A stretch of 64,000 nt of DNA from Crambe crambe (Eukaryota; Porifera; Demospongiae; Poecilosclerida; Crambeidae): assembly GCA_963924555.1 (NCBI GenBank), contig OZ004582.1, positions 9,395,927 to 9,459,926 on the forward strand, written 5' to 3'. The notes under the pieces are model-generated. The model was not told the DNA's origin and made no database searches. It was given only the letters and a program-made list of their open reading frames with translations. The position numbers were made by a program, and so were the translations under genes. Below, piece after piece: positions 1-64,000 of this stretch (the stretch's first letter is position 1; each line of letters opens with the position of its first letter).

Positions 1-1202
1 CCTTTTGGCAAATACTCCCGACATTCTGAGAGTCGCTGAAGAGTCGTCTCTGGAGAGCTCCTTCTGTACTGTCCACAGGATAATTTGCCTGAGGATACAG
101 TCCTCCAAGAGTACCACTCACAAAAGGAATTTTTGAAGGGCTCGATATTCCAGAACTTTCAACAGGTCTTGAATTTTCGTAGCAACCTTTAGGTCTTGTA
201 GAACTTTCATTTCGAGTTTCTGGATGGTTTATTTGTGAGTAGGAACAACCATTCTTTAAGCAAGTAGTAGTCAAACCTTCAACACTTTGATCTAGAGTGT
301 TTAATGCTTGTGAGAATGAAGAGCTGTCCTTTGTGGTAGGACTCTTTTTATCTTCCTTTCTGATTTCCCTGGAAACGTCTCGACTATCACTGCCAATAGC
401 AAGGTGAAGACTGGGATACAGAGATATATTCTGACTATAAGTCATCCCTGTTTTCTCTCTTGCACAATTAGACTCTCCATCTTCTTGCACATTACAATTC
501 CTCTCCACAAGAGGATCCTTATCACTAGGCTTCTTCTTTCTCCTTTGTGTCTTCCCTCGGGAAGAGTTTTCTTCTGGGAACAGTTGCTCCTTCATTTCCA
601 CTGCTTGTCGTCTTCTTCCTTTCCGGTAGCAGCACTGAACACTCACCCTCTCTAGCTGGGACCCATCATTATTAAACTGTGGTGAAACCTAAAGTGAAAT
701 ATACACACAACACTATAATATGGGCAGCCGCACCTTTGATGAGAGTCAGTTAGCAAGGTAAAGCGGGTAGCTAATTCCAAATGGTGGGGTAATTCCAAAC
801 GGTTCAAAACTCCTTTAGCTTATATGAGCTCTACTTTGAAAGATGTATTGTACTGTCATAGTAAATCAACTTATATCCTCCAACTTTAATCTCAGAAGTC
901 TAGCTAAGTAGTTTCAGAAATGTTTGAACCGTCCTGCTGTTCAGAATTATTACCATACTCTGCCATTGATATGAAAGGCATATTACTAGTGTTCTTACCC
1001 ATTTAGCTGCTTTCTCTGCCAACTTGATATCATTATTTTCAAGATGAGTGTGGGTGTGTCCACCACCAAACACCATTGCACGGACTTTGGGGTTCTTGGG
1101 AGTCTTGAGTCCTTTTCTTCGTCTTCTGGGTCTTTCGTCTGCTCGAAGAGGAACGCTGGCATTGGTAAATTCTAACATGGGCATCACACCGTACTTGTTC
1201 AT
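1..1202 (-). CDS. Unrecognised protein, 3'-truncated by window edge
   Basis: Two exons are visible on the minus strand. Exon 1 is 999-1202 (68 codons, start Met at 1202, donor GTAAGA). Exon 2 runs from 676 to the window edge and stays open for 225 codons. The joined N-terminus is basic (RPRRRRKGLKTPKNPK, later KGRRRRQ and QRRKKKP) followed by a long Ser/Thr/Asn-rich, low-hydrophobicity stretch that looks disordered. The basic clusters could be nuclear targeting signals, but no family is recognised and no enzyme motif is seen. The gene starts only 117 bp from the P2X-like start on the other strand, so both probably share a promoter. The reading is supported by phase-compatible splice sites and absence of stops; function is unknown. 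Confidence 0.55.
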
Positions 1203-1319
1203 GCTTCCCTTTTTGAAGTTTCAAAAAATTGTTGTTCGAAATTCCCGCGAAAAGAATCAGCTGGGTATTCGAATTAATGCCCACCTGATTGGTGGAGGTG
1301 GATCCGATCAATCATCAAG
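1203..1319. promoter_or_regulatory. Divergent promoter between unknown gene and P2X-like gene
   Basis: 117 bp separate the two opposing start codons. No TATA box is obvious. The interval must hold both 5' ends unless upstream non-coding exons exist. Bidirectional use is inferred from the spacing. Confidence 0.4.
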
Positions 1320-4300
1320 ATGAGTATGTTTTTTTATGTGACTTATAAATTGGTGCAGTTGAAGGACTCCAGATTGGGAATACTCTACTATGCCATGACA
1401 TTGCTGGCCTTTCTCTACACTCTGGTGGAGATATTCATCAAGAAAGGTTACATGGATGTGCGTATTAAACTGATTCTACTGTTCTAAGAAGGATCTTAAT
1501 GATTGGAGACTTTTCCCTCCCATGTATAGTTTGATACCAGTCCTCAAGGAACCATCAAACTCATTCTCTCTGATAACTTTGTCAATGAAACATTTGAAGC
1601 CGAAGACCTCCCATACTGCCAGGGAGACACCCCATGCCAATACCTAGACCCATGGGACCTGAACTGGCCAATCGGTAGGGTGGAACAGCCTTAACAGTTG
1701 CTTTTAATTCATTCGATCTTCTCTCAAATTGCAGAATCCCGTGCCATCACCATAACAACATTCGGCAAAGACAGACTTCAATACAGAGCGACTATTAGCA
1801 ACAGTCCCAGAGACGAGTACAACATCACCGAAGAAAAGGTCTACTTCACACAGAGCCCAGACTATGTGGTGGTGAAGGTAAGATTCTAATGGGCTGCAAA
1901 AAACCAATCAGCAGAGCTCAAGTGAATTAGGTCTGACAACATTATAGTATAGTGTGAAGTCTTTGTGGGAAAAGTTTGTGCATTTACAAATCCAAATCCA
2001 TGAAATATCACCCACCCCATGTGACAATAATTTTGCTCGGCCTTTTCATGAATGGAAGGGATAAGAATATTTAGAACTCTCTCTGTCTATAGTCTCTGGT
2101 CATTCTGTCTACCTGTCTATACTGTCTTTCTGTCTATACTGTCTTCTCTGTCTATATGGTCATTCTATCTTAACCATTTCATTATAATGGAAAGATTATC
2201 TATGCATATTTAGAGCTTAACCATTTGGTCAACTTTTTCTTTTTTATAAAGTGAAGGTTGATCATGGAGTGGTTGCCACTAAGTTCACAGATGAGAGCGG
2301 CAGGGAGAGGCTGGCCGCTTCCCAGCGCCAAATGATTGGCTACTTGGTGGACATCAATGGCAATATCATGAGCAAGTTCTCACCAGAGAAGGGAAAGTCG
2401 GACAGAGTGAGTCTATTTATGATGTAATCTGGTGTCGTGACGACCCTTTACCAATAATGTATCATGTCCCTATAGGCCTAGTGTTTGATTGAATGGGTAA
2501 AACCCTGTTATCCACGTATAATTGCCACCCATATAGCTGGTTGTAGGGGACTTGCTTTTGGCTGCTGGGGTAGAGAGTCTTGACGAGGTAGCAGACATCA
2601 TTGATGCTCGTGGCCGGACATTCAGACAGCGAGGGTGCATTCTTAAGGTCACCATATCCTACCACAACTGGCTCTCCACTTGGGTGGGTGCAAGGTGAGT
2701 GTGACTTGGGAGGGAGACCAAGTGGAAAGACCAAGTGGGTAGGTAATGAGGTGAGAAGACCAAGTGTGTGACTTGGGAGAGGGAGACCAAGTGGGTAGGT
2801 AATGAGGTGAGGAGACCAAGTGGGTAGGTAATGAGGCGAGGAGATCAAGTGGGTAGGTAATGAGGTGAGGAGACAAAGTGGGTAGGTAATGAGGTGAGGA
2901 GACCAGGTGGGATACATATGAGTAAGGAAGGGAGACCAAGTGGGTAGATAATGAGGTAAATGGGGTATATATGAGTGAGGAAGGGAGACCAAGTGGGTAG
3001 ATAATGAGGTAAATGGGGTATATATGAGTGAGGAAGGGAGACCAAGTGGGTAGATAATGAGGTGAGGAGACCAAGTGGGTACCGGGAGGTAATGAGGTAA
3101 GGAGACCAAGTGTGTAGGTAATGAGGTGAGGAGACCAAGTGGGTACCGGGTAGGTAATGAGGTAAGGAGACCAAGTGGGTGAGGAAGGGAGACCAAGTAG
3201 GTAGGGAGGGAGAGACTAGAGCACTTTATTACTAAATTCGAATGTTTTTGAGTATTCTCATTCAATTAAATTACACTGAAAATTAATATTGATAATAGAA
3301 ATCTATAAAGTTGATGTACATATGAACTAACACACACAGCACAAATTACCAAAGACCAGAAGTAGCCTATAAGAACTAAAACACTTGAATATGATTATTA
3401 TCATAGTCACACACATACACCACTCCACTGTCATCCACTGCCACACCATAAGGAAACTTAAACTCTCCTGGACCCACTCCCCCTTCACCAAATGAGAACA
3501 CAAACTGACCCTTGGAGGTGAACACAGACACACGATGATTACGAAACTCGCTGACATACACAACATCACTACTGTCAATAGCAATGCCCAAAGGAGTGCC
3601 AAGTTCCCCCCTACCAGTACCATGCTTCCCAAACATCCTCAAAAACTTCCCATCAGCTGTGAAGACTTGGATACGATGGTTGTAAGTATCAACCACATAC
3701 ACGCTCCCGATGCTGTCACAGGCTATACCACGCATGCCATTAAACTGACCACGGCCACTGCCTTTCTTCCCAAAGGTGTTGGAGAATGTAAGGTCAGAAT
3801 TCAGAACTTGAACACGAAAATTCTGATCATCTGTGACATATATCTTATTGTTAATAGCATTGAATGCAATGTACATAGGGTTATGGAACTGTAAAGGTCC
3901 TTCACCTTTTGTACCCACTGCACAGAGGAACTGACCACTTGCTGTGAATTTCTGTATGCGATGATTATAAGTATCTACCACAAGAATATTGCCTTCACCA
4001 TCCACTGCCACACCCCAAGGGAACTTTAACTGTCTTAGACCAGAACCAACAGAGCTAAAAGATCGAAGCTTCTTACCACTGGGACTAAACACTGAGACAC
4101 TATTGTCCTCCGTAACCACCACCTCCCCCCTCTGGTTGACTATCACTCCCTTTGGTATATTCACCTCATCAATAGTCAGGATAGGAGTGCCTAGCTTCTC
4201 AACTGGCAATTTCACCCTTACACTAAATGGACTTCCTGAGATGTGCGTGTCTTCAACTTTGATGTGTAGCTGGTGCTTCCCCTTGATGGTGGGGCAGTAA

Positions 4301-6718
4301 CTGATCTCGTATCGGTTCTGTCCTTTGTGTTCAACATTGCCTCTCCCAGTGGTACCTGTTATCAAAGACACAAGCTCACACTGCAACGAACTGATTGACT
4401 TCACACACGACTTGCCCTCGAAGTAAACAGCTCGCACGACAGCAGTAGACTTCTCTCCAACCACTTCTTCTTCCAAACCCTTACCTGTGGCTTGGCATTT
4501 TGATGGATCAGGTGACCCTGGTGTGAATATTTGTCCATAGTTCTGACACTCGGCAATCAGATCTTGCAAAACTGAAAACTTCATGTTGGCTTCTTCATTA
4601 GGCTCAAGTACACCAGGTTGGAAAGGTGAGGTCAGTTCCTTCACTTGGTTCACAATGTTTGTCTTCATCATCAGCACTTCTCCCTGATTACTCGTCTTCA
4701 AACTTTCCTTGACAAAGTTCAGACAGCTGCTCAGCTGTGCCAGGATGGTCTCCGTCTGGTCCCTCTGGACAGCAAGATCTTTCAACTTTCTTTGGGTCAT
4801 TTTATGTAGCTGGCCGATAAGCTTGGTCTTCCTGACATCAAGGGTTTCATGGAGTCGCCTGGTAGTGTCATGTATGTTGGCTTCAATGGCTACTCGGTGA
4901 TTGGATATCTCCCCACAACGCTTGTCCAACCGTGCCAGTGCTTCCTTGACAGCCACCAATTTCCCCTCCAGTGGCTCGAGTGATGGTGCAATTTCTCCTT
5001 TGTACCTCTCGAATGCCTCATCCAACAAATAATGATTGTGATTATGGTGCTTGCCTCCTTTAATGGCACATTTTATACAGATCAGGTCACCACACGTCTC
5101 ACAGTAAAGCTCTTGTTCCTTGTCTGTGTGTTCAAAACAGTTAGCAATGACCTTCCTTGGAGGTTTAGGGCGTGTCACAACACTCTTTGCCCCCTCCTGA
5201 CTGGCTGCTGTATCTTTAGCCTTCTTGTGCTCTTCTAAGATCTCTAGGAGGTGGTTGACTTGAAATGCTGACTGGAGACCTGCCACTCCATTGGCTGGAA
5301 CAGGTGTGGTCTGACGACAGGTTGGGCAAGTCAGGGTAAGTTGTCCCTGCTGGTCTCTGACCACCAGTTTCACAAGGCATTTCCTGCAGTAGATATGGAA
5401 GCACTGGAGAAGCTTAGGGTCAGTATAGGTGTCCAGACAGATGGCACAATTCAGCTGTTCCTCGAGTTTCTTGATGGTATTTTCAGCCATACTTGATATT
5501 GAAATTTTTCAGGGCTGAGGTCTATATGATAGCCTTATTTGGTAAAAGGTATTTCATGTGTGGGTTAATACACTCTTAGTGAGTGTGCATTTTTACGAGA
5601 CTTTCATCCTGATAAACAAATAATGACCAGACATATGCCAATATTGGCCGGAAAATGTCATTGGCTGGAAAATGTCAGGTGTCGAGTATCATAAGCTCTG
5701 GAAAGGGCTTCTTGCATACTTGATATCAAAAGTTTAGGGCTATAATTATGATAGCCTTATTTGGTAAATTTGTGGGTGATAGTGATTAGTGATAAGTTAG
5801 CTGTTAATGCATTCCAGCTGCTATCAGACTGTATGGCTCCTGGTCCCTGGAAAGGGACATAACTGGTGCTCCATAGCTCCCTGCAGTCTGAAGGGAGACC
5901 AAGTGGGGTGCATATGGGTGAGGGAGGGAGAGGTAATGGGGTGAGGAGACCAACAAGTGGGGTATACAGGGAGACCAAAATTTAATTTATACATCTTTCA
6001 TGGATTTTCTCGTCATGGTTGTATGCAGTGATATAGAGTACCGTTACCATGTGCACAGAATGCCCTACGTGGGATATTCCAGTAAGCAAATGACCCCACT
6101 GATGTCCAAGGAGGAGGTGCTAACAGAGGTCGGAGTTCACCAGGCACAGTGGAGACTGCAGAGAAAGAGATATGCCATTCGTGTGGAGTTTGTGCAAACT
6201 GGATCATTAGGTAACAGGCTAACAGCACTGCAGTGTGTAGCATAGAGAGAGGTGCTTTTATTAGGGAAAAAAAAATCTCATAGAAAATTGTTGATTTTAC
6301 TGCATAGAGAGTTGCATACAGTGGAAGGTCTGATAAAGGACACTCTGAACCTCTCAACAAAGGGCAATCTAAATGTACCTTGGTATGTATAAAATAACCT
6401 CTAAAAGAGGACAGAAGGCTATGTCCCATGTCCTGTCCATTATTCAGAGGTCCCACTGTAAGAGGGAGATGGTCTTGTCTTGTGATCATCACTCTTTCCC
6501 TCTTGTTTTCTCTAGCTATGGTGTCCATCTCTGCCCTGATCATGAAACTGGCATCAGTGGCAGGTCTACTGACGTTAATAGCCACCATTACAGACACCCT
6601 TGCCCTCTACATCCTCCCCAACAAGAACACCTACAGAGAAGTCGTGTATGACAAGTCACCAGTCCTCAAAACACTGACAAAGACAAAGGAGAAAGAAAAG
6701 GACATAAAGCAAGACTAG
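1320..6718 (+). CDS. P2X-like ligand-gated cation channel
   Basis: Seven exons: 1320-1457, 1530-1674, 1735-1877, 2257-2406, 2537-2694, 6029-6210, 6516-6718; 372 residues, normal for P2X subunits. Near the N-terminus is the family motif YxTxK (YVTYK), then a first membrane segment ending in KKGYM. A second membrane segment (LLTLIATITDTLALYIL) near residue 325 is followed by YREVVY. The topology is short cytosolic N-terminus, large ectodomain and short Lys-rich tail. The ectodomain has few cysteines and the usual vertebrate TKVKG-type ATP lysine motif is not evident, so ligand and gating are uncertain; it resembles the cysteine-poor P2X of protists more than vertebrate ones. Intron 5 (3.3 kb) contains an antisense TRIM-NHL gene. 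Exons 6-7 occur again at 12719-13418. Confidence 0.75.
2697..3215. repeat. Minisatellite, about 27-29 bp unit
   Basis: Unit close to gaccaagtgggtaggtaatg plus aggtgagga, repeated roughly 17 times with longer variants containing atatatgagtgaggaaggga. It lies in P2X intron 5, just after the donor and downstream of the TRIM-NHL stop. The minus strand is open over 267 codons here, but only because the unit repeats. The same unit recurs at 5890-5985, 9960-10240 and 12596-12683. Confidence 0.9.
3376..5490 (-). CDS. TRIM-NHL protein (RING, B-box, coiled coil, filamin, NHL repeats)
   Basis: A single 704-codon exon. The RING finger has C15, C18, C30, H32, C35, C38, C55 and C58; a B-box2 has C118, H121, C130, C133, C138, C141, H148 and H151. 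A coiled coil covers about 165-300, a filamin-type Ig domain about 345-435 (ending GSPFSVRVKL), and then about five to six NHL repeats follow (motifs such as GVAVDGEGNILVVDTYNHRI). This is the order of the TRIM2/TRIM3/TRIM71 class, whose members act as E3 ubiquitin ligases or RNA-binding repressors; which applies here cannot be told. The gene is intronless and lies antisense inside intron 5 of the P2X-like gene, flanked by minisatellite, which suggests insertion as a retrocopy. All zinc ligands are intact. Confidence 0.93.
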   Translation of the reverse strand: MAENTIKKLEEQLNCAICLDTYTDPKLLQCFHIYCRKCLVKLVVRDQQGQLTLTCPTCRQTTPVPANGVAGLQSAFQVNHLLEILEEHKKAKDTAASQEGAKSVVTRPKPPRKVIANCFEHTDKEQELYCETCGDLICIKCAIKGGKHHNHNHYLLDEAFERYKGEIAPSLEPLEGKLVAVKEALARLDKRCGEISNHRVAIEANIHDTTRRLHETLDVRKTKLIGQLHKMTQRKLKDLAVQRDQTETILAQLSSCLNFVKESLKTSNQGEVLMMKTNIVNQVKELTSPFQPGVLEPNEEANMKFSVLQDLIAECQNYGQIFTPGSPDPSKCQATGKGLEEEVVGEKSTAVVRAVYFEGKSCVKSISSLQCELVSLITGTTGRGNVEHKGQNRYEISYCPTIKGKHQLHIKVEDTHISGSPFSVRVKLPVEKLGTPILTIDEVNIPKGVIVNQRGEVVVTEDNSVSVFSPSGKKLRSFSSVGSGLRQLKFPWGVAVDGEGNILVVDTYNHRIQKFTASGQFLCAVGTKGEGPLQFHNPMYIAFNAINNKIYVTDDQNFRVQVLNSDLTFSNTFGKKGSGRGQFNGMRGIACDSIGSVYVVDTYNHRIQVFTADGKFLRMFGKHGTGRGELGTPLGIAIDSSDVVYVSEFRNHRVSVFTSKGQFVFSFGEGGVGPGEFKFPYGVAVDDSGVVYVCDYDNNHIQVF
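5486..5775. repeat. Partial duplication of TRIM-NHL upstream sequence
   Basis: The segment after the TRIM start (5486-5555, acttgatattgaaatttttc ... atagccttatttggtaaa) recurs at 5715-5768. Copy B has it once (12385-12455). The extra 230 bp therefore arose in copy A, or was lost in B. Confidence 0.6.
5890..5985. repeat. Minisatellite fragment
   Basis: A short stretch of the same gaccaagtgggg-type unit as at 2697-3215, just before P2X exon 6. The matching place in copy B is 12596-12683. Confidence 0.75.
6317..6460. mobile_element. MITE with CAGTGGAA termini
   Basis: About 144 bp in P2X intron 6. It begins tacagtggaaggtctgataa and ends ttattcagaggtcccactgta, which are imperfect inverted repeats of each other bounded by TA. 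The interior has aaaggacaatctaaa-type blocks found in many other introns of the window. A related copy is at 12989-13149. Confidence 0.7.
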
Positions 6719-6951
6719 GGAGGGGAGGACAAATTCTCTTTTATTTATTCACATGTTAGCTACCTTTTCAGTAGCTGCAATCAGAAATGTTAAATTTTAG
6801 GTATTGATTTCGTGGTTTAATAATTACTATGCACAATAGAAGTTACTGATTCAGTATAATAGCAGTTACCTGTAACTCATAAGTGCAGTGCAGCAGCATA
6901 GGGATTGTAGGTCCATAAGAAGTTCATTTTATGTTAATATCTAGTGAAGGA
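6719..6951. other. Spacer between P2X exon 7 and protease homologue A
   Basis: 233 bp. It holds one copy of the unit agcagttacctgtaactyat that is expanded into a minisatellite at the matching place in copy B (13565-14060). No other feature is seen. Confidence 0.6.
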
Positions 6952-9546
6952 ATGAGGACTCTTCCATCAGTAGTTGTGGTTTTAACTACTCTGATCACCA
7001 TATCCTTCACTAAAGTTGTGAGGTACTGTCTAGCTAGTTGATAACCAGTTAGCTATCAAAGTTAAGTAACTGCATGCTGTTGCTTTCCCTTGTTCTCCAT
7101 CTGAATAAGAATCCCTCTCCATGGAGCCCCCCCTGGAAGGAGTGAGGAGTATGGGTCTCAGTGGAGGCTAGCCAGTGATGGACAGCATGCTGCCAGCCTC
7201 ACTAAACGCCACAGTGTCAGTTCAGTACATAGCTAGTGTTATTTTTGCATCGTGTAATGTAACCATAGCAGATTATAGTTGATAACTCTCCACTCATTAT
7301 ATGATACCAAACAGTGGGCAAAATTTGAAAGATAATTATGTATATCCTCCAACTTTGAGCTCAGAAGTCTCAGTACTTTCAGAATTGTTTGGAATTAGCT
7401 ACTCTGTCATTTGGAATTACCCCACTTTAGCTACCCGAAGTGCTAGCTATACTTTTAAGTTTAGCTTATAATATCTCAGCAGAGGAAATTTGCTTCCTTG
7501 CCATTCAATATTATACTTAAGTCATAAACTAGCTTCCAAGTGGTACTTATAATAGCAGCTATGTTTCAATTATGCAAGGCCAGGAACTGAGTACAGCTAG
7601 TAACTATTGAATAGAGTATTTGCATGAATCTTTTAAACTATGGTCACCATTGATTCGTATACAATGGTCATTGCAAATGCTCTATTCATAGCTTGATACA
7701 AGATTTCTTTCTTTGTCTTTTTCAATGCACAGGTTCAGTACTACACCCACATAGGGATTGGAAGTCCTCCACAAACATTTAAGGTTGTGGTACATACTGC
7801 TGGTCCTGAACTGTGGATCCAATCAAAAAAATGTCATGTCTTACCATGTTGTAAGTGTATTATATCAGCTGTATTCCTTTCCACATTGACACTAATTGTT
7901 TATGTTCAGTTTCTCACCAGAGGTATGACCATGAGATTTCCAGCACCTTTGAACCCACCGATAAAGAATTCCTGATTCAAAATCCATCGGGTTTCAACAT
8001 CTCGGGATTCATAAGTATGGACACAGTCACAGTAAGTAGAGAACAAACACAGCTACTACTTCTGTTGCCATAACAATTAACTAAGGACATTTATATTCAA
8101 TGCACTTAATAACTAGTAGCTATACAAAGCCTACAAGTTGAAAGATTTCTGCCATTTTTTATTGTATCAGATTGCTGGTCTGAAGGTGCAAGATCAGAAC
8201 ACAGGAGAAGCTACTAATTTGACCACTGAGTTTTTTCTCTCGACAGAATGGGACGGGATGTTGGGTTTATCTGGGCCATCTCCAAACGGAGGGTTGAGTC
8301 CTCTCTTCTTCAACATGATCTCCCAAGGCGTGGTCACCCAGCCCACTTTCAGCCTCTATTTGAACAAGTAAAATGATTACCAGCCCAACTTTTCAGCCTC
8401 TATTTAAACTATTCAAACAAAATGTGCACAAGATGACCACTTGGAACATTACTACAACTTGAAACATCCAGCATAATGTGACACTTTTGCTGTAGCTAAA
8501 CTTATAAAAGATTGGCAGCATAGCTAATCACTTTTGAGTACTTTAATCAGTTACATAACAGATTGGCAGTTTTTCGGCATGATTCCTTGCCTAGCTATGA
8601 TTAGATTGTTTTTAGCTAATGCTTTTTTTCTAGTAAAAAAGGTGCACCCGCAGGGGAACTGATATTTGGAGCATCTGACCCCACTCTATACAAAGGACCT
8701 CTGAAGTACGTCGATTTGGTGGAATTACAAAACAGCTTCTTTTGGATTGTCCTCATTCAAGGGTGAGTTGAGATGAAATGGGATGGTGAGATTAAGCTTA
8801 ACTCTAGCTATAAAGGTCAATAGTTTAGTATATGAACTATTGAAAGAAGATGTTGTGTGTACACAGTATGACTGTCTTCATTCCTTCCATGCAGTATCAA
8901 GATTGGTGAATCAACGTTATGCAGTAAAGGTTGTCCCATCATGATTGACTCGGCTAATCCTGCCATTAATGGTCCCATTAATGAAATCCAGAAGATCAAC
9001 AACCACTTGCATGGAAGTCAAACTAATGATGGAGTAAGTGTCTTAATAATAAACATCGTAGTTGTAGGCTTAAGGCTTATAGGTCTGCTTCTCTCCTTCT
9101 TACGAAGCCCCCAAAGACTGTATTGTATGTCCATCTTGTTCTTGACTGCAGTATATAGTCTCCTGTGAGGACATTAACACTTTCCCCACCATCACCTTGA
9201 CGATGGGTGGTCACTACTTCAGCCTTTCTCCAGAGGAATATATCATCAAGGTGAGAAAAAGTGGAATTCTATAGTGACTGCTAGCAATGCTGGTTACATT
9301 GCTTCAGTTTATGGACTCTCTATACTTGACAGTAGCTAGCAAGCAAAAGAAACTGCCTTTCTGTTGTTAATCTATACATCCATTTCTCTGCAGGATGCCA
9401 ATCCAGAAGGCAAGGTCACATGCAGATCAGGTTTTGAGGGATTTGGTGATGCGAATGTGTGGTTTCTTGGCGATATCTTCCTCCAAGCCTACTACACTGA
9501 ATTTGATGTGGGAAAGAAGCGAGTGGGGTTCGCACACTCCATCTGA
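6952..9546 (+). CDS. Pepsin/cathepsin D-like pseudoprotease A
   Basis: Nine exons: 6952-7022, 7110-7224, 7733-7850, 7910-8031, 8171-8367, 8634-8762, 8895-9033, 9152-9250, 9394-9546; 380 residues, normal for the family. A hydrophobic signal peptide ([18 protein letters not shown]) and a propeptide beginning RIPLHG are present. The fold is recognisable ([29 protein letters not shown]), but the first catalytic Asp-Thr-Gly is His-Thr-Ala (residue 83) and the second is Asp-Ser-Ala (269). The flap reads NPSGFNISG, lacks the flap Tyr and has an N-glycosylation sequon. The protein is probably secreted or lysosomal and catalytically dead; a role in binding or inhibition is only a guess. Its tandem copy is gene B. 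Confidence 0.88.
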
Positions 9547-9675
9547 GACTGAAATGAACTGTATAATTAGCTATACATAACTTCAAATATCTTGAAATTT
9601 AGTCAATCTTTTTTTTGTGTTTCATAATAAAAATGATTATGGATCAGTGTGGCTGTACACCTAGCTTGCTTGCTG

Positions 9676-9780
9676 TGGAGGAGAGGGAAAGGGGAGGATG
9701 AGGGAGGAAGGAGGGGAAGGAGGGGAGGGGGAGGGAGGAAGGAGAGGAGGGAGGGAATGAAGGAGGGAAGGGGAAGGGTA
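9676..9780. repeat. G/A-rich low-complexity tract
   Basis: Irregular runs of GGGA and GGAGGAAGG downstream of gene A. The matching tract in copy B is 17036-17190 and is longer. No coding meaning is seen. Confidence 0.8.
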
Positions 9781-9957
9781 GCCCTTAGGACTACTGGACT
9801 GGACTACTAGACTCGTAGACTAATTTCCTAATTAAATGATTTACTTGATACAATCAATAATTTTTATTTGTAGGTAAGATACTAACAATTAATTTTTAGA
9901 CAGTCCTGTAGAAAATGACTTTCTCTCTAATGATCATTGCTATAGTTCTAGTTATAG

Positions 9958-10240
9958 TGAGTGTGTGACTTGGGAGGGAGACAAAGTGGGCAGATAATGA
10001 GGTAAGGAGACCGAGTAGGGGTGAGGGAGGGAGACCAAGTGGGTTGATAATGAGGTGAGGAGACCAAGTGGGATAATGGATGTGGGTAGGTAATGAGGTG
10101 AGGAGACCAAAATTGGGTACATATGAGTGACCAAGTGGGTAGGTAATGAGGTAAGGTGTACACATGGGTGAGGGAGGGAGGGAGACCAGGTAACAAGGGA
10201 GGGAGACCAGGTAACAAGGGAGAGAGACCAAGTGGGGATG
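9958..10240. repeat. Minisatellite at the left edge of copy B
   Basis: Same unit family as 2697-3215 (gaccaagtgggtaggtaatg). It runs directly into the 3' end of the TRIM-NHL pseudogene, where it replaces the final NHL residues. Confidence 0.85.
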
Positions 10241-12384
10241 ACATACATCACTCCACTGTCATCCACTGCCATACCACAAGGAAATTCAAACTCTCCTGGA
10301 CCTACCCCCTCTTCACCAAATGATAACATGAATCGACCCTTGGAGGTGAACATGGAAACACGACAATCACCATTCTCGCTGACATACACAACATCACTAC
10401 TGTTAATAGCAATACTCAAAGGATAGTTGAGTTCCCCCTTACCACTACCAAATTTCCCTAACATCCTCAAAAACATCCCATCTAGTCTCATGTACCCAAA
10501 CCCGATTCTTTCCTTTTTCTTGGGGGTATCGGGTCTGGCTACGCGAGACTACATCCCATCAGCTGTGAAGAGTTGGATACGATGGTTATCAGCATCAACA
10601 ACATACACATTTCCAGTGCTGTCACAGGCTATGCCATGTATGCCAACAAACTGACCACGGCCACTGCCTTTCCTCCCAAAGGAGTTGGAAAATGTAAGGT
10701 CAGAGTTCAGAACTTGAACATGAAAATTATTTTCCTCTGTGACATATATCTTGTTATTGGTAGCATTGAATACAATGTACAAAGGGCAATAGAACTGCAG
10801 AGGTCCTTTACCTTGAGTACCCACTGCACAGAGGAACTGAACCACTTGCTGTGAATTTCTGTATGCGATGATTGCCAGTATCTGCCACAAGGATATTGCT
10901 CTCACCATCCACTGCCACTCCTCAAGGTGTGTTGAACCGTCCATAATCAGAGCCATAAGAGCCAAATGATTGAAGCTTCTTACCACTGGGACTAAACACT
11001 GAGACATGATCACTCTCTGTAACCACCACCTCCCCCTTCTGGTTGACTACCACTCCCATTGGTTCAACCACATCAATTGTCAGGATAGGAGTGCCTAGCT
11101 TCTCAACTGGTAATTTCACCCTTATACTAAATGGACTTCCTCTGATGTGTACTTTGATGTGTAGCTGGTGCTTCCCCTTGATGGTGGGGCAGTAACTGAT
11201 CTCGTATCGGTTCTGTCCTTTGTGTTCAACATTGCCTCTCTCAGTGGCACCTGTTATCAAAGACACAAGCTCACACTGCAACGAACTGATTGACTTCACA
11301 CATGACTTGCCCTCAAAGTTAACAGCTCGCACGACAGCAGTAGTCTTCTTTCCAACCACTGCTTCTTCCAAACCCTTACCTGTGGCATGGCATTTCGATG
11401 GATCAGGTGACCCTATTGAGAATATTTGTCCATAGTTCTGACACTCGGCAATCAGATCTTGAAAAACTGAAAACTTCATGTCAGCTTCTTCACTAGGCTC
11501 AAGTACACCTGGTTGGAAAGGTGAGGTCAGTTCCTTCACTTGGTTCACAATATTCGTCTTCATCATCAACATTTCTCCCTGATTGCTCGTTTTCAAACTT
11601 TCCCCAACAAAGTCCAGACAGCTGCTCAGCTGTGCCAGGATGGTCTCCATCTGGTCACTCTGGATGGCAAGGTCTTTCAATTTTCTTTGGGTCATTTCAT
11701 GTAGCTGGCTGATAAGCTCGGTCTTCCTAACATCAAGGGTTTCGTGGAGTCGCCTGGTGGTGTCATGTATGTTGGCTTCAATGGCTACTCGGTGGTCGGA
11801 TATCTCCCCACAATGCTTATCCAACTGTGCCAGTGCTTCCTTGACAGCCACCAGTTTCCCTCCAGTGGCTTGAGTGATGGTGCAATTTTTCCGTTGTACC
11901 TCTCGAATGCCTCGTCCAACAAATAATGATCGTGAGTTTGATGCTTGCCTCCTTTAATTGCACATTTTATACAGATCAGGTCACCACACGTCTCACAGTA
12001 AAGCTCTCGTTCTTTGTCTGTGTGTTCAAAACAGTTAGCAATGACCTTCCTTGGAGGTTTAGGGTGTGTCACGACGCTCTTTGCCCCCTCCAGACTGGCT
12101 GATGTATCTTTAGCCTTCTTGTGCTCCTCCAAGATCTCCAACAAGGGGTTGACTTGAAATGCCGACTGGAGACCTGCCACTCCATTGGCTGGAACAGGTG
12201 TTGCCTGATGACAGGTTGGGCAAGTCAGGATGAGTTGTCCCTGCTGGTCTCTGACCACAAGTTTAACAAGGCATTTCCTGCAGTAGATATGGAAGCACTG
12301 GAGAAGCTTAGGGTCAGTATAGGTGTCCAGACAGATGGCACAATTCAGCTGTTCTTCAAGTTTCTTGATGGTATTTTCAGCCAT
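10236..12384 (-). pseudogene. TRIM-NHL pseudogene (copy B)
   Basis: High similarity to the 704-residue gene at 3376-5490 across RING, B-box, coiled coil, filamin and NHL regions, but broken several times. The start and the first zinc-binding domains are intact (12384 downward). A 1-nt deletion in a C run near 11858 shifts frame after the B-box. A Trp codon has become TGA at 10922-10924 in the first NHL repeat. A 1-nt insertion near 10840 shifts frame again. A 69-bp inverted-repeat element interrupts the ORF at 10483-10551. The 3' end is replaced by minisatellite. Translation from the original start would give about 170 TRIM residues, a RING plus B-box fragment, then a short out-of-frame tail. 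Sequencing errors could explain single indels but not the insertion. Confidence 0.9.
10483..10551. mobile_element. 69-bp inverted-repeat element in the NHL region
   Basis: Ends TAGTCTCATGTACCCAAACC and, on the other strand, TAGTCTCGCGTAGCCAGACC; about 20 of the first 24 bases pair. It is flanked by a 9-bp direct repeat, catcccatc (10474-10482 and 10552-10560). The undisrupted copy A has one similar site (cttcccatc), so this is a clean insertion with target duplication. It is too short to encode anything. Confidence 0.75.
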
Positions 12385-12595
12385 TACATAAGCTTGAAAT
12401 TTTTCAGGGCTACTTTGTGTAAGATCTATATGAGAGCCTTATTCGGTGAATATGTAGGTTGTGAATAATGATAATGATTAGTGATTAGTAGCTATAATGC
12501 ATTCATGAATAAACACCATACAGCTGTCAGAATGGTGACTCCTGGTCCCTGGAAAGGGACATAACTGGTGCTCCATAGCTCCCCGCAGTCTGAAG

Positions 12596-12683
12596 GGAGA
12601 CCAAGTGGGGTGCATATGAGTGAGGGAGGAGAGATAATGGGGTTAGGAGACCAACAAGTGGGGTATACAGGGAGACCAAAATT
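12596..12683. repeat. Minisatellite fragment in copy B
   Basis: Short run of gaccaagtggggt-type units just upstream of P2X exon 6', matching 5890-5985. Confidence 0.7.
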
Positions 12684-12718
12684 TCTTTCATGGATTTTCT
12701 CGTCTTGGTTGTATGCAG

Positions 12719-13418
12719 TGATATAGAGTACCGTTACCATGTGCACAGAATGCCCTACGTGGGATATTCCAGTAAGCAAATGACCCCACTGATGTCCAAG
12801 GAGGAGGTGCTAACAGAGGTCGGAGTTCACCAGGCACAGTGGAGACTTCAGAGGAAGAGATATGCCATTCGCGTGGAGTTTGTGCAAACTGGATCATTAG
12901 GTAGTAGGCTAACAGCACTGCAGTGTATGGTATAGAGAGAGGTAGGGGGAAAATTGTATAGAAAATTTTAACTGCATAGAGAGTTGCATACAGTGGAAAC
13001 TCTGATAAGGACACTCTGAATCTCTCAACAAAGGACAATCTAAAAGTACCTTTGTATATATAAAATAACCTCCAAAAGAAGACAACTTCTTTACAAAGGA
13101 CAGAAGGCTATGTCCCATGTCTGTCCATTTATTCAGAGGTTCCACTGTAAGAGGGAGGTGGTGGTCTTATTAGAAATATCTTGTGATCATTCTTTCCCTC
13201 TCTTGTTTTCTCCAGCTATGGTGTCCATCTCTGCCCTGATCATGAAACTGGCATCAGTGGCAGGTCTACTGACGTTAATAGCCACCATTACAGACACCCT
13301 TGCCCTCTACATCCTCCCCAACAAGAACACCTACAGAGAAGTCGTGTATGACAAGTCACCAGTCCTCAAAACACTGACAAAGACAAAGGAGAAAGAAAAG
13401 GACATAAAGCAAGACTAG
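12719..13418 (+). CDS. Duplicate P2X-like terminal exons 6' and 7'
   Basis: Exon 6' 12719-12900 and exon 7' 13216-13418 duplicate P2X exons 6029-6210 and 6516-6718. Acceptors, donor, phase and stop are all kept. Exon 6' differs from exon 6 at three bases, all synonymous by my reading; exon 7' shows no difference. The encoded 128-residue segment includes the membrane-proximal ectodomain, second membrane helix and tail. No copy of exons 1-5 lies upstream within copy B, so this is either an alternative 3' cassette reachable by splicing from exon 5 (10 kb intron) or a non-functional remnant that is still intact because it is young. Confidence 0.7.
12989..13149. mobile_element. MITE with CAGTGGAA termini, copy B
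   Basis: Counterpart of 6317-6460 in intron 6'. It starts tacagtggaaactctgataa and ends ttcagaggttccactgta. Being in both duplicates, it was inserted before the duplication. Confidence 0.7.
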
Positions 13419-14111
13419 GGAGGGGAGGACAAATTCTTTTTTTTTTCTTGATCAATTTTATTATTTTATTTATTCACATGTTAGATCTGTAGCTGCAATC
13501 AGAAATGTTAATTTTTAGGTAAATTGATTTCGTGGTTAGTTACTATACACAATAGGTTCAGTATAATAGGCTATAATAGCAGTTACCTGTAACTTATAAG
13601 TGCAGTGCAGCAGCATAAATATATAGCAGTCACCTGTAACTTATACGCAGCATGAATAGCAGTTACCTGTAACTTATAAGTGCAGTGCAGCAGCATAAAT
13701 ATATAGCAGTTACCTGTAACTTATAAGTGCAGGCAGCAGCATAAATAGCTGTTACCTGTAACTTATAAGTGCAGTGCAGCAGCATAAATATATAGCAGTT
13801 ACCTGTAACTTATAAGTGCAGTGCAGCAGCATAAATAGCAGTTACCTGTAACTTATAAGTGCAGTGCAGCAGCATAAATATATAGCAGTTACCTGTAACT
13901 TATAAGTGAAGTGCAGCAGCATAAATAGCTGTTACCTGTAACTTATAAGTGCAGTGCAGCAGCATAAATATATAGCAGTTACCTGTAACTTATAAGTGCA
14001 GTGCAGCAGCATAAATATATAGCAGTTACCTGTAACTTATAAGTGCAGTGCAGCAGCATAGGGATTGTAGGTCGATAAGAACTTCATTTTATGTTAATAT
14101 CTAGTGAAGGA
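13419..14111. other. Spacer with expanded minisatellite upstream of protease B
   Basis: The unit atagcagttacctgtaactt plus ataagtgcagtgcagcagcataa (44-51 bp) is repeated about nine to ten times at 13565-14060. Copy A has a single unit at the matching place. It ends about 50 bp before the gene B start codon and could affect its promoter. Confidence 0.9.
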
Positions 14112-16882
14112 ATGAGGACTCTTCTATCAGTACTTGTGGTTTTAACTCTGATCACCATATCCTTCACTAAAGTTGTGAGGTACTGTCTAGCTAGTTGATG
14201 ACCAGTTAGCTATCAAAGTTAAGTAACTGCATGCTGTTGCTTTCCCTTCTCCAAGAATCCCTCTCCACGGAGTTCCCCCTGGAAGGAATGAGGAGAGAGG
14301 ATCTCAGTGGAGGCTAGCCAGTGATGGACAGCATGCTGCCAGCCTCACTAAACGCTACAGTGTCAGTTTAGTACATAGCTAGTGTTATTTTTGCATGGTG
14401 TAATGTAACTATAGCAGATTATAGTTGATAACTCTCCACTTATTATATGATACCAAACAGTGGTTAAGACTCTGTTTGAAAGATATATTCCATCCTCATT
14501 GTATATCCTCCAACTTTGAGCTCAGAAGTCTCAGTACTTTCAGAATTGTTTGGAATTACTCTGCCATTTGGAATTACCCCGCTTTAGCTACCCGAAGTGC
14601 TAGCTATACTTTTAAGTTTAGCTTATAATATCTCAGCAGAGGAAATTTGCTTCCTCGCCACTCAATATTATACTTAAGTCATGAACTAGCTTCCAAATGG
14701 TAGCTACTCATAATAGGAGCTATGTTTCAATTATGCAAGGCCAGGAACTGAGTACAGCTAGTAACTATTGGATACATAGGTGTAGGAAGATGTTTTAGAC
14801 TTGGGGGGGGGGGGGGGGGGGGGCACATAGGGATGGTAACTGAAATACGAATTGAATTTGAATTATAATAATTATTGTCAAGAGCCAGTGGACAATCACC
14901 TAGCATGGTGCCCCCTCTGCCCCCTGACCATAATCAGGGGGGGGGGCACGTGCCCCCAGTGCCCCCCTGCTTCCTTCGCCTATGGAATAGAGTATTTGCA
15001 TAAATCTTTTAAACTATGGTCACCATTGATTCGTATACAATGTCATTGCAAATGCTCTATTCATAGCTTGATACAAGATTTCTTTCTTTTGTCCTTTTCA
15101 ATGCACAGGTTCAGTACTACACCCACATAGGGATTGGAAGTCCTCCACAAACATTTAAGGTTGTGGTACATACTGCTGGTCCTGAACTGTGGGTCCAGTC
15201 AAAAAAATGTCATGTCTTACCATGTTGTAAGTGTATTTTATATTCCTTTCCACATTAACATTTTTTTGTCCAGTTTTTCACCAGACGTATGACCATGAGA
15301 TTTCCAGCACCTTTGAACCCACCGATAAAGAATTCCTGATTCAAAATCCAGTGGGTTTCAACGTCTCAGGATTCATAAGTATGGACACAGTCACAGTAAG
15401 TAGAGAACAAACACAGCTGCTACTTCTGTTGCCATAACAGACAATGTATACAAAGCCTACAAGTTAAAAGATTTCTGCCATTTTTTTATTGTCCAGATTG
15501 CAGGTCTGAAAGTGCAAGATCAGAATATAGGAGAAGCCACTAATTTGACCACTAAGTATTTTCTCTCGAAAGAATGGGACGGGATGTTGGGTTTATCTAG
15601 GCCATCTCCAAATGGAGGGTTGAGTCCTCTCTTCTTCAACATGATCTCCCAAGGCGTGGTCACCCAGCCCACTTTCAGCCTCTATTTAAACAAGTAAAAT
15701 GATTACCAGCCCACTCTATTTAAACAAAATGTGCACAAGATGACCACTTGGATCGTTACTACAACTTGAAACATCCAGTATAATGTGACACTTTTGCTGT
15801 AGCTAAACTTATAAGCACTTTTGAGTACTTTAATCAGTTACATAACAGATTGGCAGTTTTTCGGCATGATTCCTTGCCTAGCTATGATTAGATTATTTTT
15901 AGCTAATAAATTTTTTTTCTAGTAAAAAAGGTGCACCCACAGGGGAACTGATATTTGGAGCATCTGACCCCACTCTATACAAAGGACCTCTGAAGTACGT
16001 CGATTTGGTGGAATTACAAAAAAGCTTCTTTTGGATTGTCCTCATTCAAGGGTGAGTTGAGATGAAATGGGATGGTGAGATTAAGCTTAACTCTAGCTAT
16101 AGCTAAAGGTCAATAGTTTAGCATTAGCTATGAACTATTAATTGAAAGAAGATATTGTATGAGTATACACAGTATGACTGTCTCCATTCCTTTTATGCAG
16201 TATCAAGATTGGTGAGTCAACAGTATGCAGTAAAGGTGGTCCCATCATAATTGACTCGGCTAATCCTACCATTAATGGTCCCATTAATGAAATCCAGAAG
16301 ATCAACAACCACTTGCATGGAAGTCAAACTAACAATGGGGTAAGTGTCTTAATAATAGAACATCGTAGCTATAGGCTTAAGGCTTATAGGTCAGTCTCAC
16401 CTGCTTCTCTCCTTCTTACGAAGCCCCCAAGCTGAGATCACGATACAAAAGACCTTATTGTATGTCCATCTTGTTCTTGACTGCAGTATATTATAGTCTC
16501 CTGTAAGGACATTAACACTTTCCCCACCATCACCTTGATGATGGGTGGTCACCACTTCAGCCTTTCTCCAGAGGAATATATCATCAAGGTGAGAGAAAGT
16601 GGAATTCTATAGTGACTGCATCAATATGGCTAGCAATACTGGCTACATTGCTTCAGTTCATGGGCTCTCTATACTTGATAATACCTAGGAAAAGAAACTG
16701 CCTTTCTGTTGTTATTCATTTCTCTGCAGGACACTAATCCAGAAGGCAAGGTCACATGCAAATCAGGTTTTGTGGGATTTGGTGATATGAATGTGTGGTT
16801 TCTTGGCGATATCTTCCTCCAAGCCTACTACACTGAATTTGATGTGGGAAAGAAGCGAGTGGGGTTTGCACACTCCGTCTGA
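14112..16882 (+). CDS. Pepsin/cathepsin D-like pseudoprotease B
   Basis: Nine exons: 14112-14179, 14256-14370, 15109-15226, 15274-15395, 15497-15693, 15923-16051, 16201-16339, 16487-16588, 16730-16882; 380 residues. It is the tandem duplicate of gene A with a signal peptide ([17 protein letters not shown]), propeptide and two-lobed fold. Active-site motifs are dead in the same way: His-Thr-Ala (residue 82) and Asp-Ser-Ala (268). The flap is NPVGFNVSG with a sequon. In addition, the second cysteine of the loop before the second site (Cys in A) is Gly, which should break a disulphide conserved in the family. Exon 8 begins one codon earlier than in A. The open frame despite these changes suggests the protein is still made. 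Confidence 0.86.
14771..14984. mobile_element. 214-bp G-rich inverted-repeat insertion in gene B intron 2
   Basis: Absent from gene A, where gtaactattg continues straight into gaatagag. The insert begins (after gata) CATAGGTGTAGGAAG and ends CTTCCTTCGCCTATG, which pair at 13 of 15 positions, flanked by a likely 5-bp target duplication (ggata/gaata). Inside are long G and C runs. A relative is at 34309-34454. Confidence 0.75.
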
Positions 16883-17381
16883 GACTGAAACTTTTCAGAA
16901 GTGAACTGTATAATTAGCTATAGCTATGGCTGCATAACTTGTTATATCAAATATAAATATAGTTGATCTTTTTTGGTGTTTCATAAAAAATGATTATGGA
17001 TCAGTGTGGCTGTATACCTAGCTTGCTTGCTGTGTCTGAGGGAGGGGGGAAGGGGGAAGGGGGAGGAGGAAGGAGGAAGGAGGGGATGGGAAGGAGGAAG
17101 GAGGGGGAAGAGGGAAAAGGGAGGGGAGGAAGGAGGGAAGGAGGGGAGGAAGAGAGGGGGAGGGAGGGGATGAAGGAGGGATAGCCCCTTAGGACTATTT
17201 GACTGGACTACTAGACTCATAGACTACTTTCCTAATTAAATATTTACTTGATACAATCAATAATTTTTATTTGTAGGTAAGATACTAACAATTAATTTTT
17301 AGACAGTGCATGTAGAAAATGACTTTCTTTCTAATGATCATTGCTATAGTTCTAGAAGGAGTGACTCTCTCTAGCTAATGA
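16883..17381. other. Convergent intergenic region, genes B and C
   Basis: Contains the G/A-rich tract 17036-17190 and the end of copy B near 17355. Beyond that point the sequence no longer matches the copy A junction. No gene is seen; the open frames over the G/A tract are low complexity. Confidence 0.7.
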
Positions 17382-18136
17382 TTAGCTATTGACAGAGGTC
17401 TTTGAGTGAGCAATTCCAATCCTCTTATTCCCCATATCGAACTCAACATAGTGGGACTTGAAAAATGGATCCCCAAAGTTCCAGAATTTCATATCTCCAA
17501 TTTCAACAAAAGCAGATAGACAGATACTAAAGCCAAGAGCAGGAAATGACTCCTGAGGGAGAAAAAAGTATGTCAGACAGTTGTTCTCTCTTGAAAGAGG
17601 ATAAAATTGGTACTAGGTTAACATAGAGGTCATTAAGAGTGTCTCAAAATGCTACCTGGAGATCATCCCTTACCTTTATGATGTATTCGTCTGGAGTGAG
17701 GCTGAACTGGTTGTCACCAAATGAGAAGGTGATGGTTGAGAGCGAAGGAACGTTATCACAAGGAACCACATGCTGAATAAAAATGATTTCGAGGGTTAAC
17801 TTTGCAGCTAGCTGTATACCTGTCAGTGTGACTGGTAGCTACGTGAATCAATGCACTAAAATTACTCACCACGCCTCCAGATTCAAAGCCCCCCATGTTC
17901 TTATTGATTTGCCTGATGATGTTGGTGGGTCCATTGATGACTCCGTTGCCTGTGTCGATCATGACGGAGCCGCAATCTCCATCACAGTAAGATGTGTTAC
18001 CCATGCCAAAACTAGATTATGAGACAGTAGTAAGACTTGGGGGGAGGGGGGGGGGGGGGGGGGTGAGCACATTTTAAATAAAGTTATGTACATTATTGAT
18101 TATAGGCATAGCAAAGTCTTGTTTTTTGTTGTTGTT

Positions 18137-18224
<88 letters not shown>

Positions 18225-19851
18225 GAATCAAGAAGTGGCCCTGTAGCTAGCTGAGCAGCCACAGCCTTACATACCTCTGCATTGGAATGGTCCAGAGATA
18301 CTGGCTTTCCACTAGATTAGTGTACTTGAGTGAGCCAATGTACGAGGTGGGGTCAGATCCTCCCAGTATTAACTCTCCATACAATAGATCCCTATTATAA
18401 AGGTAGTCATAATAGTTAGCTACATAGCTATAGCTCCAGGTAAATCTATAAGGATTGTAGATGCAATGAAACCTCCAAATAATTTATTTAGGACCAATCA
18501 TTGCAGCGATGATAATGCATTCTTAACCTCTCTAGCTATATAAAGGACAATGGACGAAATATTTGGTCCCAGGCACTATTGGAACATAAACAAGTGGTCT
18601 TTAAAGAGAGGTGGTCTCTGAGTGGTCTCTTAATGGAGGTTTCACTTATGATCTGGGGATTGTAGACCTGCTAGCTACATATATGCATTATGTAGCTACC
18701 TATCTGTGTAGTAGCTGAAAACGGGACGAGAGACCAAGCCCTGAGAGATCATGTTGTAAAAGAGAGGAACCAGTCCGTCTTGAGGAGGCCCTCCCATCCC
18801 CAAAATGGCGTCCCAATCGTAGTTCATAATAACCGCCCCTGTGACGGACACGCCCTCTAGAAAACGCTGATTTTGTACTGCCACATCACCAATCTGCCAC
18901 GACAACAAACAGGGTGTCTAGCTTCATACATCTAGTTATTGCTGTGATTGAACACAGTATTTGAATTTCAGCTAGGGAGTCACATTGGGAGAGGTATTAA
19001 AGGAGGGGGGTGGGATTCACATTAAGGGAGGGACACAATAATGCACATAGAGCACTGTTGATCACTCACAGTAACTGTATCCACACTCATGGGTCCTGAG
19101 ACATTGGCACCTTGAGGATATTCTAGGAACATATAATCTTCTGTGGCCTTGAAGGTGCTGGATTGTTCACGATCGTATTTAAATGACTGACGTTTTGCTA
19201 CATAATTAGAGAAATTAATGATCATGCAGCTCATTTTGGCGAGACCATGCACTAGCTTGCTAGCTATTCTTATTGAACTTACTGCACCCCCTGGAACGAC
19301 ACATCACTGAGGGGACCCAAAGTTCACTGCCCCCTGTATTTATAACGAGCCTGGAAAATTGTGGAGGAGTTCCAAACCCAAGCATTGTATAATATCGACT
19401 GTCCTGGATCATACGGAGGAAATGAATCAAATGATAATTACAATTACAACTTAAAGGTCTCACTAGCTATGATGACCATTGCCATTCATCACTATATAGC
19501 TAACCTTAGCTAGATGTTGGATAATGTAGCTAGCTATTTTACTAGCTTACAGATTGGAATTTGACGAGAGGAATCGATGTGTGTTCCGACTGGATCTCTC
19601 CTGTTGCAGCACTGCGTAATGAATCCACATGATCTCTTGAAGGAGCAGCTCGATGGAGGGGGAGTCTGCATGGCAGACAGACAGACAGACAGAGAGAGAG
19701 CAGAGATAAAATAAGAGCAAATTAGATACTGTAACTTATACTGCCATGTAGTCACAAAAGCATGACAGCTAGCTAGCTACCTGACAACTGCAGCAAGTGA
19801 GGGAACAAGAAGAGTCAATGAGAGAACCAGTAGTGCTGCAATAACCTGCAT
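17382..19851 (-). CDS. Pepsin/cathepsin D-like pseudoprotease C
   Basis: Nine exons, in coding order 19781-19851, 19551-19665, 19283-19403, 19070-19197, 18700-18893, 18275-18391, 17870-18011, 17674-17772, 17382-17552; 385 residues. The signal peptide is MQVIAALLVLSLTLLVPSLA. The first catalytic motif is Asn-Thr-Gly (residue 84) in LVINTGGSELWVPS; the second is intact Asp-Thr-Gly (268) but in an unusual DTGNGVINGP context. The flap is LEYPQGANVSGP: the Tyr is kept but the Gly-Ser-Gly turn is replaced and a sequon added. Asp to Asn at this site is the substitution used experimentally to kill pepsins, so activity is very unlikely. The gene is a head-to-tail neighbour of D, its closest relative. 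Confidence 0.87.
18038..18063. repeat. Poly-G tract
   Basis: gacttggggggaggggg followed by a long G run in an intron of gene C; it resembles the interior of the 14771-14984 element. Confidence 0.8.
18126..18222. repeat. (GTT)n microsatellite
   Basis: About 30 GTT units in gene C intron 6, between exon 6 and exon 7. The minus strand reads as polyglutamine, but this is intronic. Confidence 0.95.
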
Positions 19852-20726
19852 CGTGAAGAATTAAGGAATGTCTGAGTCAACTGCATGCAGCTTCTGAAGG
19901 TTATAGCAGAATGCTACTATGTATCAGGTATTTCATAAGTTTGTGACCCATTGTCTTAAAAGTAGCTTGAAGTTATGAATAGCCATGTCCAATACTAAGT
20001 GTGATGACACTTAGATATTCATCCATACATACATCTATGCAGATCTATGCAACACAATACGTTCTATAGCAGAAACAGAAATAATTAAAAATATTAAGAA
20101 TGCAAGATGCATTATGGTATAGATATGTAGTCTGCACCTGCATGATGAGGGAAGGCTGCATTTTAGCCTTGTAGCTACTCACTCAGGCCTGCTCTTTTGT
20201 GGAGCGTGAAAAAAAAACAAAAAAAAAACAAAATAATAACAACAACGAAGCTAATAGCTCTTTAATAAAGGTGACCTGTACAAGTCTGGGAACAACCATG
20301 GGACTGTATGTAAGCCAATTAAGTATGGATGTCTTCCTCATTCCCATCACTAGTTGTCCTCTTTCAGAGTGTCCTTTATTGAAGGTTTCACTGAATATAA
20401 TCTTCTTGGCTCATCATTATAGCCATTGCTTTATGCTGACCTAACTAGTATTCTCCCTACATGTAATACTTGGTGGTATGTCCTTCATTGATATTACAAC
20501 AGGGAGCATAGTACTTTACGTATGGACAATCTAAAAGTATCTTTGTGGCTATAGTTACACTCTATACAAGTAACCTTCAAATAAGGACAACCTCTCTATG
20601 AAAGACAAAAGGCTGTGTCCCAAGTATGACCAGTAGCTATTTCCTCCATAATTACATCCTACATAATCATCAAATGTTTATTCATCTGTAATCATAGCTA
20701 AGTATAAGTATTCTAATTTAGCTATA
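19852..20726. other. Intergenic region C-D with repeat remnants
   Basis: Holds the gene C promoter and the gene D 3' flank. 20325-20640 includes blocks of the MITE family (tcctttattgaaggtttcac, tatgaaagacaaaaggctg). No gene is seen. Confidence 0.5.
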
Positions 20727-22659
20727 TTAGTATTCTTGGCTAGCAGTATTAGAGGTCTTTGAGTGAGCAATTCCAATCTGCTTATTCCCCACATCGAATT
20801 CAACATAGTAAGACTTGAAAAATGGGTCCCCAAAAATCCAGAGTCCTTTTATGTCATCTGATGCAACAAAAGCAGACAAGCAGATGTCCAGACCAAGTCC
20901 AGGAAATGATTCCTGCATGAGAGAAAAAAAAAAGCTCATTTCAATATATCCGAAGGTCATTTTATACTTTGAGATAAATGTATGGCTCTCAAAGTGATTT
21001 AGGAGAGAAGCTGCTTTGAGATAAGAATTTTATCTTGAAGGAAACCATTCCCTTACCTTTATGATGTATTCATCTGGGGTGAGACTGAACTGGTTGTCAC
21101 CAAATGAGAAGGTGATGGTTGGAAGAGAAGGAATGTCATCACAAGGAACCATATGCTGTGATGTAACTCTAATTAAATTTCTGTAGTGATTTGGAAGAGA
21201 GAAAAACTCACTGCAGCTCCAGAGTCAAAGCCTCCCATGTTCTCATGAATCTGTAGGATGATGCTAGAGGGTCCAAAGATCATCCCATTGCCAGTGTCGA
21301 TAAAAGCACCACCACAGTTTCCTTCACAGTAAGATGTGTTCCCCATGCTGAAACTGTGGAACAATCAGAAGATAATGAAATGATGATATACAGTGGGACA
21401 CTCCAAAAGAGGACAAACCACTCAAGAATCTCTATTATAAATAGCCTCCAAAGAGGACACAAAGACTGCCTGGCCCCAATCCATTATTCAGAGGTATTAT
21501 TCAGCAATGTGTTCACCACTAGCACTGCCTTGACTTTAGCTTTCACCTCTGCATTGGAATTGTCCAGTAATACTCGCCATTCAGCAGATCAGTGTATTTG
21601 AGTGAGCCAATGTACAAAGCAGGATCAGATCCTCCCAGTATCAACTCTCCATTAAAACGATCCCTACAGTGAGGGGAGAAATGTGGTAGCTAGTCCAGAC
21701 AACAGGCTAAACAGGTCATACTTGTCTATGTAATAGCTGAAAATAGGATGAGGGACTAAGCCCTGGGAGATCATGTTGATGAAGATGGAGACCAGTCCTT
21801 CTCCGGACCCAGCCATTCCCATAACACCATCCCAGTCGTAGCTCATGATTGCAACACCAGTGGTGGATACACTCTCTACAAAGCGCTGGTTTTTCACTGC
21901 CAGACCACCAACCTAGTCAGTCATAATGACAATTAGGCTAACCTTGATTGCTACAATACCCATGTATCATGATTGAACATTACTTACAGTAACTGTGTCC
22001 ACACTCATGGGCCCTGAGGCATTCATCATGCCTTGTGGGTATTCGAGGACCAAATAATCTTCTGTAGCATTGAAGGTGCTGGACTTTTCACGATCATATT
22101 TGAATGACTGACGTTTTGCTGAATGAATTTTAGTTTTCAGAGGAGGTGATTTTAGTGAGATCACTGGCCAGCTATTAAACTTACTGCATGCCCTGGAATG
22201 ACACATCACTGAGGGGACCCAAAGTTCATTGCCCCCTGTGCCGACAATGAGTCTTGCAATTTGTGGAGGAGTGCCAAACCCAACTATTGCATAATATCGA
22301 CTATCCTGCAGGGAAAAATGATTTTTCAGAGGTAGCTAATATCTTGTTTGGTTGGTGGTAAGCTTTTTCAAATATTTTAGCTTGAAATAGATTGTGACAT
22401 TATTTTTCATTTGATACTCACAGACTGGAATTTGGTAAGTGGAGCTGTCCCTGCCCCAGCACTGCGAACATAACGCTGGACTGCATCCACATGACTCCTT
22501 TGAGGTATAGCTCGATGGAGAGGAATCCTAGATAAGTAGATATGAAGAGAAGGCGTGAGTAGCTATTAGCTGTGGTTAGCTAGCATAATTATACCTCACA
22601 ACTTCAGCTAATGAAAGTACAACAAGAGTAGAGAGACTGAGAATAGTAATAGCCTGCAT
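20727..22659 (-). CDS. Pepsin/cathepsin D-like pseudoprotease D
   Basis: Nine exons, in coding order 22595-22659, 22422-22527, 22185-22305, 21988-22118, 21722-21912, 21547-21663, 21212-21353, 21057-21155, 20727-20912; 385 residues. The signal peptide is MQAITILSLSTLVVLSLA. The first catalytic motif is Gly-Thr-Gly (residue 79) in LIVGTGGNELWVPS, so the catalytic Asp is gone; the second is Asp-Thr-Gly (263) in FIDTGNGMIFGPS. The flap is LEYPQGMMNASGP with an N-A-S sequon. It is closest to gene C in propeptide (RIPLHRA), flap and C-terminus (IGIAHSKTS), yet the two have different first-site substitutions (Asn versus Gly), so either they were lost independently or one changed again. Confidence 0.87.
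21390..21505. mobile_element. Degraded MITE-family fragment in gene D intron 6
   Basis: Starts tacagtgggacactccaaaa and contains gaggacaaaccactc and ccattattcagaggtatt, as in the copies at 6317 and 39792. The 3' terminus is lost. Confidence 0.5.
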
Positions 22660-23241
22660 CATGAAGACCTGGTGAACCTGATTCAACTGGCTGCTGTTTT
22701 TTTGTTGTTTCTTTTTCCCTCAATAGCTAGCTTGTCCTTGTCTATAGCTACCACATGAAGTAATGTTTGTGACCCATTGTCTTAAAAGTAGCTTGAAGAT
22801 ATGAATAGTCATGTCCAATGCTAAGTGTGATGACAGTTAGATATTCAGCCATTTATAATTATGAATTAGGGCCACAATAGTCTGTTTATAGCATAACAAA
22901 GGTAACTGCAGCTAAGCTATCAACTCATTGATATGATGATAATTGCCTGTTCAATGTTTCAATCTAGTGGAATAATTAGTCAATGAGTAGCTACCTACAT
23001 TATCATATCATTAACCATGGCCTATGGAAACCTCAGGTGAAAACCACTCCCCATTTGAACTGCAGGCATGCTCATAACAATTCAGAGGGTTTATTCTCCA
23101 GGCAATAATGGCTCCATTTCCAAATGATAATGATAGCAAGAAAAAATATTTTCACTCAGTATAATATAAACTACATTATGTAGACTAGTCTAATATCCGA
23201 ATTCATGACTCCTGTTATGTAGTGGCCATATAGGCAGTCAG
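22660..23241. other. Intergenic region D-E
   Basis: 582 bp holding the gene D promoter and gene E 3' flank. 22760-22850 resembles 19940-20040 upstream of gene C (gtttgtgacccattgtctta and following), so the upstream regions of C and D are duplicated too. Nothing else is seen. Confidence 0.5.
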
Positions 23242-23681
23242 CTACACTGTTTGTTGACGAGCAATTCCAATTCGCTTTTTGCCATAGTCAAACTGAGTGT
23301 AGTAGACCAGGTTGAAGGGTTCCCCTACAGTCCATGTGTTGGTGTGCTTCTCCATGAAACCAGTGGTGCAGAAGGTCAAGCCCAGCTCATATTTAGATTC
23401 CTGCAGAGGATGACAGACGGGGATTTGTCACGATGGGACTGTAATGGACGTAGCTAGCCACAGTATTAAGGAAATAGCCATTGGACTAACACTTTTCCCT
23501 AGCAACTAGTTACCTTGGTGATGTATTCCTCAGGAGTAAGTGGGAAGCTGTGTCCATTCACATTGAAAGTGATAGTGGGCAAAGTAGGTATTGTATCACA
23601 GGGGACCAGAAACTATAAAATATAATAAAACAACAATAAAACAACAACAATAACAACAACAATGACTACGACGATGACGAT

Positions 23682-23722
<41 letters not shown>

Positions 23723-26001
23723 AGTGATAATCACTTATAGTCAATGGGCTATGATTCTCATTGATGGAACTTCAGTCAATCCATGGCCATAATTACATAC
23801 GTACCACTTGACTGTTCTCCCAGCGTGTAGCTCCAATCTGCTTATTCAGTTTCTGGATTTCGTCAACGGGGCCATTAATGAACCTACTGCCTGTATCAAT
23901 CTTCAAAGGACAGCCACCCTTACAGTAGGTTGAATCGCCTACTGTGATGCTATGGAAGAAGAAGATTGCAAGTAAAATTGGTCTCCCTTGTGATGGGGTG
24001 CCAGTACTCACCTCTGCATTGGGACAGCCCAATGAATATCATCCAACAGACTGAAATAATTGAGAGGTCCCACGTGAATCCTGTTGTCCGTCCCTCCAAG
24101 TATCAGTTCCCCAGCCATTCTATCTCTGAAATTCAGACAATCAAGATATTCAGAAATCTACCCCATTGATAGGTCCCACTATAGTAACATCCATCCCTCC
24201 AAATATTAATTCCCTATCTCTGAAATTCAGACAATCAAGGATAAAGGATGTCAAGATTTACCTAAGAAATCATTGAAATACTCAGAAATGGAATATTCCA
24301 TAACACAGATAGGTCCCACTATAGTAACACCTGGTCTACTCTCTACCTATTAATGTAATAGCTGAAGATCGGCTGTGAGATGAGGCCTTGCGAGATCAAG
24401 TTGGAGAAAACAGGAGTCATCCCATTGGTAGCCGAGTTCTTGCCAAATCCCATGATCCCGTCCCACTCATATTTGAGGTATTGTGCACCCTCTATGAAAA
24501 CAGCCTCTCCAACTTCCTGGTTCTTTATCTCCAGGCCACCAATCTGCCGATAAAAGAAGATAGAATAACATAATTATTATGAGGGGAACCCCTCGAATAT
24601 ACCCTATTACTCACTGAAATGGTTTCCTTGACGATGGGTCCAGAAACGTTGACACCTTGTGGATACTGTATGAAGAATCTCTTGCCAGTCCTGGAGTAGG
24701 AACTGGACTCATCACGGTTATAATAGTTGTGGGTGAACTGACGCATCACTATGGGAACAATAGATATGATTATCTCTCCAGGGATTGGCTGGGAATAATA
24801 TATAGAGTGATGGGGTAGTGAAGAATTCAACAAGCATAAGTTTACTGAGAACTAAGAATGCTTTACTGAAATGTACAGTCAGTACAATAGAGTAGTGGAA
24901 TAAACATAAGAATGGTAATTGAAGTATAAATGATGGTGGAATCATATTTAAAGCATACACTTACAGCATACAGTGGTTTTACAATGCAAGGAGGGCACCC
25001 AAAATTCTGATCCGCTGGTCCTAATGATGACCTTCATACCGCGACTTGGAGTGCCCATGTGGAAATAGGAATAGAACCTTGTGTCCTGCAAACGAACATT
25101 ATGGAAGTATTAATAGAACCATGTGTCTTGCAAATAATCATTAGTTGTGTCCTGCAAACAGTCACCGTATAGAACCATGTGTCCTGCAAATAATCATAAT
25201 TGTGTCCTGCAAACAATGATTAATTATGTCCTGCAAACAATCATCCATGGAAGTAGCTATTAATGGGCACATTTAAAAGTAGCTATTGTATTGTGGCATC
25301 ACTGATCATTGAAAATAACACTGCCTATAAAGTGATGAAGTACTTAGTGTACTGACAGTTATCTTCTTGTCCATTGTTCTAGCATAATACTGAATACAGA
25401 ACAGTATCATTATTGTGTAGTGTTGACATGAATACTGGTTTCCTCACAGCATAATGCTAGGCATTAATTATGAATAGCTAGCTAGCTTTTAGCTAAATTA
25501 TTAGTTATATTTGCTAATCAGCAGACACAGACCTGGCTAATGCTACAGGATGACCATACATTGACCACCCAGCTATAGCCAAGAGACAGTAATCCTGTAA
25601 ATTAGCAGTACGCAGACTGCTAGCTTCATACCCAGACATAGGCTGCACGTAACAGTATACACACAGTGCTAGCGTCATACCCCAGGCAGGTCACAGTGGT
25701 AGCCTCGTACCCCAGGGATGCAGTGTATAAATAGAACTGGATACTTACATTCTGAGGCCTATACAAGAGTTGAGAGTGTTTAACTTCTGCACCATGGGCT
25801 AATGGATCTTCATGTTGAGTTGGATATCGATGCAGTGGAAGTCTGGATAGAGAAAAGAAGAAAAAAACACCTTATGATATCTTATCCCTGTAGCTACAGC
25901 TACTCAGTAACCCATTGGATTCATAGTTACCTCACTACTCCTGCGAAAGAGAGGGCGGCCAAGGCGGACAAGAGCACGAATAGTGTTGCAAAGACTTGCA
26001 T
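23242..26001 (-). CDS. Pepsin/cathepsin D-like pseudoprotease E
   Basis: Nine exons, in coding order 25931-26001, 25749-25842, 24965-25085, 24615-24748, 24347-24543, 24012-24125, 23805-23949, 23514-23612, 23242-23400; 377 residues. The signal peptide is MQVFATLFVLLSALAALSFA. The first catalytic motif is Arg-Thr-Ser (residue 77) in VIIRTSGSEFWVPS: both Asp and Gly are replaced and a positive charge sits at the catalytic position. The second is intact Asp-Thr-Gly (262, KIDTGSRFINGP). The flap is IQYPQGVNVSGP with a sequon. The C-terminus ends GIARQQTV rather than GIAHSK. Intron 2 carries repeated copies of the exon 3 acceptor (see findings). Confidence 0.86.
23627..23722. repeat. (AAC)n microsatellite
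   Basis: Imperfect then perfect AAC/CAA repeats in gene E, intron 7. On the minus strand this is GTT, the same motif as 18126-18222. Confidence 0.9.
25078..25245 (-). repeat. Repeats of the exon 3 acceptor in gene E intron 2
   Basis: Five or so copies of tgtcctgcaaa(c/t)aatcat follow the true exon 3 boundary at 25085. On the minus strand each copy reads TTTGCAGGACA, that is a 3' splice site plus the first bases of exon 3. The spacing is irregular (21-40 bp). Confidence 0.7.
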
Positions 26002-26068
26002 TTTCGGGTCGTATTGTGAGATTTGCGCTCCTCTTTCTGAGCTTAAATAAGGACCTTGGATAACCATT

Positions 26069-26080
26069 TGCGCATGCGCA
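26069..26080. promoter_or_regulatory. NRF-1-like palindrome upstream of gene E
   Basis: tgcgcatgcgca, 68 bp before the gene E start. It matches the GCGCATGCGC consensus of the NRF-1 family; binding is inferred. Confidence 0.5.
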
Positions 26081-26353
26081 CTAGAAGGGGTGGGGCTCGA
26101 AATACTAGCTCTGGGCAGAGACAAAACTAGTATATATACCCCTTGCTTTAAATATAATACTTAATAGTTTATTTTAATTGCTACTGTAGCTATATTTTAT
26201 TATTTATTATCAATTTTAGCTACATATTATTTTATTTTCATTTTAGATAATGGATGTGCAATGGCAATGTATAATCAATCATATAATAGATAAAGTACTT
26301 TATCCATGATAACATTACAACTAGCTATACAATAGTTCAATAATTCCAGTTGT

Positions 26354-29300
26354 TTAAAAGTCTACAGAGGTCTTTGAGTGAGCAATTCCGATGCGATTCC
26401 TTCCTGAATCAAATTCAACATAGTGAGACCTGAAAAAGATATCGCCAAAGGTCCAGAACTGTGTGGGGTGCCGATGATCTTGAAAGGCCGATGCACACAC
26501 CTTCACACGATACTCAGGATCAGTTTCCTGCACAAGAAATAGCAGCAAGATTAATGGCAGGGTATATTCTAATATCTGAGACTTCTTTCTGAACTGAATG
26601 TTGGAGGATATAATCTTCATGATAGTTGAATATATCTTATATAGAGCTCATAAGCTTGGGGAGTTTTGAAAATATTTGAACCCGTTTTCAAGTACCCCAC
26701 TGTTCAGAATTACCGGTACATACGTATACCTTATATGTATTACTGGGGCTGAATTCAAAGGAGATTATAACACACACTCAGGTGTTGTAGAGGGCCTTAT
26801 CTACTCTGTTTTATTCTATTACCATAATAATGTATTCCTCAGGAGTAAACTTGAACTGATTGTTGCCAAATTTGAAGAAGATGGTGGGAAGAGAGTCAAT
26901 ATCATCACAGGACACCATACGCTGCAATCATTAAAAACCATTAGCAATAAACTGAAAAACAAAAACAAATAAACTATTAATGCAGTAAAATTGCTAGTCG
27001 ATGAAAATTAAGTGCCAGGTGAATGCAAATAGAATTCAGTTTTGTAGTCTTAGTGTAATAATCCTGAAGCTCCAGCCATTCACTTACCACCACTCCTACT
27101 TGATGACCTCCAATCAGATTGTTAATGTGCTCTATTGCAGTGGCTGGCCCATAGATCACAGTTGAACCGGTGTCCATCTTTGCATACCCACATTCACTGA
27201 AGTCAGTGCAGTAGGAATTGTTGCCCACAGTAAAACTGAAAAATTGATATTAATGATCAGGAATCACATTATTGCACAAGTGCTTAGCTGAGTATCTAGC
27301 TGGTAATTATAGGGCCCTGCACAATGAGACCTGTCTCTCCCTGTAATGGGGTTAAAGGCCATGCAGCTATTAAATTTTAGCTAAAAGACCTCTGACCTAT
27401 GCATTGGAAGATTCCAGTATCCAGGCTGGAGCACATCAGTGTACTTAAGAGAACCAAAGTAGTGCCTGGGATCAGACCCTCCTAGGAACAACTCCCCCAA
27501 GAATCGATCCCTACATGTGATTATAAGAAACAAGCAAAATCTTTGAACAGCCATCTTTATCACATTGGTACATTGGCTTTAAATCGGGCTTTTAGCTAGC
27601 TACTTGTCCAGCCTCATAGCTATACCTACAGATATAGCTATATTGCACAGATTGGTAAAACATTGAGGCCTAGCTAGCTATTCACCTGTCCAGATAGTAG
27701 CTGAACACAGGTTGAGCAATAAGACCTTGGGAGATCATGTTCGAGAAGACAGAGGGCAGTTGGCTTTCTGCTGTGGTCATTCCTAACATTCCATCCCACT
27801 CTATTGTCATGTATCCTTCTCCTGTCATAACTGTAGCAGCAAATTCCTGCTTTTCTACCTTCACACCTGCCACCTATTAAGTGGAATAAATGTGACTGAA
27901 TTTGATATCTACCAATAACCCCCTTTGGTTTAATTATTTCTGGTACATAGCTAATGTCCTATGATCCCAAGACTACAATTATGCAGACTGCAGATCATTT
28001 TCTGCCTACAGGTCACTTACAATAACATTGTCCTGGTAAATGGGACCTGAAATATTGAAATTCTGCGGAAACTCGGCAAAAATACTCTTATCAGTGACTT
28101 TGGAAGTGCTGGATGCACTACTGTCGTAACCAACCGTGATACGATGAGCTACGAATAATGATGTATTGATAATTGTAATGTAGGGTTCATATAATCAGCA
28201 CTCACTGCAAGCCATAGTATGACAGTCGCTGGACGGGAGCCATAATTCACTACTGGCAGTGTTTATGACAACCCTCTCCAACTGTGGCGGAGTGCCCACA
28301 AAAATGTGACCGTAAAAACGTGTAGACTGCATGTTAAAGAAAAAGAATGAGATTGAGACCTATAGCTTTAAAGCCTGAGCACCAGGCCGAAACATTAGGA
28401 ATTTTTAAAGCTAGTATCTAGAGAAGTTTCACATAGCTTAAAATGATTTAACTAGCTAGCTCTCGTGTATTAGAGAGACCCAATAGGTCAGGCAGAGGTG
28501 TAACCACAATGCACCTGATAATAAAATTTTACTATACAGTGGAACCTTCAATAAAAGGCCCTCCAAGCAGAGGACTTCCTCCTAACAACGGATTCTCTTT
28601 TGGGCCCCTTTCCCATAGCATTTTTAACCTTCGAGAAAAGGACTAAACTTCTCTACAAAAGGACAAAGTGGCTGATCCCAAAGTGTCCTTTACTTGGAGG
28701 TCACACTTCATTTACTTCCTGTACTGACTGAAATGGAACTATTCTTCTATTTAACCATAATAATCATAATAGGTCACAATAGGTCTATAGCTGGCTCTAT
28801 AGAGTGGGCTGACTTCAATGGTAACATCCAGCCATTGAAAGGTCAGTCTAACTGCATGGCACTTAACACAATATACACACGCATCATAATAAAAATTAAA
28901 AAAATCGATATCAAACAGTAGAATTTGACCCTCCAATGGCCAAGAAAAACAACCTCCCAAAAAAGGATGCCCCCATTAGAACCTCCTGGAGCCCATGGCT
29001 AGGAACTCACAGAAGGACTGGACTATCTCTTCTCAACAAGTGGTGTGGGCACCCAAAGTCCCACCTGGATCCCAATTGATATAGGAAAAGAGAGCCAGTT
29101 AATTTTGCACCCTGGAAATTCTAGCCCATTTTCAGCTGGGTACAGGTGGACTGGTGCCATGTGTTAGATGGCTATTCGATTGATCAACTAGCTAGTTCAA
29201 TACAGCCAGGGTTAGGCAGTAAAGAGTCTCGTGGATGAAGCTAGCTAGCTATAGTGAGTATTTAAACAAAAACAAAACGAAAACAAATAAACAAACAAAC

Positions 29301-29634
29301 AAAAACTCTAGAGTTTACTATACTATTACTATTCTATACTATTACTATTATTAGTAATAGTATAGCTACCTGCTGGAATTTCATAAGATCAAGCTGGGGT
29401 AAGTCAGACTGCATCTTCACTCCTTCCCTATAACTCTGTAGGTACCTTTTAATTGGACCCACATCCTTTTCAGATGGAAAGTGATACACAGGAATCCTTT
29501 ACGGAGAGGAGAAGAATAAGTTTGCTACGTAGCCATTGGACATCTAGAGATACCTACCTCATTACTCCTGGATCAGCTAAGGATATGACGAACAGAGCAG
29601 ATGAAAGCACAAATAATCCTGTGATGATTTGCAT
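26354..29634 (-). CDS. Pepsin/cathepsin D-like pseudoprotease F
   Basis: Nine exons, in coding order 29558-29634, 29370-29496, 28206-28326, 28021-28148, 27686-27873, 27397-27510, 27088-27235, 26823-26921, 26354-26527; 391 residues. The signal peptide is MQIITGLFVLSSALFVISLA, and a longer propeptide starts RIPVYHFPSE. The first catalytic motif is Asn-Thr-Ala (residue 90) in VVINTASSELWLPS; the second is Asp-Thr-Gly (273, KMDTGSTVIYGP). The flap FAEFPQNFNISGP has lost the Tyr and has a sequon. The loop before the second site is two residues longer than usual (YCTDFSECGY). Exon 8 ends in IIM before the donor instead of IIK. It is divergent with gene G. Confidence 0.85.
28533..28720. mobile_element. 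MITE-family element upstream of gene F exon 3
   Basis: Starts tacagtggaaccttcaataa and contains tctcctaac-type, gggcccctttcccatagcat and aaaggacaaagtggctgatc blocks that recur at 45416-45620. The right end (cttggaggtcacactt) is a poor match to the left. Confidence 0.55.
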
Positions 29635-29817
29635 TTCGATGTATTCTGGGATCAGTATCTGATCAGGCAGCCAGCTACTAATGTATTTTATATAGTAGAA
29701 GCATTTTGCGCATGCGCGAAGTATCGCGCATGTGCAAGAATGGGTCCTATTTAAAAGACCATCAAATTTAACGTCGAAACTTAAAAAACTTAGAGATTAG
29801 AAGAACCTGTCTTCGAG
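29635..29817. promoter_or_regulatory. Divergent promoter of genes F and G with two NRF-1-like sites
   Basis: 183 bp between opposing start codons. It contains tgcgcatgcgcg (29707-29718) and cgcgcatgtgca (29725-29736), 18 bp apart start to start, near the middle. Shared use by F and G is inferred from spacing. Confidence 0.55.
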
Positions 29818-30369
29818 ATGCAGTCTATAGGAGCACTAATTCTTGTCTCATCAGTTCTTGTCGCCCTCTCTTTCGCTGGAGTTATGAGGTAGATACAAGG
29901 ATAGCTAACTTTAGAGGGCCTGGGCTAAACTTGGATAGGTAAGTTTAATACTAAGGTTCTAATTATTTTATGCAGACTCCCTCTACGCCAAATGCCTACT
30001 CAAAGGAATGCAGCCATAGATGGAAAAGACAGGCATTCAGCATTTCTATATAAATTTCGTGATGTGAGAAGCTAATTAACGTATAATTTGTTTTTTTGTT
30101 TTATGATTGGTTTTGTTTTTTTTTTCTTTGGGGGGGGGGGGGGGGGGGGCTATGGCTAACTGTTTTAGCGTGGTTTTATCCTTTAAATTGAGTACTAATA
30201 GCTACCTATTACCTCTATAGATAATAGTCATTCATAAACAAACTTTTGTAATAATAATATGAATAACTAAATGTCATTACATTTAGTATTGTTCCTTTTA
30301 TACTGATAATCATGAATTGTCACCACATCATTCACATGATAACAATTCAACTTCTAGCATCAATAGCTA

Positions 30370-30400
<31 letters not shown>

Positions 30401-32124
30401 TTTAGGACACTCGGTTTTACACCTACATCTTTGTGGGAAGTCCACCGCAGGGAATGAAGCTGACCGTCAGCACAGGAAGCTCTGCATTCTGGTTCCCATC
30501 TGTTCACTGCAAATCGAGGGAGTGTTGTATGTCTTTATATTATAGCAGCCATTATTATACATACATACCCTGTATAACTACAGTGGCCAAGAAGGGCGGG
30601 GTCGTGGAAATTTTATGGTTCACACACTTTTTCCTATACACATGCACCTTCTATGGAATAATTATTTCTCCCTTTAACATTATATGTAGTCATGCATTAT
30701 GAAGACAAGCACTATTACGATCCTGAGGCCTCTCACACTGTTGCACTCACTGGAAAGAGATTTTCAATAAAGTATCCGGAAGGGTATAATGTTTCTGGAG
30801 CAATTCTTAAGGATACCGTATCAGTAAGTGTTGATTCTTTAATGTAGCTAGCTAGCTGATAGCCTTGTACCCAGGCTCTAACATTTACCCAGGCTCTAAA
30901 ATTATGCAGAGGTGGAAAATTTTAGAGCCTGGGGACGAGGCTAGCTAGCTGACTGAAAAAGTCCACAAACTAGCTAACATTCTTCATCCACAGGTTGGCG
31001 ATATAACTGTGAAAGATCAGGAGTTCGGAGAAGCGTCTGTAGTAAAAGGTGCTGCCGTCCTGAAATTTGAATGGGATGGGATATTGGGTCTTGGCCAACC
31101 AGTGGAGGGAATGACTCCCATTTTCTCCAATATGCTCTCCCAAGGACTGCTCTCTCAACCAATCTTCAGTTACTATATAAACAAGTATGATGTTATCTTT
31201 ATTGATTTCCATACCATTTGCATTTTCTTATTATGAAATTTTGAAGTGCAACAATAGAGCGTTTGCAATGCATCATGCCAAACGGCAGCCATTTTGGTGC
31301 ACAATTAAAATCATGCTCTATGGAGATTGTGCACTAAAATGTCCACCATTGGTATGGTAAAAAGATGCTGTACAGATATCAGTGTGCATACTTAAATCCA
31401 CTTTTCTGTTCTTAAACACTTCAGAGATATTAAGCAAGGAGAACTTATACTTGGTGGAAGTGAACCCAATGCATACAATGGTGAACTCAAATATATCAGT
31501 TTACTTGAAGACAGAATGTGGATAGTCCCTTTGCAGAGGTGAGGCAGAAAAAGCTGCAATAGCTACTTCATCTCTCTCTCTCTCTCTCTCTCTCTCTTCA
31601 GCCTGAGTCTGGGTGATGCCACCTATTGTAATGGTGGCTGTCCTCTCATGATTGATACTGCTCAGCGCCTCATTGCTGGCCCTGCAGCTGAAATCAAGAA
31701 GATAAACAAGCAACTTGGAGCTACTCGTTTTGAATCAAGTCGACTGGTAAGAGTCTCATCACTTTCAAAAAATTTCATCGGTTGTATTTGATACTTGTTG
31801 CTTGCAGCATTTGGTGCCATGTGACTCCATTCCTTTGTTGCCGAATATTACCTTCAGAATGGGTGGGCATAACTTTACACTCACCCCTGAGGAATACATG
31901 ATCAAGGTAAATAAGTTATGGTACAACCAAAAAAACTTCCTGTGAACGTATTATATTATATAATGCAGAATATCTATACTGAAGATCTTTGTATGAGCGG
32001 TTTTGAAGAAAAGGGGAGTGGTAACATGTGGACCATAGGAGACTACTTTCTACGCAGTTACTATGCTGAGTTTGATTATGGGAACAAACGAGTGGGGTTT
32101 GCCCCACAAAACTATAACAATTAA
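29818..32124 (+). CDS. Pepsin/cathepsin D-like pseudoprotease G
   Basis: Nine exons: 29818-29888, 29976-30063, 30406-30526, 30690-30823, 30994-31184, 31425-31538, 31602-31746, 31808-31906, 31969-32124; 372 residues. The signal peptide is MQSIGALILVSSVLVALSFA and the propeptide is short. The first catalytic motif is Ser-Thr-Gly (residue 75) in LTVSTGSSAFWFPS; the second is Asp-Thr-Ala (258, MIDTAQRLIAGP), so both sites are damaged. The flap is IKYPEGYNVSGA with a sequon. It is the only member besides A and B on the plus strand, so the array has been inverted locally. Introns contain a poly-G run (30131-30150), an (AT)n run before exon 3 and a (TC)n run as the exon 7 polypyrimidine tract. Confidence 0.86.
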
Positions 32125-32542
32125 AATCTGAATAGCTAGAGCTAACTACTGTTATATCAATTAGCAATAAATATTTCATAAGTTGTTTAGAAGGGGAGAA
32201 GGGGTGGGGGAGAGGAGTGGAGGAGAGGAGTGGAGAAGGGGTTAAGGAAGGGGTGGAGAAGGGGTGGAGGAGAGGAGTGGAGAAGGGGTTAAGGAAGGGG
32301 TGGAGAAGGGGAGGGGTTGGGAAGGAGTGGCAGAAGGCACACATGGAGCAATTGCATAGCTAAATTTGCTCTGCCTATATGAGGTCTTAGCTAACATCAT
32401 GTGATATCAGCCACACTTATAGAAGTTCTCAGGCATGTGATTTACACAAAATATTCTGTAATGTTATATAGTCATAGTGGAATTCCATATATTAATACTC
32501 GGTTATCAAAATTTCATAAGATGATGAAGAGATTGTTTCTAG
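32125..32542. other. Convergent spacer G-H with purine-rich repeats
   Basis: 32190-32335 has units such as gtggagaaggggttaaggaa repeated two to three times, with gaggagtgga blocks. No gene is seen; the 142-codon minus frame here is low complexity. Confidence 0.7.
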
Positions 32543-35367
32543 TTACATAAAGTGAGCAATCCCAACACGTTCCTTCTCCACATCGTACTCTGTGTAGAAG
32601 CCTTTAAGAAAGATATCTCCCAAATACCATGTGTTCTCATTGCCAAAACCTTGGAAACCAGAGATACAAACAGTCTCTCCTTTAGAATCGACTTCCTGAA
32701 GAAAGAAAGAGTAAGTGGGTGACCAGCTCTATATAATGGGTGACCAGCTAGCTAACATGGTCTTATTTCACTGTGAATTGGTTTAGACAACCACTACCAC
32801 TTCTGCTGGGTACAAGATTCACTCCTCGCATTCATACCTTGATGATGTAATTCTGCGGAAAAACCGGAAAGTCATACTCTCCAAAGGTGAAAGTGACGAC
32901 AGGTGAAACACCGATGTAGTTACAGGGAAGGGTGAACTACAATCATAATGAAAATCAAATGGTCAAATTTCAGTAAAAATACTGAATTGAATGAGTATGA
33001 TTGGAGGCTCTAAGCTAACTAGCTAGCCATATACAGGGCAATGGTGAATCCAAAGGTAGACAATATATACTATGAAGAGTTAGCTTGCTCATAATTGAGA
33101 ATGGGATTGAACTGTACCACTTGTCCTGATATGCGAGTGCCTCCAAGTCTTTTGTTTATCAGTTCAATTTCCTCTATGGGACCATTGATGTAGGGGTTGG
33201 CAGTTCCCATCACAGCTGAACAACCGAAGGCACAGAAAGTATATCCATCCATTGTTACACTGTGGAAGTAGATAAGTTATTAATGGAGAAGTGTATTAGC
33301 TAGAGGAAATATTATCATCATATTAAATGACATGGATCTTATACCAATAACTATTGATACGAGAACTCAAACATCCCAAAAATAAAGTGTGTAGATACCC
33401 TTCTACTATTAATGCTCACCTCCGCATTGCTATGGTCCAGTAGTAGGCACTATCCTTCAACCTGTCGAAGTATCTCGGAGTGCTGACATAACGTTCAGGG
33501 TCTGAGCCTCCCAGTATCAACTCTCCTTCACCAGAATCACTAAAATTAATTAAGGAACATGGAAAAGTTAACTAGCTAGCTACACTTGCAAGCTACCCAA
33601 GGTGGAAGCTGAAGATAGGCTGAGAAACGACCCCCTGGGAGACCATGTTATGAAAGAGAGGGTTGATACCATTGGATGGCCCTCCTAATCCCAGAATTCC
33701 ATCCCACTTGGCATCAAGGAACGGTTGTGTGCCCTCTTTAATTGTCTCTCCGAAAATCTGATCTCTCACTGTCAGACCAGCAATCTGTAAGAGAGAACAG
33801 TCATTATAATGCTATACCAGATGCCATAGCAACACAGACTATGGCTACTAATTATATTATATAGCTGTTTCTTTGGTATTTAGCACACCAAGGGGTCATT
33901 GGCCTATCATGCAGCTTAGCATTTATCAACCTATCAACCTCAAATGCAGCAATCCTATTGGTTGAATTTTATAACCATGTTAGAAGAACAAAACAAGTTT
34001 TAGCTATGTATACAATGATTTGAGTCAGCAGCAGCGTAGTTGAAAGCTCTAGCTACAACTCACTGTAACTGTGTCCTGGCTCATGATTCCGGCAAAGGTG
34101 TTCCCTAAAGCATCTGTGGTGGAGAACTGCTTGTTTGTGGACTTGTAGGTACTGGAGACATCGTGATTGTACCTGTTGTGTGAATCTGCACAGAAGCATA
34201 TGATATAACAACACAAAATGCACAAAATATAAAAGTGCATTGATTGACCATTGAAACAAGGTAATCTGGCTCCGAGATCAAGATATTGCACTCAGTATAT
34301 ACACCCATCATAAGCGTAGGAACCAGGGGGGCAAGGGGGACTGTTATCCCCCTGAAATTACATTTTTATTAATGAAGATAAGTATAAATACCTATAGCTA
34401 TATAGTCTTATGAAATTGTCCACCTAACCAAAATCATCTTCCTATACTTATGCCCATGGTTGCATCTATAATGTTATTGAGTTATGAAATCCAGTTGATT
34501 AGCTACTCACAGCATGGCAAACTCTGACATTGGACTGATGGGACCAAGAGCATGTTGCTGGCTGTGTGAATAAGGACTTTGAAGGTCTGCGGAGGTGTTC
34601 CAATAGATATTTCTCCATAGTAACGAGCCTAGAAGGTCAAAGTTGAAACATGGCTGAATCAAAATGAATGACACTATTGAGATAGAAAATGAATGCTCTG
34701 CTGTATAGCCAACATAATACAGAGGTGAATAGGTTTTGTATGACCATTATAGCTATGGAGTCAAACAGGTAGCTATTATAGACAATGTGAATTAATAGAA
34801 GTGTCTCAATTATCATGAAGGTAGCTAGCTAACTTAGACACTGTCAGAGTATTCACACATTATGCTGATGTGCTTTAACTGAATACCTGCACTTTTAGTT
34901 AACAGCAAGGGAAGATCATACATATTCCCTCAGCCTCTGCACTTTTAGTTAATGCAAAATTACTTAACATGGAGGGAAGACACTAGCAGTCACCATTAAA
35001 TAAACTAAACACACTTGCATCATTCTCATATTTACAGCAGTCTGTACTGAATAAGCTTTAATGCACCATTCTTAATTATGGGTTTACTTACATCTTGAAA
35101 TTTAGTGATATTTAGGACTCTGACTTTGCCATGTTTCTCTTGTAGTTTATCTGCAGCATTGGCTAATGTGTACTTTTGGAGTCCTAGATCCAAATCCTGT
35201 CCAGATGGGAGCTGATGGAGAGGAACTCTGAGAAAGATAATCAAAGAAAGAAAGTACCTACTTAGCTATTACTGTAAAAAGCTATAGGCCACCTTTTAGA
35301 CCTACCTTACTACCCTAGCAGATGATATTGCTAGCAGAGCTGATAAGAATACGACAGTCGCCTGCAT
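32543..35367 (-). CDS. Pepsin/cathepsin D-like pseudoprotease H
   Basis: Nine exons, in coding order 35306-35367, 35092-35227, 34511-34628, 34064-34185, 33597-33784, 33420-33539, 33118-33259, 32838-32936, 32543-32695; 379 residues. The signal peptide is [17 protein letters not shown] and the propeptide starts [11 protein letters not shown]. The first motif is His-Thr-Ala (residue 87) in [14 protein letters not shown]; the second is Gly-Thr-Ala (267, [13 protein letters not shown]). Both catalytic Asp residues are gone, the most complete loss in the array. The flap [13 protein letters not shown] has neither the flap Tyr nor a sequon, unlike the other dead members. The body ([21 protein letters not shown]) stays family-like. 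Confidence 0.86.
34309..34454. mobile_element. G-rich inverted-repeat element in gene H intron 3
   Basis: Left end CATAAGCGTAGGAA, right end TTCCTATACTTATG, pairing at 12 of 14 positions, with ggggggcaaggggga and tatccccct inside. It resembles the 14771-14984 insertion. Confidence 0.6.
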
Positions 35368-35427
35368 CTTCTCCTAAAGAAACTGATAGCTTTGCAATTT
35401 GCTGTCGATTGTATATCGTTAATTCAT

Positions 35428-35438
35428 TGCGCATGCGT
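35428..35438. promoter_or_regulatory. NRF-1-like site upstream of gene H
   Basis: tgcgcatgcgt, 61 bp before the gene H start. Confidence 0.5.
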
Positions 35439-35564
35439 GGTAGATTGCCGGCCTCGCTCCGGCCGGCTCCGGCTCCTAATTCTAATCAGTTGTAAAATAA
35501 TAATTATTGTTTAGATATAATCAATAATTAAGTATTCATCATTGTTCTTGTATTTATATAATGT

Positions 35565-37810
35565 TCATGAAAATGACTTGGAGTTGGCAAATCCTACATG
35601 TTTCTCTCCCATGTCAAATTCAGCATAGTAAGCTTTGAAGAAGATATCTCCTATCACCCATGATGAAGTTGAAGTGGAATTTCTTTCTTGGAAACCTGAT
35701 ACACAGGAGATATCGCCAGCAGAATCTTTTCTCTGGAGAGGGATGAAATAGAAATTGGAAAATTGTCAGTGTGCAAAGATAATTAGCTATGAGGTGACAT
35801 TTTTCTGGGTTTTTCTGAATCCCATAAAGCTATTGTTTAGTTACCTTGGTGATGTATTGCTCTGGCATGAGAGGAAAGTCATAGCCACCCATTGTTAAGG
35901 TAATGACAGGAAGTGTATCGATGGAAGCACAGGAAATCTCGTACTATGATGTACATGTATTAATGAAATCAAATTTTTTTTGACTGGATTATACTATTCA
36001 CTTACTTCTAAGTTTTGTCCAATTTTTCTACCCCCAAGCTTTTTATTTATCTCTTCTACTTCTTCAGTGGGACCAGATATCAAAGAGTTGCCCACATGTA
36101 TCATGGTAGAACATCCACCATTGCAATAAGTGGAGTCTCCCACAGCAATACTGAAAGAGAAAAAGAAGAGGAATAATATTACTGATATGTGCTACTATAT
36201 TCTCGTTATTAACCTTTGCATGAAAATGACCCAGAACTGGTCATTCAGTAGGTTGATGTACTTGAGTGGACCATTGTAGAGCTTGGGATCAGATCCTCCA
36301 AGAATCAGCTGTCCTTCAAATGAAGAACTCTCATTTCTAGTGAGGGATAAGTACAGAGCTAGCTATATCACAAGATACAGTCGCACCACTTCAGCTATAA
36401 ATGTAGCTTCGTTCACAGGATTAACTTAAAGGAGACCCCTAGCCAACTAGGTAGCTACGGTGAAACCACTGACTAGGACACTTTACAGTCTAAATAAGGA
36501 TGACTTCTACATAAAGGATATGCACTTGTTGAGGACCAATCATTATAGCTAATCGCAAGGCCGTAGACAAAAAAGATAATTTGGGGGGGCTTGAGATGGA
36601 GAAAAGTTTTACTAATGACATTAAATAAACACTAAATAAACATCAGTTACTTATTGGCTATGAGTAAGTAATGATATGATATCATCCCTGAAAATTTGGG
36701 GGGGCTGGAGCCCCCCCCCCCCCCCCAATCCCCCCCTTGCCTACGGCCTTGTAATGATTTAACTTCTCTATAAAGGATGCCTCTCTAACTTGCTATTTTG
36801 TAGCTATTACAGTGATCCATTCTGAGCTTGATTGGGGATTTATTTCAATATGATACAGACTATGTCTGTAAGTTACCTGTTCAAATAGAGACTGAAAATT
36901 GGCTGGGAGACCAATTTCTGGGAGATCATGCTGAGGAAGACAGGTATTAGTTCTCCATCAGACCCACCCAGTCCCAGCACCCCGTCCCACTCGTAATGAA
37001 TGAATGGACGATTGGGCATGAAGACAGTCTGTCCAAAAATTTGATACACCACCTCCAGGCCAGCTACCTGCAATGATAAAATATTATGGGTCCCTATTGT
37101 GTGGAGGTTTTAATGTAATTTTTAAACTTGCTATTCACCCTAACAGTGTCGAAGGTTAAGAACATTGTAATATTGAATCCTTGTGGATATTGAATATTAA
37201 GTTGCTCGAATGTGTAGTCAGCAGTGGAAGAGTCCATCAGAATATAGCCAGTATGCAGATCTGTAATTTTATAAAGTTCGTGCTACAGTATTGCAGCATA
37301 AAATAATACGACACTCACAGCAAGTTAAGGTTGGACATTGTGTGGAAGGGACCCACAGGAGAGGCGAGGCTGTATCAATGGCAACTTTGAAGCTTTGAGG
37401 TGGTGTTCCAATGTATATCGTCCCATAGTATCGCAACTGCATGGACAATTGGAATGAATACCAGAGAATATATTATTTCGATTCCAAATATCATGTCATT
37501 AAGTTTCTAATAATAACTCACACTGCGATGTTTAGTTAAGTTTAAAACACTATAGGCTGTGTTGGGACTGTTCAGACCAATTCCAGACTTCTCTTCAGCC
37601 TCATTGTAGGCTGGCCCATATTCCTTGATGCCATTTTGTGGCAGTGACTCAAAGAGAGGGACTCTAATGAGAAGAAACTTCTTCAAATTAGCTAGCTATA
37701 GTTTGTACTCAGCTAACTACCTAGTAGTTAGATGTCTACCTTGCAACTTTGGATGATGAAATGGCAACCAGAGCTGAAGATACCAGAAGAAATGTGGCAA
37801 AGATTTGCAT
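35565..37810 (-). CDS. Pepsin/cathepsin D-like pseudoprotease I
   Basis: Nine exons, in coding order 37740-37810, 37522-37663, 37319-37436, 37139-37260, 36877-37067, 36214-36336, 36006-36150, 35845-35943, 35565-35732; 392 residues. The signal peptide is [20 protein letters not shown]. The first motif is Asp-Thr-Ala (residue 92, [13 protein letters not shown]): the Asp is kept but Gly replaced. The second is His-Val-Gly (274, [12 protein letters not shown]), so its catalytic Asp is lost. The flap is [12 protein letters not shown], with a Tyr and an N-I-T sequon. It is the only dead member whose first Asp survives while the second is lost. A palindromic tgcacatgtgca lies at 37884-37895 upstream. 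Confidence 0.86.
36450..36830. mobile_element. Nested elements in gene I intron 5
   Basis: An outer MITE-like element (ggtgaaaccactgactagga ... ctctataaaggatgcctctc) is interrupted by a G-rich element of about 190 bp with ends aaggccgtagacaa and, inverted, ttgcctacggcctt, and internal runs of G and C. The insertion sits between ctaatcgc and gtaatgat. Confidence 0.5.
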
Positions 37811-37994
37811 TTTGATTTTGCGCGGTAGCTATGATTCTTTTCTGAAAGTCAGCTATTAGCTATGGATCTCAGTTAATTTTAATTGCACATGTGCATACCA
37901 GATTACATCCCAAGATTTTAAAACAATAATGTATGAATATATGAATAGCCAGTTGTATTAGTTCAATAGCTACCTAGTTTACAGCTACTGATTG

Positions 37995-40749
37995 TCATGA
38001 GAACTTTGAATGAGCAAATCCAATTCTTTTTCTTCCAACATCATACTCAGAATAGTAAGCACCAAGGAACACATCCCCCAAGATCCACTTGTCTTGCCCA
38101 ACAACTCCTTGGAAACCACTCAGACAGGTGATCCCTCCATCATGGCGTTTTTCCTATGTGGCATAAAAGATCATGATAGAGACCATTAATAAGACACATG
38201 CTGCTAGCTAGCTATGACCCTGTGCAGTTACCTTGACAATGTATTCCTCTGGGGTGAGGATGAAATCGTGTCCTCCTATTGTGAAGGTGATGCTGGGCAT
38301 CTGACGTATGGATTCACAGGAAACCAAATGCTATGATCATGCAGTGAAAGAGAGAGTGGAACACAATTAATGAGTAGAGTGCTTGATCACTGTGTTATTT
38401 CTGGGTTGGGGGGGTACATTACTCTAGCTACATGAAATATAATGGTTCACACTTCAAATACTACAGACTCTTCCACAATCCATTATTATAAGGTAGCTAG
38501 TTCTGGACACATGCACTCACAACTGGTCCTGTAAGAGTGCCTCCAATTTTCAAGTTTATTTTCTCCATATCACCAAACGGACCGATGATGAGGCTCGTGC
38601 CAGTGTCAATGATGGCAGAACAACCGCCAATGCAATACTTGGAGTCACCTATCGTAACACTGAAAGAGAGGGAAGGCAAAGAAAAGGGTGTGGTGTGAAC
38701 TTGTTAGATTTTGATCTGTGTTGCCTCACCTTTGCATCGCAACTATCCACCATGCTTCTTCCAGAATATTGACATACTTCAGTGGACCCTTGTAATACTT
38801 AGGGTCAGACCCTCCAAAGATTACTTCTCCTCCAAAAGTGCTACTCAGCTTTCTATAAAGTGTGTAGAACTATATATTACTTAGAGAGTGAAGAAGAACC
38901 TACACCGAAACATCATAGTAAATTCAACTGATTCGAGGGAGGGAGGGGAAGTATTTCAGGGTACGAAAAAGATTTATGGGTTTAGTGGTTTAGCCACTTC
39001 ACACTTCACAAAAATATTTGTGTCATTTGGAGTATGGAGCCAGAGATGTAGCTATGACTGCATACCGGTTCAAGTAGAAGCTGAATATAGGCTGTGAAAC
39101 AACGCCCTGGAGCACCATGTTCTGAAAGACAGGATTGATTCCACCACTGAGGGAAGGCCAAGCCATGCCAAGGATCCCATCCCACTTGGCATTGAGGAAG
39201 GGAGTTTTACTTTCATGCGTGGACTCTCCAAAGATTTGGTCTATCACTTCCAGACCGGCAACCTAATCAAGAAATAGAGTGGAACCTTTGATAAGTAACC
39301 TCCAAAAGAGGACAACCTCTCTACTTTTGTACTAAAGATTATCTGCACCCACAGAAAATCTGCAACAATCTTATAATTGCCATGTAGCTAATTGGGCTGG
39401 TTTCTTCTAGCTAAGCCTATGGTGTTCCTTGTGCAGTCTCTGGGCCTCTGGCACCTTGCTTGCTGTCTAGGCTTGCTGCAGTGTTTTGTCTCCTTGCTTA
39501 TTGTATTTTTCGCTGGTCTAGGCATGGGACTGCTAGGACAGATTTGATTGGAATTGTATAGCTAACATGCTGGATTTAGCTACTCACAATGACTGTGTCC
39601 TTGCTGAGAGAGCCAGAGGTACTTCCTGTTCCATATTTGATATGGTATATGAATATGGTTGGCTTGTACGTGCTGGATCTGTTGTGATCATAAGTCTTGT
39701 GGAGAACTAAAGGAGTTGAAGGGAAACAAATTACACCCCCAACCTGTTCTCCCTCATCACAGTTTTACTATAAAATTTTTAGTATCTTTATTACAGTGGA
39801 AGCTCTGATAAAGGACACTCTGAAAGAGGACAAACCTCTCAACAAAGGATGAACTCTTATATATACACTCTATAACCGATAGCTAACCCTCTTCAAAGGA
39901 TAAAAGGCTGGGTCCCAAGTGTGTCCATTATTCTGAGGTTCCACTGTACTCACGGCAGCTGAGTTCCACACACGAGACTGAGGGGACCCAGAGATTGGAG
40001 GACCCTGTGTCAAAGAGAACCTTGAAGGTCTTAGGTGGTGTACCAATGGATATCAATCCATAATAGTCGGTCTGTAAGGAGTAATGATTCCATAGGGTGC
40101 ATAATTCTAAGAGGATGTATTTTGTAGCAGTTTCAATAACAAGTTTAGTTATCTGCAGTTCAGCTATTGTATAGCCAGTACTGCTATGTTAAATGTCTTA
40201 GGTAGCTAGCTTATATGAATACTCACATTCAGGAATCAGGTAGAGAGAATACCACCAGCTATCATGCAAGTAATTATTAAGTTTTAGACTGTGGACTAGC
40301 GAACTATGAATGAGTAGGCTCAAATAACATAGCTAGCTGCTGCTACTATAATTATGGAGTAAATCTCTTCTCAGATGTCCAATTATTTGAAGCTATTATT
40401 GTATTTTGGCCACATTAATTTTGGTAATTATCAATATCTGACATTCTGGCGGTTGGTGAGGTTCAGGGCAACATCAGGATGTCTTTTTCCAGGTATTGCC
40501 TCCTCCTCAGCCAAAGAGTGCAGTGCATATTTTTGGAGCGGATCTAGGTCCTTTTGAGGTGGGAATTGATAAAGTGGAATCCTAAATAAGTAGGAAGAGG
40601 GAGGACTATGAATATTATAATTATCTACCTAGCTAGCTAAATATGGTTGCAAACTTAATAGTGCTTTACCTCACAATTTTAGTGAAAGATAAGGTGATAA
40701 GACAAGGAAGGACGACTAGTAGCGCTGTAGTGTTCGACATCTTGGCCAT
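37995..40749 (-). CDS. Cathepsin D/pepsin-like aspartic protease J (active site intact)
   Basis: Nine exons, in coding order 40670-40749, 40443-40581, 39954-40071, 39588-39706, 39066-39262, 38730-38852, 38521-38659, 38232-38330, 37995-38153; 390 residues. A signal peptide ([21 protein letters not shown]; a second Met at codon 4 is possible) is followed by a propeptide starting [10 protein letters not shown]. Both catalytic motifs are canonical: Asp94 in [13 protein letters not shown] and Asp277 in [12 protein letters not shown]. The flap is [10 protein letters not shown] with the Tyr. It should be an acid endopeptidase of the A1 family, lysosomal or secreted. The exon 2 donor is the weaker GTCAGA. 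Its body ([22 protein letters not shown]) is the active relative closest to H and I. Confidence 0.9.
39792..39948. mobile_element. MITE with CAGTGGAA termini in gene J intron 3
   Basis: 157 bp; left tacagtggaagctctgataa, right ttattctgaggttccactgta, good inverted repeats bounded by TA. It is the clearest copy of this family in the window. Confidence 0.75.
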
Positions 40750-40771
40750 AGAAGAAGCTCCATCGTAGTAT

Positions 40772-40813
40772 GGGCATGCGCAATATCCTAGCTTACGCTT
40801 ATGCGCATGCTCA
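40772..40813. promoter_or_regulatory. Two NRF-1-like sites upstream of gene J
   Basis: gggcatgcgca at 40772-40782 and tgcgcatgctca at 40802-40813, within 65 bp of the gene J start. Confidence 0.5.
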
Positions 40814-40978
40814 GTGAAATTAGTTACTTTATACGGAAGTTCACATCGAGGTTTATCCCCCACAATAACGATAATAACGAAACTGTTCAAAAATAATAGC
40901 TAATTATAATGTATACGAGGTAGGATTATTGTTTCAGTTCAATATTCAATATTGTCAATTGTGGAAGGTTAGTTATTC

Positions 40979-44491
<3,513 letters not shown>

Positions 44492-44587
44492 CTCGAACAG
44501 GAGGGGGGTAAGGGAAGGCCGTAGATACTCCGATGCTCTGACCAGAAATGGTAAGAAAAAAAGCTTTTATAAGCCACGTTTTTATAC

Positions 44588-44600
44588 TGAGCATGCGCAT
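44588..44600. promoter_or_regulatory. NRF-1-like site upstream of gene K
   Basis: tgagcatgcgcat, 97 bp before the gene K start; the same 13-mer occurs upstream of gene L. Confidence 0.5.
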
Positions 44601-44730
44601 ACAAAATGTGTACAAAGAAGATCATGGGGTTTAATACTGATTTTGCATATACATTATAGGAGGAAGAGAGGGATAATAAGTCATTGTTTGATTAATATCA
44701 TAAAGTCTCAGTCTTTCTGTTTTAAGCTTC

Positions 44731-47462
44731 TTAAACAGCAGGGGCAAAGCCCAGACGTTTATTTCCCATGTCAAACTCAGTGTAGTAGGTCCCAATGAAG
44801 ACGTCTCCCAGAATCCACAAGGGACCAATCCTGGGGGGCATGGTGATGCCCATGAAACCACTCACACACTGCGTGGTACCAGCAGCACTGACCTGGAGTC
44901 ACATAAGGGTGAGGTGGAGGATGAGTAGTCACATAAGGGTGAACATCAAGGAGTAATCAAGCACTTACTTCAAGGATATAATCTTTCCCTTTGAGAACAT
45001 AGTCCTTTCCACCAAGAGTAAAAGCAATGTCAGGCAGAGAACTAACCTTGCTGCAGTCTATTGTGTACTAAACAAACAAGCAAACAAACAAACAAACAAC
45101 AACAAACTAAAACAACGATTTTTATCCCCCAGTGACCCTTACCTCATTGACTCCAGGAACAAGCTGGGTGGCTCCAAGCTGCTGATTCAGCTTGGAGACT
45201 TGATCGGAGGGTCCAGCAATGAGAGAAGTGCCTGTATCCAGAATAGCATTGCAGCCTGAACAGTATGGAGAAGTAGTGCCACCTATCTTGATCCTGTCCA
45301 AGGAAATAAATATTTTTTCTTAGTGTTTGTATAGTGGAACATCCAAGGAAAGGATCAGCCACTGTCCTTTGTAGGAAGGTTATCCTTTTCTCAGAGGTTA
45401 AAAATGTACTACAGTAGCCCTCCAAGAAGAAGACGATTTCCCAACAAAGGAACTCTTTTGGGCCCCCTTCCCATAGCATTAGTACTTCTTAACCTCTGAG
45501 AAAGGACAACCTCTTTACAAAGGACAAAGTGGCTGATCCCAAAGTGTCCTTCTCTCAGAGGTTGTACTAATGCTATGGGAAAGGAGCGTCCTTTGTTGGG
45601 AGGTTGTCCTCTTCTTGGAGAATACTCACCCGTCCATGTGTAGTTCCCAGTAGGTCTCATTGGAGAGAGGAACATAGTTAAGAGGACCTTGATAATGGGA
45701 AGTGTCGGTACCACCTAGCAGCATTTCACCTCCATTACTATTGTTCAAGTTCCTACAAAAACATAAGGACTGAGTTAAATACAAGATCAAGGTCACAATA
45801 TTTTAATACTGAAAATGGGACCAGAAACCAGTAACTTTGCAGTCATGGCACTGTTATTAGCCAGACACTAACCTGTCGAGCCAGAAACCAAAGACTGGGT
45901 TAGCAACAAGATTCTGGGTGATCATGTTGCCGAAGACAGTAGGAATATGGTTGACTGAGATGGAAGGGAAAGCCATTCCCAAGATGCCATCAAACTTGGC
46001 AGCTATGAAGGCAAGGCCAGGCTGGTGATAAGCCTCGGCAAACAGCTGTCCTTTTACCGTCACATTCCCTATCTGTAATAAAGTAATTAAATTAAAGGAG
46101 CTTACACAAATCGGTGGAACCTCTGAGTAAAGGACTCTCCAAGAAAAGGACAACCTCCTAGCATTTTTAACCTCCGAGAAAAGGACAAACTCTCCACAAA
46201 GGACAAGTGGCTGATTCCACAGTGTCCTTTACTCGGACGTTCCACCTCATTACACCAGAAAGGAGAGGAGATATCTTACTGTGACAGAGTCTTGACTGAT
46301 GATTCCGTCAAGACTTCCAGATCCGTATTGAATGGCAAACTTGGTGCCATTCTTGACAAAAGTGGAGGACTTGGAACTGTCGTACTTGTTGTGGATCTCT
46401 GTAGAATGCAATATTATCATGTGCAAGTACATATAAACACTAAGGAAATTGTAACAGTTGTCCCCTGTCACTGATGTCTCTCACTCAATCCAAACTGCTT
46501 TCATTGCAAATAATCATGGTGGGAAAGACGAAAAGGCTTTCCTATATACTATTAGACTCCAACTGGTTTTCTCTTTCTTTTCTACTCTACTCAACTCACT
46601 GCAAGCAATGTCAAGGATGGCACAGTTCTTGGAAGGGACCCAGAGGTTGGACGAGCCAGTGTCAAACACCACCACAAACTTCTGAGGGGGAGTGCCGATC
46701 GTTATGGGTCCATAGTACTGAGCCTAGAAGAAAAGATAATACAGTGAACCTAAATGTATAGATTTGTGGTATTATCTAATCAAGGTCTTGTTGGTGGCTT
46801 CATAGAAACCTTGATTATTCTCATAGGTAATTCAATACTCCCCACACACACCCCATCATGTGACCTGAACATCACCCCATCCACCATGGAGACAGCAACA
46901 GGTGCTACGTTCAGAGGTCAAAGCCACATAATGAGGATCAGTACCTTATCTCAGTATTATCAACTCGGACCAAAATTAATGATTCCTGCATACGCACACT
47001 CTACATACTTTACTGCCTACAGATATTTAGAATTCCATCAAGCAGTGTTTGTACAAGTTAGTTAACATAACAGCAGTTACAATGTCACATGATCAAAACA
47101 CCTCAGTATTGATAAGATGTGCCCATGTCTATCTCCTAAAGAAGACTCACATCTTGATAGTCTGTGAGTGGTTCAGGGTCATCTCCAAGGTTCCCCCCTC
47201 CAAACTTCTTTTCCACCACCCGCTTGAGCTTGGCCATGTCCCCCAACTTCTTTAGTGGTGGTCCATCTCGTTTTATAGGCACCCTAACAGTAAGTATACC
47301 ATACCATACTACTCAACACATAACGTATTGTGCATTGCTCCAATCACAAGAGCCTGTCTCCAGAAAAAAGCTTCAGCTTTTTTTCGTATCTAGTACTTAC
47401 CTCAGCAAAGCACTTGACAGTGTTACAAATCCAAAGAACAGAATGAGAACTGCTGACTTCAT
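44731..47462 (-). CDS. Cathepsin D-like aspartic protease L (active site intact)
   Basis: Nine exons, in coding order 47401-47462, 47151-47283, 46600-46723, 46280-46398, 45873-46072, 45630-45752, 45143-45293, 44969-45067, 44731-44892; 390 residues. The signal peptide is [18 protein letters not shown] and the propeptide contains [14 protein letters not shown] and LTDYQD segments. Catalytic Asp86 ([16 protein letters not shown]) and Asp273 ([12 protein letters not shown]) are canonical, as is the flap [10 protein letters not shown]. It is the most standard cathepsin D in the window and the likely ancestral type of the array, which is inference. It lies at the end of the array next to NF-YA. Confidence 0.92.
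45326..45620. mobile_element. Palindromic MITE-family cluster in gene L intron 6
   Basis: Contains a long imperfect palindrome: ctccaagaagaagacgattt at the left pairs with the right end (gttgtcctcttcttggag), and gcccccttcccatagcatta pairs with taatgctatgggaaaggag. A second, shorter fragment precedes it (45330-45405). Confidence 0.65.
46108..46250. mobile_element. MITE-family copy in gene L intron 4
   Basis: Starts cggtggaacctctgagtaaa and ends tttactcggacgttccacct, inverted repeats of each other; it shares the ctctccacaaaggacaagtg and tggctgattcc blocks of the family. Confidence 0.65.
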
Positions 47463-47550
47463 GGCGGCCTGTCTGTAGACTGTAGTTATCCAAGGACACA
47501 GCAGGGGAACTCTTTTACAATTAATTAGTAGATCGACACGATGGACTTAC

Positions 47551-47563
47551 TGAGCATGCGCAT
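47551..47563. promoter_or_regulatory. NRF-1-like site upstream of gene L
   Basis: tgagcatgcgcat, 89 bp before the gene L start, identical to the site upstream of gene K. Confidence 0.5.
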
Positions 47564-47646
47564 AACCTATTTTCATTTAGCGCGCTTTTTTTTTTTTTTT
47601 TTTCCCTTTCTGATCAGCGTCACTGTACTGTGTACACTATTAAGGG

Positions 47647-49843
47647 TCAATTAGTATTGTCTTGATTGTAGAACTGCTGGATGGAAGTGGTTGGTAAGCC
47701 AGTCATTGAAGTGTTGACCATGTCGGCAGTCACAGTGTGTAAGGAATCATTGCTGCACTGAGGGATGGTGAGACAACCTGCTTCAACTTCAAGCTGATCC
47801 ACTGAACCTGTTCCCAATTCACCTGTGTACATCCAAGCAGAAAATAATGAGCTGATAATATCAATAATACTGATATGTCACTCTTCTAAGTTCCATGTCA
47901 CTATGGTAGCTAACAGAACCTCCATTCTGAAAATGTCTAAACCTCTGAACACATTTGTCCTTTGTAGAGAGGCTGTCCTCTTTTGGAAGTTATCTTGTAT
48001 ATATAAAGGTACTTTTAGATTGTCCTTTTAGATTGTCCTTTATTGAGAGGTTTGTCCTCTTTTGAAATGTCCTTAATTTAACAATGCACAAAGAAAGCCT
48101 GATGAGTTTACTGTTGCAGTAGTGAAAACACTCCTACTATTTCAAAGGTGCATTGTCTTATATTGAGTGCATTGTCTGCTGGTTTGAACATACCTATATT
48201 GAGTTGTGAGGAGGGAACACTGGCTGAGGAGACCATGGAGGAGAGGGTGTTGAGGAGGGCGGGGGAGATGTGTAATGAGGAGGAGGAGGAAGAGGAGGCA
48301 GAAGAAGGGACGAGGTCCGACCTCCCCAATTCATTGACCACATGAGACATCCCAGCGTACTCTATTAACTGGGACATGGCTAAGTTGGTCATGGCAGCTG
48401 ATGGGAGGGTGGAAGTGAGAGGGGCAGTACTGGTCTCAGAGGGGCGAGGCGAGGAGAAGTGAGATTGTTCAGGAGGAAGGGTGGTGTGTTGTGAAGGAGT
48501 GGTTGAGGAAGAAGTGAAGAAAGATGATTGTGGACTCTCAGATGCATCTGGTGGTTTATCTGTTACAAAAACAGGATTCAATAATACGCCAGTACACTTG
48601 AAGCCTGTCTCTTGAACTGTACAACTAACCTGATTTAGTTGAAGGTTGGACTTTCCCTGAACCAGCAAAACGTCCACTGTAGCCCCTTGATCGGTTTACA
48701 GCATGCTTATGTCGAGACTCGTGCAAGTATTTCTTATAAATAAATTTGCCATGAAGATTTAAAAAAATAAAATAAAGATTAAGTACTTGTCTTTGTTTGG
48801 GGATTTTCCCTTCCGCCTCCAGTTTAGCTCGTGCTTGCCTCCTCTTGAGGATGCGATGGTACTGTTTGGCGTTAACGTAGAGTGGCTCCTCTTCCATGTC
48901 CACAGGGGAAAACCCTGATAGAGCATTTGTTAACGAGTTTCCCAGACCCGGTAACATCTAGGAGAGGAATGAAAGGGTTGTTGGATTCACATTCAAGTAT
49001 TATAGGGCTCACAAAGAATTTGGCCACTTTTCAGAAATTAGCTGTACAGTCTGAATAATGGAGACCCAGCCTTTTGTCCATTGCTGTTTTGTATAGAGTG
49101 TATATACAAAGGTACCTTTGGATTGTCCTTTGTTGAGAGGCTTGTCCTCTTTCAAAGTGTCCTTTATCAGAGCTTACACTGTCAATTCATATGACAACTT
49201 AAGGCATCATGCTGAATCCTAGTAACACCCTAAAGTGTCCACTTTGAGAAGATTCATGGCATTCTCAACCAAATAGCTAATTGCATCCATAACTATCTTT
49301 TGATCGAGTGTTGCTGAATTCCTTTATACTCGTACTCTGAAAATAAGATGTAAGGATTAAAGACCCACCATCATTGTCTGAGCAGCTGAAAGGGAAGCTC
49401 CATTTCCTGTTGCCATGGTAGCATTATTGGATGTGGTGGGTGGACTAGTGAGCGTGCTCAGTTGCATACCCAGGACACTGGCCAGTGATGCAGCAGTGAG
49501 CAAGGATTGGTTGGCTGTCAGTTGAGTGGATTGCTTGGAAGATCCCATCACTTCACCACTACTAGTCTGGCCCATTAGCTGATCTTGCAGAGCCTTCGGG
49601 GTGGGGTGGGGTGGGGTGGGGTGGGGTGGGAGGGTAATTTTGTGATTAAAATACAAATTACTGGCTTAAAAAATTTACCTGTAAAACTTGCAATGAGTCT
49701 TGTGATTGGTAATAGGAAGTTGGGTCCTGTTGAGAAGCTGGTGTGATGCCTTGTCCAGGGGTATCCACCACCACTCCATTTTCAAGCGAGTTGCCACCAG
49801 AATCTACTGCCCCTGGCTGTGTGGTGATGGGTGATGCCATCAT
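47647..49843 (-). CDS. NFYA: CCAAT-binding factor subunit NF-YA
   Basis: Six exons, in coding order 49679-49843, 49369-49593, 48787-48957, 48630-48732, 48194-48559, 47647-47822; 401 residues. The N-terminus is Gln/Ser/Thr-rich (activation type). The conserved core spans exons 3-4: [20 protein letters not shown] (NF-YB/NF-YC contact helix) then [17 protein letters not shown], the CCAAT-contacting helix. NF-YA joins the NF-YB/NF-YC histone-fold dimer in the nucleus to bind CCAAT boxes. The 54-nt intron between exons 3 and 4 splits the core, is a multiple of three and has no stop. The C-terminal extension after the core (Ser/Thr-rich, about 180 residues) is long for the family. A MITE-like block lies in intron 5. 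Confidence 0.93.
47940..48072. mobile_element. MITE-family fragment in NF-YA intron 5
   Basis: Inverted orientation: cctctgaacacatttgtcct, aaggtacttttagattgtcc and tttgtcctcttttgaaatgt, matching blocks of the 6317 copy on the opposite strand. A second inverted fragment is at 49045-49187 in intron 2. Confidence 0.55.
49600..49630. repeat. (GGGGT)n tract at the NF-YA exon 2 acceptor
   Basis: Five to six GGGGT units on the plus strand. On the minus strand this C-rich run serves as the polypyrimidine tract directly before the acceptor of exon 2. The G-rich strand could form a quadruplex. Confidence 0.75.
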
Positions 49844-50074
49844 TGAACAGGCTAATCCTAATCCTGACTGAAACGGCGGAATCTACCCAGTAGTAGTAGC
49901 AGAGACATTCATTGTCACCTGGATTTCGATTCCAAACGGTGCCCACTAAAATTCCAAATAAAGCACACCACCTTTTGTGATAAACAAGCCCTGCCTCGCT
50001 CAGAGTGATTGCCATTTGGTAAGCTGAGCTAGCTAGCTGGTTAGCCGGATTACTAGCTAAACTTTCTTTTTTTT
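49844..50074. promoter_or_regulatory. Divergent promoter of NF-YA and FYVE-type gene
   Basis: 231 bp between opposing start codons (249 if the second Met of the FYVE gene is used). It contains a direct ccaaa-type region and no TATA; sharing is inferred from spacing. Confidence 0.4.
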
Positions 50075-52169
50075 TTGCTAGGAGTGATAAAAATGGCAGG
50101 GCAAGATGGAGGATTTGAGATGATGAGTGTGAGAAAGCAGATTCGTGAGATGGGAGCAGCTAAGGCAGATGATCTCATCTCAACTATGATGTACGACCAT
50201 GAGCAGGCCCCTCGATTCCCATCTCGTAACATCCACACAGCTGCCTCTTCCACACCAAAACCCGCCCTCACTCGATCCGAGAGCACACCCCAACCGGAAA
50301 AGACTTCAGTGACACGATTCTGGCGTTCCAAGACAATACCAGAAGACACGATGGCTCCTCCATCTTTGGCCATTAAACAGACTCATTGGAAACCGACATC
50401 AACAGCAGTGAAATGTGCCGATCAGAACTGTAGAACGAGTTTCACATCAAAGTTGGATCGACGCAGGAATTGTGCCATGTGTGGGAAGGTTTTTTGTCGT
50501 AATTGTACCAATTACAATCGTCGTCTCTCTGCTAATGCCCAGCCTGATCCTCTGGGGCAGTTTCAGTCTGTGTGCCGAGCCTGTTTCAATCATCACGATG
50601 CTTTTGGAGGCTGTCGAGATTGGATAAGGGAATTCAGTGTTAGCCGAAGAAGGAGAGTTGACTTGATTAACGAGAATGAACAGAAGCAGCAAAAACTCTA
50701 TCTCTGTTCACGAAGAACACAAGAGAGCAAGAAACGAGACATGCGCAAGGAACTTGAACGGCTTGTGAATGGCTACAAGGCTAACCAAGGCGGTTTGAAA
50801 GGGTTTGTTTCGGAAATGGTTATCCCCAACTGGCAGAAATCGTCCCAATGGGCCACAACTGGAAACGCTTCAGAATGTCACAATTGTGGCGTTAGTTTTG
50901 GAATCATTAAACGGAAGCTTCATTGCTGTATTGGAGGACAGATATTCTGCTCAAATTGTGCAGCTGATGAGTTCCTTCTCTATCTTGATGATGACGACGG
51001 GGAAACAAGATGGGCTTTAAATGGAAAAGAAGGTGGGCCTACCAAAGCCCCTAAGAAGTTTCGCCTGCTGACCATATGTCAGAATTGTTCCACTGAGCTA
51101 CAGGCCATACTACAAGAAAGAATGTGTGCCCCTCCTCCTTCAACGTTCATGGACTCTCTGGCAAGTCTACACTCCCAACTCTCACAGTTACAGGTAAAGT
51201 TCACTTAATCTCTTAATACCTTAATTATTCATTATAACTGAACTTCATCAAAATTCAGAGTAACTTGTCATCCACTTAATTTGGGAATGGTATATTCTAG
51301 TTCTCTCTGCTGTGGCATTAGTACAATTATCATCAGCCCTGAATGCTAATGGTAGTGATAATATTTCCACTGTATCTGTTTCATGACAGGGTAAAGTGGA
51401 GTCCAATTTACCCAACTATAAGCAACTTGTTGAGAGTATGGACGCCACTGACCAGAGTCCCAAAGACAGACACCCCCTGAGGAGACTGATCAAGGCCCAA
51501 TCTGATCTCTCCGATGCCTTTTCCTGTCTAGCCGTAGAGAGTCAGAAGTTGAAACAGCTTATGCCCGAAACACGCACACAAGAGAAACTGCGGAGAAATG
51601 TGATTGTGGGGACGTATCGTTTTTACAGCGACAACATGTTCTCTTTTCGCAACCTCAAGAACCATCTCTCAGAGCTGATCCCCATAAAAACACTGGATAT
51701 AATTCAGTCCATGCTGAGCTTGCAGTGTATGGAACGCATTCATGTCATCATTCAACAGCTCACATTAGAAGCTCTACATCTCGAAACTGTCTTCAAGTTT
51801 GATGATCGATTCTTTGCACCAATTATTCTCATATCTCAAAATATGGACATAGAGTTTAAAGACTTCATTGATCAGCGAGACAATGAAAACTGGGACACTC
51901 ATAATAAAGTAGTTTCTCAGTTTATTCATGAGGAGATGAAGAACAAACGCAATCTTATCAAGATCAATAGTGATGTACTTAAGTGCAATCATCCTCAAGT
52001 TATTCACTACTTAGTGGTGAGCCAGTGCTCCAGTCTCATACACGAGTGCTATCGAGAGCTTCAGGCCAAGACCATTGACAGAGAGTTCAAAAAGGTCAAG
52101 GAGAGTCTCTATGACGCTTGTCAGAAATTGGACACCATTTTAGTCTCTATGAACTCGATCAGACAGTGA
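50075..52169 (+). CDS. Protein with two FYVE-type zinc fingers
   Basis: Two exons, 50075-51193 and 51390-52169; 632 residues, or 626 if translation starts at the second ATG (50093), which follows a better context. Zinc finger 1 (about 110-175) has CADQNC, RRRNCAMCGKVFCRNC and a final CRAC, the eight-cysteine FYVE pattern with a modified RRHHCR motif. Zinc finger 2 (about 270-350) has ECHNC, KRKLHCCIGGQIFCSNC and CQNC, interrupted by an acidic loop (DDDDGE). The remaining 280 residues are predicted helical with no domain I recognise. FYVE fingers bind phosphatidylinositol 3-phosphate on endosomes; here the basic patch is altered in both fingers, so lipid binding is uncertain. I do not recognise a specific orthologue. 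Confidence 0.8.
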
Positions 52170-52521
52170 ATTCTTCGTTAGTACTCTTACCTTTTTTGAA
52201 TTTTTTATGAGTGTACCTTTCATAACAATCAAGTTATTATTATTATGATAAAGGATTCTTAAAATCATGAAACTTTTGTACAATATTATGGCAAAACATT
52301 CTAGTACCTGTGAAAAATAACACTATAGAATAAGAGATGACTGAGACCTACATAACTAGTAACTGGTAATGATAAAATGGAATAAAACTGACTTCATACT
52401 GAACAAAAAATAAAGCCACGTGGAACATACAAAAAGTTGACTAAGGAAAGTCCTGCAACTGCTATACTGTCTACCATATTTGTCTGTACGTTGTATTGGG
52501 GGGGGGGGGGAGTTTTGACGG
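52170..52521. other. Convergent 3' region, FYVE gene and forkhead gene
   Basis: AT-rich with possible polyadenylation signals on both strands (aataaa at 52380, ttattt region) and a poly-G run at 52499-52510. No gene is seen. Confidence 0.5.
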
Positions 52522-54585
52522 TTATTTTCTACCAGGAGGGGTGAGCCCGGGCAGTCCAAGGCCTTGTAGTGAGCCAGGTCTAAAGGGAGTGCTCCCTGAA
52601 TTGTCCAGGGTCTTGAAAGAGTAGATTTCTGGTTGGAGGCAAGCGAAGGAGCTGTTTAGGTCACCAAGGGGACTCAAGGAGCTCAAGTTTGTGGGAGTGC
52701 TGAATTTCAACCCTGTACTGAGAGAGTCAGATTGCAGCGGTGAAAAAATGCCACTATCAAGTGAAGTTTTAAGTGGCGTAAAAGGAGAAGGGAGAAATGG
52801 CTGAGACTGGTTCTCTGTGGATGACAACGATGATGCCACATGACTAGGTCTTTTAGAATTCCCTCCTCCCTGTCGTTTAGGAGTAACGAGATTGGTATAG
52901 AGTGGAGAAAAAGAGATTGCTCCAATTTCGACATCGGGAACCAAGTTTTTGAGCGGAGTAAGAAAGGAGGAATCAAGGAGATGGAGACTGTTATCTTGTT
53001 CCTTAGGGGGTGTGGTAAACGAAGGGGAACTCCCATCATCATTATCATTACTTGTACTCTCGATCTTTGGAGCAGTAGTAGTGTGGCTAACAGTGCTGGT
53101 CAAGGGGTAGTAAGGTTGAAATTTTTGGGTTTTTCTTCGACGTTTTGGAGTTGAAGGTTCACAGAAGCTATTATCAGACGAGATATTTCCGTCCCAGTTC
53201 CCCATCCCCCCTGTGTGACCCAATTCCAACACTTCCATCTCAAGATTTCCATCCATAAACTCTTCTTCCTCCAGGGGCCAAATTTTTGCATAACTGTGGT
53301 CATGCAAGTGCTTAGGCCTTTTTGATGAAGACTTCTTTCTATCTCTGCGATCTTGATTGATACACAACTCTGGAGTGTCTTGACATCCATCGACAATTAT
53401 CTCATTAGAAGTGATCAAATCATCACTCGCTCGTAAACCTGCAGACAAATTACTAGCTCCAACAGAGAAATAAGGGAGACTACTGCCACTCGAAGTCGAG
53501 TCAGATCTAGGGAGGACTGGAATGAATTTTCCTTTGCTTTTGACAGTGTGAGTGGAGGGTTCGTGATGGTAGGCGGAATTGGAGTCTATAACTGGTGGCT
53601 GGAGAGTTGCAAACAGAGGTACAGCCTTTTTCAGTTCTTCTTCGCCATCAGATAAGAGAGTCCAATAAGAACCATTCCCTCGTCTTGGAGGATATTGGTA
53701 AACTTTCATGAACATATTTTTCCGGATGGAAAGATTGTGGCGAATGGAATTCTGTGAAAAATAGGAAAAGTTACACTTTTAGAATAAAACTAGATTAGAC
53801 GTCAATAGGGTTTGATTTGAGCTAAAAATGTCTAATAAATCAACAAATCGTTAGCACCCTAATTAAGGATCAAATACCTCTCACCTCTATGTATTAAAAT
53901 ACTCACTTTCCAAGCTTTAGCTTCTGGTGTTCGATAGAACGGAAAGGTGTATTCTATCCAGCGATAGATGCTACTCAAGGTCATCATCCGCTGTGGTGTA
54001 CTGCAAATTGCCAGGGCAATTAGAGAGGCATATGACAGGGGTGGTTTATTCGTTCCCTTTTTAGATGAATAGTCCAGCTTTTTACGGCACCCTTCTTTGC
54101 CACTTCCAGATCCAGTCTTGCTGCCCTTACTGGGCAGTCTCTTACGTGAGGGACCATGCATCAGACCAGGAAAGTCAGAACCTGTGATCAACATAAATAA
54201 CATATTCTCTATTGAATAGAAGGAATAAAGCTGTGACTACCCCACTACCCTCTTCTCACATCTCAGCTAGTAATACAGTCAGAGGAATTGTAAACCGCAT
54301 CATCTTCCCAGTACTTTATCCACATGTTAACAACCCACCTGCATCCATTCTCTGTAGCCACTGCATATCAGTCAAGCTATCATCCATTAGATCACACCCA
54401 GAATCATCACTGGAGAGCGAAGAGATCCTAGGGTGGTGCTTCCCCAGCAGTTTGAGAGAAGGGTGGTTCAGTTGCTGTTCCAGAGGCGGGTGCTTGGTGG
54501 GGGCTGCAGCTGGCCTTTGCAAGGGGATTTGAGAGGTGGGGAGGCTGGATGTAAGGTTGCTGATGTCTCTCAGTTTGAATGCCAT
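52522..54585 (-). CDS. Forkhead box transcription factor, FoxM/FoxJ-like
   Basis: Three exons, in coding order 54339-54585, 53907-54181, 52522-53751; 583 residues. The forkhead domain spans the exon 2-3 junction: KPPLSYASLIALAICSTPQR, LSSIYRWIEYTFPFYR, then NSIRHNLSIRKNMFMKV with RRGNGSYWTL. The DNA-recognition helix NSIRHNLS is intact. The N-terminal motif DDSLTDMQWLQRM resembles the short pre-forkhead motifs seen in FoxJ1 and FoxM1 proteins. The C-terminus is Ser/Pro-rich with repeated FSPL and TPL(K) motifs, possible phosphorylation or activation sites. Subfamily assignment is open; the order of features favours FoxM or FoxJ over FoxN. It is a nuclear DNA-binding regulator. Confidence 0.85.
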
Positions 54586-55086
54586 TATAAAAGCAAGACA
54601 GTTCTTCACTTTTTCAAATGGAGTGATCCTGCAGTGCACACCAAAACAAATATAAACTCATGGGTGGAGCCTGAGTTAGATTATAGATAAGATTTATATA
54701 TACAAAGAGCACATGGCAACGGTAACCCAACCACATGTATAAAAGGGACTATCGTGTACTAGCTAATATTATGACTTTTTATAGAATTACCTTGAGAGAC
54801 GTTGCTATGTAGTTTGGTAGCGAGCTCACAATAAAGCTTTAATAAGCTGACTACGGAGCTTTAAGAGATCCTAGACGAATTGAGTGATCGTAGAAACTTG
54901 CGTGAAGATATTCGAAACAATTTCCAGCGAGGTTTAAAGCAGCTAAAGAGTTAAAATCCATCAGACTTCAACTTTTGCTTTTCTCCTTTGACTCGACCTC
55001 TCAATTTTAAATTACGTGGGAAATTTCTTTTATCTGGGCATGCGCAAGACTTCAGGAATGTTAATCATATTCATGACCTGTGTATA
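54586..55086. other. Divergent upstream region, forkhead gene and SERGEF
   Basis: 501 bp. Apart from the NRF-1-like site at 55036-55047 near the SERGEF start, nothing distinctive is seen. Confidence 0.5.
55036..55047. promoter_or_regulatory. NRF-1-like site upstream of SERGEF
   Basis: gggcatgcgcaa, about 40 bp before the SERGEF start; the same core as upstream of the protease genes. Confidence 0.45.
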
Positions 55087-57075
55087 ATGTCTGCAAGTGA
55101 TGAAGGTCAAGAGTATATTCTCTTTTCATGGGTATGGAATCAGCTTCTCTCACCCATTTTTTTAAAGTGTGGCAGATATATTTACAGGGTGCTAACAGCT
55201 ATGGGCAGTTAGGACTGGGTCATACTGAGGACAAGCTCCTCCCATCTGCAGTTCAGATTGAGACTTCAAAGGCAAGAACACTAAAACAAATCACTGGGGG
55301 AGGTGGCCATACTATTCTACTCACTAGTAAGCAGTAACTATACTCTCACAGATATCTGCACGGTTTATTCATGTTGTTCCATCAAATCTTTATAATTTAG
55401 CTGAAGGAAGTGTTCTGGTCTGTGGCTGGAATAAGAATGGACAATTGGGATTGCCACCACCTGACTCTGAACCTCCACTGGTTGGGGGAGTGGAAGTCCT
55501 GCTCCCTCGTCCCTTGCCCAATCAGCAGTGGCGTGTAGAGAAGGTGGCATGTGGATGGAACCACACTCTGGTTCTGATTGAAAAAGGAGGGCTCATGGCT
55601 TGGGGTTCCAACATATTTGGACAACTTGGCTCCCCCGACATTGAAAAACAATCTGCCATTCCTGTACCACTTTCAAGTGAGGTATGTAACTGAAGGATCT
55701 AGCTAATATAAGTTTTAATAGGGTTGAAATTCTTAGTACCTTGGTGGTAGTAGTGTGAGTGATATGAGTGCTGGTCTACGCCACTCGATTGCAGTTACAG
55801 GTAAAAACCCTACCCCCTAACCAACCAATCAAGGGTTTAATTCTATAGCTAATTCAATATGTCGTAGAAGGAGGTCAGGTATTTGGTTGGGGAGATGGAA
55901 GGAAGGGCCAACTGGGACTTGGAAAGAAAGAGTTGGTTATCCACAGACAACCAAAGTCAAGTAAGGACACACTTAGTACCTAGCTATGCTTAGTATTCAA
56001 ACTCGAATCATTTATTTCCTTGCAGTAACATGTTCTCAATTTTGTGTTGGGAAAATCATTGCTGTGAGTGCTGGTTCATACCATTCCACAGCATTGGGAG
56101 GTGAGGTTCATAATTATGATAAAGAGATGACTTTGCAGTGTGTGGTTCTTCAGACATCCCTTTCTGATAATACAGAAGATGGATCTCTGCTATCATGGGG
56201 ACTGAATCAACATGGTCAGTGTGGAGTTGGTCCTTTAACTAACGAACTTAAATCACTAGGTAAGCACAAGAAAAAAAAACAATCTTTATAACTCCTTACC
56301 TGATTAGGGGAGGATGTTTTCAAGATGTCTGAATCTGGACATATCTGCAATGTCTATTCCCCCCTGAGAGTGTGTGATCTTCCTTCGCCCCTAGCTGAAG
56401 TCCACTGTGGGTGGAGTCACACCTTAGTCGTTACCCGTGAGCATGAGATATCTACTTGGTTGGATATCTCTTTGACAGTGAATTGATGATCATATGTAGA
56501 TGATAGAAAGGTGTTAGCATGGGGAAGAGCTGACTATGAACAACTGGGCCAAGGAAGTTTGGGATCTTCTGAAGCTAAAGAGTCGCTGTCATGGAGTTAT
56601 GTGCCAGTGGAAATCTCCTTGCTGAGAGGAACTGAGCAGGTGTGTGTCATTATTGTGCACACGGTGTGTGTTAACAGTCGTAATTGAGAATTGATTCATG
56701 CAGATAGCCTGTGGATCAGAGCACACCATTGCTATAAATGGTAAGTTAAACTGCCCTTCCTCAAAGCTAGCCTCCTTTTCTCAGAATTTTCAAGAGACTA
56801 TATCTAGTGAGGGGAAAGCCCTGGGATAGAACCATAATGGGTGGGCTTTATATATATCTAATCTTGTGATCTTTGTAAGCATGATGTCATAATGTATTAC
56901 AGCTTCCAAGAAGACAGTGAGTTTTGGGTGGAATGAGCATGGGATGTGTGGTACCGGTGACGAGGTCAACGTCAAACTACCCACAGAGGTCTCCAAACTT
57001 GCAGCATGTGGAGAGTGTGTCCTGGTAGGAGCAGGTGCTGGTCACTCCATGGCTCTAATAAAGACGACCAGATGA
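55087..57075 (+). CDS. SERGEF: RCC1-repeat protein, SERGEF (DelGEF) orthologue
   Basis: Eleven exons: 55087-55131, 55188-55326, 55401-55681, 55737-55800, 55868-55960, 56026-56100, 56176-56259, 56308-56436, 56500-56639, 56704-56740, 56903-57075; 419 residues. Seven RCC1-type blades are readable, starting LFSWGANSYGQLGLGHTEDK with GGGGHT, then ACGWNHTL, AWGSNIFGQLG, SAGLRHS, SAGSYHS, HCGWSHTL, AWGRADYEQLGQ, ACGSEHT, GWNEHGMCGTGDE and GAGAGHS. The opening blade and the WGRADY/GWNEHGMCG segments are those of the secretion-regulating guanine nucleotide exchange factor family, which binds the exocyst subunit Sec5 and modulates secretion. Exons are very small and introns 50-180 bp. The 3' end is convergent with nurim. 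Confidence 0.9.
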
Positions 57076-57268
57076 GAGAAAAATAAACAAAACAAAACAC
57101 AACAACAAAACACAGATAAACAGATGACCACAATACAAACAAACATTTTAATGTACCAGTGTCAAAAATATCATGGTATCTGAATTGATCTCCTATAAAA
57201 CCACTATTAAATCTAGTTCGACAATCAATCAGCTAATTGATCTCCTGTTAAAAGAATAATTATGCTTT

Positions 57269-58653
57269 CTAGTTTCCGTTGCCTGCCAGGAGCTGGAATT
57301 TTTTCATGTTGAATTGCTGGGAGACGTAGCTGACGTCCAACCTGTCTATGACTGTTGCGAGTCCGAGGTAAAGGGGGAGGAGGACCGCTAGTAGTACTCT
57401 GTCGTACGTCATCACGGGCACTGCCCACAGGATGAGCGTGGGTGCTAGGAAGATGGGGTGTCGGTTGTGACTGAAAAGCTGTTGCTGTTCTTCTGATTTG
57501 TACACCATTGGGTTGGCAAACCCATTAAATGAGTAATAAATCTGCAAGGGTAAAAAGAATGCTAATGTATGGTGACCTTTGACCTCATTAAGTATTGGAA
57601 CTCTGAATAAAGGACACCTCTCTATAAAGGACACTTATTGCTGTCCCACCATACATTAAATGACCTCTGAATATGTCCCAGCATAGTACTTTGTGCATTA
57701 AATGACCTCTGAATAAAGGACACCTCTCTATAAAGGACAATTTCAGTGGCCCCGGTTTCACTGTACTCATTACGTAAGTTTCTTTTTAGCTGGAGTAAGT
57801 TTTCACTGGAGCTAGTCCTACCTGTTTGATGCCTAAGAGCTCCAAGTAGTCAATGGCAAACAGAGAGCATGCGATGGAGAGCCAGCAGAGCAAGTGGACC
57901 ATCAGGAAGACCAGCACCAGGCTGTAGCTCTCCAACCGCCACAGAGTCTGGGAAGAATAAGGCGTCCAAAGGTAGTTGATCACCTACAAAATAATCACGA
58001 CATGATGTTGACATCAGGTTTTATTCTTGCATACCTACACATGGAACTCAGTATTAGGGTTTCATGGGCACCCCCACCCCAGATGGCTGACTTCTACAGT
58101 TAGCTGAAGTCATTTGGGGCCAGAGTGGTAATGTGGGTGTGGTCAGGCTAGGGCTGGATTATTAGGAATGAGAGACTGCACTAAAGTTAATTTCGATAAA
58201 AGACCTCTTTGTTTCTTACATTGATGACAAAGCAGGTGGAACAGATGTAGACGGGCCGAGAAATCACAGGTATACCAATGTCATCGAAGAACCCTTTAAA
58301 AGCCTGCGAGGCCATCATCGAATGCTGGAAGACGAATACGCACAGGAGCATGGCATTCTGAAACAGAGGATGTTGTAAACCTGGATGGGGGGATTACATT
58401 TTTATCAACTTATCCAAGGTAAATTGGGTTAATTTTTGTGTTGCGATGCCTCACCACACAATTCCTCTTTGGGTACGATGATGGGTGGAGGTTCCGTGAA
58501 TGGCAGGAATGAAGCAGGATACACCAGTTTGGTGACCATGATGTAAAGGATGTAAATATATAAGCCAATCCCTGGAATCACCAGCACCACAGCTGTGAAG
58601 TTACTCGTACACGAGCTAGAGTCATCTTTATCCTTCTCCTCACAGACCGCCAT
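57269..58653 (-). CDS. NRM: Nurim, inner nuclear membrane protein
   Basis: Four exons, in coding order 58455-58653, 58220-58380, 57822-57983, 57269-57541; 264 residues, the usual nurim length. Five or six hydrophobic segments are visible. Typical features are FQHSMMASQAF, the DYLELLGIKQIYYSFNG segment, LFSHNRHPIF, and the C-terminal DRLLLA-like DRVLLAVLLPLYLGLATVID. The RHP and following region relate nurim to isoprenylcysteine methyltransferases, although methyltransferase activity is not established for nurim. The protein is expected in the inner nuclear membrane. The exon 2 acceptor was set at 58380 because only this site keeps phase with the strong donor at 58454. It is divergent with the CKAP5 gene. 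Confidence 0.9.
57595..57772. mobile_element. MITE-family copies in nurim intron 3
   Basis: Begins attggaactctgaataaagg and ends ggccccggtttcactgta; the block aatgacctctgaataaagga plus cacctctctataaaggac is present twice. Confidence 0.6.
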
Positions 58654-58897
58654 TACCTACACTTTGCACCCCGATCTGATTGGCCAAAACGTCCCGGCGC
58701 CGGCGCGCTATTTTCAAAAGCCATGATTCTAAATAAAACGCACCATTTGCTCAGAGACCAAGTACCGTACACTGCTTTGTGGGCAATTCTGTGTGAGTCC
58801 AGGGTCTCTGGTGTAGCTAATGCAAAGGTATGTTGTAACCTAGTAGCTAGCTAGCTTGTCATGTATTTTTTTACCCCCTTCCTTGCCTCTAGTGATA
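58654..58897. promoter_or_regulatory. Divergent promoter of nurim and CKAP5
   Basis: 244 bp. A GC-rich palindromic stretch (cggcgccggcgcgc, 58696-58709) lies near nurim. A likely non-coding CKAP5 exon ends with donor gtatgt near 58829, and acceptor ctctag precedes the start codon at 58898. Confidence 0.5.
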
Positions 58898-60921
58898 ATG
58901 GCCAGTGAAGAGCCTGAGGACTATTCTAAACTGCCACTGGACGTGAAACTGTCACATAAAGTAAGCTGCTTATCAGCTAAACTCTTCTTTAGTGTGAACT
59001 AGACCAGTGCAGTGTGCACTATCAATTTGTATGGCTCAGTTAGCTAGCTAGCTAGAATATACGGGTTCTGGTTGCACAGCTGTTTTAGTAAGCAAGGTTT
59101 CAGGTTTCAGGTTAACTTAAGGTAGTAGGACCTAGGAGACCCAGAGTTTTTTCATTCAGCTTCCTATACTTCCTGTATTGTTCATGTGCCTACAGGTATG
59201 GCGGGCAAGAGTCATGGGTTATGAGGAAGTCACCAAGCTCTTCCGCAAGATAGATGATGAAGCCAGTCCTGAGTACTCCAAATACACTGCACTCATCAAG
59301 AAGTTTGTGATTGACAGCAACCAAATAGCACAGGAGAAAGGGGTGGAGGCCACTTTGGCCTTTGTTGAGTGTGCAGCTGCAGCTACCAAGTGAGTCATGC
59401 AGCAGAAAATTCTGTATATAAAAATTCCTCATGAAATTCCGTAGTACATTGAAACCCGTCCTTATGACCACCTGCATGCAATGACCACCTCACTTCATAT
59501 ACAATACTAAGAGAAAGACTTATCCCATACGTGGTCAGATTCCACTGTATATGTAGTCCTGGTAAAGTTGCAGGACTTTCTTTTTTGATGAAACTGTTCC
59601 ATTCTCTAAAGGATAACATCAGATGTTGTGTCAGGGATAGTGACCAAGTGCCTGAGTGCTCGTCCCAAGACCAAAGAGTGTTCCATCCAGGTGTGTCTCA
59701 TGTTTGTGGAGATTGAACAGCAGGAAGTTGTCCTGGAGGAACTGATGAAGGGATTTACCAATAAGCTGCCAAAGATCATCTTTGGCTCGGTACAAGTCAT
59801 CATAAGAATCCTACAGTGAGTTAAAACTAATTCAATGCTATTCTATTAATGGACTTGTTCTGAAATTTGTTGGATACAACCTACATATCATGATAGCCTT
59901 TGTATATATGTGTACTTAACACCAAGTTGCAGTTTAGAAGGCTGTACTCAAGTGATTCAAAATCTTTATGGGGTCAAATTTTTCATGGTTGTGCAAAATT
60001 TTGAAGTGTGAATATTAAATCATGAACCCTTACTCGGAAAGAGTGGCAATTCCTTTAGCAGCTTGAGGCCATTCCTATGATTATCACTCGTTAACAACTT
60101 GAGGGTATATATGTATTTCTGTAGCTATAGAGTGGGTCAATGTCTGTAGCTTGAAACTGTGTATATTGTGGGGGCATGACACCATCAGTATGTACTCTGT
60201 GCTGTTTGGCAGGGAGTTTGGAGCAAAGGTGATCAACCTGAAGGTGTTGATGAAGGCAGTGCCTGCCTTATTTGTCCACAGCGATAAGACAGTTCGTGCT
60301 GAGGTCAGTTTGTACTTTAAATGAGTCTCATGGCCTTGAATGAAGTCTTTACACAAACACAGGCAAAGAACTTGGCTATAGAGTTATTCAAGTGGTTTGG
60401 AGTTGCTATCAAGCCAACTCTAGAAAAAAACTTGAAGCCAGTACAGGTCTGTTAATCATGTGATAAATCATGTGACTGTCATGTGATGTGGTGTAACTCT
60501 TGCAGCTGAAAGAGTTGGAGGAGGAATGGGCGAAACTCCCTGGCACACCTCCAGCCCCTACTCGTTATCTTCGTTCACAGCAAGCTCAATCTCAGGCAGT
60601 TGCAAGTGCAGGAGGAGGAGGAGGAGGAGGCAGTGGTGATGGTGAGGAGGGTGGTGTGGAGGCAGCTGCTGCTCCAGTCGTGATCGACCCCTACGACCTT
60701 GCTGACCCTGAAGACTTTCTTGGAAAGTTGCCGAAAGATTTTTACGAGAAGATTGTAAGACACACACCCCCTGATAATATAGCCTTTATTGTATGACTGC
60801 AGGCTGATGTCAAGTGGAAGGAACGCAAGGAGATCCTGGAGACTGTACTGCCTTCAGCACAGGCCATCAAACTGCAGCCTGGAGACTATGGAGAGATACT
60901 AAAGGCACTCAAGAAGGTTAT

Positions 60922-60981
<60 letters not shown>

Positions 60982-61479
60982 GTACCTTGTACTTTGTGTG
61001 TGTCTCTCTCTTGTACTTCGTACTTTATGTGTGTATTTATGGTGGACAGGTGATTACTAAGGACAGCAATGTGCTGGTAGTGGCTCTCGCAGGAAACATG
61101 GTCACTGGCTTTGCCAAGGGCCTGAGAACTAATTTCCAGAACTATGCTTCCCCAGTAAGTCAGTGGGGAGTGGGGGTCTGAACCCTTCAGGGTGATGGTA
61201 GTACTCATCTACTCTTTTCTCTTGTTTTATGTTAGATTCTTGCTGGCATCTTTGAGAAGTTCAAGGAGAAGAAGTTGAACGTAGTTACTTCTCTCAGGGA
61301 GGCTTCAGACGCTGTCTATCAAACGGTAATTAAATCCCTAAATCTTTCCCTTGGGGACACTTTTGGTGTAATAAGACATTACCAGGGCTCACAAGAACAG
61401 TCAGTCGCAGGACATTTTTCTCGATATAGATTTAAAACTGCTCTCAGAGTCTCTACTTTGAGAGATATCATCACTACTC

Positions 61480-61562
<83 letters not shown>

Positions 61563-63147
61563 GACTTCACTTGCTAACATCCAAGAGGAGGTGGCTGAAG
61601 CTTTTAATAATAAGAACCCATCAGTCAAGTCTGAGACACTACTCTTTCTGTGTCGTTGCTTTCAGCAGTGTGTGCCCTCCATGATCCCTAAACCCATCCT
61701 AAAGACACTCTGTCCTCTCATCGTTCAGGTACGTACGTGGACATTGTCCAACCATATCTGTATAGCACCATTATTTAGTGAGGCTGAGAACAGCACCTAT
61801 ATAATTAAATGCAGGAGCCTCACTATTAAGATGTATAGCTGGCAACACAGCTACCAGTTATAGCAAATCCAAGCTGCCTGCAAGACACTCCGGCATCAGT
61901 ATCACGGTAGAAGTAAGACATTCAATTGATCGGTCATTCAATTTGATTTTGATCAATCAAATCAAATGTCTTATTTCTACCTGTGATACTGATGCCGGAG
62001 TGGCTTGCATGCAGCTTGGATTTGCTACAACTGGTAGCTATAAAGATATGGTCAGACATTCAGTACCCTGTAATAACCCTGTAATACCTTGTAATACCCT
62101 GTATACTTCAAATTTGGTTGGCCATTTCCAAGAAGAAATGACCAGTGATTCTAGTATCAATATGATGGATACTCGACTTTCAGCAATACTTAGTATCAAT
62201 GCAGAAATTGGATGACACTAACCCAGCAGTGAGAGAGGCAGGGATGGAGTGCATGGGAACACTGCTACGAGTGCTGGGAGATCGCCTCCTCAATACCTAC
62301 TTAGAGAACATCGAGAAATCAAAAATGGCCAAAGTGAGTTGGCAACTATCTGAGACTTCTTTACTTAATACAGTGGACCCTCACTAATTTGAACCACCTT
62401 AATGATATTCATGGCTACTTTGAGGTGCATTAAATGGAAACTAGAACATGCTCCATTTAAACTGTATGCATTCACTAGGAGCTCTGGTCCCAAGCTAGTG
62501 AGGATCTAAATTATTGATTTGGAAATACTACCTTATGGATTCCAGTAGCTATGCAATGTACTAGCTTACAATCGTCCCATCATTTTTCTTTTAGATCCAA
62601 GAGCACAGAGAGGCAATTGAACTGAAGATACAGACAGGTGTCATTCCTAGTCCCATGAAGGGGCAGGCGGCTCGTCCTCCGACCCCTTCCTCTGGCACCC
62701 AATCATCAGAGCCTCCAGCAAAGCCTGCTTCCGCTGGACCTCCAAAGAAAAAACCTCCAGTACTCTCCAGTCAAAAGAAAAAGGCAGCGGTGGCCGCTGA
62801 ATCTCCACCAACCGAACAAGGTCAGTCATAATAAATCAACAACAACAACAACAACAACAACAATATTCTCTCTTTGTGTATTTCAGCTGAAGAGCCTGTC
62901 AAGAAGCCAGTCAAGGTACGTACAGTAGAGTGAAATATTGTACTAAAGGTAATTTCATTATTAGACTGTGAAGAAGACTCCACCCACTGATGACTCAGTA
63001 CCCAAGCCTAAGAAAGCTCCATCTAGCTCAAAAGGAGGTGTGGTACCAGCCAAGGGGGGTGGAGCAAAGGGAAAGAAAGGCGGTAAAGGGGGTGGAGCAG
63101 CACCTGGAATTGGAGAGCCCCCAGATCTTCCTGAACCTAACATTGCA
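58898..63147 (+). CDS. CKAP5: XMAP215/ch-TOG microtubule polymerase, N-terminal part
   Basis: Fourteen exons: 58898-58960, 59196-59389, 59612-59815, 60213-60303, 60363-60446, 60506-60754, 60803-60916, 61050-61154, 61236-61325, 61564-61728, 62205-62333, 62595-62820, 62887-62915, 62965-63147; 642 codons so far, then open at a donor. TOG domain 1 covers about 1-225 (VWRARVMGYEEV), a Gly/Ala-rich linker 240-275, TOG domain 2 about 280-510 (DVKWKERKEILE). A Lys/Pro-rich basic linker (KKKPPVLSSQKKK, GAKGKKGGKGGG) ends the visible part. XMAP215 proteins bind tubulin through TOG domains and speed microtubule growth at plus ends and spindle poles. The expected further TOG domains must lie beyond the window. 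Confidence 0.93.
60920..60978. repeat. (CT)n microsatellite after CKAP5 exon 7 donor
   Basis: About 28 CT units starting 10 nt after the exon 7 donor (gttatg). Confidence 0.95.
61483..61562. repeat. (CT)n microsatellite forming CKAP5 exon 10 acceptor
   Basis: About 39 CT units end directly in tctctag, the exon 10 acceptor, so the microsatellite is the polypyrimidine tract. Confidence 0.95.
61849..62040. mobile_element. Long hairpin element in CKAP5 intron 10
   Basis: Left arm about 61849-61922 and right arm about 61964-62040 are inverted repeats of some 75 bp with only a few mismatches (agctaccagttatagcaaat against its complement near 62036), around a loop of about 40 bp. It fits a MITE; a long miRNA-like hairpin is an alternative. 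Confidence 0.75.
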
Positions 63148-63642
63148 GTAAGTTCAATTGTGTGTATTGAATCTTTATCAATGTACAAAAGAGCACTAGT
63201 AGGTACACTAGTCACCAATTATACCCAGTTAAATAATTATGGAGGTACACAAAGGTAAGTGGTTTATGGCTACTGTATTGAATCTATGTTTAAAATGGAG
63301 CGCTGGCAGGTTCAATAGTCACATACAATTAGCATAATAATGGGGGCATGCAAAGGTAAGTGGGTTACGGCTATATACAATGCTACATGTAGGAGAATGC
63401 AATTAAAATACCATAGGGTCTTTTATGGGGTGGGTGTGACTGGCCACTGCACAAAGGTAAGTGTGCAACTGAGAATGCTGTACCAACTGCCATAATGTAG
63501 CCAATAACAACTCATTCAAAAAAAAGAATCAATACAATATACAATACTACAAAAAATTTTGATTTTAAAATGAAACATACAAATCACTAACTAGTCATTG
63601 TTCCATTGTGTATGTGGATTAGTTCAGTAGCACACGTGTCAA
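63148..63642. other. CKAP5 intron sequence with short direct repeats
   Basis: A block of about 110 bp is repeated: 63180-63260 and 63285-63365 share aatatgg(a)ggyay-caaaggtaagtg and tattgaatctttat/taaaatggagc elements. No further CKAP5 exon is seen to the window end. Confidence 0.45.
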
Positions 63643-64000
63643 TCATATGGAACATGAGAGCCATGGTTTGGGGTTAGGGGTTTCCACATTCACACGGAAA
63701 TATAAACAGTCGTCCTTCAAAAACTGACAGTTCTTTTCACGATTGAAGCCAAGATCTGTGTATGCGATGAACCGAGTCTTTCCGTACCCTCGCTTTGCCC
63801 TGTCACCTTGCATCACCCTCTGTGTGGACACATCTCCTTTCCCGTCTGGGTAGGTAAAGCGAATGGCATGGTGGTTCCTATCCTGTAGATGGTTTAGAAG
63901 TTCAACGGTGACAATTCCTCGTATGGGCCAATCCACATTGTCATCATAATCCCCTTTCATCACAACAGCATACACAGAGATGTGCGTCTCCTTCCCTTGA
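63643..64000 (-). CDS. TRAF-type MATH domain protein, C-terminal exon
   Basis: An open frame enters from the window edge and stops at 63643; about 118 residues are visible. The reading QGKETHISVYAVVMKGDYDD, WPIRGIVTVELLN, then FIAYTDLGF and FLKDDCLYFRVNVE follows the second half of the TRAF-C (MATH) domain, where the family has a GKGTHLS-like start, a VVM(R/K)GEYD turn and a final (I/L)KDDxLFxxV strand. TRAF proteins are receptor adaptors; upstream RING and zinc fingers would be outside the window. It lies antisense to CKAP5, either nested in a CKAP5 intron or beyond a rearranged end, which cannot be decided here. Confidence 0.8.
   Translation of the reverse strand, partial: QGKETHISVYAVVMKGDYDDNVDWPIRGIVTVELLNHLQDRNHHAIRFTYPDGKGDVSTQRVMQGDRAKRGYGKTRFIAYTDLGFNREKNCQFLKDDCLYFRVNVETPNPKPWLSCSI

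What the first reader, a model, noticed from the sequence alone, without database searches (positions are those of the whole stretch)
6952..47462. Array of twelve aspartic-protease genes, nine catalytically dead by different substitutions
Seen: twelve nine-exon genes with the same intron positions and phases, signal peptides and open frames. J, K and L keep Asp-Thr-Gly at both sites. First/second sites of the rest: A and B HTA/DSA, C NTG/DTG, D GTG/DTG, E RTS/DTG, F NTA/DTG, G STG/DTA, H HTA/GTA, I DTA/HVG. Known: both aspartates are needed for catalysis in the A1 family. Inference: repeated, independent loss of catalysis while the scaffold and splicing stay intact points to a retained non-enzymatic role (binding, inhibition, decoy or structural), as proposed for other pseudoenzymes such as pregnancy-associated glycoproteins. 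I know of no description of such an array in a basal animal.
Basis: partly seen in the sequence, partly recalled or inferred. Interest (0 to 1): 0.9.

Follow-up and report, generated by a model that had tools for sequence, protein, structure and literature searches.

The report
Sponge array of altered aspartic proteases
A marine sponge carries a row of twelve cathepsin D-like genes, nine of which have lost or swapped an amino acid needed for normal cutting yet mostly stay under selection, which points to a family kept for a job other than ordinary protein digestion.

Summary
Observation confirmed. Twelve complete nine-exon A1 genes lie at 6952-47462 (A, B, G on +, the rest on -), 96 of 96 introns GT-AG, no internal stops, motifs as listed. 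The source is very probably the sponge Crambe crambe. Genome searches found two further A1 loci: a thirteenth relative on C19 (NSG/DTG) and a BACE-like gene.

The interpretation needs correcting. The ten altered genes (A-I, C19) form one group near J and K (not strongly supported once catalytic columns are removed); the dyad broke perhaps two to four times, not nine. Nine of ten share a rebuilt flap, Pro76 plus an N-glycosylation sequon seen in 1 of 345 homologues. C-I and C19 are under purifying selection, omega 0.17-0.35. A/B, a recent duplicate, have omega 0.83, not distinguishable from 1, though coding indels are depleted. A/B match the changes of Plasmodium histo-aspartic protease, an active enzyme, so "dead" is unproven there.

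Best reading: a flap-glycosylated A1 pseudoprotease clade kept for cleft binding. Expression and function untested.

The parts
6952..9546 (+). gene A, 9 exons, 377 aa, HTA/DSA, flap NPSG-FNIS
14112..16882 (+). gene B, 9 exons, 377 aa, HTA/DSA, flap NPVG-FNVS; has five of the six conserved Cys
17382..19851 (-). gene C, 9 exons, 385 aa, NTG/DTG, flap YPQG-ANVS
20727..22662 (-). gene D, 9 exons, 389 aa, GTG/DTG, flap YPQG-MMNAS
23242..26001 (-). gene E, 9 exons, 377 aa, RTS/DTG, flap YPQG-VNVS
26354..29634 (-). gene F, 9 exons, 391 aa, NTA/DTG, flap FPQN-FNIS
29818..32124 (+). gene G, 9 exons, 367 aa, STG/DTA, flap YPEG-YNVS; the one + strand gene inside the - strand block C-L
32543..35367 (-). 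gene H, 9 exons, 379 aa, HTA/GTA (both Asp lost), flap DALG, no flap sequon
35565..37810 (-). gene I, 9 exons, 392 aa, DTA/HVG (first Asp kept, second His), flap YPQG-FNIT
37995..40740 (-). gene J, 9 exons, 387 aa, DTG/DTG, flap YGTG; nearest standard-motif relative of the altered group
40979..44491 (-). gene K, 9 exons, 393 aa, DTG/DTG, flap YGTG; exons 1-2 set by hand
44731..47462 (-). gene L, 9 exons, 390 aa, DTG/DTG, flap YGSG; ordinary cathepsin D, 68% identical to database protein P0123
3376..5508 (-). neighbour in the A/B segmental duplication: RING/B-box/filamin/NHL (TRIM-NHL type) open frame, 710 aa, copy 1
10200..12600 (-). region holding copy 2 of that TRIM-NHL frame, 90% identical over 2101 aligned bases, broken by frameshifts: an internal control for decay in the same duplicated block

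Best explanation
A duplicate of a cathepsin D-like gene in this sponge lineage (nearest standard-motif relatives J, then K) gave rise to a clade of ten genes, nine in the array and one on C19, whose active site is no longer the pepsin type. SHOWN from sequence: the altered proteins form one group on the best trees; nine of ten share a rebuilt flap (Gly76 to Pro and an N-x-S/T sequon at the flap tip, with one or two inserted residues, where standard enzymes have Tyr-Gly-Ser/Thr-Gly); the catalytic loops are relaxed compared with the rest of the mature protein, and the six Cys are kept in nine of ten; eight of ten have omega significantly below 1. INFERRED: the proteins enter the secretory or endolysosomal route, fold as two lobes with a cleft, carry a glycan on the flap, and act by binding peptides or other ligands in the cleft without the ordinary two-Asp hydrolysis, as binding or competing partners of the remaining proteases J, K and L or of outside ligands. 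Once two-Asp catalysis was no longer required, the freed Asp positions drifted to different residues, which explains the variety of motifs without nine separate losses.
For: Models and motifs. Grouping, SH-aLRT/UFBoot: A-I one side of a branch 98.6/100; the ten with C19 98.1/100; with catalytic and flap columns removed 82/74. Flap: Pro at position 76 in 9 of 10 altered proteins; in homologues Gly in 219 of 229 and 115 of 116, Pro in 0 of 345; flap sequon in 9 of 10 against 1 of 229 and 0 of 116. Selection: C-D omega 0.347, p 8e-12; tips C-I and C19 omega 0.17-0.35, p 1.2e-3 or less. Loops: 17 near-invariant catalytic-loop columns kept in 3.7 of 10 on average, 95 other mature columns in 6.97 of 10, p 1.8e-4. 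A/B: 2 coding indels, both 3 nt, against 20.2 expected at the intron rate, p 4e-7.
Against: No transcript or protein evidence. A and B have omega 0.83, not different from 1 (tips p 0.21 and 0.88), and their codon positions diverge about as much as their introns. Synonymous change is near saturation on the long tips (neutral-scale lengths 2.3-3.1 for E-I and C19), so those omegas are rough. Without catalytic and flap columns the tool rates the single group 'not shown, not rejected'. H lacks the Pro and the sequon, so the flap motif is not indispensable. Background omega is lower (0.21-0.22) than inside the altered group (0.304; inner branches 0.49), so constraint is relaxed. The C19 gene may be damaged. 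Cleft binding is shown for none, and glycosylation is only a sequon.
Confidence: 0.6

Rival explanations
1. Some members, above all A and B, are not dead but work as histo-aspartic proteases: His at position 32 pairs with Asp215, as in Plasmodium falciparum HAP (plasmepsin III). I would be a mirror image (Asp32/His215).
For: A and B have His for Asp32, Ala for both motif Gly, and Asn for flap Tyr75. [quoted passage not shown] its flap Tyr is not conserved (PMC4987639, passages). HAP chains appear among sequence matches of H.
Against: Pro76 and a flap sequon are not HAP features in the passages I saw; H, also HTA, has lost Asp215; the other altered genes have Asn, Gly, Arg or Ser at 32, for which I recall no active example; H scores 239 bits to a cathepsin D chain and 90 bits to HAP. 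HAP letters were not seen in an alignment here.
Confidence: 0.17
2. Ordinary decaying duplicates: catalysis was lost because the genes are on the way to pseudogenes.
For: A-B omega 0.83, p 0.55; B tip omega 1.09; B has lost a conserved Cys; the C19 gene has an ambiguous exon-7 donor or a one-base shift.
Against: No stop or frameshift in any of the twelve array models, although C-I are far diverged; omega below 1 for C-I and C19; coding indels in A/B few and in frame, p 4e-7, while the TRIM-NHL copy in the same duplication is broken.
Confidence: 0.08
3. A structural or matrix role, by analogy with silicatein, in which sponges turned a cathepsin L relative into a skeleton protein.
For: Silicatein is a cathepsin L homologue in demosponge spicule filaments (PMC10772126, passages); a reference title in the same paper names silica deposition in Crambe crambe.
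Against: Analogy only. I looked at no spicule proteome of this species; the passages on cathepsin in PMC10772126 speak of cathepsin L.
Confidence: 0.1
4. Assembly error or collapsed haplotypes produced the substitutions.
For: None found.
Against: The substitutions sit in complete reading frames at separate loci, most of them under constraint; if the assembly is odCraCram1.1, its quoted quality value is 58.1 (PMC12166358, passages).
Confidence: 0.01

Closest known systems
Pregnancy-associated glycoproteins (PAGs) of ungulates
   Same: Multigene A1 family with active and presumed inactive members that keep the two-lobe fold, with three disulphides in buffalo PAG 7, and reported pepstatin binding (PMC6221303, passages).
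   Different: Nearest relatives here are the sponge genes J and K; shared Pro-sequon flap; no placenta.
Bla g 2 / Per a 2 / Lma-p54 of cockroaches
   Same: Inactive aspartic proteases of unknown or suggested binding function (PMC9541408, passages).
   Different: Common descent was not tested. That their flap is also altered is recalled, from no call.
Plasmodium histo-aspartic protease (HAP, plasmepsin III)
   Same: A and B share His for Asp32, Ala for both motif glycines, and a non-Tyr flap.
   Different: HAP is an active enzyme; A/B activity is unknown, their flap has Pro76 and a sequon. The likeness is taken as convergent because A and B group with the sponge genes; no plasmepsin was in that tree.
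Cathepsin D (family A1)
   Same: J, K and L are standard members by motif and flap; all twelve share intron phases, propeptide start and, B apart, six Cys.
   Different: A-I and C19 lack the two-Asp dyad and the Tyr-Gly-Ser/Thr-Gly flap.

Membership tests
Pepsin/cathepsin D family A1 (Pfam PF00026) | Profile match over the whole mature protein | tested here: met
   Pfam scan of 2 of 12 proteins: A 3.6e-79, C 1.4e-72; PDB cathepsin D matches of L 8.3e-126, H 6.2e-70, A 7.4e-71
Pepsin/cathepsin D family A1 (Pfam PF00026) | Two catalytic Asp in D-T/S-G motifs | tested here: not met
   Met by J, K, L; not met by any of A-I or C19. A-I descend from the family but are not catalytic members by this criterion
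Pepsin/cathepsin D family A1 (Pfam PF00026) | Flap Tyr75-Gly76 | tested here: not met
   Met by J, K, L; Gly76 absent in 10 of 10 altered, Tyr75 absent in A, B, F, H
Pepsin/cathepsin D family A1 (Pfam PF00026) | Six conserved Cys (three disulphide pairs) | tested here: met
   Cys lists: all of A-M except B, which has five (one search shows one Cys column as 6 of 10 because the alignment shifts it in C-F). Pairing is inferred
Pregnancy-associated glycoproteins | Common descent with vertebrate cathepsin E / pepsin-type genes | tested here: not met
   Altered genes group with J and K, apart from P0037 (Xenopus cathepsin E) and P0042 (pepsin A-like); no PAG row itself was in the tree
Pregnancy-associated glycoproteins | Trophoblast expression | not testable with these tools
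   no expression data; not meaningful in a sponge
Histo-aspartic protease (HAP) | His for Asp32, Ala for both motif glycines, non-Tyr flap | tested here: met
   A and B only; HAP features from passages in PMC3134243 and PMC4987639
Histo-aspartic protease (HAP) | Proteolytic activity | not testable with these tools
   needs purified protein
Histo-aspartic protease (HAP) | Common descent with plasmepsins | tested here: inconclusive
   Only scores: H 239 bits to cathepsin D, 90 bits to HAP; no plasmepsin row was placed in a tree
Cockroach Bla g 2-type inactive aspartic proteases | Common descent | not tested
   no Bla g 2 row was placed in a tree

The most novel reading that the evidence does not exclude
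An animal lineage evolved a new A1 subfamily in which the flap is stiffened by Pro76 and capped by a glycan, so the cleft became a binding site, and within it genes A and B independently re-created the histo-aspartic (His32/Asp215, Ala for both Gly) active site known from malaria parasites.
Probability: 0.12. Interest if true: 0.85.

Novelty: new variant of a known kind. Interest (0 to 1): 0.62.

Why it matters
Nine altered and three standard cathepsin D-like genes side by side in one sponge, with one more altered copy elsewhere, make a natural series for asking how a protease becomes a binding protein. The shared Pro-plus-sequon flap gives a concrete, testable step, and the His-containing pairs (A, B, I) test how far the two-Asp rule of this enzyme family can bend. 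The listings of the paper searches aimed at this (lists capped at 12-15 rows, open-licence full text only) showed no description of such an array in a sponge.

Tried and rejected
Nine independent losses: rejected; 2 + 2 steps at the two Asp positions suffice. A single loss of Asp32 with I outside the rest: not rejected (AU p 0.068; the group was named after the tree was seen). On a strict no-regain view of the tree the dyad was broken in up to four lineages (C19; A/B/H; I; C-G), my reading of the tree, and the inner forks are weak.

Omega on the stem of the altered group went to the search bound of 20 and is not used.

Orthologues elsewhere: none seen. The alignment of A-I gave 196 matches and G gave 237, 120 listed each. 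Of the 345 listed proteins whose motifs I counted (229, 116), none lacks an Asp at either aligned site; P0057 has a gap at the second, and P0038, P0067, P0071 and two have odd neighbours of the Asp, not followed up. Of 353 listed proteins, 272 match L best, 80 K and 1 J. The tool sees only relatives that share exact five-residue words, so diverged orthologues may be missed.

Rows dropped: of 237 proteins from the first two searches, 229 of 300-520 aa were used for motif counts. Outgroups for the trees were picked by hand: 20 of 237 and 16 of 237.

Structure prediction of the spliced proteins was not attempted, because the tool asks for proteins given letter for letter by the DNA and these are joined from exons. 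Two short searches meant to show a HAP alignment did not show one: HAP was listed but too low to be printed, it was not listed.
Full report
WHAT IS THERE. Twelve complete genes come out, A, B and G on the + strand and C, D, E, F, H, I, J, K, L on the - strand, each with nine exons, a Met start, a stop codon and no internal stop; 96 of 96 introns are GT-AG and exon start phases agree in all twelve. Runs with different queries disagreed in the weakly conserved exons 1-4, with some ten-exon or frameshifted versions; I chose the open versions by hand, and exons 1-2 of K were placed by hand. Each has a hydrophobic leader, judged by hydropathy only, followed by the conserved propeptide start. There is no transcript evidence.

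WHERE IT COMES FROM. The window lies in a 143,139,886-base assembly of 119 contigs. Contigs C3, C14 and C19 are 9,683,886, 7,327,377 and 6,535,638 bases. The genome note for the sponge Crambe crambe (PMC12166358, abstract and passages) gives 143.20 Mb in 124 scaffolds with chromosome 2 at 9.68, chromosome 11 at 7.33 and chromosome 16 at 6.54 Mb. I take the source to be that assembly; totals differ slightly, so this is very probable, not proven. Gene L also groups with a clade that holds the sponge Halisarca dujardinii (P0208), with moderate to weak support.

HOW MANY IN THE GENOME. A whole-genome search with the A1 profile gave 50 matching stretches, in this array, on C19 or on C14; searches with D and L gave matches in the array and on C19 only. 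The tool scores only the best candidates, so this is a lower bound. The C19 gene is a thirteenth relative with NSG/DTG and the flap YPHG-YNFS; its exon 7 needs either a weak donor or a one-base shift, so it may be damaged. The C14 gene has VDTGSS and VDSGTT and looks BACE-like (the name is recalled).

ONE ORIGIN, NOT NINE. With catalytic columns included the altered genes stand together, J being the nearest standard gene and K next (SH-aLRT/UFBoot): 98.6/100 for A-I, 98.1/100 for the ten with C19. With catalytic and flap columns taken out the ten are still one side of a branch, at 82/74, which the tool rates as neither shown nor rejected. Counting changes on that tree gives two at the first Asp and two at the second. 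I keeps the first Asp and has His at the second; H lacks both. A single first-site loss with I outside is not rejected (AU p 0.068). A, B and H share His-Thr-Ala; A and B are copies within one ~7-kb duplication.

A SHARED REBUILT FLAP. Standard enzymes read Tyr-Gly-Ser/Thr-Gly. Nine of ten altered proteins have Pro at the Gly76 place and an N-x-S/T sequon whose Asn lies four residues further on, five in D, with one or two residues inserted; H has the insertion but neither Pro nor sequon. Among 229 homologues one has a sequon there and none has Pro; among 116 further homologues none has either. The ordinary cathepsin D sequon before the flap, present in L and in 144 of 229 homologues, is absent from A-K. 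A glycan at the flap tip would lie near the mouth of the cleft; that is inference from the pepsin fold.

SELECTION. Pairwise codon models: C-D omega 0.347, dS 0.57, p 8e-12; E-G 0.137; F-D 0.266; H-A 0.197; I-C19 0.281. Tip by tip, C, D, E, F, G, H, I and C19 have omega 0.17-0.35 and reject 1 at p 1.2e-3 or less; A (0.33, p 0.21) and B (1.09, p 0.88) do not. All branches inside the altered group together have omega 0.304 against 0.21 for the background, and 1 is rejected with a likelihood ratio of 490 (printed before one search hit its time limit); inner branches of the group have 0.49 in the tip model. So constraint is real but looser than in the standard genes. Long tips are near synonymous saturation, so C-D is the cleanest case: two genes without the first Asp, clearly constrained. 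C-D identity is uneven between exons, so gene conversion may blur that estimate.

A AND B. Their divergence at the three codon positions (4.8, 3.7, 5.6%) is close to that of their introns (5.4%); omega is 0.83, p 0.55. Yet there are only two coding indels, both of 3 bases, against 20.2 expected from the 24 intron indels, p 4e-7; the absence of stops alone is not significant (1.87 expected, p 0.15). In the same duplicated block the second copy of a TRIM-NHL frame is broken by frameshifts. So A and B keep their frames while their residues change nearly freely, or change under mixed relaxed and positive selection, which I did not separate.

WHAT IS KEPT. Of near-invariant columns of standard enzymes, 17 in the catalytic loops are kept by 3.7 of 10 altered proteins on average, and 95 others in the mature part by 6.97, p 1.8e-4. 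The six Cys are complete in nine of ten, B having five. The Thr of the first motif is kept in 9 and that of the second in 7 of 10.

HOW IT MIGHT WORK. I commit to cleft binding without ordinary two-Asp hydrolysis, with a flap that is stiffened and probably glycosylated. The sequence steps are shown; folding, glycosylation, location and binding are inferred. The main rival is that A and B are histo-aspartic proteases: HAP of Plasmodium has His for the first Asp, Ala for both glycines and no conserved flap Tyr, and is listed as active (PMC3134243 and PMC4987639, passages). A and B match all three.

WHAT IS KNOWN. PAGs of ungulates and cockroach Bla g 2 are the nearest known kinds (PMC6221303 and PMC9541408, passages); neither was placed in my trees. 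The listings of paper searches aimed at this showed no such array.

VERDICT. Observation confirmed; interpretation partly supported. A new variant of a known kind: a tandem A1 clade, so far seen in one genome, with a shared new flap, mostly under constraint, function unproven.

Noticed in passing
3376-5508 and 10200-12600: A RING/B-box/filamin/NHL open frame (TRIM-NHL type) was duplicated together with A/B; the second copy carries frameshifts while the A1 copies stay intact.
   Followed up: yes
13564-14064: A tandem repeat array with a period of about 90 bases (8 overlapping members of a 105-nt family) just upstream of gene B.
   Followed up: no
2712-3215 and 10016-10204: Purine-rich direct repeats at the edge of the A/B duplication, possible breakpoints.
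   Followed up: no
50057-51208: Open frame with a FYVE zinc-finger match, two stretches.
   Followed up: no
52522-53778 (-): Open frame with a partial forkhead domain.
   Followed up: no
51387-52169: Open frame with a sub-threshold match (20 bits, cut-off 22.3) to the Pfam Zeta_toxin profile; probably an ordinary kinase-type fold.
   Followed up: no
L002 (G000:C14:885000-894000): A distant A1 gene with VDTGSS and VDSGTT motifs, BACE-like, the only A1 match of the genome search outside the cathepsin D group.
   Followed up: partly
C (17382-19851) versus D (20727-22662): Exon identity between C and D is uneven (0.91 in exon 8, 0.62 in exon 2, introns 0.38-0.68), which may reflect gene conversion as well as constraint.
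   Followed up: no
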